Part shown: positions 1 through 64,000 of the stretch, piece by piece
Numbering within the stretch: the stretch's first letter is position 1
How the letters are laid out: the number at the start of each line of letters is the position of its first letter
Notes under the pieces: generated by a model
The model's database searches: none
The model's input: the letters and a program-made list of their open reading frames with translations, nothing else
Told to the model about the DNA's origin: nothing
Origin: Tribonema minus
Taxonomy: Eukaryota > Sar > Xanthophyceae > Tribonematales > Tribonemataceae
Direction of reading: 5' to 3'
NCBI GenBank assembly: GCA_017506865.1
Contig: JAFCMP010000062.1
Coordinates: 1-64,000, forward strand
DNA: 64,000 nt
Program-made: the position numbers and the translations under genes

Positions 1-38
1 ATGGCCAACGCGGGCAGCTGCGTCCGCGGCGGGGTCGG

Positions 39-1910
39 GTGCGTCGCGGCGCCAGCGCCGGGCCGCCCCTGGGACGCCTCGGAAGCATTGGCAGCATCAA
101 CCGCCCAGAGTCGCCGTCTGGCAAACTGAGTGCGCTGGCAAAGGCGGTCACCACGACCGTGCCCGTACCGATGGAAGTTGGCGAACCTACCAGTGGGCCA
201 GCGGGTCACCAGAGACGGATCACGTCGCGGCCTTCGCAGCCAGCTAGCAGCGGCGCCTCTCCCCAGTGGCATCCCGGTCCTCAGCCGATGGAGGTCACCG
301 CAGCGGAAACCCCATGTACTGCAGACATGGTGACAACAGCACCAGCGGCCGCAGCGGCTGCTGCACCGGGCGGCGAACGTGGGGCGGCTGCACCCCGGCG
401 GGGTCGGCGCCGCGCCAGCGCCCAAAGCACTGGCAGCGTCACCCGTCCAGAGCCACAGTCTGGCGGTGCGCTGGCAAAGCCGGTCACCGTGACCATGCCG
501 TACCGATGGAAGTTGGCGAACCTGGGCCGGCGGGTCACCAGAGACGAATCACGTCCCGGTCTTTGCAGCCAGCTGGCAGCGGCGCCTCTCTGTCAGGCGG
601 CAGCGTCACCTCTGACGGTAACAGTCGCAACGGGCACCCATATCCGGCATCACCGCTATGACAGTTTTGGCGCCCGCCAAGACACCCGCTGCCAACCGGA
701 AGGTCAATATCCCGGGCGGGGCTGGACTGCCGCATGTGCGACAAGTTCATAGTGCGAGCAAATCCTCGGGCCCCGGGAAAGAATTGCCCAGCGGCACACG
801 CATGTGCACACCAGCGCACGCGCCACACAGGGAAAGGGAAGCAATTTGCAGAACTGCATGTTCAGCTTTTCCTAGACCACCGACCAATATATGCGGCGGC
901 CTGGAGCAGGTCTGCGACGGGTGCGGCAACCTCTTCATCAGACGCACAGCAGCAAGCGCCACGACACCATCTGGTGATCTAGGGGCCCTGGACCAGTGCG
1001 ACGTGTGGCGCTGCGCCGACTGCCTCGCAGGCCCGGTCGCCGCGACAGCATGCACACTGTCAGGCTGTGACCGTGCATCAGGCCATGATCACATTGCTGA
1101 CATACACACCCGACCAACGACATGCGCGGCGGCAGCGGGTGGTGCAGCTTTGGTGGGGGGAATAGCCTGAAGCCAACAGCCGCGCTGCTCGCCGCCGCTA
1201 GCAAATGTGGTCCCATACGCAAATCCTCGGATGCGAGCACCTGGGGGTAGACCCCAGGCAAGCCCATGCATCTACGTTGGACGGTGTGGCAGTTGCGCCG
1301 CTGCCGAACTGACCCGGAGCAGCACAATGGGTGTGCTGCCTGGCGAAAGTCGTGCTAGCGATAGCGGCGCAACGATGTCAAGCAACGATCGTGTGCCCAG
1401 CACACCTGGCAGTGCCGCAGCTGCTGTCGCAGCGGCGCGCTCAGTCTAGCGAATGCCCCAGGGACCCGACGGGATCACACTGGCAAGGCCTGCTGGGGGC
1501 TGGCGCACTCGCGCGCAGGGTACGTGCACTGGCCCTTGCCCCCATCGGGCACGCGTCACGGTGCTTTGCGCTTGGCCGACGGGTACCAAGCTTGGACCCT
1601 GCCGCACGTCACGCCGACTGCATATGCGGCCGGCGGCCAGCGACGCGCCAGCAACACAGACCCTGCTGGGCCGGACTCCCTGCGCACCGCTGGTGAGTCA
1701 GATGCATGACCTGACGGTCACGTTCAGCTTGCTCTCCCTCCGAGAAGAGGGTAATGACCTGGCAACGGTGTTTGACCAACTCTCCCTTAGGGAACCGGTC
1801 GTTGCCAGGTCGCCTCGCCAGCCAGCCGGGAAACATGGTGAGTCAGACGTAACGCAGGCTGGTGATAACAGCACCCACGCAACAATGACCGAGACAGCCC
1901 TGTCACGGCT
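39..1910 (+). pseudogene. Degenerate 5' coding part of the retrotransposon
   Basis: Three overlapping open stretches lie in two frames: 39-752, 658-1,170 and 1,453-2,088. They are rich in Ala, Pro, Arg, Ser and Thr, like the N-terminus of the main ORF. The 658-1,170 stretch has a Cys cluster (CDGCG at about 913-927, then CDVWRCADC at about 999-1,025) that could be a zinc-binding module. The 1,453-2,088 stretch repeats the peptide LSLRE. Because the frame changes several times without a clear start, I read this as a decayed upstream ORF or N-terminal extension of the element, not separate genes. Function unknown. Confidence 0.45.
50..591 (+). repeat. Imperfect direct duplication, about 190-210 bp, in the retrotransposon 5' part
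   Basis: Positions about 50-261 and 405-591 share the same series of blocks, including CGATGGAAGTTGGCGAACCT (168-187 and 505-524) and the downstream GGGTCACCAGAGACG. The copies are about 340 bases apart and differ by substitutions and small indels. Confidence 0.75.
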
Positions 1911-4900
1911 ATGGTTGCCAGTGGAAAGCGCAGTCGACGCAGAGGTAAACACAGACGGCGGACGCAGGAGCGACAGGCCCAGTGCGACAATTCTCGTGCA
2001 CCCCTGGCACCAGCCACCACACCGCCGAGGGGCGGTGCCTCTGCCCCCTCAGCACCAATATCCGGGCCGGCGAAGGTCACCACCGTGACGGTGGCGACCC
2101 GGATACCCTCAACCGTGTGCCATACAGTCACCGTGGAGGAGCAGCAAGACGCGCTGGCAAAAGCCACCAACTATGGTTTTTCCACTTGGCACACGGGCCT
2201 GCAGGCACTCCACAAACAGGCGCTTGGGGAAAACACAGCGACGCTAGCACGTGGTGGGGAGCTTCGCCCCGTGAGCAACGTGGGCAACGGCAACTGCCTG
2301 ATTCATACAGCTCTACACGGCATAGGCAGCGTCGCAGTTGAGCACGGACTGCCGGCCCCAGCGCTGGTGATTGCCATGCGAGAGGCACTGCTGGACGGGA
2401 TGGTGGCATACGTCACGCAGGGGGCGGGCAAACAAGGGGCCAGCATGTCATCGATGCGTCAACTGACCGCGCATGCAGCAGCCCAACCTGCGTGTACACG
2501 TGAACAATTCGACACGTACGGGACACGCGCTCGCTGCCTCGCAATCGAGTACGGCACAAATGAAACGGACAGCGCGGACAGCGGGCACACGCTCCTGCTG
2601 CAACGCCTACAGGAAGAGGGCGTGTGGGGACGGCCCCTCGGTTTGTCTGTGTGGGCCATTGTTGCAGCGGTCTACGCGGTCTCGGTGACGGTGTGGCAGG
2701 CCGAGCCTCAGGCCACTGGCAGCACGCAAAAATCAACAGGGCTGGTGCTGGCACAACTGATGGGGCTGCCAGCGGTATTCGCACCGGCGACTCCAGCTCA
2801 GCCTGACTGCCATCTGGATGTGCTGTGGACGCCGCCTGGGCTATATACAAATGTGGGACACTTTGAACTGCTTGTCGCCCCTGCGGCAGCTCCGCCCTTG
2901 CCAACCACTATGACAGCGTCGGCGACCACTCAAGCTGACAGCACCCACATCACGGCTCCGAGTCGGACACAGCCCCGTACTGCGCTGCAGTTGCCACAGC
3001 AGCCTGAGCCACTGAGGTGTCCACTATGCACACTGGCATTTTGGCAGCTTGGTCAGAAAGAGGACAGCAAACAGCGAGGCAAACTGTCAGCTGCGAGCCG
3101 CATGGCACCGGTAGTGGCCCACTTCAACGGTGGTAGCTGCACGAGGTCGATGCTGAACCCTGAGGCGAGCACATCACACTGTCAGCAAAATCCGGCGGCA
3201 GCATACGCCAAGGGCATCCGGCAGCAGGTTGATCACGACCCATCCGGTGACCGTGCCCCTTCAGGCAGCAGTACCTGCAACACTGGGGCACACCATGCCA
3301 AGCGTGTGCAGGAGATGAGCACCATGTATGGTTGCACGGCAGAAGACTTCCTACGGGCGGTAAGGAAGCTGAGTGCATGCACAGGTGCCTGCGGTCTGGT
3401 CCATATGTCAGCCAGCGCGGGGCAGAGGCAATGCGCGCTGACCTCGCCATGCCACACGTGTCGACGGAATGGAAGCGCCCCCACGCGCGCACGCCCGGCA
3501 GTACCCCCGGGCCAGTCCGAGGGCGGGGGTGCGGGTAGCGACGGCGCGGCCGCGGCGGCGGGGGCTGCCGCAGCGACACCTCCAAAGCCACCGGCGGTGC
3601 CGGCTAGTGGCGCTGCCAACTCAAAGTCCAGCAAGAAACGCCCGGCGGCCACGGCAACCGGCGCGCAACGCCGGCGCCGAACGGCAGCTGCTGCGGCACC
3701 GCCTGGCAGCGCCGGCAGCCGCACTCAGTCTAACAGCCTAAGGCTGCAGGACAGCAGCCCCCCCCACGGGACGGCCGTGGGATGGGCGGACATGGACTTG
3801 GACCCGCCGGACGATGCCGCGTCACCGCCCCCCCCGACCACCACCACCAGTGGCAGGCCCTCAAAGCCCCAGGCACGAGCATCCCTGGCTTGGGACCTCT
3901 CGACGCCCTCGGTCGTCCACGCACTTGACCAGACCAATGAGGCGGATCTACTGCTGCTACGGTTCACCACGACTGCCAACCCCTTCCGCACTCAGCTGCA
4001 GTGCACCCAGTGGGCACGGCTAGTGGAGCACGCCACACGACTACTGGCGGACGCCACAGACAGTGCACGTGAGGCGGCACGGGTGCGCCTCCACCATGGT
4101 GCCGGGGCGTTTGCTCATCAGGTTTCTCAGACTCTAGTGCAGCGCGGCTACAGGCTGCTGCACCTGCTAGCAGCAATGGCCTTTGGTAGGCAACCGGAGG
4201 GAACCGGTATGCCGCCTGCGGCCCGGCTGGCAGCGTTGCTGTCTGGCGACTTTGCGGAGCTACTGAGAAAGACGCTGTCAGCAGCAGCGGCGCTGCGGGC
4301 CCCCAAACCAAACAACGCAGCTACGGCGTCGGCACAAACGAACTTCGATGCCGACTGGACGGAGGCTGACTCCAGGCAGCAAACAGCATGCGCTGCCCTC
4401 TCAGGCAAGCGACGGGGGGTAGGCCTGGCTGCCGCACGACTAGAGGCGCGTGAAGCATGCGCCCCAGCAGACGAGGTCACGGCACAGGTGCTGGCAGCAA
4501 AGCACCCTGAAACTGACACCCAGCCCGGGGTAGTCGATACGCCAATGGAGCAAGTGCGCGGCCTGGTACGCGACGCCCGGCGGCACTGCTTGCACGGCGC
4601 AGGGGTGGCAACGACCGCCGGGCCCGCTGGCAGCGGCAGTCCCGTCTTCGAATCGGGTCAGGCGCATGATCGCAGCGATAGGCCTGAGGATGCTGCCAGC
4701 GCAGCCGGACGGCGCCTCGAGGTGGAGGCGACAGACATACTGTCGACCTCGTCCGCAGCAGGGGCGGGTAAGGCAGGAGGGCTGGACGGCCTACGCTATG
4801 AACACCTCTTGATGGCCGCTGGGCCTGGTGCACCAGTGAAAGCAGCCACCCGCCCCGTGGGCAGTGCCTCGCCAGGACTAGCTGGTGATTCAGAATCGGA

Positions 4901-6269
4901 TGTGATGGAACCGGCATTCGCCCATCACCTGGCCAAGGTGTTCACGACGCTGCTTGCTGAGCCCGAACTGCTGCCGGAGCAATCGCAACGGCTTCTCCGC
5001 GCCGCGGCCCTCTCAGGCATAGGACAGAAGCGGCGTCCGATCGCCTGCTCCAGTGTCTGGCGCAGACTCCTCGGGTCCACAGCGGCACGGAGTGTCAAGG
5101 GCAAAATATCGGGGCTGCTGGCCTCCATGTCGCAGTTTGGCGTAGGATACCGGTCTGGCGTCGAGCATGTGGCAGCGCGCGCGCGCGTGTGGCACGAGCT
5201 GTATGGCACCACAATCCAGCTGGACTGTGAGAACGCATTTAACAGTGTGGATCGCGCCGCCATTGTGCGGGGGCTTATGCTCTTCTGTTCGGAGCTGCTC
5301 CCGCACTTTGAGTCCGCATACTGTGGTGACACTGCCCCAGAGATGCGAGTGGAGGTGAACGGTGAAGCTCGCATTATCTGCCCCCACCTACGGTGCCAGC
5401 AAGGGGACCCTCTAGGGCCGCTGTACTTTGCAGTGGCAGCGGCCTTCCTACTCTTCAAGTTCTACCCTGATGGAGTGAATGCGACGCCCGGCAGTATGCC
5501 GGCCTACGGCCACAGCACAGCGGAACCACCAGCCCCGCACTGCGCTTTCCTGGATGACCTCAACGTGCTGCAAGCTGCCTACTTCGACGATGCAGCGGCC
5601 GCTGGGGTGGCAGAGGTGATCCGTCGGCTTGCGGCAGGGGGCCTACGCGTTCGACCAGACAAGTCGCTGGCCATCGCCATGCGCGGCACAGTGTTTGATG
5701 AAGCGGCCAGAGCACGCCTGCGCGCCCTTGACATACCGTTTGTGGACGCCACCATGCCAGAATCCAGTCAGGGCTTTACGTCGGTCGGGGTACCGGTAGG
5801 GCACCCAGCCTATGTGCATGCTGCCATGAGCAAGCATCTTGTTGACGCAGGGACATGGCGATTGTCGTGGCAGCTAGCTGGAATGGCGCGGCATCACCTA
5901 CAGGCAGCACAGTTCATTCTGCGCAGGTCACTGACGAAGCGCATGGGCTTCTTAGCTCGGGTCGTTGACAAGGCTTTGAGTGAGACATGCCATTGGCTGC
6001 ACGCATTTGACGGGTTCTGTGCATGGACGCTTGGACGCCTGCTGCGCCTGCACGGCTGCGCTACCGCGGCAGTCGTGAAGTCACACCTGCTGGCCGCCTG
6101 CACTGCTGGTGACAATGAGGAAGCCAGCAGTGGCAGCGTGCTGGTATTGCCGCGCTTGGGCCCGCCAGAACTCACGGACATCGCAGTGCCACTGCGGGCG
6201 TCACGGTTGCCGGAGCGACGAGGCGGTCTGGGCATGCCGCTTTTAGGGCTACTGGCACCAGCCGCATAG
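1911..6269 (+). CDS. Retrotransposon polyprotein: OTU-like protease plus reverse transcriptase
   Basis: An open frame of 1,452 codons. Residues about 120-320 resemble an OTU cysteine protease: the nucleophile motif reads GNGNCLIHTAL (canonical GDGNCLF-x-AL) and the matching His region reads GHFELLVAP. A possible zinc finger (CPLCTLAF ... H) and a second Cys-rich patch (about residues 365-530) follow, then an Ala/Pro/Arg-rich linker. The reverse transcriptase occupies about residues 950-1,330: fingers motif QKRRPIACSSVWR, motif A QLDCENAFNSVDR, motif B CQQGDPLGPLYF and catalytic CAFLDDLNV. The frame stops at TAG TAG just where the neighbouring frame continues with a plausible RT thumb sequence (VGYYTAQACTTLRP), so a one-base frameshift probably truncates it. 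The start ATG at 1,911 is uncertain because related coding sequence precedes it. Confidence 0.85.
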   Translation: MVASGKRSRRRGKHRRRTQERQAQCDNSRAPLAPATTPPRGGASAPSAPISGPAKVTTVTVATRIPSTVCHTVTVEEQQDALAKATNYGFSTWHTGLQALHKQALGENTATLARGGELRPVSNVGNGNCLIHTALHGIGSVAVEHGLPAPALVIAMREALLDGMVAYVTQGAGKQGASMSSMRQLTAHAAAQPACTREQFDTYGTRARCLAIEYGTNETDSADSGHTLLLQRLQEEGVWGRPLGLSVWAIVAAVYAVSVTVWQAEPQATGSTQKSTGLVLAQLMGLPAVFAPATPAQPDCHLDVLWTPPGLYTNVGHFELLVAPAAAPPLPTTMTASATTQADSTHITAPSRTQPRTALQLPQQPEPLRCPLCTLAFWQLGQKEDSKQRGKLSAASRMAPVVAHFNGGSCTRSMLNPEASTSHCQQNPAAAYAKGIRQQVDHDPSGDRAPSGSSTCNTGAHHAKRVQEMSTMYGCTAEDFLRAVRKLSACTGACGLVHMSASAGQRQCALTSPCHTCRRNGSAPTRARPAVPPGQSEGGGAGSDGAAAAAGAAAATPPKPPAVPASGAANSKSSKKRPAATATGAQRRRRTAAAAAPPGSAGSRTQSNSLRLQDSSPPHGTAVGWADMDLDPPDDAASPPPPTTTTSGRPSKPQARASLAWDLSTPSVVHALDQTNEADLLLLRFTTTANPFRTQLQCTQWARLVEHATRLLADATDSAREAARVRLHHGAGAFAHQVSQTLVQRGYRLLHLLAAMAFGRQPEGTGMPPAARLAALLSGDFAELLRKTLSAAAALRAPKPNNAATASAQTNFDADWTEADSRQQTACAALSGKRRGVGLAAARLEAREACAPADEVTAQVLAAKHPETDTQPGVVDTPMEQVRGLVRDARRHCLHGAGVATTAGPAGSGSPVFESGQAHDRSDRPEDAASAAGRRLEVEATDILSTSSAAGAGKAGGLDGLRYEHLLMAAGPGAPVKAATRPVGSASPGLAGDSESDVMEPAFAHHLAKVFTTLLAEPELLPEQSQRLLRAAALSGIGQKRRPIACSSVWRRLLGSTAARSVKGKISGLLASMSQFGVGYRSGVEHVAARARVWHELYGTTIQLDCENAFNSVDRAAIVRGLMLFCSELLPHFESAYCGDTAPEMRVEVNGEARIICPHLRCQQGDPLGPLYFAVAAAFLLFKFYPDGVNATPGSMPAYGHSTAEPPAPHCAFLDDLNVLQAAYFDDAAAAGVAEVIRRLAAGGLRVRPDKSLAIAMRGTVFDEAARARLRALDIPFVDATMPESSQGFTSVGVPVGHPAYVHAAMSKHLVDAGTWRLSWQLAGMARHHLQAAQFILRRSLTKRMGFLARVVDKALSETCHWLHAFDGFCAWTLGRLLRLHGCATAAVVKSHLLAACTAGDNEEASSGSVLVLPRLGPPELTDIAVPLRASRLPERRGGLGMPLLGLLAPAA

Positions 6270-7876
6270 TAGGCTATTACACGGCCCAGGCATGCACAAC
6301 ACTGCGGCCTGCAATAATTCATGCCACTGTGGCAGCAGGGGCCCTGAGGCTCGGCACTGACGAACACGGCGCAGTCACCTGGTTCGCGCAGCACTCATGC
6401 GCAATACGCGAGGACCAGGGACTGCCGCCAATCATCGAGGCCGTGCGACGCTCTACGCGAGCGCTGACAGCTGATGGCGGCGAAAAATCACGCACAGCTG
6501 TGGCCGAGCAGCTCCCAGCATCGTTGCTACGGTGGGCAGCAGATACGACGGCCGCAGCGTCGACGCTCCCCACTGCGGTGCAAGCGATCTACGCCGCAAC
6601 TGCCGTCACGGAGACGGGGACCACTGAGCCAGCCCCACACACCCACGGCATTGTGCCTGGCGCCGAGGCGGCCGCTGCGGCGGCGACCGTACCTGGCCCT
6701 CAAGCCGCTGCCGCGGCTGCCTCTTCCACGCCCGCTAAAACACAAACTAGCGCGGAAGAAAGCAGCTGCAGCGGCGGGCAGGAGGACGACGACGACGACT
6801 GGGAGGCCTATGCTGACGAGATCTGCAGGAAGGTAGTGCCCCGCCGCCGGCGCGGTCACTTCACGCACGGACTACAAGCCGGCCTTTCAAATGTTCTTCG
6901 ACGTCAATACGAGGACTGCCTGGTGGAGGACCTAGAGGCTGCCTCGGCTGGTGCCGTGGGCAAGCCGACGCAGGCTACACTTATTGGTGACTCGCGTGAC
7001 ACCAGCCGCCGCCGCCAACAGGCTAGCGCGCGGGTCCTGGCGCAGCTGCGCAGCCAGCGTGCGTCCGGGGCAATGGCGTGGATGAGCGTGCCGCCCGCTG
7101 CCAATGACCGCCCGGGTGCGGCGCCCATGTCCAGTATGGCAGCAGCCACGATGATTTTGGTTGCGATCTTTATAGACGGGTGGGGCATACAGGGCGAGGT
7201 GTGCCCATGGCGGTGCAGTGACGTGAGCCCCACCTCCACGCATGCGATCAGCTGCCCCAGCCAGCACATACGGGGGCACAACGCGACACACACTGCCCAA
7301 AAGCGGTGCCTACAGCGCATCTTGAGACAGCACCATGTCTCTATTGTCCGCAATGAGGACGCTAGCGTCTTCAAGGTACCGGGGTATCGGGCGGACACAG
7401 TCATTGACCCAGGGTGTCTGCACTTTAGCAGTGCATACCGTAACAAGGGAATAGTGCTAGACACAAGTGTGCGCGCGCCCACAGCGAGCTCGTACCTGAC
7501 AGGCAAAACAAATGCCTCAAACACGGACGGCTATGCTGCTGGGGTGGGGGAGGACGCGAAGGTCAAGCACCACACCGGCACCTTGACGTCATCTTGGGCT
7601 TTTGTGCCATTCGTGCAGGAGTCGTACGGACGGCTGGGCAAGCAGACAAGCGTTTTTGTTAAGGAGTTGGCAATGCACTCAGCACTGTGCTCAGGGGGGG
7701 GGAAGGCAGATGTGTTACGCAAGGCCGGGTTAGCTAAGCGTCAGATCCACATTGAGCTGAGCATATCGCTGGCGCGGGAGTTGGCGGAGCGCGTCATGGC
7801 ATACACACGTGGAGCGCGAATGCTGGGCTGTGTTGCGGCGCCGGTATCCAAACTCCTAGGGCACAGCGCAGACTAG
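6260..7876 (+). CDS. Retrotransposon C-terminal part: thumb plus restriction-like endonuclease-type region (frameshifted continuation)
   Basis: The first ATG-independent codons in this frame directly continue the preceding RT, so this is most likely the C-terminal part of the same polyprotein and not an independent gene. The first third is Ala-rich with an acidic run (about 6,783-6,800). A Cys/His cluster follows at about 7,200-7,290: CPWRC, then HAISC, then RGHNATH. This is the spacing of the CCHC knuckle before the restriction-like endonuclease of R2-type elements. The following GYRADTVID (about 7,384-7,410) is a candidate for the endonuclease acidic core. The segment FVPFVQESYGRLGKQ (about 7,600-7,645) resembles a block often found at the C-terminus of such elements. 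The frame ends at TAG 7,874-7,876. Enzyme activity is inferred from family resemblance only. Confidence 0.7.
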   Translation, partial: SRIVGYYTAQACTTLRPAIIHATVAAGALRLGTDEHGAVTWFAQHSCAIREDQGLPPIIEAVRRSTRALTADGGEKSRTAVAEQLPASLLRWAADTTAAASTLPTAVQAIYAATAVTETGTTEPAPHTHGIVPGAEAAAAAATVPGPQAAAAAASSTPAKTQTSAEESSCSGGQEDDDDDWEAYADEICRKVVPRRRRGHFTHGLQAGLSNVLRRQYEDCLVEDLEAASAGAVGKPTQATLIGDSRDTSRRRQQASARVLAQLRSQRASGAMAWMSVPPAANDRPGAAPMSSMAAATMILVAIFIDGWGIQGEVCPWRCSDVSPTSTHAISCPSQHIRGHNATHTAQKRCLQRILRQHHVSIVRNEDASVFKVPGYRADTVIDPGCLHFSSAYRNKGIVLDTSVRAPTASSYLTGKTNASNTDGYAAGVGEDAKVKHHTGTLTSSWAFVPFVQESYGRLGKQTSVFVKELAMHSALCSGGGKADVLRKAGLAKRQIHIELSISLARELAERVMAYTRGARMLGCVAAPVSKLLGHSAD

Positions 7877-7989
7877 GCTGCTGCGTTGACGCAAGCTTTT
7901 CGATTGCATAGGCAACCCGGCCTCCCTTGGGCCTTTATAAATACAAGTCCATACGTGCTGAGTTTTCGCATAGCTTGAGACAATTGATA

Positions 7990-8157
7990 TGTGCGCCCAG
8001 GTGTTCTCGATGCAACACATCTCGGTACCTGTACAACGCGCCCAGGTGTTGTCGATGCAACGCTGTACAATGTCGATGCAACGCATCTCGGTACCTGTAC
8101 AATGTACAATGTCGTACAGGTACCGAGATGCGTTGCATCGACAACACCTGGGCGCAC
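7990..8157. repeat. Hairpin: two direct units followed by one inverted unit
   Basis: The 44 bases at 7,991-8,034 recur as a direct copy with an internal 21-base repeat (8,037-8,100) and then as a reverse complement (8,114-8,157), leaving a short loop rich in TGTACAATG. The arms are nearly identical. It lies less than 100 bases beyond the retrotransposon end and contains KpnI-like GGTACC cores. Confidence 0.9.
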
Positions 8158-9381
8158 AGATATGGAAGTGTATCACACTGTGTAGATGTCTGGTCTCTGA
8201 GCAATTGGCGCAAGTATGCTACCGGCGACGATATTGTGATACATGAGGGTTTACAACAATGCTCTGAAAGTAGGGTGTGACTGAACAGCATTCACTCTGC
8301 CCTGCAAATGCATCAATCACTCTTTGCGCAACATTGGCTATCGACATTGGTTATGTGCACTTTGCATGGTGAACGCACTTGGCCTGTTACGTGCGTTAGT
8401 GCCATTGCGGACGAATGTGGCATTGCGGACGAAATTCAATGTAGCATTGCAGCACCGTATAGAGATACTGGTGCTGCTTTTGCACATGCTCTGCAGCTTT
8501 GCCTTTCCAGCAGCTGCTACATTCTCTGCCTCACTTCATGACGACTCTGCGTATCAGACACTCGCACACCTTGAGCCTGAAGTCTGCGCACAGCGGGTAC
8601 GCTCGGCGGCCGGCAGTGGTTTTACCAACACCATGCTATAAGCCTTGGCGCCGTGCTCTCCTGTACTTGCCAACCATGGAGGCCACCCCACAGGCGACTG
8701 CTGGGCAAGGCGCAGGTGCAGGTTGAGCAACAGGTAGCGTGTTATAAGTTATCACGCCTACACACGTCAGGGGATTGGCACATCCAGTGTGTCATACATT
8801 TGCCGGTAAAAGTTGATTGTCTTGACACCTGGTTCCCCACCTGCATGCTAGCATTTACGTAAAGACACATCTATATCTCGTGCATGTACTGATTTACAGG
8901 AGACCATGAACCTAGCAGTAGAAGTAGAAGCAGTGGGCAACCTTAGGCCAGCAGCGCCAATGTGCTCTCGGCATACAGCAAGGCAGCAACAACCTCAAGT
9001 CGTTTGGAGGCGCACCTCTCTGGTCTGCATGTGGTAAACGCCGACAATCATGCACGGAGAGCAGTTGACACACCGGAGCACACAATATTGGCACCCATGA
9101 CCTGATATTTATTCACATAGGAGCCGAAGAGAAGATCGATGTCTGGTGTGCCCCCAACGTTCGCTTGTTTGCAATGCCACAGCAAAGCCTTACGCGGACA
9201 CCGTCCAACCTGCTGCGGGTGTATGCAAGGCTGTATCTGCGGCCCGCCACTGCACACTGGTATGAATTGCACTCTCATGCACTCTGTTGCCATCGCACTT
9301 GACATGTTCAGCGGGCATGAAAGCAGAACCACATGTTGGCGTGATCTTATACAGTTCCACCGCAAGGTATATGTACAAGTT
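8158..9381. other. No gene recognised
   Basis: Only short open stretches are present. I see small local repeats (CATTGCGGACGAA twice near 8,403-8,434) and nothing else I can assign. Confidence 0.5.
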
Positions 9382-10149
9382 TCACTCAAACACTGAGACG
9401 GCCTCCGTCACTTTCGTTGCCCGTCCAGATCCTGCAACTAGAAGAACCATTGCAATCCGCCGCTGCGTTATGCCTGCGCCATGCATGTCATGAATCCACT
9501 CATGTTTGTGGAAGCGGCGGCGGATGTCCTCCACAGCGTCGTTGTCCAATCCATGCCATGCTAGCGTTCCAGGCATCGAAGGCGCCACTCCAGCATTGGC
9601 GAGAAGCCAGTTTTTGAAATTGCTCATTGATGCTACTTCATTATGTCCGGCTGCCGTAGGTGTATTGAGTAGCTGGAGTGCAGCATGCAGGCTGACTGGA
9701 TCCGAAAGCTGAAGAATGAGAGCAGGATCATCCTCACCCACCAGCTCCTGTGAGATGGTGTTGAGGATGTGCACCGTGTCTGCTGTCAGAAGCGCTCGCA
9801 ACTCCTCCGAACAGCTGATGGAGCGCCGCAGGATGGCAATGCCAAATCCCTTGAGCGCAGCTGAGAGGGGCATCGTAACAACAAGCAGCATCATGCAGCA
9901 GCAAACATGGAGACCTTCAAATGTGGAACTACAAAAACTTCCAGTTCGCGAATGTAGAATCACAACACTCGACAAGAGTTTGATGCCCTCCATGAAAGTC
10001 CAGTTAATCATAGCAGATGCTGCCATGGCATTGTTTCGCATGCGATGCCCAGCAGCAGCAGTGAAAGCGGCCATGTTGCTCATGCCGTTGCCGGCGCTCC
10101 AACATACGACTGCCGCTATCAGCACCCCCTGTACCAATCTGCACTGCAT
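9382..10149 (-). CDS. Possible single-exon membrane protein, unknown function
   Basis: A 255-codon frame starts at ATG 10,149-10,147 and ends at 9,382. The N-terminus has a hydrophobic stretch (about residues 5-20, LVQGVLIAAVVCWSAG) that could be a signal or anchor. A second strongly hydrophobic stretch lies at about residues 82-112 (LHVCCCMMLLVVTMPLSAAL). The C-terminal half is mixed and helical-looking with charged patches. I do not recognise a family. In its favour are its length in a region otherwise full of stops and its amphipathic pattern. Against it, there are no introns, unlike every identified gene here, and no known domain. It could be a fragment of a longer spliced gene. Confidence 0.4.
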   Translation of the reverse strand: MQCRLVQGVLIAAVVCWSAGNGMSNMAAFTAAAGHRMRNNAMAASAMINWTFMEGIKLLSSVVILHSRTGSFCSSTFEGLHVCCCMMLLVVTMPLSAALKGFGIAILRRSISCSEELRALLTADTVHILNTISQELVGEDDPALILQLSDPVSLHAALQLLNTPTAAGHNEVASMSNFKNWLLANAGVAPSMPGTLAWHGLDNDAVEDIRRRFHKHEWIHDMHGAGITQRRIAMVLLVAGSGRATKVTEAVSVFE

Positions 10150-13100
10150 TACTGACTACTTGAAGCCTTTTGGTGCGCAAACGATTGCTCACCACAATCA
10201 AAACCCACAATGAAAACGATTCTGAGGATTTGATTGACTCTGCACTCGATACCCAAATGTAACGATAACCAACAGCAATTGCAGGGCTACGTTACGCTGT
10301 CAGGCACGTACATGATCAAGCGGTCTGGCCACTCACATAGCAGGTATGTCCAGCGTCGTAGAATAAAAATAGCATGGCAACAAATCAAAAGATCATAGAG
10401 CTCTAGGTAACAAAATATGGGTAGCCGCAAGTGCCATCCACCAATAACCATGGTCGCCACTAACATGTGGGCTAACCGTATCGTGATTCATCTGCGTGCC
10501 AATCCTCCATTGCTGCACGCGCAGCATGTTAGTACAATAAGATGCTGTGCGTGGTCTTTATTAAACAGACAGGCTTTTTGCATTAATTCACAAGCTGATG
10601 CACTAAAGTGTCAAAGGTGAAACTGTCAAAGCCGTGTTCAGTTTTCCCATGTACGTAGTACTGTGAAGCTGCGGGGAGAGTTTACTCGCTCTGGCATGTG
10701 ACAATTGCTGTTTGGTGTCCGCATAGCTGCCGGCTGGACCAGATGTACATACATGCCCATCCATTTTGTACGTCTGCGGCTGCAGATTTCACACCTAAAC
10801 ACTGTTGTGTCTTGACCGAGCTTGTCGTGCTAGAGGTTTTCGTTGGACCGACACTTTGAAGACTTACGCACAGCGTCAACGTCAACAATGTTCTCGGCGA
10901 CGATTTAGTCTCGTTGGCTGGTGCTGCTTTGACCGCCTTATGCTGCACGGTTCTGCGGCGGCTGAAAACGGAGGTCTGAATGCCGCAACGCAGAAGAACC
11001 ACGCTATCACCGTTCAGGGCAAGACATAAATCATTATTCGTTATCTGTTGCTTCATGACGATGTCAACTGCACAGACACAGACAGACTCGCTGCACTGTG
11101 TCTTGACAAAGCTGGGGGAGGTAGTATATTTGAGCCAAGCGACTGCTTTGCCAGGCTCAGGCCAGGCTTACCCGTGATTACAATGGCGGCTTTGTCAAGC
11201 AGCAGCTCCAGCCAGGGCATGGGCATCTTCCGCTGGTCCCTCTCGCTGCGACCTCAACTCCTCCCCTTCCGGTTGAGCAAATCACCACGGTCCATTGCAA
11301 CGTTGAAGTTTGCTGCAAAGGCGCACGCCACGGTCACACCGCCACTGCCACTCAGCCTTGCGCTTGCATGGCCGCGCCCATGAAACGCTCCCACAGCCAA
11401 GACCACCAGCAGGAGGCACACAGCTTTTTGCGGCAAGCTGCAACAGGCAAGACGTGACTTTTTACGCGCGCCTCCTGCCTGCAATCGCAAGCATTTTTGT
11501 GCACAGACTTGTCTTTGGCGGTTTGAACCCGCTGTCTGCAGTACTTTGCTAGCCGCTTGCGCTGCACTAGGCCCAGCCACCTCGGCAACAATGTTTGAAG
11601 TTCAGCATCATCTGTTCCAAGTTGACGCAGAGATGACACCTGTGTTGTACCTTCGGTCGTCATTTCATGCGTGTTGTTCCGCATTGATTCATTAACGTGC
11701 TGTCGCCCACATACTCAATTGCGGGAGAGGACCCACTGCGAGTGGGTCAAGTCCTAGGTACGTGAACGGACGTGAACCTGCGAGATAGAACAGTTCTCTG
11801 ATCGCATGCTTTACCTGAACCTATAGACTAGAAATGTTATTCACCAATGAGCTGACAAGGATTAGGTTTGCCGTGCCAGAGCCTGCCTCGAATGTCCCCC
11901 CCCCCTCCCCCCCCTCCGGGGGGGGAGGCGTCTTGCTTCGCGCACGGCCACGGTCTGCACAACAGCAGCACCTGCTGTTGTTCACAAACACAGATTGCAA
12001 ATGAATGCGTGATTGACCGCTCAATGACTCTCGGAGTTGGCCGCCCTCGGAGTTGGCCGCCCTGAAGTCAGATTCGCTGTGCCAGGGCCTCAGGCTGCCC
12101 ACAAGGTTTGCCCCCCCCCCTTCCCCCGCCTCCGGGACGGGGCGGGGGGGGGGGGCGGACGTCTGGCATCGCACGCAGACATGGTCTCACACACTGCGCC
12201 CCTTCATTCGTCTACTGGTAGAAATACTTCGCAACTAATTAATTCATCGCAATGATGTATGCTAAATATTGTAAAGCAGCCGTTTCATTCGTCTATATAA
12301 ACATAGACATCGGAAAATGCATGGAACACCTGCCGATTACACACCCCCCGGTGCGCTGTACTTCAAACACCTGACCATCCAGTCAATGTGTTCATTGCTA
12401 TAACGTAACTTGAAAGTTTGGGGGATGTCCCCACGACAAAATGTACAAAAAGCAGCACCTGCTGCCATCCGCAAGTGATGCGTGACTGCAGCGCAAAAAA
12501 CGTCGGCCAACCAGCGCGACCCGCCCCCCCGGGGCTTCCCGAAGTTGGCCAACATGCCCCGTCTCGCTAGCGTAGCCACTCTCACAGACACTGCGCCTGA
12601 CACACACTGAGATGAGATGCCTGGCGGTGCAGAGGGGAACTGACAGTGTGCTGCTTGCTGCATTGACTGCCAGAAGCACGCGGTCGCGCGTGCACCAATA
12701 CGACGCAACCCCCTGCTCTTGCGAACGAGGGCGTTTTTTTTCGGCAATCACAAATTTTCTTGGAGATCTATGAGCAGCGCCATAGTCTTACCAAGATAGC
12801 GGCAGCGGTGCTGCATCAGCCAAGGGCGGTAGCATCAGAGAGCAAATCGATAATCAGCGCCGCTGCAGCTTGTAAGCTTGCCGACCGACAGCGTGATGTA
12901 CTTCGCACTTTGTTCTCATAGGCTATGTAGTTCTTGTGCACCTCTCTTGACCCGCGCCGTGGCTACAGCACGGCGCTTGACGCCGCTCGCGTCATAAGGT
13001 TTCTAGAGCAGACCAACCTGATAACAGCTGTCAGTTCGCTCGCGCGCGCAGTAGGTAAAAATGAATGAGCGTCCCGTCCCGTCCGGTGAATTAATCTCAG

Positions 13101-15218
13101 GGAGACCTGAGTACTACCGTACCCGGAACTGCTATTCCTGCTTCAACTTGAACTTTTATATTTCCGGGACCGAAGTCCAGTACGTACAGAGTATAGATAC
13201 AAGTCCGTACGTACAGAGATGCTGTCAGACGTGCATAATATACAGAGATTTGTCACAATCTATCTGATGTCAAACGATCACACCATGAATGCCCTTCAGC
13301 GGCTCACTCTCTTGGCAACAAACGCTAGCGTAGGCTGGACACCAGGCTGATATGTGCAAGGTTGCCTAAGAGTTCGGTGCCCTGAATGTCTGGAGCACGG
13401 TTGGCGATGCTGGAAGTGTCAGAGAGGACGCAGAGCCAGACCGAGACCCAGACAACAGCACCTTGATAGAACGTCTGAAAATCATATCGGCGGATCAAGC
13501 ATGTCAGGACGAGGACAAAGCTGTGTTGCTTACTGTTGTGACATGAATAGAAGTCACACTGCCATGTGCTACGATGCTGCACATGTAAGGCAATACGCCT
13601 GCGCACCGTCCAGTCACTGGACAGCTCGCTATTGTTCGCAGTGCCTGTGCAGTGTCTGCGATACTGACAGGTAGCTGGCGATAGTAAGCCTGTGCCACCC
13701 ATGGAGCTCGAGCTCGAGCTCACTGTAGCGCAATACATGTGCTGCGCCCGCCTGCGCTGGCAATCATGGAAAAACACACATGACTTCTGTAGTAGTAAGC
13801 AGCTGGCGGCGCACATGCGTGCCGCCGCCCACTGGAGCCGGCGGCGGCATGCATGTATGTAAATGCATGGCTATTCATGGAACTGCAGGTGGCGTGCACC
13901 GAAGCTCAGCCTGCGCCCTTTTAAGCAGCCAGCGACAGTGCGCAAGTCTTTACTGCTGATGCAGTCTCGCTGCCGCCTACGGACACATGTGGGAATTGAA
14001 TGCTACATGTTGCGGCGAATGGATTCTGATGACAGTGGTCAGAACAAATGCAACGATTGATTACGGTGATCAGACACAATGCTTCGTGAGGCTGTGACGC
14101 ACGTTCGCAGCGCCACCCATAATGTCGCCCACGCATTATTGCAGGGAGCTGGCAGCAATGACACGGAATTTTGAGCACTGTACCTGTCGGCAGCGCCGCA
14201 CATTCGGCTCCCATGTCATGTCAGAGCAGCAGCCAAGTTATATCTGCCGCCGTGACAACAGGAGGGCAGCGAAACTATTCGGGCAGCGTGCCTGAGACTG
14301 AAGCAGGTGTGAGTCAAGCAGATGCACAGCAAACTTTGAACCTTGGTGCAGCAGGATTGTATGCAGGCTGCAAGTGCATTGAACTGGGGCGGCAGCGCTC
14401 AGCGATCGAGCGCAGCACCCCTGCAGGCTCAGTATCGCAAGGCAATCGCCCACAACGCATGTCCAGGACTGTGAACAAGCCTCCACATCACGCGTCTCCG
14501 ACAAGCTGCTGCGCCGCTAGCGCCTACCCCGCCCCCCCCCCCCCCCCCCCCATCACAACAGGCTAGTACCATCACGTCAGTTCGCTCAATGAGAGCAACT
14601 TTGCGCTTAAAGTCAGCCCTGTTCAAGGATGGGCTGCTTTGCAGCAACTAGTCCATCGAGACACCGGACACCCATGCACTGGGGCAGGGCAAAATTATGG
14701 CAACGCTAACCCCAATCATTGCTGTAGAAGGCCCCCCACTAGCCCCCAATCAAGACCACCTGCCTCACTAAGCCCCAAGCTCTAGCACTGCGAGATGTGT
14801 CTGACTGCGCGAATCCAAAAGTGCAGCAACGATTGCACGCGTACGGTAAACAGTCTGCATGCCCAAGCGACGGTGCGAGGCCCCTTTACGCAGGGCACCG
14901 ACAAGTGCCTGAGTGCATGCACAGTTGTCAGTGCTCAACTAGCCTGTCTCTACCCACGCATGTGTGCATCAGCGCGCTTGGGAGAGCTGCGCACATCACA
15001 CAGAGAATTTGCTCGGGAACGCCGCATAGCCTAGGCCACCCCCCCAATCCTGATGCACCAGCCCTGCAGTTCTTCTGTTGTTACCTCCACCCCCCCCCCA
15101 CCACGAATGCCCCACCATATCATACCATGCCCCCCCCCCCCCCCCCCCCCCGCAAATATTTGACTTGCTGTAGTTGTTGTGATAGGCTATCGCTACAAGG
15201 GGTAGGCAGGTACTGCAG
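10150..15218. other. Long intergenic stretch with poly-C/G runs, no gene supported
   Basis: Contains one dispersed ~80-bp repeat (10,382-10,460), C-rich runs paired with G-rich runs (11,896-11,930 and 12,110-12,156, which could fold back), and long C tracts at 14,528-14,551, 15,092-15,103 and 15,130-15,151. Open stretches such as 11,352-11,684 (minus, with a Cys- and basic-rich peptide) and 14,171-14,566 (plus) have no recognisable domain. The segments 11,880-11,945 and 12,100-12,165 have a similar plan (C run, CTCCGGG, G run, then GC-rich text), suggesting an old duplication. Confidence 0.5.
10382..10460 (-). repeat. Dispersed repeat 'RALRSFD', copy 1
   Basis: Shares AATCAAAAGATC-TAGAGCTCTAGGT and GCCGCAAGTGCC-TCCACC with copies at 18,321-18,360, 18,521-18,560, 28,521-28,665, 32,290-32,430 and 40,740-40,805. 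On the strand given, one frame reads a peptide related to WKALAA...LSPRAL in all copies, with stops in some, so this looks like a fragment of a once-coding mobile element. Confidence 0.8.
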
Positions 15219-17165
15219 CTAGCCGGCCAGGCGCGTGCGCCCCTTGTTGCGGCGCCGCTGCAGTATTTTCCTGCCATTCTTGTCACCTGCGCGCATACGA
15301 TAAGAGGCGACTGTCAGGCATTGTGACAATTGCGAGGGGCCGCGGGGCATACATGTACAAGGGCCAGGAGAAAGTACCCCTAGGAAAAATGACACCAGAG
15401 GATTCTCCTGCCGTGCTTGTTGGCTTGTCAGCAATTATCAGGCACGGTAACGTTTGATGAGGGGGCGGAGCATTCGTATGCCTGGCTGCGATTCGTGCCG
15501 CCTGCGCACGCGCACGTTCAGGGGCAGCCATCAGACACTGTAACGTTGTTTAAGAGAGGGGGGGGGCATTCGTATAGCCCCCCGTGCACACGCGTCAAGC
15601 GGCGAACTCTCAGGCACGTAGCGTTTGAAGAGGGGAGCGGAGCATTCCTATACTTGGCTGCCATTCTTGTCGTGTGCACGCAATGAGAAGAGGCAAATAT
15701 CAGGCTCATGTGACATTGGGAATGGGGGGCGGAGCAATCCTGTTAAGCAGAAAGCGCCCCACGGTAAAATAACACGCGCATTCTCACCAACAGGGCGACC
15801 GTCAGGCACTGTATCGTTTAAAGGGGGGGGGGGGGCGGAGCGTTTGTATACATAGCGAGGAGAAAGCGCCACAGAGTAAGGCAAAAATCAACATGCGCAT
15901 TCTCACCAACCGTCACCAACTGGCTTCAAGCTGCAGATGCAGAGCCTTGGCTGTGCTTTGCTGGCACCACCGATGATTCTTTGGCTCACTTTACTTTCGA
16001 TAGTCTTCCGAGTCCCGCACTACTTCACACAGAAATACAGATAATGTATTGTGCTACTATTCAAGCGTCTACCCACTTTGAAGTTGAAGTGTAAGTTTAC
16101 ACCTGAGCACATGACCTCCTTTCTCAAGGTGCTGATGGCAGTGCCAACAGCATGTGTGCAGTCGACAACGCATGACTTCAACGTGTGACTTGCCGGGCAG
16201 ATGTGCCATCCAGTGTACTTCTCGAGTATATACTTTTGACGTGCGTTACTGGGGAGGGTTCAATAAGCCAGCCTCAAAGCTCGGATGTGACAACCGTTCC
16301 TGCAGGGTCACCTCATTACTTAGGGTTAGGGGTTAGGGTTAGGGTTAGGGTTACCACATTACTTAGGGTTACCACATTACTTGCCGGCTGCAACAAGTCC
16401 GTGCTTTTGCTCACACGCACACGCAGCATTACCCATGCAACCCTTTCACGCATGTACACACCAGACAGATGATAGTGTTTGAAGTGCACCTTGCTGTACA
16501 GCATGGTCCACCCGCAACGTGTGCCATGGCCATGTTCACTGGTGTTGCCAGAGCCAACAGTGTGATCATACTGCTGCAACTATGCCCCATCTACCACCAT
16601 GGCCAGAGTGTCGTTTGCGTAGGTGAGTGCGCGTCTGTTCACGAAGGTGTTGAAACTGGCGATATCGTGTCTCACTGCTTCAAATTCACCGACGCATGCC
16701 AAAGAGCCTAGCTTCAACAGCAACACTGGTTGAAGATGCCAGGACACGCCTGTACGTGTACGGCTGTGACCGTGCCAATGACAACATGGCCGTACGACTC
16801 GACCGTTCATGGAAGTATTGAAACTTCAAGATTTTTGTGAAAAACTTCAACCTCACCAACGCGTGCCAGGAAGCCCAGCTTTAATGGCAGTACTAATCAA
16901 TGATGGCGGGACACGCATTGTGTACCACTGCCACCGTACCATTTATGCCATGGCCAGAGAACTCATATGTTCCATGAAAGTAATGATGATTCAACGCTGC
17001 TGTGACTGCCTTCATCTGTTCATAGAAGTAACGATACCTCAACATTCTTGTGAATAACTTCAAACTCACCGACCCGTGCCAAAAAGCCCAACTTCCTCTT
17101 GCGCCGCAGCGTGTTGGGCTGAAACGTGCGCTTCACGGCCAAAACGGCGGGCTTCATCTCAGGTT
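15219..17165 (-). CDS. rpl34: Organelle-type ribosomal protein bL34 (two C-terminal exons)
   Basis: Two exons encode a near-complete bL34, the small basic 50S subunit protein of bacteria, plastids and mitochondria. Exon 17,165-17,070 reads ...VKRTFQPNTLRRKRKLGFLARV and ends in a GTGAGT donor. Exon 15,286-15,219, after a GCGCGCAG acceptor, reads DKNGRKILQRRRNKGRTRL and stops at TAG. The phase-1 junction forms Gly. The family signature KRTFQP-x-x-x-x-RKRKHGF-x-x-R and the basic tail are both kept. The first listed exon begins with two bases of a split codon, so at least one upstream exon should exist. A phase-compatible candidate is 18,714-18,652 (ending VGVPEDAGGAIQ). Whether the product goes to plastid or mitochondrion cannot be told without the true N-terminus. 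The 1.78-kb intron holds echoes of both exons. Confidence 0.88.
15430..15700 (-). repeat. Echo copies of the bL34 last-exon start
   Basis: On the minus strand, segments at about 15,465-15,515 and 15,650-15,690 resemble acceptor plus exon start of the bL34 terminal exon (CAGG-GACAAGAATGGCAG...). They are diverged and separated by G-rich spacers that include GGGGGCGGAGCATTCGTAT repeats (about 15,461-15,480, 15,559-15,577, 15,637-15,655, 15,823-15,848). Confidence 0.65.
16319..16361. repeat. Interstitial TTAGGG tract in the bL34 intron
   Basis: Four to five near-perfect TTAGGG units at 16,319-16,351 and further single units to about 16,375, interrupted by TTACCACATTACT. Confidence 0.9.
16660..16880 (-). 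repeat. Echo copies of the bL34 exon end plus donor
   Basis: Two minus-strand segments (about 16,712-16,672 and 16,884-16,845) repeat the exon end encoding KLGFLARVG followed by GTGA. The first reads KLGSLACVG, the second KLGFLARVG. Both lie in the intron after the real donor at 17,069. Confidence 0.8.
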
Positions 17166-17899
17166 CTGCAACAGCACACACGCAATACGTTACGTTCAGC
17201 AAGTGTGATTTCAAGTTCCTACAAAGCATGCTGCAAGCCCCCTTGTGCTGGTGACTGCCTCTGCTGTACAACCGTCAGCAACAGCCCCTTGCAAAGTTGA
17301 AGCACACAACATGAGCTTGAGAGCGAGCAAACAGGGCTTTGTTCTGGGTTTGCGGAGAATCTGTGCATGGAAGCTCACATATCACGCTGCTTCACGTCCT
17401 GGGTATGTCATTGGTACTTAAGACAGGTAAATTACTGTAGATGGCAATACACTTCTGAAAGGCAACACACGCCTCGCAAGTAGCTGTGGATGGTGTGCGC
17501 GCACGTCACACGCTTGCATGATGTGCTTAAACTCAAAGCAGAGAGTGATACTGCTTGCTGCGCATTGTACGACACTGCGGAGCTGCTGCTGCTGCTGCTG
17601 CTTGCTGTGCACTGCGCTTCAGCCTGTTCACTTGTGGATTTCCGCATCGGGTTCAAATTGCTATGATGAACATGCGCGCACGATTGCTTTATGTTGATCC
17701 CCGATGAGCACTGACTGACGAGCCACCTCAGACGCGCTTTACATTGTGTTTGGAATACAGTTCTTGCTGAGATGCACACGCTTGCGTGAGTTGGGGCCTG
17801 CATGGTCGTCCACCTCTGCCACAACAGTGTGCTGTGCTATGCACCGCCAACTTGAACCTTTCAAAGAGCCTGAGCAATATCCGCCTTGTCCTGGCGATT

Positions 17900-18115
17900 C
17901 AGCAGTACACTGCACTCCAGCGTACTGCACTCCAGTGTACTGCAATCCAGTGCAATGCATCAAAGTTCTGCAGACCAGAGTACTGCAATCCAGTGTACTG
18001 TAATATAATGTACTGCACTCCAGTGTACTGCCGACAGTACACTGCACTCCAGTGTACTGTAATCTAATGTACTGCACTCCAGTGTGCTGCCGACAGTACA
18101 CTGCACTCCAGTCAC
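17900..18115. repeat. Tandem repeat, ~15-18 bp unit
   Basis: About a dozen copies of a unit close to GTACTGCACTCCAGT, with longer-order doubling of the segment CAGTGTACTGCCGACAGTAC (about 18,022-18,041 and, with one change, 18,082-18,101). Confidence 0.9.
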
Positions 18116-18269
18116 TTACCCCTGCATCAGGATGTGTATACGAATTGCCTCTGCGCGACCACCCGATCTCAACTTCAACTTCATGCACGAGAGCACAGAG
18201 AGCATCGAACGAGCGCCCTCCAAATACTGCCCAAGAAGATGCTTGAAGTATGCAATAAAGAAGAAGATA

Positions 18270-18560
18270 CTTGAAGTATGCAATGTCCACATGTCCACCT
18301 TGTATGTATTGTATAAGTTATATGAAAACGAATCAAAAGATCGTAGAGCTCTAGGTGACAAGGGATGGTTGTATATTATGTCTTGGACCGCATGGGCTGA
18401 GCACACGATCAACAGGCTTATACAATACATACAAGGTGGACATGTGGACATTGCATACTTCAAGCCTGTTGATCGTGTGCTCAGCCCATGCGGTCCAAGA
18501 CATAATATACAACCATCCCTTGTCACCTAGAGCTCTACGATCTTTTGATTCGTTTTCATA
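18270..18560. repeat. Interleaved inverted repeat A-B-A'-B'
   Basis: A is 18,270-18,317 (48 bases) and B is 18,321-18,416 (96 bases). They are followed immediately by the reverse complement of A (18,417-18,464) and then of B (18,465-18,560), essentially without mismatches. B contains the dispersed 'RALRSFD' repeat core. Flanking 18,183-18,245 and 18,573-18,640 are further diverged copies of each other (GAGCACAGAG...GAGCGCCCTCCAA). Confidence 0.93.
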
Positions 18561-18651
18561 CAACTTGAACTCTATGCTTGAGAGCACAGAGCATCAAAGG
18601 AGCGCCCTCCAAGTACTCCCCAAAACAATACTTCGAATACGCGATGCCCAC

Positions 18652-18714
18652 CTTGTATTGCGCCCCCTGCATCCTCCGGTACGCCCACCCGCTGCTGCTC
18701 CACCGCTGCCGACG
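18652..18714 (-). CDS. Candidate upstream exon of bL34
   Basis: Minus-strand segment bounded by CCCGCAG acceptor and CAAG|GTGGGC donor. Read in phase it gives SAAVEQQRVGVPEDAGGAIQ, and its single trailing base would complete Glu with the next exon of bL34. Only the phase fit and splice sites support it; an N-terminal targeting exon further upstream is not identified. Confidence 0.3.
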
Positions 18715-19208
18715 CTGCGGGAGCCACAACTTCAACTTCAACTTCATGCGCTGCCGGCGGCAATGTCACCTCATGCGCAGCGTCTGCAGCGCATCATGAA
18801 AGGTGCAGAGTGTGAGCTAATGCAGTCGCTTCATGCGAGTGTCTGCTATTGAAGATGGTGCATGCTGCCTGATGCGCTTGCTGTATGGGCCTCTCAGAGT
18901 TGCCCTAACCCTAACCCTGATTAACCTAGCCATAGCCCTGACCATCACAAACCTGCATGTTTTCATCTGCAACAACTTGCGCAGAAACGTTATTTTGATT
19001 GATGGCCGCTTTCAGTTCTACAGTTGAAGTTCTTGGTAGAGGACCAGCACTGCGCACGCCATCAGTCATGCACCCATTCGCTGCATGCTCACACATTTCT
19101 TCAACGGTGAGGTGATGTATGTGAAGGCCATACCGAGTGCAGATGGTTGCTTGCAAGCGGCAAAGTGGCGTGCTGCAGGGTCACGATGACATTCTTGATG
19201 TGTGCCTA

Positions 19209-19400
19209 CTAGTATGCAATCGAAAAGTATGCGTCAACGCAGCAGCCTAGTCTGCACTGCGCTCTAGGAGCTGAGACACCGGCTCTGCAACACAGCCCAG
19301 CATTTGCGCTCCGCGTGTGTACGCCATGATGCGCTTCGCCAACTCCCGCGCTACCATACTTGCGGTAGTTGATATTGAGGCTAGCTTTTGGCAGTTGGCA
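19209..19400 (-). mobile_element. 5'-truncated, inverted relic of the retrotransposon 3' end
   Basis: The minus strand repeats the last ~130 bases of the retrotransposon ORF and its 3' tail: peptides AREL, then MAYTRGA, MLGCVA, then ending SAD and TAG, followed by GCTGCTGCGTTGACGCA and TTTTCGATTGCATA. Similarity to 7,770-7,910 starts at about 19,360 and fades toward 19,400. Such 5' truncation is typical of target-primed reverse transcription. Confidence 0.9.
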
Positions 19401-19440
19401 CAATCCCCTTTGCCTCATTTTGCAAGCATGATGCGGAGAA

Positions 19441-20336
19441 CTTGCCTGCACTGGCAGCTCGAGCGCTTCCATACTCCCCCCTCTAGCGCACACAAACAGC
19501 ACAGTGCGGAAGCAATGGGTGACAGTGAGGAGCTCAATAAACAAAGCTAGAGAACAACCAGGAGGGGCTGTTTCGACACGTGTCACTTATTTGAAGATGT
19601 TGTTCAGTTTGTTGGCGCTAGTGAAAAGGTACACAATAGGATGCAGTGAGTCGCTGCACAAAACCACCACCAGTGAATAACGAGAGCGGCTGTGGCGGCA
19701 TGTGGAAGATATTGATCGGCTTATTGCAACACACAGGTGGAGAAAAAAAATTTGAGCCCAATGCCTGGCGCGTCAACTTCCCACTCAAGCGCAACCCCGA
19801 GCAAACGTGCATTCACCCGGAATACTGCGGACAGAAGAAAGCGCCTCTTGCTGCCAGGAAAAACGCCAGCGCACAGGCGCATGAGTACGAGAATTGTTGC
19901 GGCCCGTGAAATGATAACCAACGCTGCCAAAGCAGGCTTGAAAAGGACAGTTAGCGGCTAACCCTAACCCTAACCCTAACCCTAAGCATCCCCCCTCATC
20001 AAGAAGGGCAGGCGCGCAATACCCTAACCCTTGCCATACGCGAAAGGGTTGGTGTCATTCGTGCTGAGCGATGCTGCCCATAGTCGGAACGCCACGAGCT
20101 GTCTAATGCACGCTGCACTATTGGTGCGGGTTGACACGCTGCAGTATTGGTGCGGAGTTGAACATGGCCAGGGCAGCGCTCAACCCCCCTCCAGAGCGCG
20201 CCTTGTGGGCAGTTGAACTTGCAATTGAAGTTGTGGCCTCATCGGCGCCAGGCGTGCAGAATTGAGTATGTGGCCTCATCTCAATGTTTACACAGTCTGA
20301 CAGCGTGAACTGGTCTCGCACGTGTTGGCGCGAGGT
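19441..20336. other. No gene recognised; telomere-like tract
   Basis: Contains CCCTAA units at 19,960-19,985 and one at about 20,022-20,028. No open frame with recognisable content. Confidence 0.5.
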
Positions 20337-21505
20337 TCAGAGTCTGACTCGCTTGAGCAAGTCGACGCGCACGCTCTGCAGCCGTAGTTTTGGAACCGGA
20401 GTGTGTAGCATTGTGCACTTACATTGGCATGGATACCAGAAGCACTTAACCACAGACAAGCCTAGAAGTGGACCCCGACCTAGCCTAGGGTACACGTAGT
20501 GCACTGGTACTTCTCAGCCTTCTGACGAAGTGTTCTGATACTGCCAAGGGCAAACAGCCTGAATGCTCTTCTCGCCCAGACCACGCGCATGCACACGCAT
20601 GTGAGAGACAATGCTGTTGCTTTCGCAGCAGTGACTCACCCTGAAGTCTGCCAGAGTAATCCTGTCAAAAAAAAATCAGCAGCCAGTGACAGCGCTCTTG
20701 AATGCGCGCAAGTGCAGAAGGTGTCACACATAACGGATGAAGAAATGGTCTATGGCTCTGCTGTGTGACAGCGCTCTTGAATGCGCGCAAGTGCAGAAGG
20801 TGTCACATATTACGGATGAAGGAATGGTCTATGGCTCTGCTGTGACCCACCCTGAAGTCTGCTAGTGTGATCCTGTCAAAATCTGCCAGGATGTCGCTGA
20901 TGCTCAGCAGTCCCAGGCCGCGTGCCTCCGCCGTGACAAAGTTGCGAATCTGAAAGCAGCAACGGGGGGTGCAAAACATCAATCACCAGATGTGTGCGAG
21001 TCTATATCGATACTTCCAATCATTAGTGCTGACAGTGGTGACATGCAAGTATGAACACAGTTGTCCGGAGATCATTCAACAAGATGAACGGGCGAAGTAG
21101 AGGTGCACACATGAGGGGGCAGAGTACAGGAGCGTTCAACGCGTCACCTGACCCTTACCCTAACCCTAACCCTAACACAAAAGCACACGCAAAGCGGGGG
21201 TCATTGAACGTCCAAACCTAACTCTAACCCTAAGAATGTCCACCGCTGCAGATGCACACAGTTGAAGTAAGGTACTGAGCGCTGAGGACATGAAAACTAC
21301 CAGACATCACTCTGCTTCAGAGCAACATGCGGCCCTCCGCATGACGCTCCGGTAGCCAACGCCTGCACAGTGCAGAACCGCGTTGGCGTGATGCAACTTC
21401 AAGTTCAACTTCAACGGTGACTCACCTGCTCTTGCATGCCGAAATCGGTGTCCGCCCAGCGGTACAGCGGCGGGGGCAGTCCCAGGGGCACAGGGGGGAC
21501 AAAGG
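20337..21505 (-). CDS. Last three exons of an unidentified gene
   Basis: Three minus-strand segments join in phase with canonical sites. 21,505-21,426 (2+78 bases) reads FVPPVPLGLPPPLYRWADTD and on to MQEQ. 20,949-20,851 (33 codons) reads IRNFVTAEARGLGLLSISDI then LADFDRITLADFR. 20,375-20,337 (13 codons) reads SVRVDLLKRVRL then TGA. The first piece begins with two bases of a split codon, so upstream exons exist, probably within or beyond the repeat block at 21,540-23,060. I do not recognise the family; the C-terminus is amphipathic and ends in a basic patch. A partial echo of the middle exon's end plus donor (RITLADFR) lies at about 20,640-20,668. Confidence 0.6.
20686..20845. repeat. Two-copy tandem repeat, 79-bp period
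   Basis: GTGACAGCGCTCTTGAATGC and the following ~60 bases occur at 20,686-20,764 and again at 20,765-20,843 with three or four differences. Confidence 0.95.
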
Positions 21506-21539
21506 CTGCATGTCCACAGCGACCAGCGCCCGCGCCCGC

Positions 21540-23060
21540 TGAGCACTGACGCGGAGGCGCGCACGCAGCGCCAGAGCTGTTGATGAAACGTCAAGAGTGA
21601 AGCCAGGGTGGCGGCGGCATGGTCAGAGACATGCGTGCCAATTCATGGGGCGAGGACTTGATAGGATAGAGAAGACGGAAGAACACGAGTTGCATGTGCT
21701 GAGCGTTGCCACAGCACCCGCGCCCGCGCGGCGGCGCGCACGCAGCGCCAGAGCTGCTGGCGTCAGCAACGACGCAGGGGCAGTGCAGTGGTCAAAGGTA
21801 TGTGAGGCTTCTCGTGAGGCCAGGACTTGACAGGGGGTGAAGAGCGTAGAGCAACATTTGCTGAGCATTGTGTCAGCAAACCGCAAGGCTGACGTGAGCA
21901 CTTCAGAAGTAATTGGTCGCATTCGGTGACTTTACTAATGGATGGTGTGTGTTCTGCAGGAGGTGGCGTTCCTGTAAAGCACAAGACCAGCACCCGCTCC
22001 CGCTGTGCGCTGACGCGGCGGCGCGCACGCAGCGCCAGAGCTGCTGACGCAATGTCAAGAGTGAGGCCGGGCTAGCGGCTTGGTCAGAGAAGTGCAAGCC
22101 CGAGCGTTTGTGTGACGTAATACCTTTCATCTGTGAACGAAAAAAGGAGCAGGGGATGAAGAAAGAAATGGAGTGGCACTTGCGTTGAGTTGTCCACAGC
22201 GCACGCTGAGCGCTGACGCAGCGCCAGCGCTGACAATGCGACACCGAGAGTGAAGCCAGAGCCGGGGCGGCGGCGAGGTCAGAGACATGCGTGCCGGTTT
22301 TGCGAACTCTGTGGGGGAAGAGAAGATGGATAAAAGCACATGGCATTTCCTGAGCGTTGCCACAGCACTGAGCGCCTGCTGGGCGCTGACGCGGTGGCAG
22401 CACGCGCCGAGCTGCCGGCGTAAAATCAAGAACGAAGCCAGAGCCAGGGTGGCGGCGAGGTCAGAGATATGTACGAGCCGTTTTTGTGGAGAGAGAACTT
22501 GATAGTTTTGTGAAGAGAGGACTTGAGGGGATACAGGAGACAACGTGTGCTGAGCGTTGACGCAAGATCCGCATGCGACCGCTGAGCATTGCCGCGGCGC
22601 GCACGCAGCGCCAGAGCTGCCGACGAAACGTCAGGCGTGAAGTAATGCCAGAGTGGCGGCATGGTCAGAGACATGCGTGCCAGTTTCGTGGAGAGATAAC
22701 TTATACGATGGAGGAGATAGAAGAGCTTGGGTGGCATACGCGGAGCGTTGCCACAGCACCAGCGCCAGCTGGGCGTTGACACAGGACTGGCGCGTACGCA
22801 GCGCCAAAACAAAACGTCAAGCGTGGAGTGAAACCATGGTGGCGGTGTGGTGGTCAGAGACATGCGTGCCGATTTCATGGAGCAAAAATTATAGGATACC
22901 GGATGGAAGAATTTTGAGTGGCGTTCGCTGAGCATTGTCACAGCGATCGCGGCTGCAGGGCACTCATATGGTGGCGCGAACAGCAAAGCAGCGCCAGAGC
23001 TGCTGCAAAAGCAGGCAGCATGCCGAGGCGGTGCAGAGAAAAAAATTGCGAGGCCCCTAA
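21540..23060. repeat. Tandem array of about eight diverged ~180-290-bp units
   Basis: Each unit carries CGCAGCGCCAGAGCTGC, then a GAAACGTCAAGAGTGAAGCC-like block, GTGGCGGC-TGGTCAGAGAC, ATGCGTGCC, and ends with a GAGCGTTGCCACAGC-like block. Unit anchors lie near 21,564, 21,740, 22,028, 22,217, 22,400, 22,602, 22,796 and 22,988. No unit keeps a long shared frame. The array sits just upstream of the unidentified minus-strand gene and may be echoes of one of its missing exons. Confidence 0.85.
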
Positions 23061-25120
23061 TGATGCTCAAGTGTAAAATGGCAGAGAAGACCAAATTGAA
23101 GTTGAAGAAGTATTCTGAAGAGGCAGAGTGCCAGCCTTGTACAGAATGTGTTCCTGTGAAGCATCTGCAAGGCACACTGCACATGGCAGTTGGAGCTGTC
23201 ACACATGAATGAGTGTTTCTCGAAGTGCTGCCACAGCTGAAGTTTAGGTGTAACCCTTAACCCTGACCCCTAACCCTACACGTAAGCTTGTAGACAGGTC
23301 GATAGTCACTGATTAGTCACGTACAGGCACACAGTGCGACTTCCAAAGTTCAAGGTGAAGAAAAACACTTTTCAGAGGCAATTGGCCGCAGTCAATGACA
23401 CAACTAAGGAGTGGGATGTTGTGTACTGCAGGAGGTGATGTGCCTGCACTGCACAAGAATTTGTACTTGGCGGCTACTTAGATCAGTTGCAATCGCTGAC
23501 TTTGTCATGTGCGGGATACTTTGTCAGGTCAGTTGCGATTGGAATAACCACGCTGCGAGGACCACAGTTGGAGAAAGAGAATGCTGAGAGTCGGTCCTGA
23601 GAGGCACTCATACCAGACTAATTCCAGTACAGAGAGAGCACTTCGGCAACACTTCACTTGATTCAGAACGTCAACGACTGTGCTACAGAGGCCGGAGCCG
23701 CTGCTGCAGCGCAAGTTGTCTGCCCATGAAAGCCTCAAAGCGGCAGCGCACGAACTGGCAATGCGTGCAATGAAGCCAGAATTCATGAAGCAGCCGCCTG
23801 AATGCAAGATGGTACCAAGTGGAACTGCGGCATATGACAACCCTTGAAACAGCATGGATGTTGTTCAAGAGCCTGGGAGGCAAGAGCAGAAGAGTATGAA
23901 TTGCGCAACTCATGAAAAGCCTCAAAGTGGCAGCACACGAACTGGCAATGCGTACAATGAAACCAGAATTCATTTAGCAACCGCCTGAATGAATGCAACA
24001 TGGTACCAAGTAGAGTTCAGCATATGACAACCCTAGAAACAGCATGGACATTGTTGAAAGCCTACATTGAAGATAAGAGCGGTACAGTATGAGTTGCGCA
24101 ATTTAGCGCGAGGTAAGATCCTGTCACGTCTGAGTAGATAATACGATCCTGCATCAATGAACGATGTTCACTTGGGGTGTAATGGCAAGAGGGCAACGCT
24201 ACTCTTGTGTTCCAAAATAGATGGGCCAATGCCAGGGCGTGTTCTATTGACAGCTAGCACCAGCATTGGTGTGATTCAAACACACAGATGCCGGTGCAAG
24301 GACAACATTTTGTGCTGGGAACATGTGGAGATCGAGGTCGGCACTAGAATTGAAGGAAAAACTCACGACTACGTCGGAGGGTGCATGCGGTAGGAGTGGC
24401 AGGTGATTGCGTCCCGCAGTCACTCCAGGCACAACTTTACAGTCAAAAGGCATTGCGACGTAACCGCAAGCGGAGTCAAAAAGCATGCAACGATAGCAAG
24501 CCGCAGTTGCAATGCTGCGCAGTCGAAACCTCTGACTGCACTGCAACTCGCTTGGCAGGGGCCTGCAGACTGCTTGTGTGCCCGCTGCAGCATGCAGTGC
24601 TGATTGCGTAGGGCGGCAACTCGAAAAGAACTTTTACCGTCCCCCCCGCGAGCTGGCATCATCACTATTGACTGAGCGGCAGGAGACAGAAGCTCCTTGC
24701 ATGGTTCCCGCTGCCAGCACTGAGGCCACACTCGTACTCACTTTGAATTGCCATCGCCAACGGACGATGGCGATGATGATGAATCAGACCCCGCAGATGA
24801 GCCAGACAATCTCCGGAAGCCCGTCGTTACCGTCCGCAGCCCGCTACCGTTGCCCGTGCTCCGACATCGCCTCAGGCTGCCGGAGGACGCAGTTCGAAGA
24901 GCCTGATGCATCACAAAGACGTGCCGGCGCCGCAGTGCTTGCTGCTTCCTCTCCTGCTCCGAAGCTCGCTGCGCCAGCTAGCGTCCTTGCCGCACTCCAC
25001 GCCTGCGCACGCACGCTGCTCGACCAAGCGTTCCTGTAGTCGGGGCCATAGTCGAGTTTAGTCTTGTTGAAGTTGTGATGAAGTTCGAATTATGGAATTT
25101 TTTTAAAAAGAGAGTGACAG
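23061..25120. other. Intergenic region upstream of the GNAT gene with a tandem duplication
   Basis: Contains a 186-base tandem duplication (23,725-23,910 and 23,911-24,104). Its first copy reads on the plus strand HESLKAAAHELAMRAMKPEF in one frame and VELRHMTTLETAWMLFKSLG in another, which could be exon debris of an unknown gene. Telomere-like CCCTAA units lie at 23,252-23,279. An acidic, Pro-rich open stretch at 24,741-24,905 (ELPSPTDDGDDDESD) is unassigned. Confidence 0.5.
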
Positions 25121-28100
25121 ATGCGCAGCTATTGCCGGGCTTGTGCTCTTTTGGTCGGCGCAGCTGTGCTGCGCAGTGCGTCTTCTTTCGTCCCTCTTCA
25201 CGTGGGAGTACAGGTCGGGCAGGGGTTATCCTTAGATCGCCGACATGGAAGCGCACCGACACCTGAGGCTGGCGTAGCAGCGCTGCACCATCCACACGCC
25301 GACCGCAGCCGTCGCTCGTCGTCGCTATGTAGCGGTCGTGGCTCTGCGACACTAGGAGACGACCTGATCACTATAAGGTAAACATGAATTTATGTTGAAG
25401 TGTCATATTGAAGTGGCATGATGCCACAGTAACTCTAGGATCCTTATTAATGCCCCTGCATTTCCTGCCTTTGACTTGCAGCGATTTAGAGGAGTACTGC
25501 CGACCTTGGGGAGTGACGCTGGCGCTCTCCGATAAGCTCGGATTTTTCAGGGTTGAAGCGACGAAGGTTCGTGATCATGCCCGATTGATCAGAGGAAGAA
25601 CACAGACCTCTGAATGCACTTCCACAAGGCCTTGCCGGCTGCTGATTGATAGCATAGCAACGCCTGAAAGTGGGATGTGTTATGGCAGTTTGACAGTGCA
25701 GCGCTGGACCTGTACCTGCTGACGTCACATTCACTTTGCACACCAGAGTTTGCGGGACATAGCGATGTAAGGTTCTGCTCCTGCCTGGGCGGCGATAGTT
25801 AGGGCCCTCGTGCATGACGCATGCATGCGCATTTCAAGGGAGCGAGGGAGGGAGAGGGGGGGGGGCATTGCCAGATGCACTTTTTGGGGACTTTCTTCAT
25901 TGCGCCGGTGAGTGTCACTGCCCTCAGCCTGGAACACGATCAAGTCAGGGCCCCTTCATGGTGAATTGCGAAACGTGCATTCATTTAGGGGGGGGGCGTC
26001 ATTAGTGAGATACCGCAAGGGCAGAATCAGCGGTCTCCCCAACTGCTTCTGCCTCGGGTTTTTATCGTGTGTTTTTGCGATTAGGTGGATCCCTCAACTG
26101 GCACTCCGGAGCTGGTGGGATACGCCAATGCGTTCAAGTGGGGGGACCTGCTACACTTGGAGACTGCACAGGTGAGGCTACTGCTCACATCAGTTTGATG
26201 CAATATGATGTCGATGTTGTCAAAAAACCATGAGGAAGTGTACACTTGAAGTGTGAACATCAACTCTCAGCGAGAACCAACAACTTTCAACGTACATTGA
26301 GCTGCAGCATCAACGCACACAGCAGCAGCACAGGTGAGGCTACCGGTTACAATGAGTGACATAGTTTTACATGATAGCATTCTGCCAGTAAACTCTGCTC
26401 AAGTAACTTGCAGCTCTTACTTCAGATGTGGAAACCAAAACTAAAGGACTGCACAGGCGAGGGTACCGTTCACATCACGAAACATGATAGCGGTTTGGGA
26501 TGTATGCCATCACTGAAGTGTCCGCTTCGGTATGAAAACAAGACCTAACCGTCACAACAACCAATCACAAGCACAATGTGCACTTGAGCTGCAGCATGAG
26601 CACACGCAGCAGCAGTGCTCGCGCCTGTTGGGAGGCACGGCTCTTGCCGGTGCGCATTGCGCCAACTCTAACCCAACCGTAAATCGGACAACCCTGAGGG
26701 TTAGATTAGGGTTAGGGTTACTGTATCACCTCATACAGTGCACAAGCTGCAGGTCTGGGGGCATGGACTTCAAATGCATGGGACAGTCATCTGCACGGAC
26801 TTGGTTGTTGCACCCGACCATGAGCTCGTCAGAATTTGTTGTTGAACATCAACATTTCAGCAATACTACCAGTAGTTGCCTGTGCCAACCGCAAAGCGTG
26901 GCTCGCTACGCGCAGTATTAGGGTTAGGGTGTGGGTTAGGTTAGGGTTAGGGTTAGGGCTAGGGTTAGTTAGGGGTTAGGGTTAGGGTTAGGGTTCTAAC
27001 TCTAAGCGTCCTCACTATCCGCCTCATTGCACCCAGGATCAGGGTTAAGGTTGGGGTTAAATGCCTTGGGCCGCAGATCAGCTGGTCAAGAGGGCGGTCA
27101 TCAGAGCACTTCAATATGAAGCTACTTGCATGTAAGCAGCAGCTCCACGTCAATTGCGAACACTTCGAATCGTTCTTCAGAGATGGCTTCAGATGTAATG
27201 TTTTTTCGCTTCACAAGATATGTGCCTCTGCCCGTGCTTGTCTCACGGAATCAGCTGACCGTGCCGCGCTGGGGCGAAGGTCTCAGCAAACTTGACCTTT
27301 GCACTTCAACATGCTCTTCTCGTGCCACTGCAAATCTCCTATATGTTGGCCACGCATATTCCGCGGATTATTTGCCTGATTACATCCCCCCTGGGCTGCA
27401 GATTTGGCGAAAGGGCTCAGCATCTGCTGACAAGGAGCGACGCTGGACGGAACTGACTTTATCATGATACTTCAAGTATATTATTTGCATGTACGTGCCA
27501 CATCCAATGCATATTTTCTGTATGTTGCCCACGCACATTCCGCGGACTGTTCCTCCTGACTGTCCCCCTGTGACTGTTCCCCTTTGGGCTGCAGATTAGG
27601 AGAAAGGGCTCAGCGTCTGCTGACAAGGAGCGGCCTTGGACGGAACTGACTCCCAACGGTTTTCAGCTGGGGGCGGTGGTCGGCTGCTACGCCATGTGCT
27701 ACGGCTACCAGAAGGTGCCCGCAGTTGAGGTTGAACATTTGAAGTAGTTCGAGTGTGCAGCATACGTGACATGAAGTGCGGCACTGTACGCTATCAGAAG
27801 GTGCGCGCACTTGAGGTTGAACAGTTGAAGTAGTTCGAGTGTGCAGAACGAGACATGAGAAGTGTGGCACTGTAAGCTATCAGGAGGTGCGCACACTCTG
27901 GTGCGATCATTGGAAGTGCAGCGATTCAGGTACAGTAGCAAATGGTTCAAGTGCAACATACTGATTCCAGTGTATATGTTCATACACCTGCAGGTGCAAA
28001 GCTTATTCAGTGTGGAATATGAGACATATGTATGCACGAGGTGCAGGTACATTGTCGTTGAGACGCTTTCAGACTGTCACACGACATGTAGATTCCGTAC

Positions 28101-29413
28101 AGCAAGCTTCAAGTCAGATGCCTCTGATCTGGGCTTTTTCGCGCCCTGAGCGAGAATGAATAAAAAGTACATGGTGGACTGTGCAGGTTACCAGTGCTGT
28201 GAAGCTACTGGCTGATGCTTCTTCACGATTGTGTCCATTACCGCAGAGGGGAGTGGCAGTGACAGCACACCCTTAACCCTCAACTCAAATCTGCTCTCGG
28301 TTCAGACATGCGCTGCGGATTGCAGTTACATGAAGCACGGCTGTACTGGGTTAGCTACCATGGGGAGGTGTAGCGGCAGCACAATCCCAGCGGTCTGCAC
28401 GTTACTTCAACTGTGGTGCATCAACTTCAAGTAGGGGAAAGCTCACTGAGCGCTGTCATTGATCCACCATCTCGCACAGTCTGCAGCTGCTTCTCAGCGC
28501 GCAGTGTGCAGATGAAACATGAATCAAAAGATCGTAGAGCTCTCGGTGACAAGGGATGGTTAGCCGCAAGTGCCTTCCACCCAACACCGTGGTCGCCGCT
28601 GCTGCAGTCATTGACCACGAGTCAAACAGTGCCACCATAACCGCAGTAGGCAAAAAGACTTCTGTGTGCAAACTTTTTAGCGTTCGGGGCAGATAACGTG
28701 TGTGTGCTCGGGACAGCAGCAGTGCAGGGAAGCAGGTGTAAACCGCTGGCGATGTCCAACTAACCCTAGCCCTATCCCTCACCCTAAGCCTGTTGACTGG
28801 CGGAAACTGAAACCTTCATGTAGCGTGCTGCACAACGGGGGGCTGCACCTCGGGCTGTAATATATCCGGGAAACAACAGTGTTCCATTGCTTTTTTTGCA
28901 TCTTGCGCGATCTGAGCGAGAGAGGGATGCTGGTTGGTTCAGGCTTTTTTTTTTTGCGTTAACGGTCACAAGGGGTACTCGTGCGCTGAGCAGATCTGTG
29001 GGTATCTCCAAGCGTGTAAGCGTGTTTACCATGTGCGTGTGCAGTGTTGTATGTACATGAATATATGTATGTATAATTATTTACTTGCACTTGCCTCAGC
29101 GGGTTGCTGAGCGCTGCTCACGCCTCTCACTTCAACTTCTCTGGCAACGCAGGGCTGCAAGCGCGCAGAACTGCTCGCCATCTACGACGAGGAAGAGCAG
29201 CACAAGCGCCTCGTGCGCTACTACCGCATCGCGGGTTTCACCCCGCTGCGCGAGATAGGCGACGACTTTGGGGACATAGGGGACAGGGTGACCTGGGGGG
29301 GCGTAGGGACGCTGATGAGCACTGACATCCGCAACTTCATGTTGAAGTGGAAACGCACCATCGCGGAAACAAGGGAGAGGGTCGCGCGGGGTGAGCGCAG
29401 CGCTGCTGCCTGA
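25121..29413 (+). CDS. GNAT-family N-acetyltransferase, probably plastid-targeted
   Basis: Five exons join in phase: 25,121-25,377, 25,482-25,566, 26,085-26,171, 27,595-27,714 and 29,153-29,413, giving 269 residues. The C-terminal ~85 residues match the plant/algal GCN5-related acetyltransferase pattern: GCKRAELLAIYDEEEQHKRL, then VRYYRIAGF (acetyl-CoA-binding motif B region) and DRVTWGGVGTLM. GNAT enzymes move an acetyl group from acetyl-CoA to an amine; the substrate here is unknown. The N-terminus (CRACALLVGAAVLRSASSFVP) looks like a signal peptide followed by an ASAFAP-type cleavage site, so import into a secondary plastid is likely. The second donor is GTTCGT, weaker than the rest. The last exon might instead splice at 29,391 (GTGAGC), but reading through reaches a stop nine codons later. 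Introns carry echoes of several exons. Confidence 0.85.
26320..26470 (+). repeat. Echoes of GNAT exon 3 end plus donor
   Basis: GCACAGGTGAGGCTAC at the real exon 3 end (26,166-26,181) recurs at about 26,328-26,343, and as CTGCACAGGCGAGGGTACCG at about 26,450-26,469. Confidence 0.7.
26695..27060. repeat. Interstitial telomere-like TTAGGG tracts
   Basis: TTAGGG-type repeats at 26,699-26,722 and a long, partly degenerate run at 26,918-26,998, both in the intron between GNAT exons 3 and 4. Confidence 0.9.
27405..27470 (+). repeat. Upstream echo of GNAT exon 4 start
   Basis: GGGCTGCAGATT followed by AAAGGGCTCAGC-TCTGCTGACAAGGAGCG and TGGACGGAACTGACT occurs here and again at the real exon (27,585-27,650). 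Only the copy at 27,595 stays open through a donor. Confidence 0.9.
27705..27890 (+). repeat. Echoes of GNAT exon 4 end plus intron start
   Basis: The real end (CTACCAGAAGGTGCCCGCA...TTGAGGTTGAACA) is repeated as CTATCAGAAGGTGCGCGCAC at about 27,791-27,810 and as CTATCAGGAGGTGCGCACAC at about 27,877-27,896, each followed or preceded by GAAGTAGTTCGAGTGTGCAG. Confidence 0.88.
28521..28665 (-). repeat. Dispersed repeat 'RALRSFD', longest copy
   Basis: About 145 bases. On the minus strand one frame reads GWKALAANHPLSPRALRSFD; a second reads VALFDSW upstream. It matches 32,290-32,430 in the opposite orientation over its whole length. Confidence 0.85.
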
Positions 29414-29419
29414 GTAATG

Positions 29420-29870
29420 CCATTTATAATGGCTGAGCGCTGATGACCATGAATTCCTGCGACGCTGGCAGCGGACAATGGCGGAGACGGAGGAGAGGGT
29501 GGCAGAGGGCGAGCCGAGCGCTGCTGTCTCATTAGTGATGAGCGCTGACATCTTCAACTTGAAGTTGTTGTACCAACGCGCACTGTTCCAGAGGCGGTTG
29601 AGTACGGCGAGGGGAGTTGATCAGTGCTGATGCTCATGACTCGACGTCATGGCAAAAGCGTGCCCTCTGCGCATTAAGAGCAGCGGATCTCGCAGGGCGA
29701 GCAGCTATGATCACTGCCTACGCGTGACATCTGTACCCGCAGGTTGTTACGGCGGAAGCGCGCCATTGCGGAGGCGAAGGAGGGGGGTGGAGCGGCGGCG
29801 GAGGGGGGGCCTAGTGCTGGTGCTTGGTTGGCTGAGCGTTGATGCCCACAACTTCATGGCAATTTAACGT
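29420..29870 (+). repeat. Two decayed echoes of the GNAT last exon
   Basis: About 29,441-29,525 reads EFLRRWQRTMAETEERVAEG and about 29,745-29,815 reads LLRRKRAIAEAKEGG. Both are diverged from the real NFMLKWKRTIAETRERVARG at 29,333-29,390. Both are followed by GAGCGYTGATG-like text. Confidence 0.8.
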
Positions 29871-30640
29871 CTCAGCGCACTGCAGAGCGTTGAGGCAGCG
29901 TGTGTACACTGGCCACATCACAGCACATTGTCGCGCATGATCGCAAATAAGCAAATCTTACACGAGGTGTGTACGTACAAGTGTGCCTTGTCCGCAACAA
30001 ACCGGCATGATGCATGCACAGCTGCATTCATGCATTTATCTTGCGTGTATACAGGGCTGGCTGCAGCAGGTGCGTGTCAGTGAATGTGAATGACGCACAA
30101 TAATTGCATAGAGCTTGCAAGTGCATATTGCCAACAGTGGCCTTACTGGTTGCCTTTGAAGAAAAGGACATTCTCGACCCTGCGCTGCGAGGACTTCAGA
30201 GCCCTCAGTGTCACACAGCGCCTGACGGAGTCATCTCGTACAGCTGAGGACTAGATTAGTCTGGCTCACTTGCAAATGGGAACTTCATGTGATCATAGAG
30301 CAGCAAGCCATTGCCTGAACGAATGCCAAGCATGCTATGTCTTCTTTTCTTTTTGGATCAACACTGCAGATGCTCATGTTACCATAGTGCAGCAAAGCCC
30401 ATTGCCTGAACGAAAGCCAAGCAAAGCCATGCTATTCTTATTTTCTTCTTCATGTTCAACCTCAAGGGCGTTTCGCTGGGTGGTGCGCCAAAGGGCAGAG
30501 TTTATGCGAGGATGAGATGCGAGAGGCTGCGGCACTCGTGTGTGTAACATACTGTGGCCGCAGCGCACTCGATAGCACTCTACAAGTGCTACCAAGTCGG
30601 CAAGCCTACCTGTCAGCGCAACAGCTCGCCGTCAGCTATC
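29871..30640. promoter_or_regulatory. Intergenic region before the surface-protein gene
   Basis: Holds a short duplication (CAAGCCATTGCCTGAACGAATGCCAAGCA at 30,304-30,332 and a similar stretch at 30,395-30,425). The promoter of the next gene should be here or just upstream, but I see no defined element. Confidence 0.3.
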
Positions 30641-33600
30641 ATGGGCGGAAGCAGAACTTGGCAGGCTCTCTGCTTATGCGCCCTGCTCGCAGTCGCCAAC
30701 AGCAGCGTCTTCGAGCCGGTTGTGGGCGAGGATGGGCAAAGAATCTCCAATGTCCAGGTAACAATGTTTCTGATTTGCTCTCGGGAGATGGATCGCGGCG
30801 CCGTGGCTGGTTTACATGCACGAGTGAGGCCCATGTTTCAAATGTTTGTGGCTGCCTGCCGGTGCATGACCCTATGGGCTGGAGTCAGCACCCCCAGGGT
30901 CGCGCTGCACTGAGTGAGTATTGCAGCTTGAGGGATGGTGCTTGATTACTCAAGATTGCAGATTGTCCGATATATTGACGGCTTGGCGACAATGCGAAGT
31001 GTTGGTGATTTTTTGGATTGACTATTTTTCCATTTTTCCTGGGTCGCCCCAGGATCAGGATGGCTGTGTTGCTGTGTTTCTGACTCTCGTGGAGCTGGGA
31101 CTTGATAAAATGTATAGTGTCTCGGTGAGTACGTATAAGACATCATCATCACCTTGCGGTCCTCGCTGCCGCTCAACTTGCAGGCGGAGGAAAGCCCCGA
31201 GGCGGCTGTGCGCTTTCTCGCTGACGGAGAGGCTGTAGGCGACGCCAAGAAGAAGAAAAAGAAGAACAAGAGCATCCCAGTGCCGGGCTCGTTCAAGTCT
31301 GGCAGAGTGAACAAGCCCAGCAAGGACCTGAAGGATGCAAAGATCGACGACAAGGGCTTCGTACACCACGTGGAGCGCGGCTCAGCTGTATACTACTCGG
31401 TGGACGTCAAGAAGGCCGGCAAGTATCAGGTGATCACGGTTGCTTATTTCTGAGGCAAGTGATGTCGTTCTGCATTCTAAACAATTGTTATGCAGCTCAG
31501 CTCTCTACTACACAGTGGATGCAAAGAAGGCCGGCAAGTATCGGGTGATTCACTTGTTTATTCAATCCAATGAGTTAAAGTTTCTGAAGCAAGTTGTGGC
31601 GCGTTACGTTCTTGCTAACTGCAACAGTTTGCAGCGAACGGCACAGGTGGAGAACTAGGCACATTATCAGCCTGCTTCAGACGTTAAGTGCTCGTGTTAT
31701 TGGCATCCATTCCAAACTCCCGGTGCAAGGTTTTTGTTGAGGTTTATATTCCAATGTGCTGCAAGGCTACAGTGCACAGCAAATAAATTTCTGCGATGCA
31801 CGTTCTTACGACACCATTCGCAACATGGTAACGACAGTCAACGTCTACTGTACCACTGTAACGCATGCGTACGCTTTCAATAATTGAACTTGGAATCAGT
31901 GTCTATCAGCGAGTGTCTGATGTCTACCATGCAGAGTGCGACACGCTTGCTTGCGTCACAAGCTATTGCGCATACATGCACACAGCTTTACATTGGCAAT
32001 TGCAGTGGAGATGCAAGAAGAATGAGTAACAGCGTCATGCACTGCATACCTCTCTGTATGATTTTTTGTGCACACTGGGAAATCATCGCGAGTCATCCGC
32101 TTGCTCTCATCGCCCGCCGAAACGATGGACGTTCTGCTAGGGATAAACAAGGGGCAAGTGTAATACTCTCTCGCAACAATTCATTTGGGATGCATGTAGA
32201 AGTACATGATAATGACGCCTACTACAACTGGCGGTGGTAGCAGCATATTTTGCTCGGCGCTTTTGACGAACATGATGTTCATGCTAATAGAAGTCTTTTG
32301 GCTACTGTTGATATGGTGGCGTTGTTTGACGCGTGGCCTATGGCTGACCACGGCTATTGGTGGAAGGCACTCGCGGCTCACCGCACTTTGTCACCTAGAG
32401 CTCTACGACATTTTCATTCGTTTCCATTAACCGCAACTAAATAGTGGTATGAGAATAATACCTTTCTTCGCGCTCAATAATATGTCTCACAACTATAGGT
32501 ACCAGAGGCACTTTTGCTTCTGTTCTCAATGTCACTCATGTGAAATTCATTTCTCCGTGTGTTGCTTTGGTGCCAAGCAGGTGACCTACTCGCTCTCAGG
32601 GTCCCCTGCCAAGCCGGTGGACGTCGTGCTGGGGATGAAGAAGGGGCATGCAAAGTGTCCCCCAGCGGGGGGGAGCGCGAAAGCTTCAATCAACAACTTC
32701 AAGGGGGCCAAGAGCAAGAAACCCATCAACTACCGTGGCACCGACATTACCCTTAAGAAGGGCAAGCAGCAGCTGACGCTGTGCGTGGAGAAGGGAGGTG
32801 GGTGTTAAAGTTGAAGTTGAAGTGGCGTAGCTTTTGAGATGGACTACAGCGGTCATGTCGAAAGCGGAGACTGTCATGAAATGGCGCAAAAGCTTTGCGG
32901 TCAATACCTTCAGCTCCAGATCCACAGGCCCTGGGGATTTGACGCTGTGCGGGGTACAGAAACGTCAGAGCAGTCAGCGCGTTGAAGCTGAAGTCAAAAC
33001 TAATAGTGCAGGATGGTGCAGTAAGATGAGACAGGAAATGCTTGCGTTAGGACTGATGAGAGTTCACGTTTTGTGATCGCTACCATCAGCACCACGTTTA
33101 CAGCACCTACCGGTGGAGTACATGATTGTCTGTGTGAGTATGCATTTCCATATTCAATTCAAGACTGGAGACCGAATGCAATGAGAAGCGTTCATGGGAC
33201 AGTGAGAATTGACTAGGTTGCAGGTCGAGTGGCACTGCCAACAACGCCGCTTTCGCAGTGCGATGTGTGTACAGGACAGGCGTCATAGCACATAGCATTC
33301 GGATTTAGGGTTAGAAAGGTATAGGCTACGCACCTATTCAGTATTCCAAGGTAGGTATGTAAGTATGTGATGCTGTGTTTGGGGGCGACAAGCTGACGTT
33401 GGAACAAACGACGTTCTTCTTCTGATGTTGCCTGATACGTTCAGTTGAAATTGCTTGACATGTTCAGCTGAAGTTGTCATTATTCTTAAGCATGTCACTA
33501 GGCATATGGACTGAGGGTTGGGTTAGGGCTGAAAGCATGGTGGCGGTCAGGTGCAGGACCGTCACATTATTTCAGGTGGCATTCTCATAAGCGCTATGGA

Positions 33601-36600
33601 AATGCGCGCTGTGACGGTGCTAATGTTGCCTTAACAAGTATCAGCACTCACATTGGCTAGTGCATACATACCAGCACCAAAAACATGACCATGAGCAGGG
33701 CTGCTGCATCCGGTGGCTGAGCCCCCTGATGCCCCCCTTCCCCCCCCCCCGCCCCCCCCTCTTCCCATCAGAGAGCCTCACCATCCCAAAACCTGCATCT
33801 GCTGCATCCGGTGACTGACCCCCCCCCCCCACCCACCCCCCACCCTCCCCCCCCATCCCCATCAGAAAACCTCACCATCCAGAAAATCTGCATCGACAAG
33901 AAGTGCACGAAGCCCGGAACCGTGGACGCACGCAAGCCTCTCGGCAACGGCGGCGGCGGCGGCGACGGCGGCGGCAAAGGCGTTGATAAGGGCCCTGCGC
34001 CTTGGACAAACAAGCCGGGGGACACGTGTACACAGTTCCCCCCTCCTCCGGGGGTGAAGCCCGGCGGCTGTATCGAGATCACGTGTCTGCCCGACGCCGT
34101 GTCCATCGGCAGCGTCTTCCACACCAACGTCAAGTGAGTCTGTAACTTCAACTGTTGAAGTTGGGAAATCAAGTTGTGTGAACAGTTATCACCATGCAAT
34201 TAGGTCACGCGTCTGCCGCAGGCCGTGTGTATTGGCAGCATCTTCCACGCCAACGTCAACCGACTTAGTTACTTCAATTTTGGAGGCTTCAATGCTGGAA
34301 GTTGAGGGGTTCAGAGTGTGAACAGATGTTGGGAGGTTTTGATGTTGGAACTTAGGGGTTAAAAGTGCAAACGGCTCATCACTATGCATAGAGATCATGT
34401 GTCTGCCCCAGGACCTGTCTATCGGCAGCGTCTTCCACACCAACGTCAAGTGAGTCTTTAACTTCAATGCTGGAAGTTGAGAGTTGAAGTTGTGTGAAGA
34501 TTTCATCACCATGCCTGGAGATCACATGCCCAAGCTGGCAGAGTCTTCCACACCATGTGTGTCACAAGTGAGTTTGTAACTTCAAATGTGCAACTGCTGC
34601 GTCAAGACCACATGCCCAAGGCTGTCTCTATTGCCCAAGTCTTCCACACCATGTCTGTGTCAAGTGAGTTTGTGACCTCAATTTTAAACTTCAGTTGTGA
34701 AAGTGGGGGGTTGAAAGTGCGGATGGTCTCATCACGCTGCTTCAAAATCACTTGCTTAAGGCCGGCTTTATCGGCAGAGTCTTTGATATCATGTTTGTGC
34801 CGATTGAGTACGTTTACTTCAAAGGGCACGCACCAGTCATGATGATGATGTACTTGCAACTGTAAACTTCAAAGTTGCATTTGTACGCACGCTATGCAGG
34901 TGGTGCCTGCAGCGACCGTGGCAGTGGCACACGCACTTCAAGTTCAGTACTGCACTTCGACTTCAGTAGTTCAAGCAGACACAACTTCCCGTAGACACAA
35001 CCTCATGGAAATAGTATTGAATTGTGAAAAGAGGCACACAACAGGCATCATGATGATGATGTACTTACAATGCAAACTTTGTACTTCTATACGCCGTGAG
35101 CAGGTGGTGCCTGCAGAGGCCGCGGCAGTGGCACTTCAGCTTCGACCTCCTGGACATGACGACCAAGGCCTTCATCACAGCAACGGGCTTCAGCAGCAGC
35201 CTCAGTGACTATGACTACCAATGCGGCGAGGCGACTCTGGAGCAGACGTTCAAGGCGACCCGCGGCGGTAAGACTTATTCAATACTTCAAGTTGAAGTAG
35301 TAGTGATAACCACTACCGATTTGCTGATGTGCTTGCAGAAGAACTTTGAAGGTGAGGCAGCACTGAGGGTCACAGCAATGAACAGTGCGCAGCAGCCTCA
35401 TATGACTACAATCACCAATGTGGCGAGGCGACTCTCCAGCAGACTTTCAAGGCGACGCGTGGAGGTAAGACAAGACTTGGAATATAGTCGGTTAAACTGA
35501 GTTATACTTCAAGTTAAAGTAGCCTCGGCGACTATGACTACCAGTGCGGTGAGTCGACTCAACTCTCGAGCAGTCGTTCAAGGCGACGCGTGGAGGTAAG
35601 ACAAACTGATAATATAGTCGTTTAAACTGAATCATACTTCAAGTTGACGCAGCCTTGGCGGCTATGACTATCGGTGCGGCGTTGCACCATTGAGCAGACG
35701 TTTACGGCAACCTGTGACGATGGCATAGCGTGCTAGGTCACCACTTCGAGCATGAAGTTTCAACTGTCACGTTTTTTGCTGGTTCGTTGTCAGTCATTGC
35801 AACACTACCTTGACCCATCACATGATGTTTTGTCTGCGCAGCCAACTGCGTCGTTGACGTCATCTGGAAGTAGTGTACCTGTTAATGCCCCCCGCTACTC
35901 TTTGGACCAGCCCGCTGCTTCAAGTATGAGGTGTAAACCATCATGTCGCTTCTGCAGCCATTGGTCACTGATCACAACTACTCTCTGATTTATGCAATTG
36001 TTTCCTTGTCTGCGCAGCCAATGGCGTCATTGACGTCATGTGGAAGTACTTTGTCACCCCGCGCCACTACCTGGACCACCCAACGGACGACATCTTCCCC
36101 AACATGCTGGCCGAATCGGGCATCTACAAGCAGCCGCAGTACCTAGCGGATGGTGTGCCGACGCAGGGCGACTGCCCCATTCTGAAGACGCGCCTGTGGA
36201 ACGAGAAGCCCACTGGCAAACAGGTAGCGCTTGAAGTAGGGCTAGGGTTTGGCTAGGGTTGAAGTGGTCCCACTTAGACCAATGGTGAGGTTTGTGTCTG
36301 AGTCTGGAATCTACCATCGGCCGCAGTACCTAGCGAATGACCCGAGGGTGACTGCCCCATTCTGAAGATGCGCCTGTGGAACGAGAAGCGCGCCGGCAAG
36401 CAGGTAGGACTTGGAGTAGGACTAGGGCTCATGGTGAAGGCTAGGTTAAGTTGGTCCCAGTTGGCTGAATCGGGCATCTACCAGCAGCCACAGTACCTAG
36501 CGGATGGCGTTCCGACACAGGGCGACTGCCCCATACTCAAAACCCGACTGTGGAACGAGAAGCCCACTGGCAAGCAGGCAGGGCTTGAAGTAGGGTAGGG

Positions 36601-39600
36601 CTCGGGTTAGGGCTAGGCTTAAAGTGGTCCCAGTTAGTCTAATGGTTTGGGTTGCGGTCGAATATGGCATCTACCAGCAGCTGCGGTACCTAGCGGATGG
36701 CGTTCCAACCCAGGGTGACTGCCCCATTCTGAAAACGCGCCTGTGGACTGAGAAGCCCACTGGCAAACAGGTAGGGCTTGAAGTAGGGCTAGACTTTGAG
36801 CTGCTAAAGCCTCACTTGTGTAGTTGGAGTCGTTCAGCTCACATAGCTAGGAGCACTAAGTTTAATTAGGTTCAGACGCAGGGTGACTGCCCCATTCTCA
36901 AAACGTGTCTGCGGAACGAGAAGCCCACTGGCAAGCAGGTAGGGCTTGAAGTAGGGCTATGGCTAGGGTCATGCCTAGGGGTAATGTGGTTTCAGTGAGG
37001 CTTATGGGTAGAGTTACGGCTGAGTCTGCCATTTGCCAGCAGCCGCAGTGCCTGGCAGATGCTTATAAGACGCAGGGCGACTGCGCCATTCGATGGGTCT
37101 GGTCAGGAACTTGTTTAGTCGCAGGGCAACTGAAACTGCCATGTTGCCCCCTATCCTGCCATGTTGCCCCCTATCCCTGATCGTATGTATCCACACCATA
37201 TCTCGCATTCAATTAGGGTTAGGGATAGGGTTAGCCCCTCCCCCCCCCGCCTGCTGTTTCTTCGACCTGACGGTGCCGCTTTGCAGCTTGAAATGTCCAC
37301 TTTGCGACCCTCCCTTTGCCGTGTGCTTGCCGTTTCACAACCTGAAACCGCCGATTCGCATCGTGAAACTGCAGGACGCGGTGGAGTACACCAAGGGGCC
37401 CGCGTGCATCATGCTCAAACTTCCACAGTGACAATCATTCAGCTGCTGGGTCACATCACGGCACCCTCATGTTCAGTGAAGCGACATCATCGCACACTTG
37501 CAGCGCGCCCCCGCATCTCAAAACTGACACCACCGTAACTGAAATCACGCCGTTTCGCACTATGAAACTGCAGGACGCGGTGGAGTACACCGAGAGGCCC
37601 GCATGCATCACACCCGGCAAGCCGTGGTCGATTCAGATTCGCTACCACCTCGAGTCCATACAGAAGGCTGACATGCGCACGAACCTCATGCTCGGCACCG
37701 GCGGGGACAAGTACCTAGGTGCGTTTTGCCTGTTTCGGTGAAATATGTGTTGTATCTCAGATTTCATTTTCAAGTACTTGAAGTATGTCAAATCACTAAA
37801 CATGTTATGTAGAAGAACAAGTAGAAGTCTACATCATTGAGTCCATACAGAAGGCTGGCATGCGCACGAAGCACCGGCGGCGACAAGTACCTAGGTGCGT
37901 TGGCTGTTGTGATGAAGTTTATGTTGATTTCGTTTCTCAGATTTCATTTTAAATGTTTGTCACATCATAGATGCTATATACATAAACTTCATCGCAACTG
38001 TTTCTCAGATTTCATTTTGAAAGTTTGTCACATCATAGATGCTATATACATATTGTTACAAGCGGTAGTTTGTGGCATAAAAGGAAGGTGCCACCACCTC
38101 CCGAGTCCATACAGAAGGCCGACATGCGCACGAACGTCATGCTCGGCACCGGCGGGGACAAGTACCTAGGTGCGTTTTTGCCTGTTTCGATGAGGTTCAT
38201 GCCACTTTGGCCGATGCGCATAGACGCTCGTGCCGCACCGCAAACGTACCAACAAACATTCGCCTGCGATTGTCTGCTTATGTCATGTGCGCCGAGCTCA
38301 TGGTCAGGGGTAGCGCGTCAGGCTATAAGTCAGGGATGAAAACAGGGTTAAGGTGACCCGCGTGTGACCAGTACTGGGGCTTGCGGTCCGCGTGCCAACA
38401 GCGCGTAGCACAAGCAATATATATAGCACACACTACCAGCGCATCAACTCTTGATGAAGTTGTTGTCTAACGACACAAGATGATCTCAGCACAGTCGTAC
38501 TTGAAGTACAGTCTATCACTTTCTCTATGGCTCTGTGCCAGGTGAGGAGCCCTCTCTGTGCCTTTCAGCTGATGCGCCCTGCCCCCCCCCCCCCCTCCCT
38601 CCCCCCCCCCCTCCCCTCAACCCGGGTTTGAGTTGATGGACGGGGGGGGTCATGCTAGGGGGGATCCAACTCTAAAGTCTGACACCCAAGAAGTACTTCA
38701 AATCTGAGCTCACTACTCCCTCTCCCCCTTTTCCCCCTGCCCCCGACTTGTCTTGCACAGGCCCCAACGATGTCTTTGTCACTGAGAATGTGTTCACCGT
38801 CAGCGATAACAAGGGTTGGACAGCGCACACGGTGCAGTTCACGGCAGCGCAGACACAGCTGTTCGCCAAGCGTCCGAGCCCCTACGTGACATCGTTCATG
38901 GTGCCCGCCGGCTCGGAGTTCAATGGTGGCTGGCAGATGGTGGGTGGCACATTTGAAGTTGAAGTAGATATTGAAGTACGAACCCCTACGTGACCTTGTT
39001 CATGGTTCCCGCCAGTTCGGAGTACAATGGCGGCTGGCAGATGGTGAGTGGCACGTCTCTTGTTGAAGTAAATGTTGAAGTTCAAACCCTATGTCTTTGC
39101 CGTGAGCGAGAGCAATGGTTGGACAACGCACACGGTGCAGGGGTCAAAGTACAACTGCGCCTGGAAGAAGGGGAGTGTCTGTTGTTGAAGAGTGTGTTGA
39201 AGTTTGGCGTGCGCTCGGCATGCCAAGTCTGGCAGAATGGCAGCTTCGCATTACAGCAGGCAAACAGTAGACTCTGATGGCATCAATGCTCTCGCGAGTG
39301 CTGCAGGTTTAAGTTTTCAATTTGAACCATGTTTTTGGATAATGACGTGTGATGTATCGCTCATCAACCGCTGAAGCCGTCCAGTGCATGCGAGCGATGT
39401 TGTGTGGCCTTTCCTTTGCGTTTGAGGCGCGCCGGACTGTGATGTCAGTGCTCAGCTTCGGGCCCTAACCCTTGCAGCAATGCAGGCACTAACCACATAG
39501 AACAACTCACAAACTGCAAGCCCCAACCCTACCAGAAACGCAGCAGTGCAAGCCCTCACTGTGTTTGCACAAGGATCAGCTCTCAGCACAACCCTGCATG

Positions 39601-40693
39601 GCATGGGTACCAGAACCTGCAATGATTTGCCAATACTTGCCAGATGGAGCAGAAACGAAGTATGCCCTACTCTGGGAGTATGCATTCTGCATTGTGACCA
39701 TCCCATGTTCCAACGCAGCACCCCCTGTGCAGCAGCGCTCGATGTCTCTGCTGTACTCTCCATAAACTCCTGCTGAGGGTACACAAAGCCCGCATTATTT
39801 GGACAGTGCACTGATTCAGTACTCTGCTGTACTCTGTTGTCTGCGATGATACAGGTGGACTCTGAGAAGGACCTGCAGATAAAGTACTGCTAAGCAGAGA
39901 TTCCGCAGCAGCGTTGCGCGCAGCAGCACACTGAGCACTGCCGCAGCACCGCACTCCAGGCAGCAACAACGCTTCCACAGCTGCACCGGCAGCAGTGGCA
40001 GCAGCGGCAGCAGCAGCAGCACTGGCAGCAGCAGCGGCAGCAGTAGCGGCAGCAGCAGCGGCAGCAGCAGCAGCAGCAGCGGCGGCGGTGGCAGCAGCAG
40101 CAGCAGCAGCAGCGGCGGCAGCAGCAGCAGTAGCACCAGCAGCAGCAGCGGCGGCAGCAGCAGCATGGCAGGGTTTACAGCAACTTCAACAGCAACACAT
40201 GTACGAGTGGCGATGCACATACACGCACACAACACCCGATCGACGATTCACGGAGAGCCTGTATATCACACCGAGTGCGCAGCAAGCAGTGCATGCCAGT
40301 TTTTGTGTGGAACAACCGCGGTGCGTGCGTAGTGGTCACGACGACGACGCGTTGCGAGTGCAATTGCTGCCAAGTTCAACCTTGAGGTTGCAGCGGGGGG
40401 GATATTTTGGTAGACCAGATACACGTTGTTGAGGTGGCCAGTATGACACACATCACACAATGCTCAACAGAACTCTCGATCTTCGACAGACAGTGGCTCG
40501 TTGTTGCGGCACGGATCTTGCACCGTCGCATACCGCCCCCCTCTCTTACTTGCAGTCCTCTTGCGCTGAAATGATCAACAATTGTGTGTGGCCGAATCTG
40601 AGTCTGTTACTTTGCTGTGCGCTGCTGCTTGTCATGTTTTGCGTTTGCGTAATTTTGTGCTGCCAATGGAGGTGTGGCTTAGGGTCTGGCTAG
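30641..40693 (+). CDS. Secreted, membrane-anchored protein with CBM6/35-like domain
   Basis: Nine exons join in phase: 30,641-30,757, 31,184-31,429, 32,581-32,797, 33,866-34,133, 35,104-35,267, 36,018-36,223, 37,574-37,718, 38,761-38,939 and 40,556-40,693, giving 559 residues. Residues 1-22 are a signal peptide (TWQALCLCALLAVANSS). A Lys-rich stretch precedes a beta-sandwich-like region (about 65-205) with YYSVDVKKAGKYQVTYSLSG, ITLKKGKQQLTLCVEKG and LTIQKICID. This is the strand pattern of family 6/35 carbohydrate-binding modules. A Gly-rich linker follows, then a Cys-containing beta-rich half I cannot assign (about 255-514), with FSFDL, VMWKYFVTP, SIQIRYHL and YVTSFMVPAGSEFN. The last exon encodes a membrane helix (LSLLLCCALLLVMFCVCVIL) and a short basic tail, implying a type I surface protein. 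That last exon fits in phase but is the least certain. An in-frame ATG at 30,554 is an alternative start. Confidence 0.75.
31480..31560 (+). repeat. Echo of surface-protein exon 2 end plus donor
   Basis: Repeats the exon 2 end (GCTCAGCTGTATACTACTCG-TGGACGTCAAGAAGGCC...) as AGCTCAGCTCTCTACTACAC-TGGATGCAAAGAAGGCC (about 31,494-31,545), still followed by GGTGATTCAC in place of GGTGATCACG. The peptide SALYYTVDAKKAGKYR is kept open. Confidence 0.93.
32290..32430 (+). repeat. Dispersed repeat 'RALRSFD', copy in surface-protein intron 2
   Basis: Reads VDMVALFDAWPMADHGYW then WKALAAHRTLSPRALRHFHS on the plus strand, without stops. It is the inverse orientation of the copy at 28,521-28,665. Confidence 0.85.
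33720..33860 (+). repeat. Echo of an acceptor region with C-tracts
   Basis: CATCCGGTGRCTGA, a C run, then ATCAGA-A-CCTCACCATCC occurs at about 33,707-33,788 and again at 33,804-33,880. The second is the real acceptor of exon 4 (ATCAG|AAAACCTCACCATCC). Confidence 0.85.
34195..34830 (+). repeat. Five echoes of surface-protein exon 4 end plus donor
   Basis: The end of exon 4 (GAGATCACGTGTCTGCCCGA...GTCTTCCACACCAACGTCAA|GTGAGT) recurs, progressively decayed, near 34,201-34,262, 34,389-34,462, 34,517-34,573, 34,603-34,672 and 34,743-34,810. Most copies keep CTTCCACACC and the GTGAGT-like donor followed by AACTTCAA. Confidence 0.93.
34895..35000 (+). repeat. Upstream echo of surface-protein exon 5 acceptor
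   Basis: GCAGGTGGTGCCTGCAG-G-CCG-GGCAGTGGCAC occurs at 34,897-34,930 and at the real exon start 35,100-35,133; both are preceded by TGATGATGATGTACTT and TTGTAC text 40-60 bases upstream. Confidence 0.93.
35395..35715 (+). repeat. Three echoes of surface-protein exon 5 end plus donor
   Basis: The segment encoding DYDYQCGEATLEQTFKATRG|GTAAGAC recurs at about 35,397-35,473, 35,522-35,604 and 35,654-35,718. The first two keep GGCGACGCGTGGAGGTAAGACAA and the ensuing TATAGTCG...CTTCAAGTT. Confidence 0.95.
36295..37095 (+). repeat. Five echoes of surface-protein exon 6
   Basis: The second half of exon 6 (IYKQPQYLADGVPTQGDCPI ... KPTGKQ|GTAGGG) is repeated at about 36,307-36,405, 36,466-36,580, 36,664-36,772, 36,868-36,940 and 37,025-37,095. 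Copies 2, 3 and 4 remain open over most of the unit, for instance 36,480-36,580 keeps QPQYLADGVPTQGDCPILKT. Each is followed by GGCTTGAAGTAGGGCTAGG-like telomere-derived intron text. Confidence 0.96.
37255..37425 (+). repeat. Upstream echo of surface-protein exon 7 start
   Basis: CGTGAAACTGCAGGACGCGG-TGGAGTACACC...CCCGC-TGCATCA at 37,361-37,411 duplicates the real acceptor and exon start (37,560-37,612). An open frame extends upstream (DLTVPLCSLKCPLCDPPFAV), so it might itself be used as an exon. Confidence 0.9.
37834..38175 (+). repeat. Two echoes of surface-protein exon 7 end plus donor
   Basis: GAGTCCATACAGAAGGCYG followed by ACATGCGCACGAAC...GGCGGGGACAAGTACCTAGG|TGCGTT occurs in the real exon (37,652-37,725), in shortened form at 37,840-37,900 and near-intact at 38,103-38,177. 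Confidence 0.96.
38981..39185 (+). repeat. Two echoes of surface-protein exon 8 end
   Basis: 38,984-39,041 repeats CCCTACGTGACCTTGTTCATGG and on to GGCTGGCAGATGGTGAGTGG (peptide YVTLFMVPASSEYNGGWQM). 39,095-39,170 repeats an earlier piece (VSESNGWTTHTVQ then SKYNCAW). Confidence 0.93.
39984..40168. repeat. CAG/CGG trinucleotide expansion
   Basis: About 180 bases of GCAGCAGCGGCA-type triplets in the surface-protein intron 8. It creates long poly-Ala (plus) and Leu/Pro (minus) frames that are unlikely to be genes. Confidence 0.95.
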
Positions 40694-41723
40694 CTGCCAC
40701 AACGCAACTCTTGAATGATTAATATCACACATGGAAATGATTCAAAAGATCGTAGAGCTCTAGGTGACAAGGAGTGGTGTGCGGCAAGTGCCTTTCACCA
40801 ACAACACAGAACTGAACGGCGTTGTCTGCAGCGGGCCTTGCAAAAAAAAAATCCCTGACCTGTTTTATCGGATGTCATTTCTGGTTCGAGATCAAGCTTT
40901 CGCGCCCTCCGCAAGAATCAACCAGCACGCAAACACAGATTTTGAGCCAGTGTCATCCGCGCACATCTTTGGGATAGCGCACGGTGTTGTGCAAATCTGC
41001 ACACACGTGATGGTGACATTCACAAGGTATCATGTACTTCAAGTTGAAGTACTCAATCTCCCCCATCTGGTCGTAGCTTCACAACCTCTGCAGCGGCAAG
41101 CAGCTTCAGCGCCTCTTAGCGAGTGCGACCATTACAACATCTGAGCGCGAATTAACAAAAAGGACATGGGGCGGTCTCGAGATGCCATTTGGCGGCGGCG
41201 TTTGAGTGGTTGTCATTGAAACACTTTCAAACCGACACATGACATGTTAATTCCGTACAGCAAGTTCAGATACCATTCATCTGGGGGTTTTTGCGCCCTG
41301 AGCGAGAATTAATAAAAAGTACAGTACTTGTGGACTCATAATGAGAAGTACAACATCTGGGCAGTTGGCCTTCAAGAAGCGTCACATGGCGGAATCAAGT
41401 ACCAGACGCGACCATGCACAAAGACCTGAAACATGGCGTCGTCTATTTACAAGAAGAATTGATGCGCGCCGGCACGCATGCTCGCTGCCCTGACACGAAG
41501 CTCACTGTAGTCGATCACTCGCATCACAGGTCATCATCAACAGTAACGAGCTGCAGGCTCAAGCCCCCCCCCCCCCCCCCCTCCCACTACGCCCTTATCT
41601 CGAAGTTATTGACCCCCAGATAGACCCCTCATACTTAGCGTTTGCTGAGGCCATCGCTCCCTGCTGAGGTAGCCGCCTACTCTGCAGAGCGCCCGCTCGT
41701 GAAGTGGAGCGTCCCCTCTTGCA
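40694..41723. other. Gap between convergent genes
   Basis: The surface-protein gene (plus) and IST1 (minus) end tail to tail here. Contents: a 'RALRSFD' repeat copy (40,740-40,805), a perfect palindrome GTACTTCAAGTTGAAGTAC (41,034-41,052), and a C run at 41,563-41,582. 41,215-41,330 resembles 28,062-28,170 (TGTCATTGAAACACTTTCAA ... GCGCCCTGAGCGAGAAT-AATAAAAAGTACA). The shared TTTTTGCGCCCTGAGCGAGAAT plus AATAAA may mark a duplicated 3' region. Confidence 0.55.
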
Positions 41724-44700
41724 CTATCTTCCCCTCTTGAGGTTGGCAAACCGTGCCTGCAGGTCAATGAAGCCAGCATCCGGTTGGGCTGACGTCACCC
41801 CTAAACAGCAGCAGCAGCGGTCAAAACAACGGCAGCCCATCAAGGTCAGCAAGGTAGGCCACGTGGTTTGGCTCGAATTGGACATGGTGATTGGGGCTTT
41901 GAGGTAGCAATATCCTTCACTACCCCTTGGTTGAGCTGACGTCACCCTTAAAACAGCAGCAGTAGCAGCAATCGAAACAAGGGCAGCCGATAGAGGTCAG
42001 CAACACAATCTGGCTCAATGGACATGATGATTGGGGCGTTGAGGTGACATTGACCTCTACTACCCCGCATGACAAGTAACAGTTGTCCGACAAATTGCTG
42101 CCACAGCATGTGATAAGAAGAGGTGAGCGACACCCTCTGGCTGCAGGTGCTAACAACGGTTACCTTGATGTTTCGTCAAGAGATCTCTTCACCCAAAAGA
42201 AGAACGGTAGCAACAAGTATCAGCAGTTGGGCGACCAAGAGGCGCAGTGCGCCTAGCCTAACCCTCATCTACTCTTACCCTTACCCTAGCCCGAACGCCG
42301 ACGGTCGAAGCTGCAAGCTGAAAAATCAGATGGCTGACCGGTGGTTTGGCACCATGACAGCTTAAATACATTATGATATCGACATGTACAAACTTCAAGT
42401 ATAGTTCAACGTATGCATACATACCTGCCGGGGGTGACATGCCGCCGTCTGCGTCGCCGTTGAGCCCTGGCGCAGAGGGTATGTATAGTGGGTCCTTGGG
42501 TACAGGCACGTTTGTTGGTGCGGAAGGTATGTCTTTCGCCTCGGATGGCACGTTTGTAGGAGCAGATGGTATATCCTCCTCTCTATGTCAACACGAGAGC
42601 AGCAGCATGGGTGGTTGCAGCATGTGCGAGTCAGGTTGAGAAACAGGAGTGGGCTACCCCGCTTCCATGAAAATTACACTGAATTTGCTGAATCCGCAAT
42701 TAGTCTGAGAGAAGGTTACAGCGTGCTCCATGTGGGGGAGCGTGGCGATGCTCAGCAAGTGAAAGTCCACAGCGCCTGCGAGAGAGACAGATAAACGCCT
42801 CACTCAATCCGCAAAGCCCACAGTTACCCTAACAACATGAAAGGTTGCGGCGTACTTCATGCGGCAAAGCGTGGCAATGCTCAGCAAGTGCAAGTCCGTA
42901 GTGCGCCTGCGAGAGCTCAAACGATGAACGGCGTGCGTAGTCGGTGAGGGTTCTTGTTGAGCGTTCCACATCCGAATGTTCCGGGATTTCGAAGCTACCC
43001 CTGGCTTTCGTTGCTCGCCCTCCTTCAGTCCATTGTACGCAGCGCTTGTCTCTTGGCGGACCTCGCTGACGTGATGGAACTTCAAGTATGAAGTATGCTT
43101 CCGTTGTGGCACACTTTCCCGCTCGTCAAACTTTGAGACGCAGGTGCAAGAGCATTCTGCGCAGCAGAAGCCGGAGCTCACCCCACTTCAAGTGTGAAGT
43201 ACTGCCAGTGGAGCACTGCCACAAGCTACGTGCTTGAAGCTGCACACAGCGCAGCACAGACATGCAATGTTGTCACGCTTTGAAGCAGCAACTTCAACTT
43301 CACACTCTGGACCATTTCGCCAGCAGCTCGTGAAGTACCCATCGCATGGGATGTCAGAAATCATGTCCCTTTGAGACCTGCCTCGGTATTGCATAATCAA
43401 GTATAGTCTAGAGGGTATGTATAGTAAGCTATGTGTTGCGCATACATGCATACCTTGGGCGGTAAGGTGGTGGCGGCATGTCTGGCACGGTGTCCTTCAT
43501 GAAACCTGCATGCAAAGCAACGAGCACGTAAACAAAGCTGCTGAGTGAGAAGCAGCACCCCGCTCAGTTCTACATTCACATCTTGAAAATGTGTCTCAAT
43601 TTGCCAATAAAAATCGTAGTTTTCGACCACCAGCACTCTTCAAGGAAAAGGTATTGTCTGTCTTGGCGAAAACGTACCCTGGTAGTCCACGCCCTCAAAG
43701 ATGAGTGCTAAGGAGTAGATGTTTTTTTACACAGTAAAAAGCGAAAGCGTGAAGCGCTCCGCCAAAGAGTACGACCGCAAGGTTGAAACTCAGGGAAAAA
43801 CTAAGTTGTAATGAAAAATGCTTTTACAACTACTTGGTGGTGTCTTAAGTCTAGGATTACTGCTTATTATTTTCATACCTTCAAAATATCGCCAAGCCTA
43901 ACTCCACATGTTCACAGGCTAGGCACGCCCCGATAAGGAAGGCGACAACAGCTTCACAAACAGCTTCACAAGCACGCAAGTGCACGGCACCAGCGCCAAT
44001 AGGGCTGCGCTGACTGGCGTACTGTATACTTCTACATACATACTGTATACTTCTACATACATACTGTATACTTCTACATGCATACACGCCAGAAACATGA
44101 ATCAAGTGGTACAAACAGCACTGCATGCAGCTACGGCCGCAGCGTTTGCTTGCAAGCGTTTCAGCAGCGTGTAAGCCTCTCTGACGGCAAGCTGTTCCAT
44201 TGGCACCTTGGGGTTAGGCCAGTCATAGCCCTAGCCCCAACGTAAACCCAACTTGAAACCTACATACATACATACACGCCGTACACACGCATCACGCACA
44301 GACAAACAGCACCGCATGCAGCTACGGCCGCAGCGTTTGCTTGCATCATCTCGACAGCAGGCATCGAGCTCTTCCATCGGCACCTTGGGGTAAGGCTAAC
44401 TTAACTGTAATCCTAGCCCCAACGTAAACCTAACCTCACGACCTAACTCTACGTTAACACCTTGGATGAAGTCTGGCACTCAGTCTCCATTGCGTGATTC
44501 ATAAGCACGTACCAGTGCTGCATTGGGCCCTGACCAAACCTGTTCACCATCAGTTTTGGCTTTTCTGTCCTACTCACTTTTACTTGCTTACTCACTCACC
44601 TTGATTTGGCAGCGGGTAGGCCTCTTTTGCGAGCGGTGCCATGGGCTCATCATAGTACTCACTTACTCAACTCACTCACTCACCCTTACTCGGCAGAGGG

Positions 44701-47700
44701 TAGGCATCTTTTGTGGGCGGTGCCATGGGCTCGTCCATAGTACTCACTTACTCACTCACTCACTCACCCTGACTCGGCAGAGAGTAGGCCTCTTTTGCGG
44801 GCGGTGCCATGGGCTCGTCCATGGGCACTTCCCTGCCGCTGGCAGGTCTTGGGTGCACCTGATGCAGCGCACGCACAAAAGCATCGATAGGCGCAAGCAT
44901 GAGTAAGAGCTGAAGAGGGCCACGCATATGTGTATGGCACGAATGCAACAAGAAGTATGGAACAATATGCACTGATTCATTTACAAATGTTATTTACAGT
45001 CATGAATAAGTGCCGAAGAGGCCACGCGTACGTGTATGCAGGATGCACATGATTACAGTACTGTAGGATGAAGCATAAAGCATCGACATGCGCAAGCATG
45101 AGTAAGTGCTGAAGAGGGCCCCGCATATGTGTATGGCACGAATGCAACAAGAAGTATGAAACAATATGCACTGATCATTTACAAATTTTATTTACAGTCA
45201 TGAATAGGTGCCGAAGAGGCCACGCGTACGTGTATGCAGGATGCACATGATTACAGTACTGTAGGATGAATGCTCCAATGTACTTTGTACACGTACCTAC
45301 TATCAGACCACATACCCTTCTGCTTGCTGTCTGTAGTGAGTGATTGCATATAGTTCTGACATCAATACTTCGGCGGACCGCTCGCTACAGAGTGATTGCA
45401 TATAGTTCTGACATCAATACTTCGGCGGACCGCTCGCCTTGTGCATCACCAATATTTACTTACACATTGTTCAGCGAACAGGTAGTACTTCAATGATGAA
45501 GGTGATGCTCACCGGGCCAAGTTGGTGAGTCGGGTAGCCTGCTGCTGTGCCGAGATATGCTGAGCCCTGCTGCGGCAGGTACCCAGCATTGGCGCCATTA
45601 CCCTCCTGCTGCTGCTGCTGCTGCTGCGGTTGCTGGTATTGCGGCTGATACTGCTGCTCGTATTGGGGCTGATACTGCTGCTGCTGCTGTGGCTGCTGCT
45701 GCAGCTCGCTGGCTGGTGGCGCGTACGCTGCAGCACAGAGGTACCACAGCAGAGCAGCACTGATCAGCAAAGCGAATTGAACTTACAACCCTGCTGTCAT
45801 CGATTGCAGACAAACAATGCAACTGTTCGATGCTGGAAAGGGGACCGGAGCAACACTGCTCAACACAATAATGGAATGTACGGAGCAGCACCGCTCAGCA
45901 AAAATAGAATAGGAAGTTTCAACTCTGGTATGATGGACTGCACACACGGCGCAACTGATCAAAGGCGCAACTGCTGCAGCGAATGGAAAGGGACCGGAGC
46001 ACCACAGCGCAACATAGTAATGGAATGTACACATGAAGATTATAACATGGATGCATCGCTGCTGCTGCTGCTGCTGCTGGTGGCAGAGTGACATTATTAC
46101 AATGTTTGATGGTTCCAATGTGAAAGACACGGGCACTCCATACACTCGCATGGGTATGCACATCAGCACGTGCAGGCACGCACAGCGCCAGTGGCAGTTA
46201 GCCCTAGCCCCAGCCTTAACCCCGACCAAGCAAACTCGACAGCACAAAGGTCTTGACACTCAATCACAACGTGCTGATGATTGGGGCTAAGATCACCCCC
46301 TAACCCTAACCCGAGGGCCCCGCTAACCCTAGGCTAACCCTGGCAGCAGCAGCAGCACCGCTCAACTGATGCACATAGACACATTACCGAGCTTCAACTT
46401 GCTGTTTCTTCAGAATGGGGACAGTTCTGCTCAGCCAAAAATAGTTTTTGGCTGGCGATGACAGGAAGTTGAGTTTGGTTAGATTTCTGTCACCTTCAGA
46501 GTCAACGACAGCTTGATGAGTCAATGATGACACACACACACATGCTTTGAGCGCTATGGTGGGTGTCAGTGTGCTATCAGCTCTGTGCGTCGCCGCTCAC
46601 ATGCAGTGCACGCACGTCAGTGGCAACTAGTCGATGCTGACAAGTTGAACACACGAGACGACAGCAATCAGTGTAAATGACATGTTCTGCGCTGGACGGT
46701 CGCCGGACCCGCAAGGTGCTGCCAATTTCCTTCTGTGGTTGCTGTTGCGCCTTGCTTGTTAACACCACGGGCCACCGCAACGACAGCGGGCTGGAGCGGG
46801 GGCACACCTTGCAGTCCGTGAAAGCTCAGCTGGCGGTAGCAGCGGACGGCGATGCGGCGACGGAAAGACGCAGAGGCACTGCGCATCCAAGCACGTGCCA
46901 CACGTTCAGCGGCGCTACAGCAAAGGCAGGAAGCAGGTGACCGTGGTTCCTGGCAGGCAACCATTGTGAGTGGACAAGTAAGGCACACCGCAGAGTTGTG
47001 CGCCGGCTTAGGGTTGGCAACTCTGCGGTGCGCCTCGCTTGTCATTCGCCATGGCTGTCAGAAACCGCGGCACCTGCTGCCTGCCTTCGCTGTGGCGCCG
47101 CTAGCGCCCGTTGCGGCTGTGGCACGTTTTTGGTGCGCAGTGCCTCCGTCTCTGCCTCCGCATCCTCCTCCGCCGCACCACAATCCGCTGCTGCCGCCAG
47201 CTGAGCTTCTACTGACCGCAAGGTGTGCCCCCGCACCACCCCACTGTCATTGCTGCGGATTGAGGTGCCAACAAGCAACCGTAACCCTAACCCTAACCCT
47301 AAGCAAACAGCAACCCGAAAAAGAAAACCACCTTGCGGAGAACCGCCGATCATTCAGCGAAGAACGTGTCATGTACTTCAATTAAGCGCAAAGCATTTAG
47401 ACAGCGTGCTGATAATAAAGGCCAAGATCACCCCCTAACCATAACCCTAATCCTGTCCCCAACCCAAGTGCCCCGTTGACCCTAGGCTAACCCCAGCGGC
47501 TGCAGCAACACTGCTCAACTGCCGTATGTGCACACACGACACTGAGGGGCTTCAAGGTAGCCACCGAGCTACGCATGTCCGTGCGCCATGCCTTGCTGCT
47601 GCTGCTGCAAGGCAGCCGGCACCCAGCAGCAGTAAGAAAACCAATGCACCTGGAATGCGCTGCTGGCGCTGGATGACATTAGTGTACAAGCACTCATCCT

Positions 47701-50700
47701 GTACAAGCACCGCCCCAGAATTCATGTACGAGTACTCATACTGTACAAATAAAGCCCCAGAATTCGTGCTTGACAACCCGTACTGTACGAGTACTTGTAC
47801 ACGAGTGCTCCTCCAAGTACGAGGCACGAGTAAACGGCTTGCCTCGTCCCAACGTTGATCTCAAGCACCGACAGCAGTGCTCACACTAGCGGCGCACCTG
47901 GCATGCCCTGCTGTCGCTCCGAGGCGAACACCTGGGAACTGGCGGCCTGCTTGGCAGCCATCGCGCTGGATGTGAGGCCCGTACGACTGCAATAAGTAGG
48001 GTTGCAGTTAGGGTTGAAGTTAGGGTTTGAAGTGATGAAATCAGTGCGCTGGACGTGAGGCCTGTACGACTGCAATAAGTAGGGTTGCAGTTAGGGTCAA
48101 AGTTAGTGATAGGGTTGCGGTGAAAGTTGAAGTCAATGATAGGGTTAGGACAGCAGCGCTGATCAGGTGTGAGCCAGGTAGGTTAGGGCTACCATCAGGG
48201 CTTAAATCTCACCCTGACCCTAGGGTCACAAGAAACAGCAGAGCTCCACGCGCTGCCACATGCGCCTAACCCCTAACCCTAACCTTAACCCTAACCCTAA
48301 CCCTAAGCATATGAGAGGTGCGGGCAGTGGGTTAGGGTTAGGGATAGCGCGCTGGGGACATGCGCCTAACCCTAACCTAACCCTAATCCTAACCCTAACC
48401 CTAACCCTAAGCATATGAGAGGTGCAGGCAGTGGTGTGATTGGCGGCCAACCCTAAGCCTGACCTTGACCCTCACCCTCAGGCACCGAACGTTAGGAGTG
48501 TGCGACTGCGATGGGTAGGGTTAGAATTACAATCAGGGTTAGTGGTAGGGTTAGGTGAAGCGCGGGGCAAGCAGCAGCGATCACCCCTGAGGAAGAATGC
48601 CCGCCAGTGCCTACAAAAGAGGGCAGAAATGCATGCGCAGAAAAGCAGCTGCAACATGAGACTACTTGATGCTGGGGCGGCGGCATTCTTCTGGCAGCCA
48701 TGGCGCTGCATGTGAAGCATGCGCTGCGCCATTAACTTCGGCAATCTCATTGTGGTAGCCTGTGGCCATGTGACACATCTCGATGGATGCCAACAAGGAA
48801 AACATCATCAGCGATGTTACTTGAAGTACTGCTAACCCTATCATCAGCGATGTTACTTGAAGTACTGCTAACCCTAGCCCTAAGCGAGTCACTCACAGGT
48901 CCACGACCTCCGCCGCCGGCTTCTAGTCCACGATGAACTATTTGGCAATTTCAACGAGGTGGCTGCGACAAATAAACAAAATTAACAATGTTGACGTTAC
49001 TTGAAGTACTGCTAACCTAGTCCTAAGCGAGTCACTCACAGGTCCACGGCCTCCGCCGCCGGCTTCCAGTCCACGCTGAACTCCTTGGCAATTTCAACCA
49101 GGTAGCTCTGCACCAGAAAGTTGGAGGGCGGCTCCACGCTCAGCTGCTCCGCCACCTTGGGGTTCACGCAGCCGTACTGCGGTGACAGTTACAGCCATTG
49201 CAAAGAAATGCTGATGAGCGTGATGAGTGTTGCCGCAATGCAGTGATGGCCCTATATCAGTTGCTCCGCCACCTTGGGGTTCATGCAGCCGCACTGCGGT
49301 CACAGTTACAGCAGGAGGAAAAATGCTGCTGAGCGTTGCATGATACGCAACGGCGATGGGTCCTCGCAGCCATACTGCAGTAACAGTTGCAGCAGCTACA
49401 AAACAAGACTTGTTGAGCATTGCTGCAATGCAATGGTGACGGTCAACCTTCTGGAGACAGAACTGTTACGTTTGCCTTGATGTTCACACTGCGTTGACAG
49501 TGATTAGGACACCTGAAGTATGGAAATCAGTGGCAACGCTCGATCGTGGGGGATCACGCAGTCATTGAGCAGTTACAGCAGCAGGTATAGCAGCAAGCGT
49601 AGCTGTTCAGCGGGGCATGATTCGCGGTGGTGATGCTCAACGTTGGGGTGCACGCAGCCGTACTGCAGTCACAGGGAGACAAGCACGCCTGCTATATGAG
49701 CCATGCTATACGAGCAATTGCACAGAAAAACCATATTGATGATGCTCAATTGTCTGAGACGGAATTGCGGTGTACCTACCGCCTAGGAGTTCGCGCAGCC
49801 GTACTGCAGCGCCTCCACTCTTGTATGTGGCAGTGCTCATATATGCAGCAGCGCTCATCATCATCATCACATGCAGCAGCGCTCACCTCGTTGCGCATGG
49901 CGCGCTGCACCGTCTCCCGCCCATACATTTCAATCTGCAGCAGTGCTCATATTACGCAGCAGCGCTGCCTTCATTGCGCATGGCGCGCTGCAGCGTTTTT
50001 CGCCCAAACCTTTTGTAATACGCAGCAGTGCTCATATATGCAGCAGCGTTCATCATTTCTGAATATGCAGCAGTGCTCATATTATGTAGCAGCGCTCATC
50101 ACATGCAGCAGCGCTCACCTCATTGCGCATGGCGCGCTGCATCGTCTCCCGCCCGTACTTCTTGGCAAACTGGTCCTTCACCTGAGCCACAAGCGGAGCG
50201 CGAGGAAGTGATAACAGCGCTGAGCATGTTGCTGCCAGCGCTCAATCCTAACCCACTAACCCTAGTCGTGATGCTAATCCTAACCCTAACCCTAAACCCT
50301 AGTGCTAACCCAAACCCAGGCCAAAAAGATCGCCGTGGACAGGTTGGACGTGGCCAATCAGAGCGCTGGACCAAGGTTGATGACGATGAAGCTCGACTCA
50401 AGAAAGCAAGTCAAAGATCGTTGTCATTAGCTTAACTGTTGTCATGAGCTACATAAAACAATACTGAGACAAGGTTTATATGAAGTAGAAGTGAGATAGA
50501 ATTATATGTAGGAGGTCTGGCCCCAATTCTAACCCAACCATGCCTTCCAACAAGTACCTGCCAGTGCACAAGTTCAAGGTGTCGTAACTTCAAAGTGGGA
50601 CATATCAATGTGTGAAACATGGCAGCCCGCAACAATGCAAACTCGCCTTGGATAACTCTTCTGCCTCTGTCCTGTCGGCCGCCCAGATGATGGTTGAAAT

Positions 50701-53700
50701 GGCCTCTAGCAGGTCTGTTGGCAGCGTGGACTGGCTCTCGATGTAGCGCATCCGCTGCACCAGCAGGTCGCACTGCACGCAACGAGGGCGAAAGAAGGGG
50801 TTAGAAAGAGGAATATTCTGGTACATAGGGTTAGGGTTAGGGTTAGGATTAGGGTTACCCTAACCCTAACCCTAACCCTAGTCCTAACCCTAACCCTAAT
50901 CCTAATCCTAACCCTAACCCTAACCCTAACCCGAAGGGTTTCCGCCCCTGCACCAGCAGATCGCACTGCACGCAACGAGGGCCGTTGAGAAGATTAGACA
51001 TAACAGAAATGAAGGCGAAAGAAGGGGTTCATGCGAGGGGCATTCTGGTACGTGGAGGTGCACCTTCTCAATGTAGCCATGCGCTGCACCAGCAGGTCGC
51101 ACTGCGATATGACAGCAACGGAGAACTCAGCACAGGAAAAACTTGGGGGGAAATTGCAAAAGTACAGGGGCACCTTCTCCCATCCACCAACACTAGCTTG
51201 TTTCGGAATAGCTGGCTCTCTATGCACTGCAAGCCACAGGAGGAACATATCTCACACTGTAGCGTATGCGCTGCACCAGCAGGTCGCACCGCATGCAGCT
51301 AGGGCAATCGTGGGTTTGTAAAAAGGACACTCTTATACGTGGAGGTGCACCTTCTCAATGAACCACATGAGCTGCACCACACACCAATCACACTGTGTGC
51401 AACAAACAACGGCGACAGGGGGGCTCAGTGGAAACTGGAGGGAAGCTTTAGTACTTTTACATGAAGGGACGCCACTGCACATATGCCAACACTAACAGCC
51501 TATGTCTCAGGTACGCATTTTCTCAGTTTCATACACTAGCCAGGGGCGGCATGCACGACACGCAACCGCAGCACAGATGGCTGAGCGATGCTCAGCACAT
51601 GGACATAACAAGGGTTAGGGTTAGGGCAATGGGATGTGGGATGCCAGCAGCGCTTTGCCGACTGCGCGAAAGGCAGGCATGCAGGAGCTGCCTACTATGC
51701 AGGAGCTGCCTACTTAAAATCTCATGAAGATGTTTCTCTTTTTCTGCAGAACTGCCTGCCCTGTCAGCTACGTACGCACCTACATTCCTGCCCACGAAAC
51801 CGCCTGCAGCACCAGGGTCTGATGTGCGCTGCATCGCGGCTACTGACATGCATATCTACGTGATTACCTACCTCTGCCTCTACATACCTACCCATGCACG
51901 CACCTGCAGCTCGAGGAGTACCCTATAGTTGCCTACTTACTGCAGACTGGCATGCCATGTCATCTACATATGACCTTGCTCACCTGTCTGTCTGTTTGCC
52001 TTCATTCCTACATGTCTAACTGCGTAAGCACCTTATCATATACCTACTAGTACCACCTTCCACCGCCTCTACATACCTACCCATATACGCACCTGCAGCT
52101 CGAGGATCTCGTACGCGCTGCATATGGCGTCGTTGCGACCGCTGCCATACATACCTACCTGATGACCTACTTCTCTCCTCTACATACCTACCCATATACG
52201 CACCTGCAGCTCGAGGATCTCGTAGGCGCCGCGCGTGGCGTCGTCGCGACCGCTGACATACATACGTATGTGATTACCTCTACATACCTACCCGAATACA
52301 CACCTGCAGCTCGAGGATCTCGTAGGCGCCGCGCGTGGCGTCGTCGCGGATGATCTGCTCCACGCGGATGCGGGCTGCGCATATACATACATACATACAT
52401 ACATACACAACGAAGCAGCAGTGCTCAGATGATGACATCGCGTGGCGTCGTCGCGGATGATCTGATTCACGCGGATGGGGGCTGCGCACATACATGCATA
52501 CATATACACAACACACAAAAGCAGTGCTCAGCGGATGATCTGCTCCACGCGGATGCGGGCTGTGCACATACATACATGCATGCGTGACAGAGCAGCAGCG
52601 GTCAGGCGATGACACAGATGAGGGGAGAGCATCTGCAGCCTGCTGCCGACCAGGGTCAGCCTCCTAACCCTAACATCTACTTTAACCCTACCCCTCACCC
52701 TAACCCTAAGGATGACGCAGCAGCAGTGCTCAGGTAATGACGCAGCAGCAGCGCTCAGGTAATCACGCAGCAGCAGTGCTCAGGCGATGACAAAGCCTGC
52801 GTAAGCTGCGTCGGCACACACACCTGGCTAGAGGCACACAGTGCAGCACCGCCAGATGCGCCCACAACAGAGCAGCAGCGCTCAGCACACGCATCTGTAC
52901 CTACATGCATGATGACAGAGCAGCTGGGTTTCGGCGAGGGACCCGCTGTGGTCTGGCACCGCAGCATCCAACCCTAACCCTAACCCTAACCCTAACCCTA
53001 AACCTCTGCCACGATGCGCTGCAACTGAACGTTTGAGCTGCGCAGTCTGCAAGAGCTGCTGCCGCGCTACCGTTCAGAACAAAAGGCGAAGAGTGTAACA
53101 GCTCTTGGCCACCTTCTGGCCATCACTGACCGCGGTGTGTAACGCTGACTTCAGCCCACATGATCGAGCAGCATGACCCGCCACATGGCTTGAATTGCGG
53201 TACTGAACTCAGCACTGCAAGTCTTTGAATTCTGATAGCGTGGAATGACTGGACAAATATCGGTAGCTCGCTCCCGTGTACAAGGGGACCGCGGAGGCAG
53301 CTTGCTGACCATGAACCACCTTGGTCTCCATGTCTGTATGCTGTCAGTATGAAAAGGACCCTGCTCTTTTTAAAGGCACATTCAACACATGCGGATAAAG
53401 TTGCAGATATAAACGTGTGCGTGTGTGCAGCACATGAAAATAGTGACGCACCAACCTTTGTCCTCCTTGAAGCCGCACCTTTGTCCGCATCGCCTCCGCG
53501 AAGAGTACAGACTACTCACTCGCTATATGCACATGGACTGAGCTTACATGCGCATCTGCAACTGTGCAGCGTATCAGAAGAAAATCACTTTCCCTACCTA
53601 CCTACTTCAAGTTATGCTATACCATTTGTTGAAGATAGTGCCTCTCCTACCTTTGTCCTCCTTGCCCTCGCCGAGCAGCCGCGCAACCTCCCGCTTGCAC

Positions 53701-55407
53701 ATCTCAACGCTGTTGGTTTTCTTGTTGATGTGCATCTGCATACAAGCAAGTTCAACATTGTGTTCAACGTTGACATGCCAATAAGGTTGGAGCGATGTTG
53801 CGCAACAGGCACACGAGAGCAGCCGCAAAACAGCAAGTTCAACGCACAACAGCAAGTTCAACATCATGTTCAACATCACGGCTTCATACTGCTCGGATTT
53901 CTCACTGATCTGTATCTGTACACAAACACACGCGCAGTGCCTGTGCGCACGTGAGCGGCCGCGACAGCGCTTAACAGCAACCTCAACATTATGTTCAACA
54001 TCACTTTTCCTGCCTTGCACAGCTCCACACTGCTCGGACTTCTCATTGACCTGCATCTGCAGGCAAACGGACGCGAGGCGCCTGTGCACTTCAACATCAT
54101 GTCATGAAACTTCCTGCCCTTGCACCACACCGGTCGGGCTTCTTGATCATTTGCATATGCGTGCCAATACATGTGAAGCGGCCATGTGCACATGATCAAC
54201 CAGCATGGTCAGCATCGCTCGTGCTTAGCAGTGTTCGCTGGCGGTCAGTTCAAGTTATGATGGCGACAGGGCTGGAGTGATAGAGCGCTGAGGCAGAATA
54301 TCGCAGATAAAAATTAGCATGCCGCGATCTCAAAGGGTAGGGTTGGAGATAAGGGTTGGAAGTTAGGGTTAGGGTAGGGTAACAGGCGATTGATGCTGAG
54401 CACTGATGGACGGGCGGTTACGCAATGGATATGCGCGCGCCCCCAGCTTGTTGCCATTCGATGTAGAATCACCACAAGGGTGAGAGGTACGCATGCAGTG
54501 GACCAGCTGCAGCAGCAGCGACCAGCAGCTGCGCGGGATCGAACAGGCAAATGGCAAACTGTACAGCTCCCGCGTCTCTGTACTGGCTTGCCTCCGATTG
54601 ACTTCGCGCAGCTGAATCAATAGGTAAATGGCACATCGTACAGCTCATGCGCCTTTGAACTGGTTTGCCTCCAATTAATTTCGTGCAGCTGAACCAGATG
54701 GGTAAATGGCAAACTGTACAGCTCCTACGCCTCTGTACTGGTTTGACTCCGATTTAGACTCCGATTTGGACTGCCTCTGCGCATGCACCATCCGCAGTCG
54801 GCAGTGCGCGGACGCTACAATTGAATTTACAACAGGCGATCGTCGCTTCCTACCTGAAATTTACAGTATAGTGGTGTTGTGATGGTGCGTATACAAAAGA
54901 GTAAAGACGGCATTTACTGCAGCCACAGCGGCAGCCATCTGAGTGTGCACGCAGGACGGTGATTGCAGAGCTCACAATCCTGGAAAATCTGCCAGGTACG
55001 AGTTGCGATGCGCCTACACGCATGTCAGCAATTGCGAGCCGAGCCTGACAGGGCTTGCACCCAAGAGACTCGATGCTGACAAGCTGCAGCTGCCTGGGAG
55101 CATGCATCCTGAGTTCCAGAGCTTTGTATATATATGATTGCGTGAGGCCCTTTCAACATTTAAAGAGGAGATGGTTGCAGTCTTGCAGTTGGGTTTACAA
55201 GCAACACGGTTTGCTTTCAAGTCAACACACTAAATTACGTAGTGCTTGACAAACAGGGAAAGAGCACAAAGAGTCCGGGACTAGTTGCACTGACGATTCG
55301 CCAGAGGCATTGAGTCTTACCTGGAGCCGCTGCATGCTCATTTTCAGGTACGCCTTCGTCTTCGGGCCATCAAAGCCTATGCCCACGGCCTTCAGTATGC
55401 TCGTCAT
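41724..55407 (-). CDS. IST1: IST1 homologue, ESCRT-III-associated regulator of VPS4 (complete, 12 exons)
   Basis: Exons (high to low): 55,407-55,321; 53,735-53,651; 52,374-52,304; 50,772-50,647; 50,181-50,119; 49,176-49,040; 47,986-47,898; 45,727-45,513; 44,858-44,768; 43,505-43,454; 42,582-42,425; 41,788-41,724. They total 1,239 bases, 412 residues, and all phases agree. Residues 1-190 form the IST1 domain: GFDGPKTKAYLKMSMQRLQ, KREVARLLGEGKEDKARIRV, EQIIRDDATRGAYEILELQC, DLLEAISTIIWAADRTEAEE, FAKKYGRETMQRAMRNE, VNPKVAEQLSVEPPS and LVEIAKEFSVDW. A Gln/Tyr-rich stretch (about 229-270), a Pro-rich repeat (DIPSAPTNVP twice) and a C-terminal MIT-interacting motif (FIDLQARFANLKRGR) follow, as in animal and plant IST1. 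The protein should bind CHMP1/VPS4 at endosomes, the division site and repaired membranes. Exon 4 uses a GC donor (AAG|GCGAGT). Coding is only 9% of the gene; introns hold echoes of most exons. Confidence 0.95.
44600..44750 (-). repeat. Two echoes of IST1 exon 9 end plus donor
   Basis: The exon 9 end (minus: ATGGCACCGCCCGCAAAAGAGGCCTAC...|GTGAGTGAGTG) recurs at about 44,690-44,740 and 44,605-44,650 with TTTTGYGRGCGGTGCCATGGGCTC on the plus strand and a matching CTCACTCACTCACC flank. Confidence 0.92.
44881..45275. repeat. Two-copy tandem repeat, 199-bp period
   Basis: 44,881-45,079 and 45,080-45,275 are about 93-95% alike by eye, carrying GTGTATGGCACGAATGCAAC and CACGCGTACGTGTATGCAGG. Within each unit the halves are themselves related (ATGAGTAAG-GCTGAAGAGGGCC versus ATGAATAAGTGCCGAAGAGGCC). 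Confidence 0.95.
45338..45438. repeat. Two-copy tandem repeat, 52-bp period
   Basis: AGTGATTGCATATAGTTCTG and the next ~28 bases are perfectly repeated at 45,338 and 45,390. Confidence 0.97.
46752..47278. repeat. Large inverted repeat (foldback), ~250-bp arms
   Basis: Arm 46,752-46,999 is matched in reverse complement by 47,017-47,278. Shared blocks include GGGGGCACACCTTGC, AAGCTCAGCTGGCGG, GAGGCACTGCGCA and the central CACCGCAGAGTTG/CAACTCTGCGGTG. Arms are clearly diverged. CCCTAA units flank the right arm (47,280-47,303). It sits in IST1 intron 7. Confidence 0.88.
47990..48130 (-). repeat. Echo of IST1 exon 7 start
   Basis: GCGCTGGA-GTGAGGCC-GTACGACTGCAATAAGTAGGG, covering exon start, acceptor and adjacent intron (47,962-48,001), recurs at 48,045-48,083. 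GTTGCAGTTAGGGT text follows both. Confidence 0.95.
48240..48430. repeat. Interstitial CCCTAA tracts in a duplicated segment
   Basis: CATGCGCCTAACCC...CCCTAAGCATATGAGAGGTGC occurs at 48,258-48,322 and again at 48,359-48,427, each with five to seven telomere-like units. Confidence 0.95.
48800..48965 (-). repeat. Decayed echo of IST1 exon 6 end
   Basis: GTCACTCACAGGTCCACGACC and on to TTGGCAATTTCAAC at 48,890-48,955 copies the real exon 6 end plus donor (49,031-49,097). In frame it now has stops. The preceding TGTTACTTGAAGTACTGCTAACC occurs three times (about 48,815, 48,850, 48,997). Confidence 0.95.
49205..49345 (-). repeat. Echo of IST1 exon 6 start
   Basis: GCTCCGCCACCTTGGGGTTCATGCAGCCGCACTGCGGT at about 49,263-49,300 copies acceptor plus exon start at 49,147-49,184; further weak copies (GCAGCCRTACTGCAGT) lie near 49,368, 49,662 and 49,796. 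Confidence 0.92.
49800..50118 (-). repeat. Echoes of IST1 exon 5 end plus donor
   Basis: GCGCTCACCTCGTTGCGCAT then GGCGCGCTGCACCGTCTCCC (49,876-49,922) and GCCTTCATTGCGCATGGCGC (49,966-49,985) copy the real exon end at 50,111-50,160. Multiple CAGCAGCGCTCAT motifs separate them. Confidence 0.93.
50826..50932. repeat. Head-to-head telomere-like junction (TTAGGG)n-(CCCTAA)n
   Basis: Four TTAGGG-type units (50,827-50,857) turn at GGGTTACCCTAACCC into about twelve CCCTAA-type units running to 50,932. Located in IST1 intron 3. Confidence 0.96.
50940..51380 (-). repeat. Echoes of IST1 exon 4 start
   Basis: GCACCAGCAGRTCGCACTG (real at 50,757-50,774) recurs near 50,950, 51,086 and 51,273, with weaker GAGCTGCACCACACACCAATCACACTG at 51,368-51,394. 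Flanking GAAAGAAGGGGTT and ATTCTGGTAC are repeated too (50,789-50,825; 51,017-51,052). Confidence 0.93.
51880..52575 (-). repeat. About six echoes of IST1 exon 3
   Basis: Copies of the exon 3 end plus donor (GCACCTGCAGCTCGAGGATC and flanking TACATACCTACCCATA) lie at about 51,897-51,920, 52,088-52,140 and 52,199-52,252. Copies of its start plus acceptor (CGGATGATCTG...GCGGATGCGGGCTG, then TACATACATACA) lie at 52,432-52,490 and 52,530-52,565. The real exon at 52,304-52,374 is the only one with both halves intact. Confidence 0.95.
52650..53010. repeat. CCCTAA tracts and GCAGCAG-GCTCAGG minisatellite
   Basis: CCCTAA units at 52,661-52,710 and 52,970-53,002. Between them ATGACGCAGCAGCAGTGCTC-type 27-base units repeat three to four times (52,711-52,790). 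Confidence 0.9.
53440..54175 (-). repeat. Echoes of IST1 exon 2
   Basis: Acceptor plus exon start (real: CAGATGCACATCAACAAGAA on the minus strand) recurs in altered form near 53,900-53,925 (QIQISEKSEQ), 54,025-54,060 (LQMQVNEKSEQ) and 54,130-54,165. A copy of the exon end plus donor (CCTTTGTCCTCCTTG) lies near 53,455-53,470. Confidence 0.85.
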
Positions 55408-55734
55408 CTCGTGTCTTTCCTATTTCGAAGACCCCAGCGGGCGTTCAGCGTCCAAGCTCACTCAGTCAGCTGCTTGGTCCGCGCCTGCTGTCCGCCTGCT
55501 AAGCCTCGTAGAAGCTGGTATATGCTGCTGTTGAAGCGCAGCCTTCAGCTGTTGCACTGCCTTGTGTGTGTCCTTTGCTCCACGTTGAGAACTTCAGGCG
55601 GTTCCTGAGCTAGTTCCTGGCACCAGAGAGGTGAAGTTCAAAGCATTGTGAGGAGTGGAGTTGCCAGTGTGTGCCGGAGCCTTCGCCAGGCGACAACTTG
55701 GGTTAAAGCGCAGGAGAGAGGGAGTGGCGCAGGC
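55408..55734. promoter_or_regulatory. Divergent promoter region between IST1 and chorismate synthase
   Basis: 327 bases separate the two inferred start codons, which point away from each other. No TATA box or other defined element stands out. Both promoters and 5' UTRs must fit here unless there are undetected upstream exons. Confidence 0.5.
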
Positions 55735-58700
55735 ATGGCGCGCAAGGTGACACATCGGGCCCTGATGTGTCGGTGCCACACAATTGCCAGAGTTGAAGCT
55801 TGATGCAAACCCATGCAGCACGCGAGCACGCAATGACATGATGCTGTCGGCATGGCCGTCTCCTTCGTGCTGTCTGGCATCTGCAAATTCACGCCTGCTG
55901 TGATGCCAGTCACGGTGTTGTGACTAACCTAGTCACACTTCGGTGCATGCACCACCATCGCAGATCTCGGCTGGGCTGGTGGTGGGAGCCTGCGCATTGC
56001 ATGGAGCAGCGGGATTCACAGTGGCGCCGCAAATCGCTCACACACGATCCGCAAGGTGCGCAGCGTGGGTTACGACTTGCAGTTGGGTGCCGGTATGGTC
56101 GAAAAGCGCGACTGACTCGTGCTGTATGGATCATGGCGATCTTGAGAAAATTCAACTCGGCTCATGTGCTGCTGATGCAACCTTCATATTCTCTTTACAG
56201 ACTCACATTCCAGGATGCAGATAGAACGCAAAACTGCCTTAGGGTGTGTTGAAGTCAGAGTTACAGAGCGCTGCAGGCAGCAGTCCTCATAGTGCGTTCA
56301 TGTGTACGTGCATGTGTTAGTGCTCGCTTTTTTGGCAAGCTTGTGGCGGTGCCTATCTGAGCTTAAAACACCTCAGCTATGCTCTCACAGCATCACCGGC
56401 GCACAGCCTGCAGAACATCATCAACAGCTGCCTGCCAGCATGTTGCGACAGCGCTGCTGCAACTTGCTTGGTCATGCGTCAGTGCTGCAGAAGCTGCGAG
56501 AGGATTCTTGTTTATTTCTGGTCACAGTTCCGTTAACTATATCCAGACTTGGTGACAATTTTGAGTTGCAGATGCAACATAAGTTGAAGTGTGATTTTGC
56601 CCCTGCGATTGATGCTTGCCTGGCAATCGACTCCATGAAAATTGGTCGTACAGATGCCAAAAGGAATCGCCAAGGGAATTGCATTCTGGCATAGCCTCGA
56701 TTATGATACGTAACTGACAGGTTCCAGCGGCAGTTACACTTGAACTTCAAGGTTGCAGTTGTACACTGTGAGTAGGCGCATTTGGCAGCTCAGAGCCCCA
56801 AGGCTGCGCCACAGTTCTTGCAATGTATCTCAATGACCGTGCGCATGTGCTGTATGGGTCGCTGTACGCGCATGCGATTTGGTGCTGCGGAAGCATATCT
56901 GATGCCGCATGGTAGCCGCTTCATTGCTGCACCTTGAGAGTACTGCCAGCAGTTGACGTCAAACAAAACTTGCCCTTGTTCGGAGCCCTCGGCAACGGAG
57001 GTGAAGGGGAAGCTGCCAGCTGCAGCCACAGCCGCGTGGACCGTAACCAAACTGGCGGCCACTGCGTTACGCCGGCGAACCTGAGACTGTTCCCACTCTT
57101 CCCAGTCAACTTCAAGTGCCTTGACGGCCGCCGCTCGGCCGCGTCGGCAAAAACTTGGTGTGAACTTCAACTACGCTGGAAAAGTGTGAACTTCAACTTG
57201 AATGTCTCCATGTTTCGCTTTCAGGTTGACTTCAAGTGCCTTGACGCCGTCGGCGCCGCAAAAAGCTTGGTGTGAACGTCAACTACAGTAAAAACTTCAA
57301 CTCACTGGAAACAGTGTGAAACATGTCCCCATATTCCGCTCTTTCAGGTCTGGCGCGCTGCGCATGGGCGTCGGGAACAGCTTTGGGCGCATATTCCGCA
57401 TCAGCACGTGGGGGGAGTCGCACGGGGGAGGCGTGGGGGTGAACTTGGATGGCTGCCCGCCAAAAATACCCATCACTAGGGACGAAATTCAGATTGGTGA
57501 GTGCTTGCTGACACCAGGGATGAAATACGGATTGGTGCGTGCTTGCTGAACTCAATGCTTGCCAACCAAAATAACTTATCACAAGGGACAAATACAGAGA
57601 TCGGTGCGTGCTTGCTGACTGTTAATGCTTTCCCACCAAAAATACGTATCACAAGGGCCAAAATACAGATTGGTGAGTGCTTGCTGAACATCAATTGCTG
57701 CCCGCTAACAACACCCATCACTGGGGACGAAATTCAGATTGGAGTGTGCTTGTCAAGCATCGATGGTTGCTGAGCATCGCAAAACTCATCTACAACCTTA
57801 TCCATTACTGAATGAATTCTGTGGCTGTGAATGCCATGTCGCAAATCGTGATGCGAGTGTCAGCCCATGCCAGTACACGCCAAGCTTGCGGTTCTATTTA
57901 CTCACACTTTCCTCAAGCAGTGTGCTACATACTAGCTTTACGCGGCTGTAGGCGCTGTTCAGTAATCCTGGCAAAACTGCTGCGCTGCAGCCTTGCTCAA
58001 CTTGTGTCGTGTACATGGCCGCTGCAGCCAAGCATCGCTCAACCGGCGCAAGCCCAACTGTTACGTGCCGCCGTGTACCGCTTGACCTGACATTGCTTGA
58101 AGACATGCTTTTGTCTCAGCTCACGCTGCTGTAGGCACTGTTTAGTAACCGTAGCACACTCAGTGCAGCCCCACTTACGACCAATGCAAGCCCAACTGTT
58201 GTGTGCCGCCGTGCACAGCTTGACCTGACACTACTGGAACACAAGCTTATTGTCTCAGCTCATGCTGCTGTAGGCGCTGTTCAGCAATGCTTTCACAATT
58301 GCACTGCAGCCGTGCTCCACCTGTGATGTACACACATGGTTGCTGTTGCTGTTGTAAGGAGCCTGGCGCTGCTTGAAGAAGAGCTTTTTAACAGTTCACG
58401 CTGGTGTAGGCGTTTGTGAAGTACCTGTTGTGTACCACTGCTCACCTGTAAGTTAGGCTGTAACGTATGCGCATGGTCGCTGCTGCTCCGCAGAGTTCGA
58501 CCGGCGCAACCCCAACTGCTTTTCACTGTCGCGCTGACATTCCTTAAAGACAAGCTTCTTGTCTCAACTCATACTGCAGTAGGCACTGTCCAGCAATCGT
58601 AGCAATGCCGCTGCACTGCAGCCTTGCTCACCCTGTCTCGCTGCTGCCGTGCAGAGCTCGACCCGTGCAAGCCCAACTGTTTTCCTGACATGACTTGAAG

Positions 58701-61700
58701 ACAAGCTCATTGTCTCACCTCATGCTGCTGTAGGCATTGTGTAGTAATCGCAGCACACTCAGTGCAGCCCCTACTCACCTGCAATGTACGCGCATGGCCG
58801 CTGCTGTGACGCAGAGCTCGACCGGCGCAAGCCCGGGCAGAGCCGCCTCACAACGCCGCGCAATGAAGACGACGTTGTGGAGATACTGTCGGGAGTGTCG
58901 CCGGAGGGGCTGACGCTGGGCACGCCTATCGCCATGCTGGTGAGTCAACTTCAACTTTAACTGCAGAGTTCAGAAGTATGTGGTCGATGGCGCAGTTTGC
59001 CTAGGAGGATGCTACCAGCGTGATATGACGTGACTGTCGGGAGTGTCACCGGAGGGGCTGACGCTGGGCACGCCTATCGCTATGCTGGTGAGTCAACTTC
59101 AACTCCACTGTTCTTCAATTGTTTGCTTAGGAGGGCGCAACATATGACGATACTGTTGGGAGTGTCTCCGGAAGGGGCTGATGCTGGGCACGCCCATCAC
59201 CATGCTGTGAGTCAACTTCAGCTTCAAAGGCACAGTTTGGAAGTATGTCATCAATGGCACACTTCGCAATAGATGTCATATGGCGTGACTGTCGGGAGTG
59301 TCACCAGAGGGGCTAACGCTGCGCACGCCTATCGCCACGCTGGCGAGTCAACTTCAATAACTGCACAGGTTTTGTCACCTTTGACGATCATTTCCGGGGC
59401 ACGCGTGCAAGTCGTCAAACATACGGTTAGAGTACTTGGAAGTGTGCACTCCAACACTACGTAGTTGAGCATCAGCGCTTGCGTCTCGTTTGGTTGAGCA
59501 TCAGCACCGCTCGCTTCCCCTGTGCGTGCTGTCGGGTGCGCATCAAGGACCACTGCAGCAATGACTACGATACTAACGCCGTGGCCTACCAGCTCCTGCA
59601 TATACATACATACCTCAAACAAGCTGAGCATCAGCACTTGCTTCTCCTGTGTGCCGTCAGGTGCGCAACAAAGACCACCGCAGCAACGACTATGACACCA
59701 ACGCCGTGGCCTACCGGCCTTCGCATGCGGATGCGACGTACGACGCTAAATACGGCATCAGGTGAGATGAATGCATGAATTGAAATGAATCAGTGAATGA
59801 ATTCACTTGTGAGTACGAACGAGCTGTTGCACGCGGATGAGACGTACGACGCCAAGTACGGCATCAGGTGAGATGAATGAAATGGTATGAATCAGTGAAT
59901 GAACGAATGATGCATGCACTCACACGCAGAGGCGACGAACGACGCCAAATACAGCATCAGGTGATATGAATGAATGAAATGACATGAACCAAATAACGAA
60001 TCAATGATTGCATTCATGAAAATGAACGGGCGCTCGCATGCGGATGCGACGTACGACGCCAAATACAGCATCAGGTGATATGAATGAATGAAAGTTGACA
60101 ACTCATTGAGTTAGGGTTAGGTTTTAAGTCAGGGGTCAGGGGTAGGGTTGGGAGCTGAGGGCGCTAACCTAACCCTGACCTGCGCCAACCGGCCTATTGG
60201 CGCCACTGTGTGAAGTGTGTGAGGCTGCGGCCTTTACTTGCAAGTGACATGCATACTTGCCGTGCCCACTGCTGGAAATCTGCAGGTAACCCAGCCGCCT
60301 CTGAGCACCCTGACCTGCGCCAATCGGCCTATTGGCGCTACTGTGCGAAGTGTGTGAGGCTGCGTGCGGCCTTTGCGTGCGCGCCACATGCATCTTGCCC
60401 CTCCCGCTGCTGGCAATACTTGCGGTAACCGCCTTTGAGCGCCTATGCATCTCAATTTCAATCCTCACACAACCGTACTGCCTAGCCCTAACCCTAACCT
60501 TATCCCTGACAGAAAGTATGACTCACTCACTACCCCTTTATTCTGTTGGCTCCCCCCTTCGCTTCGCTCAGGGTTGTGGCCGCGGCTGCCGCAGCAGCGT
60601 TCGTCAGTCCCTGTGCACTGACAAATTCCTCTTTCTTCCTCCCCCCCCCCCCCATTGCTCAGGGGGGTGGCCGGGGGTGGCTACAGCAGCGCTCGACAGT
60701 CGCTGAGCACTGACATATCCCCCTACCTCTTTCTTTCTGCGTCCCCCCCCCCCCCCCCCCCCGCATTGCTCAGGGCTGTGGCCGGGATGGCTGCAGAAGT
60801 GCTCGGCAGTCCTTGAGCACTGACCCCCCCCCCCCCCCCCTTTCTTTCTTTCTGCCCCCCCCCCCCCCCCCCCCTGCATTGCTCTGTGGCGCTCGGCAGT
60901 CCCTCGGAGCCGACGCAGTCCCTCAGCGCTGACTTATCCCCTCTTCCCGTCTTTCTGTCCCGCCCATCTTGGCATCGCCTCAGGGCGGTGGCCGGGGGCG
61001 GCCGCAGCAGCGCTCGTGAGACCATCGGGCGCGTCGCGGCGGCGGCGGTGGCGCGCAAGATACTGGACTTGTACTGCGGCTGCGAGGTATGTATGCATTT
61101 CTATTGCATCATACACTTCTATGCATATAATACCTACTTACCCTCAGAGTTGGCGCGTCGCGGCGGCTGCAGCTGCGCGCAAGATACTGGATCTGTACTG
61201 CGGCTGCGAGGTATGTATATATATATATACATATATGCATAGATACGTACCTACCCTTAGTGTGGGCGCGTGGCGGCGGCCGCGGTGGTACGCAAGTTGC
61301 TGGATCTGTGCTGTGGCTGCGAGGTATGTATATATATTGCATAGGTACTTACCTGCCCTGAGAGTGGGCACGTCGCGGCGGCCGCGGTGTTGCGCAAGAT
61401 ACTGGATCTGTACTGCGGCTGCGGTGTATGTATATATGCATATAATGCTTACTTACCCTTAAGGTACCAGATTGGGTTCACAGTCAGCAGTGGCGGGGTA
61501 TGTGCGGAGGCTGCAAGGTATGTACGGAGGCTGCTAGGCACGTATGTACCTACTGCATGAAGACATGCTTCAGCCCTAATCCTTCCCTTACTGCCCTCGA
61601 TGCATGTTTAGGGCAAGTATGCTCTGGCAAGATTCAATTCTTTGGCACTTAAGCGATACTACTGGATCTGCACTGCGGCAGCGAGATCTGGATGCATGCA

Positions 61701-64000
61701 TAGGATGCCTGCTAACGCCATTCTCTCGGCTGTTCGTGCAGTCACCTGTGCTTGACCATCATGCAGATTCCTGTGTGTTGTGGCACTGTGCGTTGTGGGT
61801 TGCAGGGGTCTTGCCCTAGAGTCAGGGTTAGCTGAATCCATGAACCCAACCCCTACCCACTGCTCCAGGTCTCAGGCTGCATGAAGACCCTAGTCGATCC
61901 CTAACCCTAACTCCATCTAGGACGTGTCGGCAGTGGCCAAGCTTCAACCAAGTCCTCACCCTAGCCTTGACACTTGCCCGGCCCAACCCCCTCTCTTTCC
62001 TGGCTTGGGCTACGCGAACGCGGTGCAAGACGTCGATGGAGAGGATGTGGATCTAGGTTTTTGACCCTCGCCTTAGTTTGACCACTTGCCTGGAGCCTGA
62101 CCTCCTCGCTTTCAGGTCCTGGGTTACGTAAAGGCGGTGCAAGACATTGTGGCGGAGGATGCGAGCCCCAACGCAGACCTGGCCATAGCCCGCGACCCTG
62201 TCCCTAATCTCCATCCCCCTTACTCAAGCTGTTACCCAAACTCGTTCTTCTTCGTCACACGGCGTAAGCCTTGCTCGCGTTCCCCATTGCATTTTCCTCG
62301 ATCTCCATACACGAAGGCCGCGCAAGACGTCGTTGCAGAGGACGTTGACCCCAACCCAGACCTGACCCCTACCCCGCAACCGTAGCCCTCATCTCAACCC
62401 CCCAACCCTAACCCCACACCACTTTTCCAGATCCTGGGGTACGCGAAGGCGGTGCAGGACGCCGTTGCGGAGGATCTGGACCTAACCTAATCCCAAAACC
62501 TATCCCAACCCAGACGTGACCCCTTGCCCGCAACCGTAGCAGCCTTGAAGTCAACTTCCTGACCGTAACCCTAACCCTACACTACTTGTTCAGGTCCTGG
62601 GGTACGTGAAGGCGGTGCAAGACGTGGTTGCGGAGGATGTGGACCCCAACACCTTTACGAGGGACCAGGTGGAGGACAGCCTGGTGCGGTGTCCCCAGCC
62701 GGATGCCTCCAACGCGATGGTGAGCACTGACTTGCTGAGCATCATCGATGAGCACTCATAGGCAGTCATTGCTGAGCGCTGCTTCATATCGGGCGGAGGG
62801 GGGGGGGTATGTAGCCCAGCCGGACGCCTCCGACGCCATGGTGAGCGCTGACTTGCTGAGCATCATCGATGAGCACTCGCCGGCAAAAATTATTGGTGAG
62901 CGCTGCTTCATACCATTTGGTGGTGCGGTGTCCCCAAACATTGTGGAATCCGCCGTATCACAGTACTTTCATGATGTGACTGTATGTATACCTACATAGA
63001 AGTACCTTTTTTCCAGCTATGGTGTTACCGCATGAGCGCCCTCTGTGACGGCCGCATGCTGATCATCACCACCAGGTTTAGTGCATCAACACTGTCTGCT
63101 GTCAAACTGTCGCAGCATGCGCTGAGCAATGTGCTGTCAGTGGAAGCTGACATGGTGTCCTCTAGCTGTACGCGTATTTTGACCGCGCAGACTCACACAC
63201 ACGTGAATTGACCATATGCGCACTGATTCTCACCGCATCGACACTGCCTGCTGTGAAACTGTCGCAACATTTACTGAGCATTTCGCTATTAGTGACAGCT
63301 GACCAGGTCATGGTGTCCTCTAGCTGTATGCATGTTTTGCCCACACACACTCAGACACACATATGACTTTACCGTACGCGCACTGACTCCCACCACTACC
63401 AGAGCGCATGCTCTGACCACACACTCTCTGTAACTGCCGCATGCTGATCATCACCACCACCATCAGATTGAGCGCATCGACGCCATCCGCAAGACGGGCA
63501 ACTCCATCGGCGGCGTGGTGGAGTGCGTCGCGCGCAATGTGCCGGTCAGTCAACGTCAATATATAAAGTTGAAGTTGAAGTTCATGTGCCAAGTTTGTCA
63601 CTTAATCTCTCTTTACTTGGTCTCGCTTCAGGCACGCGCAACGTGCCGGTGAGTCAACTTCAATTTATGAAATTGATTATGAAATTGAAGTTGAAGCTCG
63701 TATGCCAAGTTTGTCGCTCGAGCTCTCCTTACTTGGTCTCGCTTGGCGCACGCAAAGACTGAGATGATGAACATCGCGCTTCCTGCAGCAGATGTCGATG
63801 TTTTGGTTCAAAATCACGCTACCTATCACCAATGATATAATTGCACGTATATATGTGGTCTGTGCTGCTGCTGCACTTGTGTGTCTCGTCATCAGAGTTC
63901 GTATTCATGAGTCATTCTGTCGGAAGACTATTCACATCGCACAAGCTATGCAATTTTCAGATGCATCTGCTGATGAAAAACGGATGAAAAACGGTCGTTG
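55735..64000 (+). CDS. Chorismate synthase, plastid-targeted (3' end outside window)
   Basis: Exons 55,735-55,746, 55,964-56,055, 57,348-57,496, 58,815-58,939, 59,661-59,761, 60,984-61,086, 62,594-62,719 and 63,467-63,544 join in phase to 262 codons. Another 130-150 residues should lie to the right. The enzyme converts 5-enolpyruvylshikimate-3-phosphate to chorismate, last step of the shikimate pathway, with reduced flavin. Diagnostic blocks: [20 protein letters not shown] (signature 1), [80 protein letters not shown] (signature 2), [11 protein letters not shown] and [16 protein letters not shown]. The N-terminus, [18 protein letters not shown] then AAGFTVAPQ, fits a bipartite signal and transit peptide cleaved before Phe. 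The 12-base first exon is inferred from phase and the signal-peptide fit; GTG-initiated read-in at 55,943 is the alternative. Confidence 0.93.
57100..57275 (+). repeat. Duplicated intron segment in chorismate synthase intron 2
   Basis: TTGACTTCAAGTGCCTTGACG-CCG...GCCGC...AAAA-CTTGGTGTGAACKTCAACTAC occurs at 57,107-57,175 and 57,223-57,286 (peptide VDFKCLD in one frame). It has donor-like GTGTGAAC ends, but no fit to the enzyme. Confidence 0.88.
57490..57755 (+). repeat. Four echoes of chorismate synthase exon 3 end plus donor
   Basis: GACGAAATTCAGATTGGTGAGTGCTTGCTGA (real end at 57,496) recurs as related text at 57,515-57,547, 57,585-57,620, 57,652-57,690 and 57,724-57,755, with CCCGCCAAAAATACCCATCAC-like text upstream of several copies. 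Confidence 0.96.
57930..58805 (+). repeat. Echoes of chorismate synthase exon 4 acceptor region
   Basis: A ~170-base motif repeats four to five times up to the real acceptor: CTGCTGTAGGC-CTGTTCAGTAAT, GCTGCAGCC..GCTCAC, TGTRCRYGCATGGCCGCTGC, and a CGACCGGCGCAAGCCCAACTG block (about 58,035, 58,175, 58,497, 58,650). Only the copy at 58,815 continues CTCGACCGGCGCAAGCCCGG as coding exon. Confidence 0.92.
59025..59355 (+). repeat. Three echoes of chorismate synthase exon 4 end plus donor
   Basis: The real end (GGAGTGTCGCCGGAGGGGCT ... CATGCTG|GTGAGTCAACTTCAA, 58,891-58,956) recurs at 59,038-59,105, 59,157-59,221 and 59,290-59,357. Copy 1 is almost identical and open. Confidence 0.97.
59470..60090 (+). 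repeat. Echoes of chorismate synthase exon 5
   Basis: A near-full upstream copy lies at 59,530-59,592 ([19 protein letters not shown]), with the same TGAGCATCAGC flank as the real exon. Downstream, the exon end plus donor (GCGGATGCGACGTACGACGC then AAATAC-GCATCAGGTGA-ATGAATG) recurs at 59,833-59,880, 59,930-59,972 and 60,036-60,090. Confidence 0.97.
60560..60900 (+). repeat. Three echoes of chorismate synthase exon 6 start with poly-C acceptors
   Basis: Each unit carries a C run (up to 20), ATTGCTCAG, then GG-TGTGGCCG-GG-TGGC-GCAG-AGYGCTCG, resembling the real acceptor and exon start at 60,981-61,016. Units begin near 60,567, 60,641, 60,745 and, truncated, 60,856. Confidence 0.93.
61130..61440 (+). 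repeat. Three echoes of chorismate synthase exon 6 end plus donor
   Basis: GCGCAAGATACTGGAYYTGT followed by ACTGCGGCTGCGAGGTATGTAT (real 61,051-61,092) recurs at 61,177-61,218, 61,289-61,331 and 61,392-61,434. Preceding GCGYGTCGCGGCGGC is also copied. Confidence 0.97.
61990..62500 (+). repeat. Four echoes of chorismate synthase exon 7 start
   Basis: Acceptor plus exon start (real: GGTACGTGAAGGCGGTGCAA at 62,602-62,621) recurs at about 62,005-62,055, 62,114-62,165, 62,309-62,350 and 62,429-62,487. The copy at 62,432 stays open ([16 protein letters not shown]) and has a good acceptor. Confidence 0.97.
62805..62910 (+). repeat. Echo of chorismate synthase exon 7 end plus donor
   Basis: CAGCCGGACGCCTCCGACGCCATGGTGAGCGCTGACTTGCTGAGCATCATCGATGAGCACTC at 62,816-62,877 copies 62,697-62,758 with five or so changes. 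A following ATTGSTGAGCGCTGCTTCATA is also shared. Confidence 0.97.
63050..63290 (+). repeat. Two echoes of chorismate synthase exon 8 acceptor region
   Basis: CTGATCATCACCACCA...AGTGCATCAACACTGTCTGC (63,059-63,103) and CACTGATTCTCACCGCATCG (63,221-63,240) are diverged copies of the real region 63,442-63,495. They share AACTGTCGCARCAT and TGAGCA downstream. Confidence 0.8.
63545..64000 (+). other. Chorismate synthase intron running off the window
   Basis: Starts GTCAGTCAACGTCAA and contains one echo of the exon 8 end (GCACGCGCAACGTGCCGGTG at 63,633-63,652). No further exon was found before the edge. Confidence 0.7.

What the first reader, a model, noticed from the sequence alone, without database searches (positions are those of the whole stretch)
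15219..63660. Exon echoes: nearly every exon is surrounded by decaying partial copies of its own splice junction
In bL34, the GNAT gene, the surface protein, IST1 and chorismate synthase, introns contain one to six copies of the adjacent exon end plus donor, or acceptor plus exon start. The copies decay with varying degree, while the single copy that keeps frame, phase and both junctions encodes the conserved protein. This holds for both strands and about 30 exons. Intron gain by tandem duplication of AGGT-containing exon segments is a known model. What stands out here is the density, the repeated hits on the same junction and the presence in every spliced gene. It suggests a lineage-wide mutational process that keeps duplicating DNA across splice sites, inflating introns and supplying ready-made alternative exons.
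Basis: partly seen in the sequence, partly recalled or inferred. Interest (0 to 1): 0.92.

Follow-up and report, generated by a model that had tools for sequence, protein, structure and literature searches.

The report
Introns growing by copying exon edges

Summary
The window is nuclear DNA of Tribonema minus. In 40 introns with fairly firm borders (22 on this contig, 18 in kinesin genes on 9 other contigs) a decayed copy of the adjoining exon edge lies inside the intron for 26/40 donors and 22/40 acceptors; 31/40 introns have one or both; controls 5/400, 3/400, 1/40. Copies are local and direct, and nearly all testable ones head-to-tail (35/44); none of three searched pieces is a dispersed element. 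Copied exon pieces decay like neutral DNA. Introns hold more local copies than DNA around 8 tRNA genes (0.52 against 0.12). Is the junction itself favoured? Raw coverage is equal at junctions and deep inside, but simulated uniform duplication predicts roughly half as much at junctions. With exons masked, 29 of 58 repeat families reach a junction; 12-15 are expected. The unselected kinesins alone are marginal (8/20). Intron gain, introners and functional alternative exons are not supported. The cause of the junction excess is open.

The parts
57364..57496 (+). chorismate synthase exon 1
   Evidence: deposited protein P0001 aligned to DNA
57440..57752 (+). donor-echo array of chorismate synthase exon 1 (parent plus copies)
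58014..58834 (+). acceptor-echo copies and parent, exon 2 (58815-58939)
58882..59368 (+). donor-echo array of exon 2, 3 copies after the parent
59495..59718 (+). acceptor echo and parent, exon 3 (59661-59761)
59713..60100 (+). donor-echo array of exon 3, 3 copies
60557..61023 (+). acceptor-echo copies and parent, exon 4 (60984-61086)
61027..61444 (+). donor-echo array of exon 4 (copies about 100-125 bp apart)
62006..62650 (+). acceptor-echo copies and parent, exon 5 (62594-62719)
62694..62912 (+). donor echo of exon 5
63531..63753 (+). donor echo of exon 6 (63467-63544)
44768..55407 (-). IST1 gene, part used: exons 55407-55321, 53735-53651, 52374-52304, 50772-50647, 50181-50119, 49176-49040, 47986-47898, 45727-45513, 44858-44768 (the deposited model runs on to about 42.4 kb)
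   Evidence: P0121; the first six exons also by P0122 of Chrysoparadoxa
49887..49934 (-). echo of IST1 exon 5 end, annotated as an exon in deposited P0121 (IEMYGRETVQRAMRNE)
49273..49293 (-). echo of IST1 exon 6 start, annotated as an exon in deposited P0121 (CGCMNPK)
51866..52614 (-). IST1 exon 3 with acceptor-echo and donor-echo copies
34015..39890 (+). surface-protein gene, 3' part; exons 34015-34133, 35104-35267, 36018-36223, 37574-37718, 38761-38939, 39855-39890
   Evidence: P0134 covers 36038 onward; earlier borders by reading the sequence, guided by P0135
36108..37091 (+). donor-echo array of surface-protein exon 3
35193..35679 (+). donor-echo array of surface-protein exon 2
15222..17163 (-). 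bL34 exons 17163-17070 and 15286-15222 with an intron holding 2 donor and 1 acceptor echoes
   Evidence: identity as bL34 by eye

Best explanation
Introns of many genes in Tribonema minus keep growing by local direct, mostly head-to-tail duplication, typically of 100-150 bp. A duplication that overlaps one exon edge is tolerated, because the outermost copy keeps the exon and its splice site while the extra copy falls inside the intron. There it drifts as neutral DNA and may be copied again. Exon edges are hit about 2-2.4 times more often than uniform placement would give. Shown: the copies, their local and direct nature, the neutral decay of the exon-derived part, the enrichment in introns over the non-genic samples looked at, and the edge excess over a uniform model. 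Inferred: that selection removes duplications inside exons (windows more than 40 nt deep inside exons have few copies), that introns grew this way, that the source is repair of staggered breaks or paired nicks in transcribed gene bodies by fill-in and blunt joining, and that exon edges break more often.
For: Echo frequencies against controls. Unit length: median 117, interquartile 99-135, in 77 tandem-like pairs (some loci overlap, so a few pairs count twice). The intron flank is duplicated too in 35/44 nearest copies (z above 4). Codon-position mismatch 0.095/0.084/0.185, ratio 2.06 (1.71-2.47), 26/83 copies gapped: what a neutral copy of a constrained parent should show. GT kept 41/53, AG kept 34/41, near the neutral expectation of 0.83. 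Introns 0.52 against 0.12 around 8 tRNA genes; 0.00 between the divergent IST1 and chorismate synthase genes and 0.05 after the latter's stop. No dispersed relatives of three pieces searched, apart from C-rich low complexity. Exon-masked families 29/58 at junctions against 0.17-0.22 in uniform simulations matched in length.
Against: Raw coverage is the same next to junctions and deep inside (0.52 against 0.46, p 0.32); the excess appears only against a model. Kinesins alone: 8/20, P 0.02-0.11; the window genes were picked because echoes had been noticed. Of the 44 nearest copies tested, 5 show no duplicated intron flank and 4 only a weak one. Exon-part identity does not track intron-part identity, which simple tandem duplication would predict. 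Of 14 pairs at 93% identity or more (13 distinct), only 3 are complete head-to-tail copies; the other 11 are shorter than their spacing. The non-genic sample is small, and some stretches without known genes also have many copies (72-79 kb up to 0.64). The break-repair step rests on three junctions that were not shown to lie in introns.
Confidence: 0.64

Rival explanations
1. Duplications fall uniformly in introns; selection clears exons, and exon echoes stand out only because the parent exon is conserved and so stays recognisable longer.
For: Purely intronic windows next to the junction have copies as often as interior ones (0.50 and 0.53 against 0.46), and the excess at exon-containing windows lies mostly in identity. 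The kinesin families alone do not clearly exclude it (8/20).
Against: In simulations of this model windows starting 0-20 nt from the junction are covered 0.4-0.6 times as often as interior ones; observed ratio 1.12, 0.87-1.41. With exons masked, 29/58 families still reach a junction against 12-15 expected.
Confidence: 0.25
2. Introns were short (about 100-200 bp) until recently, so random units had to cross a junction.
For: One of three growth simulations (150 bp, fast) gives a junction fraction of 0.54; the two others give 0.29 and 0.26.
Against: Growth models started from 100-250 bp leave 0.72-0.99 of interior windows covered, against 0.46 observed; from 400 bp 0.58. Young families (best pair at least 88% identical) still sit at junctions in 13/19.
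Confidence: 0.12
3. Large deletions keep wiping intron centres while DNA near exons is protected.
For: Simulated 500 and 700 bp deletions raise the junction fraction to 0.35 (300 bp: 0.17).
Against: It predicts older copies near junctions; they are if anything younger (median best identity 86.3 against 81.1, p 0.05).
Confidence: 0.12
4. The echoes are functional alternative exons kept by selection.
For: Deposited IST1 model P0121 uses two of them; most keep GT or AG; some exon parts are far better preserved than the intron flank.
Against: Codon-position ratio near 2, 26/83 gapped; no excess of partner splice sites at breakpoints: 13/53 (0.25) against 0.35 control and 1/41 (0.02) against 0.05; the echo-free IST1 scores better.
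Confidence: 0.05
5. They are introners or other transposable elements.
For: Many copies per intron.
Against: Cross-gene controls find almost no copies (5/400, 3/400); 58815-60984 has no match elsewhere in the 158 Mb genome except C-rich low complexity (that search skips very common words).
Confidence: 0.01

Closest known systems
[quoted passage not shown] passages of PMC3443670 and PMC4974935 seen)
   Same: Head-to-tail duplication of a gene segment that carries splice signals.
   Different: There a duplicated exon segment makes a new intron; here the unit carries exon edge plus intron, the original splice site stays in use, and the copy ends up inside an existing intron.
Potato RdRp duplication crossing an intron-exon boundary (PMC4974935, passages seen)
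   Same: One duplication with the 3' part of an intron and the 5' part of the next exon.
   Different: A single event that produced a new intron; here 31 of 40 introns are affected, many repeatedly, with copies that look unused and decay.
Tandem exon duplication
   Same: Local direct copies of coding sequence within a gene.
   Different: Here the copies are fragments (20-125 nt of exon, median 44.5), with no whole exon among those listed and no sign of coding selection.
Introners (PMC9860276, one passage seen)
   Same: A process shaping introns across many genes.
   Different: Introners are dispersed transposable elements that create introns; these copies are local.
Tandem duplications from paired nicks or patch-mediated break repair in plants (recalled, no paper read)
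   Same: Short direct duplications with little microhomology.
   Different: As far as I recall not known to favour introns or exon edges; only three junctions were read here.
Short direct repeats at intron borders (PMC11782384, abstract seen)
   Same: Direct repeats near splice sites.
   Different: Those are 4-30 bp repeats; here units are about 100-150 bp, often in arrays.

Membership tests
Intron gain by tandem duplication | duplicated exonic segment itself supplies both splice sites of a new intron | tested here: not met
   in 35/44 nearest copies the intron flank is duplicated too; deposited P0001 and P0134 use the original donors and acceptors, not the echoes
Intron gain by tandem duplication | intron absent at that position in relatives | tested here: inconclusive
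   Heterococcus protein P0123 has insertions at several of the same IST1 positions, but they do not begin like donors and no DNA of relatives was available
Tandem exon duplication | whole exon with both splice sites copied | tested here: not met
   the exon-overlapping copies listed are all partial
Tandem exon duplication | copies under coding selection | tested here: not met
   neutral codon-position ratio, 26/83 gapped
Tandem exon duplication | copies spliced into mRNA | not testable with these tools
   no RNA reads; one deposited model, IST1, includes two
Introner | near-identical copies in many genes | tested here: not met
   cross-gene controls 5/400 and 3/400
Minisatellite | head-to-tail arrays of one unit | tested here: met
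   arrays of parent plus 1-5 copies at many junctions; but arrays differ in sequence from gene to gene
Paired-nick or staggered-break duplication | blunt or nearly blunt copy junctions | tested here: inconclusive
   0, 1 and 0 bp in the 3 complete copies among 14 young pairs

The most novel reading that the evidence does not exclude
A mutational process tied to transcribed, spliced genes duplicates DNA preferentially across exon-intron borders in this lineage, so that introns build themselves out of the edges of their own exons; intron length then evolves by self-copying rather than by transposable elements, and the spliceosome lives with a dense field of authentic but decaying decoy splice sites.
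Probability: 0.35. Interest if true: 0.87.

Novelty: new variant of a known kind. Interest (0 to 1): 0.72.

Why it matters
What makes introns long is usually answered with transposable elements (general knowledge, not from a call). Here is a genome where long introns seem to show their building steps, with an internal clock (the conserved exon parent) for many copies. It offers a natural test of how the spliceosome picks the right site among copies that often still carry intact GT or AG, and of whether breakage or repair differs at exon edges. It also warns that gene models of such genomes can swallow echo pieces, as the deposited IST1 model appears to.

Tried and rejected
A coverage test first suggested no junction preference; I gave up that reading after simulation showed that uniform duplication predicts 0.4-0.6 of the interior coverage at junctions. 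Growth from short introns and large-deletion edge protection were simulated and fit worse overall. Echoes as conserved exons: against codon positions. Introners or transposons. Ready-made cassette exons: no excess of partner sites. Heterococcus IST1 insertions as a measure of ancestral intron length: dropped, because they do not begin like donors. Rfam found nothing at its thresholds. Rows dropped: 10 of 28 neighbouring kinesin exon pairs, because the aligner did not return exactly two exons; 1 of 8 IST1 introns, because it holds an annotated exon of unsure status; the two annotated echo exons of IST1 were left out of the model; kinesin exons of ambiguous frame were left out; copies with less than 25 nt between them and the junction were left out; bL34 and gene X were added only and are outside the 40. 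A few kinesin borders are doubtful (for example L041_1867 and L044_1236, with weak donors). Metaplot one search used rougher kinesin models and is superseded. Borders outside the deposited proteins come from my own aligner or from reading, none from transcripts.

Full report
What the window is. It lies on contig C62 (362,507 bp) of a 158 Mb, 554-contig genome. The hand-spliced chorismate synthase matches a deposited Tribonema minus protein whose longest contig has the same length (P0001), so the window is nuclear DNA of this xanthophyte alga. The species name rests on that match.

Gene models. I wrote a small protein-to-DNA spliced aligner and mapped deposited T. minus proteins: chorismate synthase P0001 (11 exons, introns 721-1507 bp), IST1 P0121 and the surface protein P0134. 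For other contigs I used kinesin exons found by Pfam PF00225 (132 matches), took stretches around 18 kinesin loci and kept introns between two adjacent exon hits where the aligner returned exactly two exons: 18 of 28 pairs, on 9 contigs. With 10 + 7 + 5 introns from C62 this makes 40 introns, median length 999.5 bp. A few kinesin borders are doubtful.

Queries of up to 60 nt of exon plus 20 nt of intron find a copy inside the adjacent intron for 26/40 donors and 22/40 acceptors; 31/40 introns have one or both; 62 donor and 51 acceptor copies in all. Against introns of other genes the same queries hit 5/400 and 3/400, and the donor query hit the reverse complement of its own intron in 1/40. Per gene, either type: chorismate synthase 10/10, IST1 4/7, surface protein 5/5, kinesins 12/18. 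The kinesins were not chosen for echoes. Exon-part identity falls only weakly with distance (rho -0.22, p 0.03, 101 copies).

What the copies are. They are direct and local: self-matches within 2 kb in the 16 kb chorismate synthase stretch are 63 direct and 0 inverted. Tandem-like pairs have unit lengths of median 117 (99-135, n = 77, a few counted twice because loci overlap). In the nearest copies 20-125 nt of exon are included (median 44.5). In 35/44 the intron flank is clearly duplicated as well, in 4 weakly, in 5 not. Exon-part identity did not track intron-part identity among 101 copies (means 0.82 and 0.70, unrelated control 0.59), and of 14 pairs at 93% identity or more (13 distinct) only 3 are complete head-to-tail copies. 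I cannot fully explain this; templated insertion, gene conversion from the exon, or fast turnover of intron sequence may play a part. Genome-wide DNA searches find no dispersed relatives of the stretch 58815-60984 or of two copy-free intron stretches, apart from C-rich low complexity.

Decay. Among 83 copies with known frame, mismatches to the parent exon are 0.095, 0.084 and 0.185 at codon positions 1-3; ratio 2.06 (95% 1.71-2.47); 26/83 are gapped. By my reckoning a neutral copy of a constrained parent with free synonymous sites should give a ratio of about 1.7-2; a coding copy should give much more. GT is kept in 41/53 and AG in 34/41 copies, close to the neutral expectation of 0.83, so there is no sign that decoys are kept or silenced. 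No excess of YAG upstream of donor echoes (13/53 against 0.35 control) or of strong GT after acceptor echoes (1/41 against 0.05) is seen.

Where the duplications lie. With one method, 0.517 of 80-nt windows in the 40 introns have a local direct copy (inverted 0.020) and 38/40 introns exceed 0.1. Around 8 tRNA genes (of 60 matches) it is 0.123 (inverted 0.074; single loci 0.00-0.31); in 1-8 kb with the retroelement 0.061; in 8-14.5 kb 0.040; between IST1 and chorismate synthase 0.000; after the chorismate synthase stop 0.050; at 40.2-42.0 kb 0.163. A landscape over 82 kb shows steps at the ends of the mapped genes, but also high stretches without gene models (22-23 kb 0.80, 76-77 kb 0.64). Loci around long-exon kinesins are mostly low (0.00-0.11 in L010-L015, L018, L020, L024 and L025) and several others high (0.41-0.57 in L017, L023, L026, L027, L030, L033); the remaining loci lie between 0.00 and 0.38, among them loci of many-intron genes (L035, L037, L038 at 0.00-0.05), so the split is not clean.

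Junction preference. Windows purely inside the intron next to the junction have copies as often as deep ones (0.52 against 0.46, 37 introns, p 0.32; ratio 1.12, 0.87-1.41). That looked like no preference. But a duplication leaves two covered places, and next to a junction only the parent counts: simulated uniform duplication with selection gives 0.16-0.20 for interior 0.38 at the lowest rate tried, and 0.4-0.6 of the interior value over four rates. A threefold to fourfold junction bias comes near in most bins, although it overpredicts copies deep in exons (0.33-0.36 against 0.10) and underpredicts well-preserved exon parts. To remove the advantage of conserved exons I masked exons and clustered intron-only self-matches: 58 families, 29 within 12 nt of a junction. 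Expected under uniform placement: 12.0 with present lengths (no draw of 200,000 reached 29) or 14.8 with collapsed lengths (P 4e-5). Length-matched uniform simulations give 0.17-0.22 against 0.40-0.59 over nine settings. Split: C62 21/38, kinesins 8/20; the kinesins alone give P 0.02-0.11 depending on the assumed rate, and the window genes are ascertained, so the preference needs a genome-wide test. Young families sit at junctions in 13/19, and junction families are not older than interior ones (86.3 against 81.1% best identity, p 0.05), which speaks against protection from large deletions and against ancient short introns.

Consequences. Intron length rises with echo number (rho 0.51, p 7e-4), although longer introns also offer more room. 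The deposited IST1 model includes two echo pieces as exons (49934-49887 and 49293-49273); Chrysoparadoxa IST1 lacks them, and Pfam Ist1 matches the echo-free version in one stretch with 187.0 bits against 171.3 in two stretches. Whether RNA supports them is unknown to me.

Mechanism. Best supported: repeated local direct duplication, mostly head-to-tail, tolerated where the extra copy falls into an intron. I think the source is fill-in and blunt joining of staggered breaks or paired nicks in transcribed genes, because the three young complete copies join with 0-1 bp of shared sequence (not shown to lie in introns) and the non-genic samples are poor in copies; this step is inference, at about 0.25. 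Why exon edges are favoured is open.

Literature. Passages of PMC3443670 and PMC4974935 describe tandem duplication as a route to new introns, the latter with one duplication across an intron-exon border in potato. In the brown alga Ectocarpus tandem repeats are said to be relatively evenly spread over the genome (PMC12477816, passage). In the rows listed by ten searches I saw no title or abstract start that describes this pattern in Tribonema or elsewhere; the T. minus genome announcement (recalled) is not held. Plant paired-nick and patch-repair work is recalled, not read.

Noticed in passing
1911-6269 (+): Long open frame (1452 aa) with a weak reverse transcriptase match (RVT_1, 27.9 bits, below Pfam's cut-off of 29.6); the region has almost no local duplications.
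   Followed up: partly
18315-18566, with relatives at 10373-10461, 28509-28663, 32289-32431, 40728-40807: A palindromic dispersed element, probably a small non-autonomous repeat.
   Followed up: no
16320-16353, 19958-19985, 26918-26995, 48265-48410, 50826-50932, 52970-53005: Interstitial TTAGGG telomere-like arrays, several of them inside IST1 introns; the one at 50826-50932 changes orientation in its middle.
   Followed up: no
C334:714136-714324 and C112:516888-517037: RuBisCO large-subunit matches, each with a stop inside, in contigs of about 2 Mb; perhaps plastid DNA moved to the nucleus.
   Followed up: no
introns throughout, e.g. 35280-35300, 63560-63580: The motif ACTTCAAGTTGAAGT and parts of it recur in introns (seen by eye, not counted).
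   Followed up: no
L010-L039: Kinesin loci with long exons mostly have few local duplications, several others many; the split is not clean.
   Followed up: partly
44878-45270: Two 198-bp tandem copies, about 95-96% identical, inside the IST1 intron before the last exon used.
   Followed up: no
P0123 (Heterococcus IST1): The predicted protein has insertions at several of the intron positions of T. minus; they do not begin like donors, so they may be wrongly predicted exons.
   Followed up: partly
echo pairs: Exon-part identity does not track intron-part identity across 101 copies; gene conversion from the exon or non-tandem templated insertion could explain some cases.
   Followed up: partly
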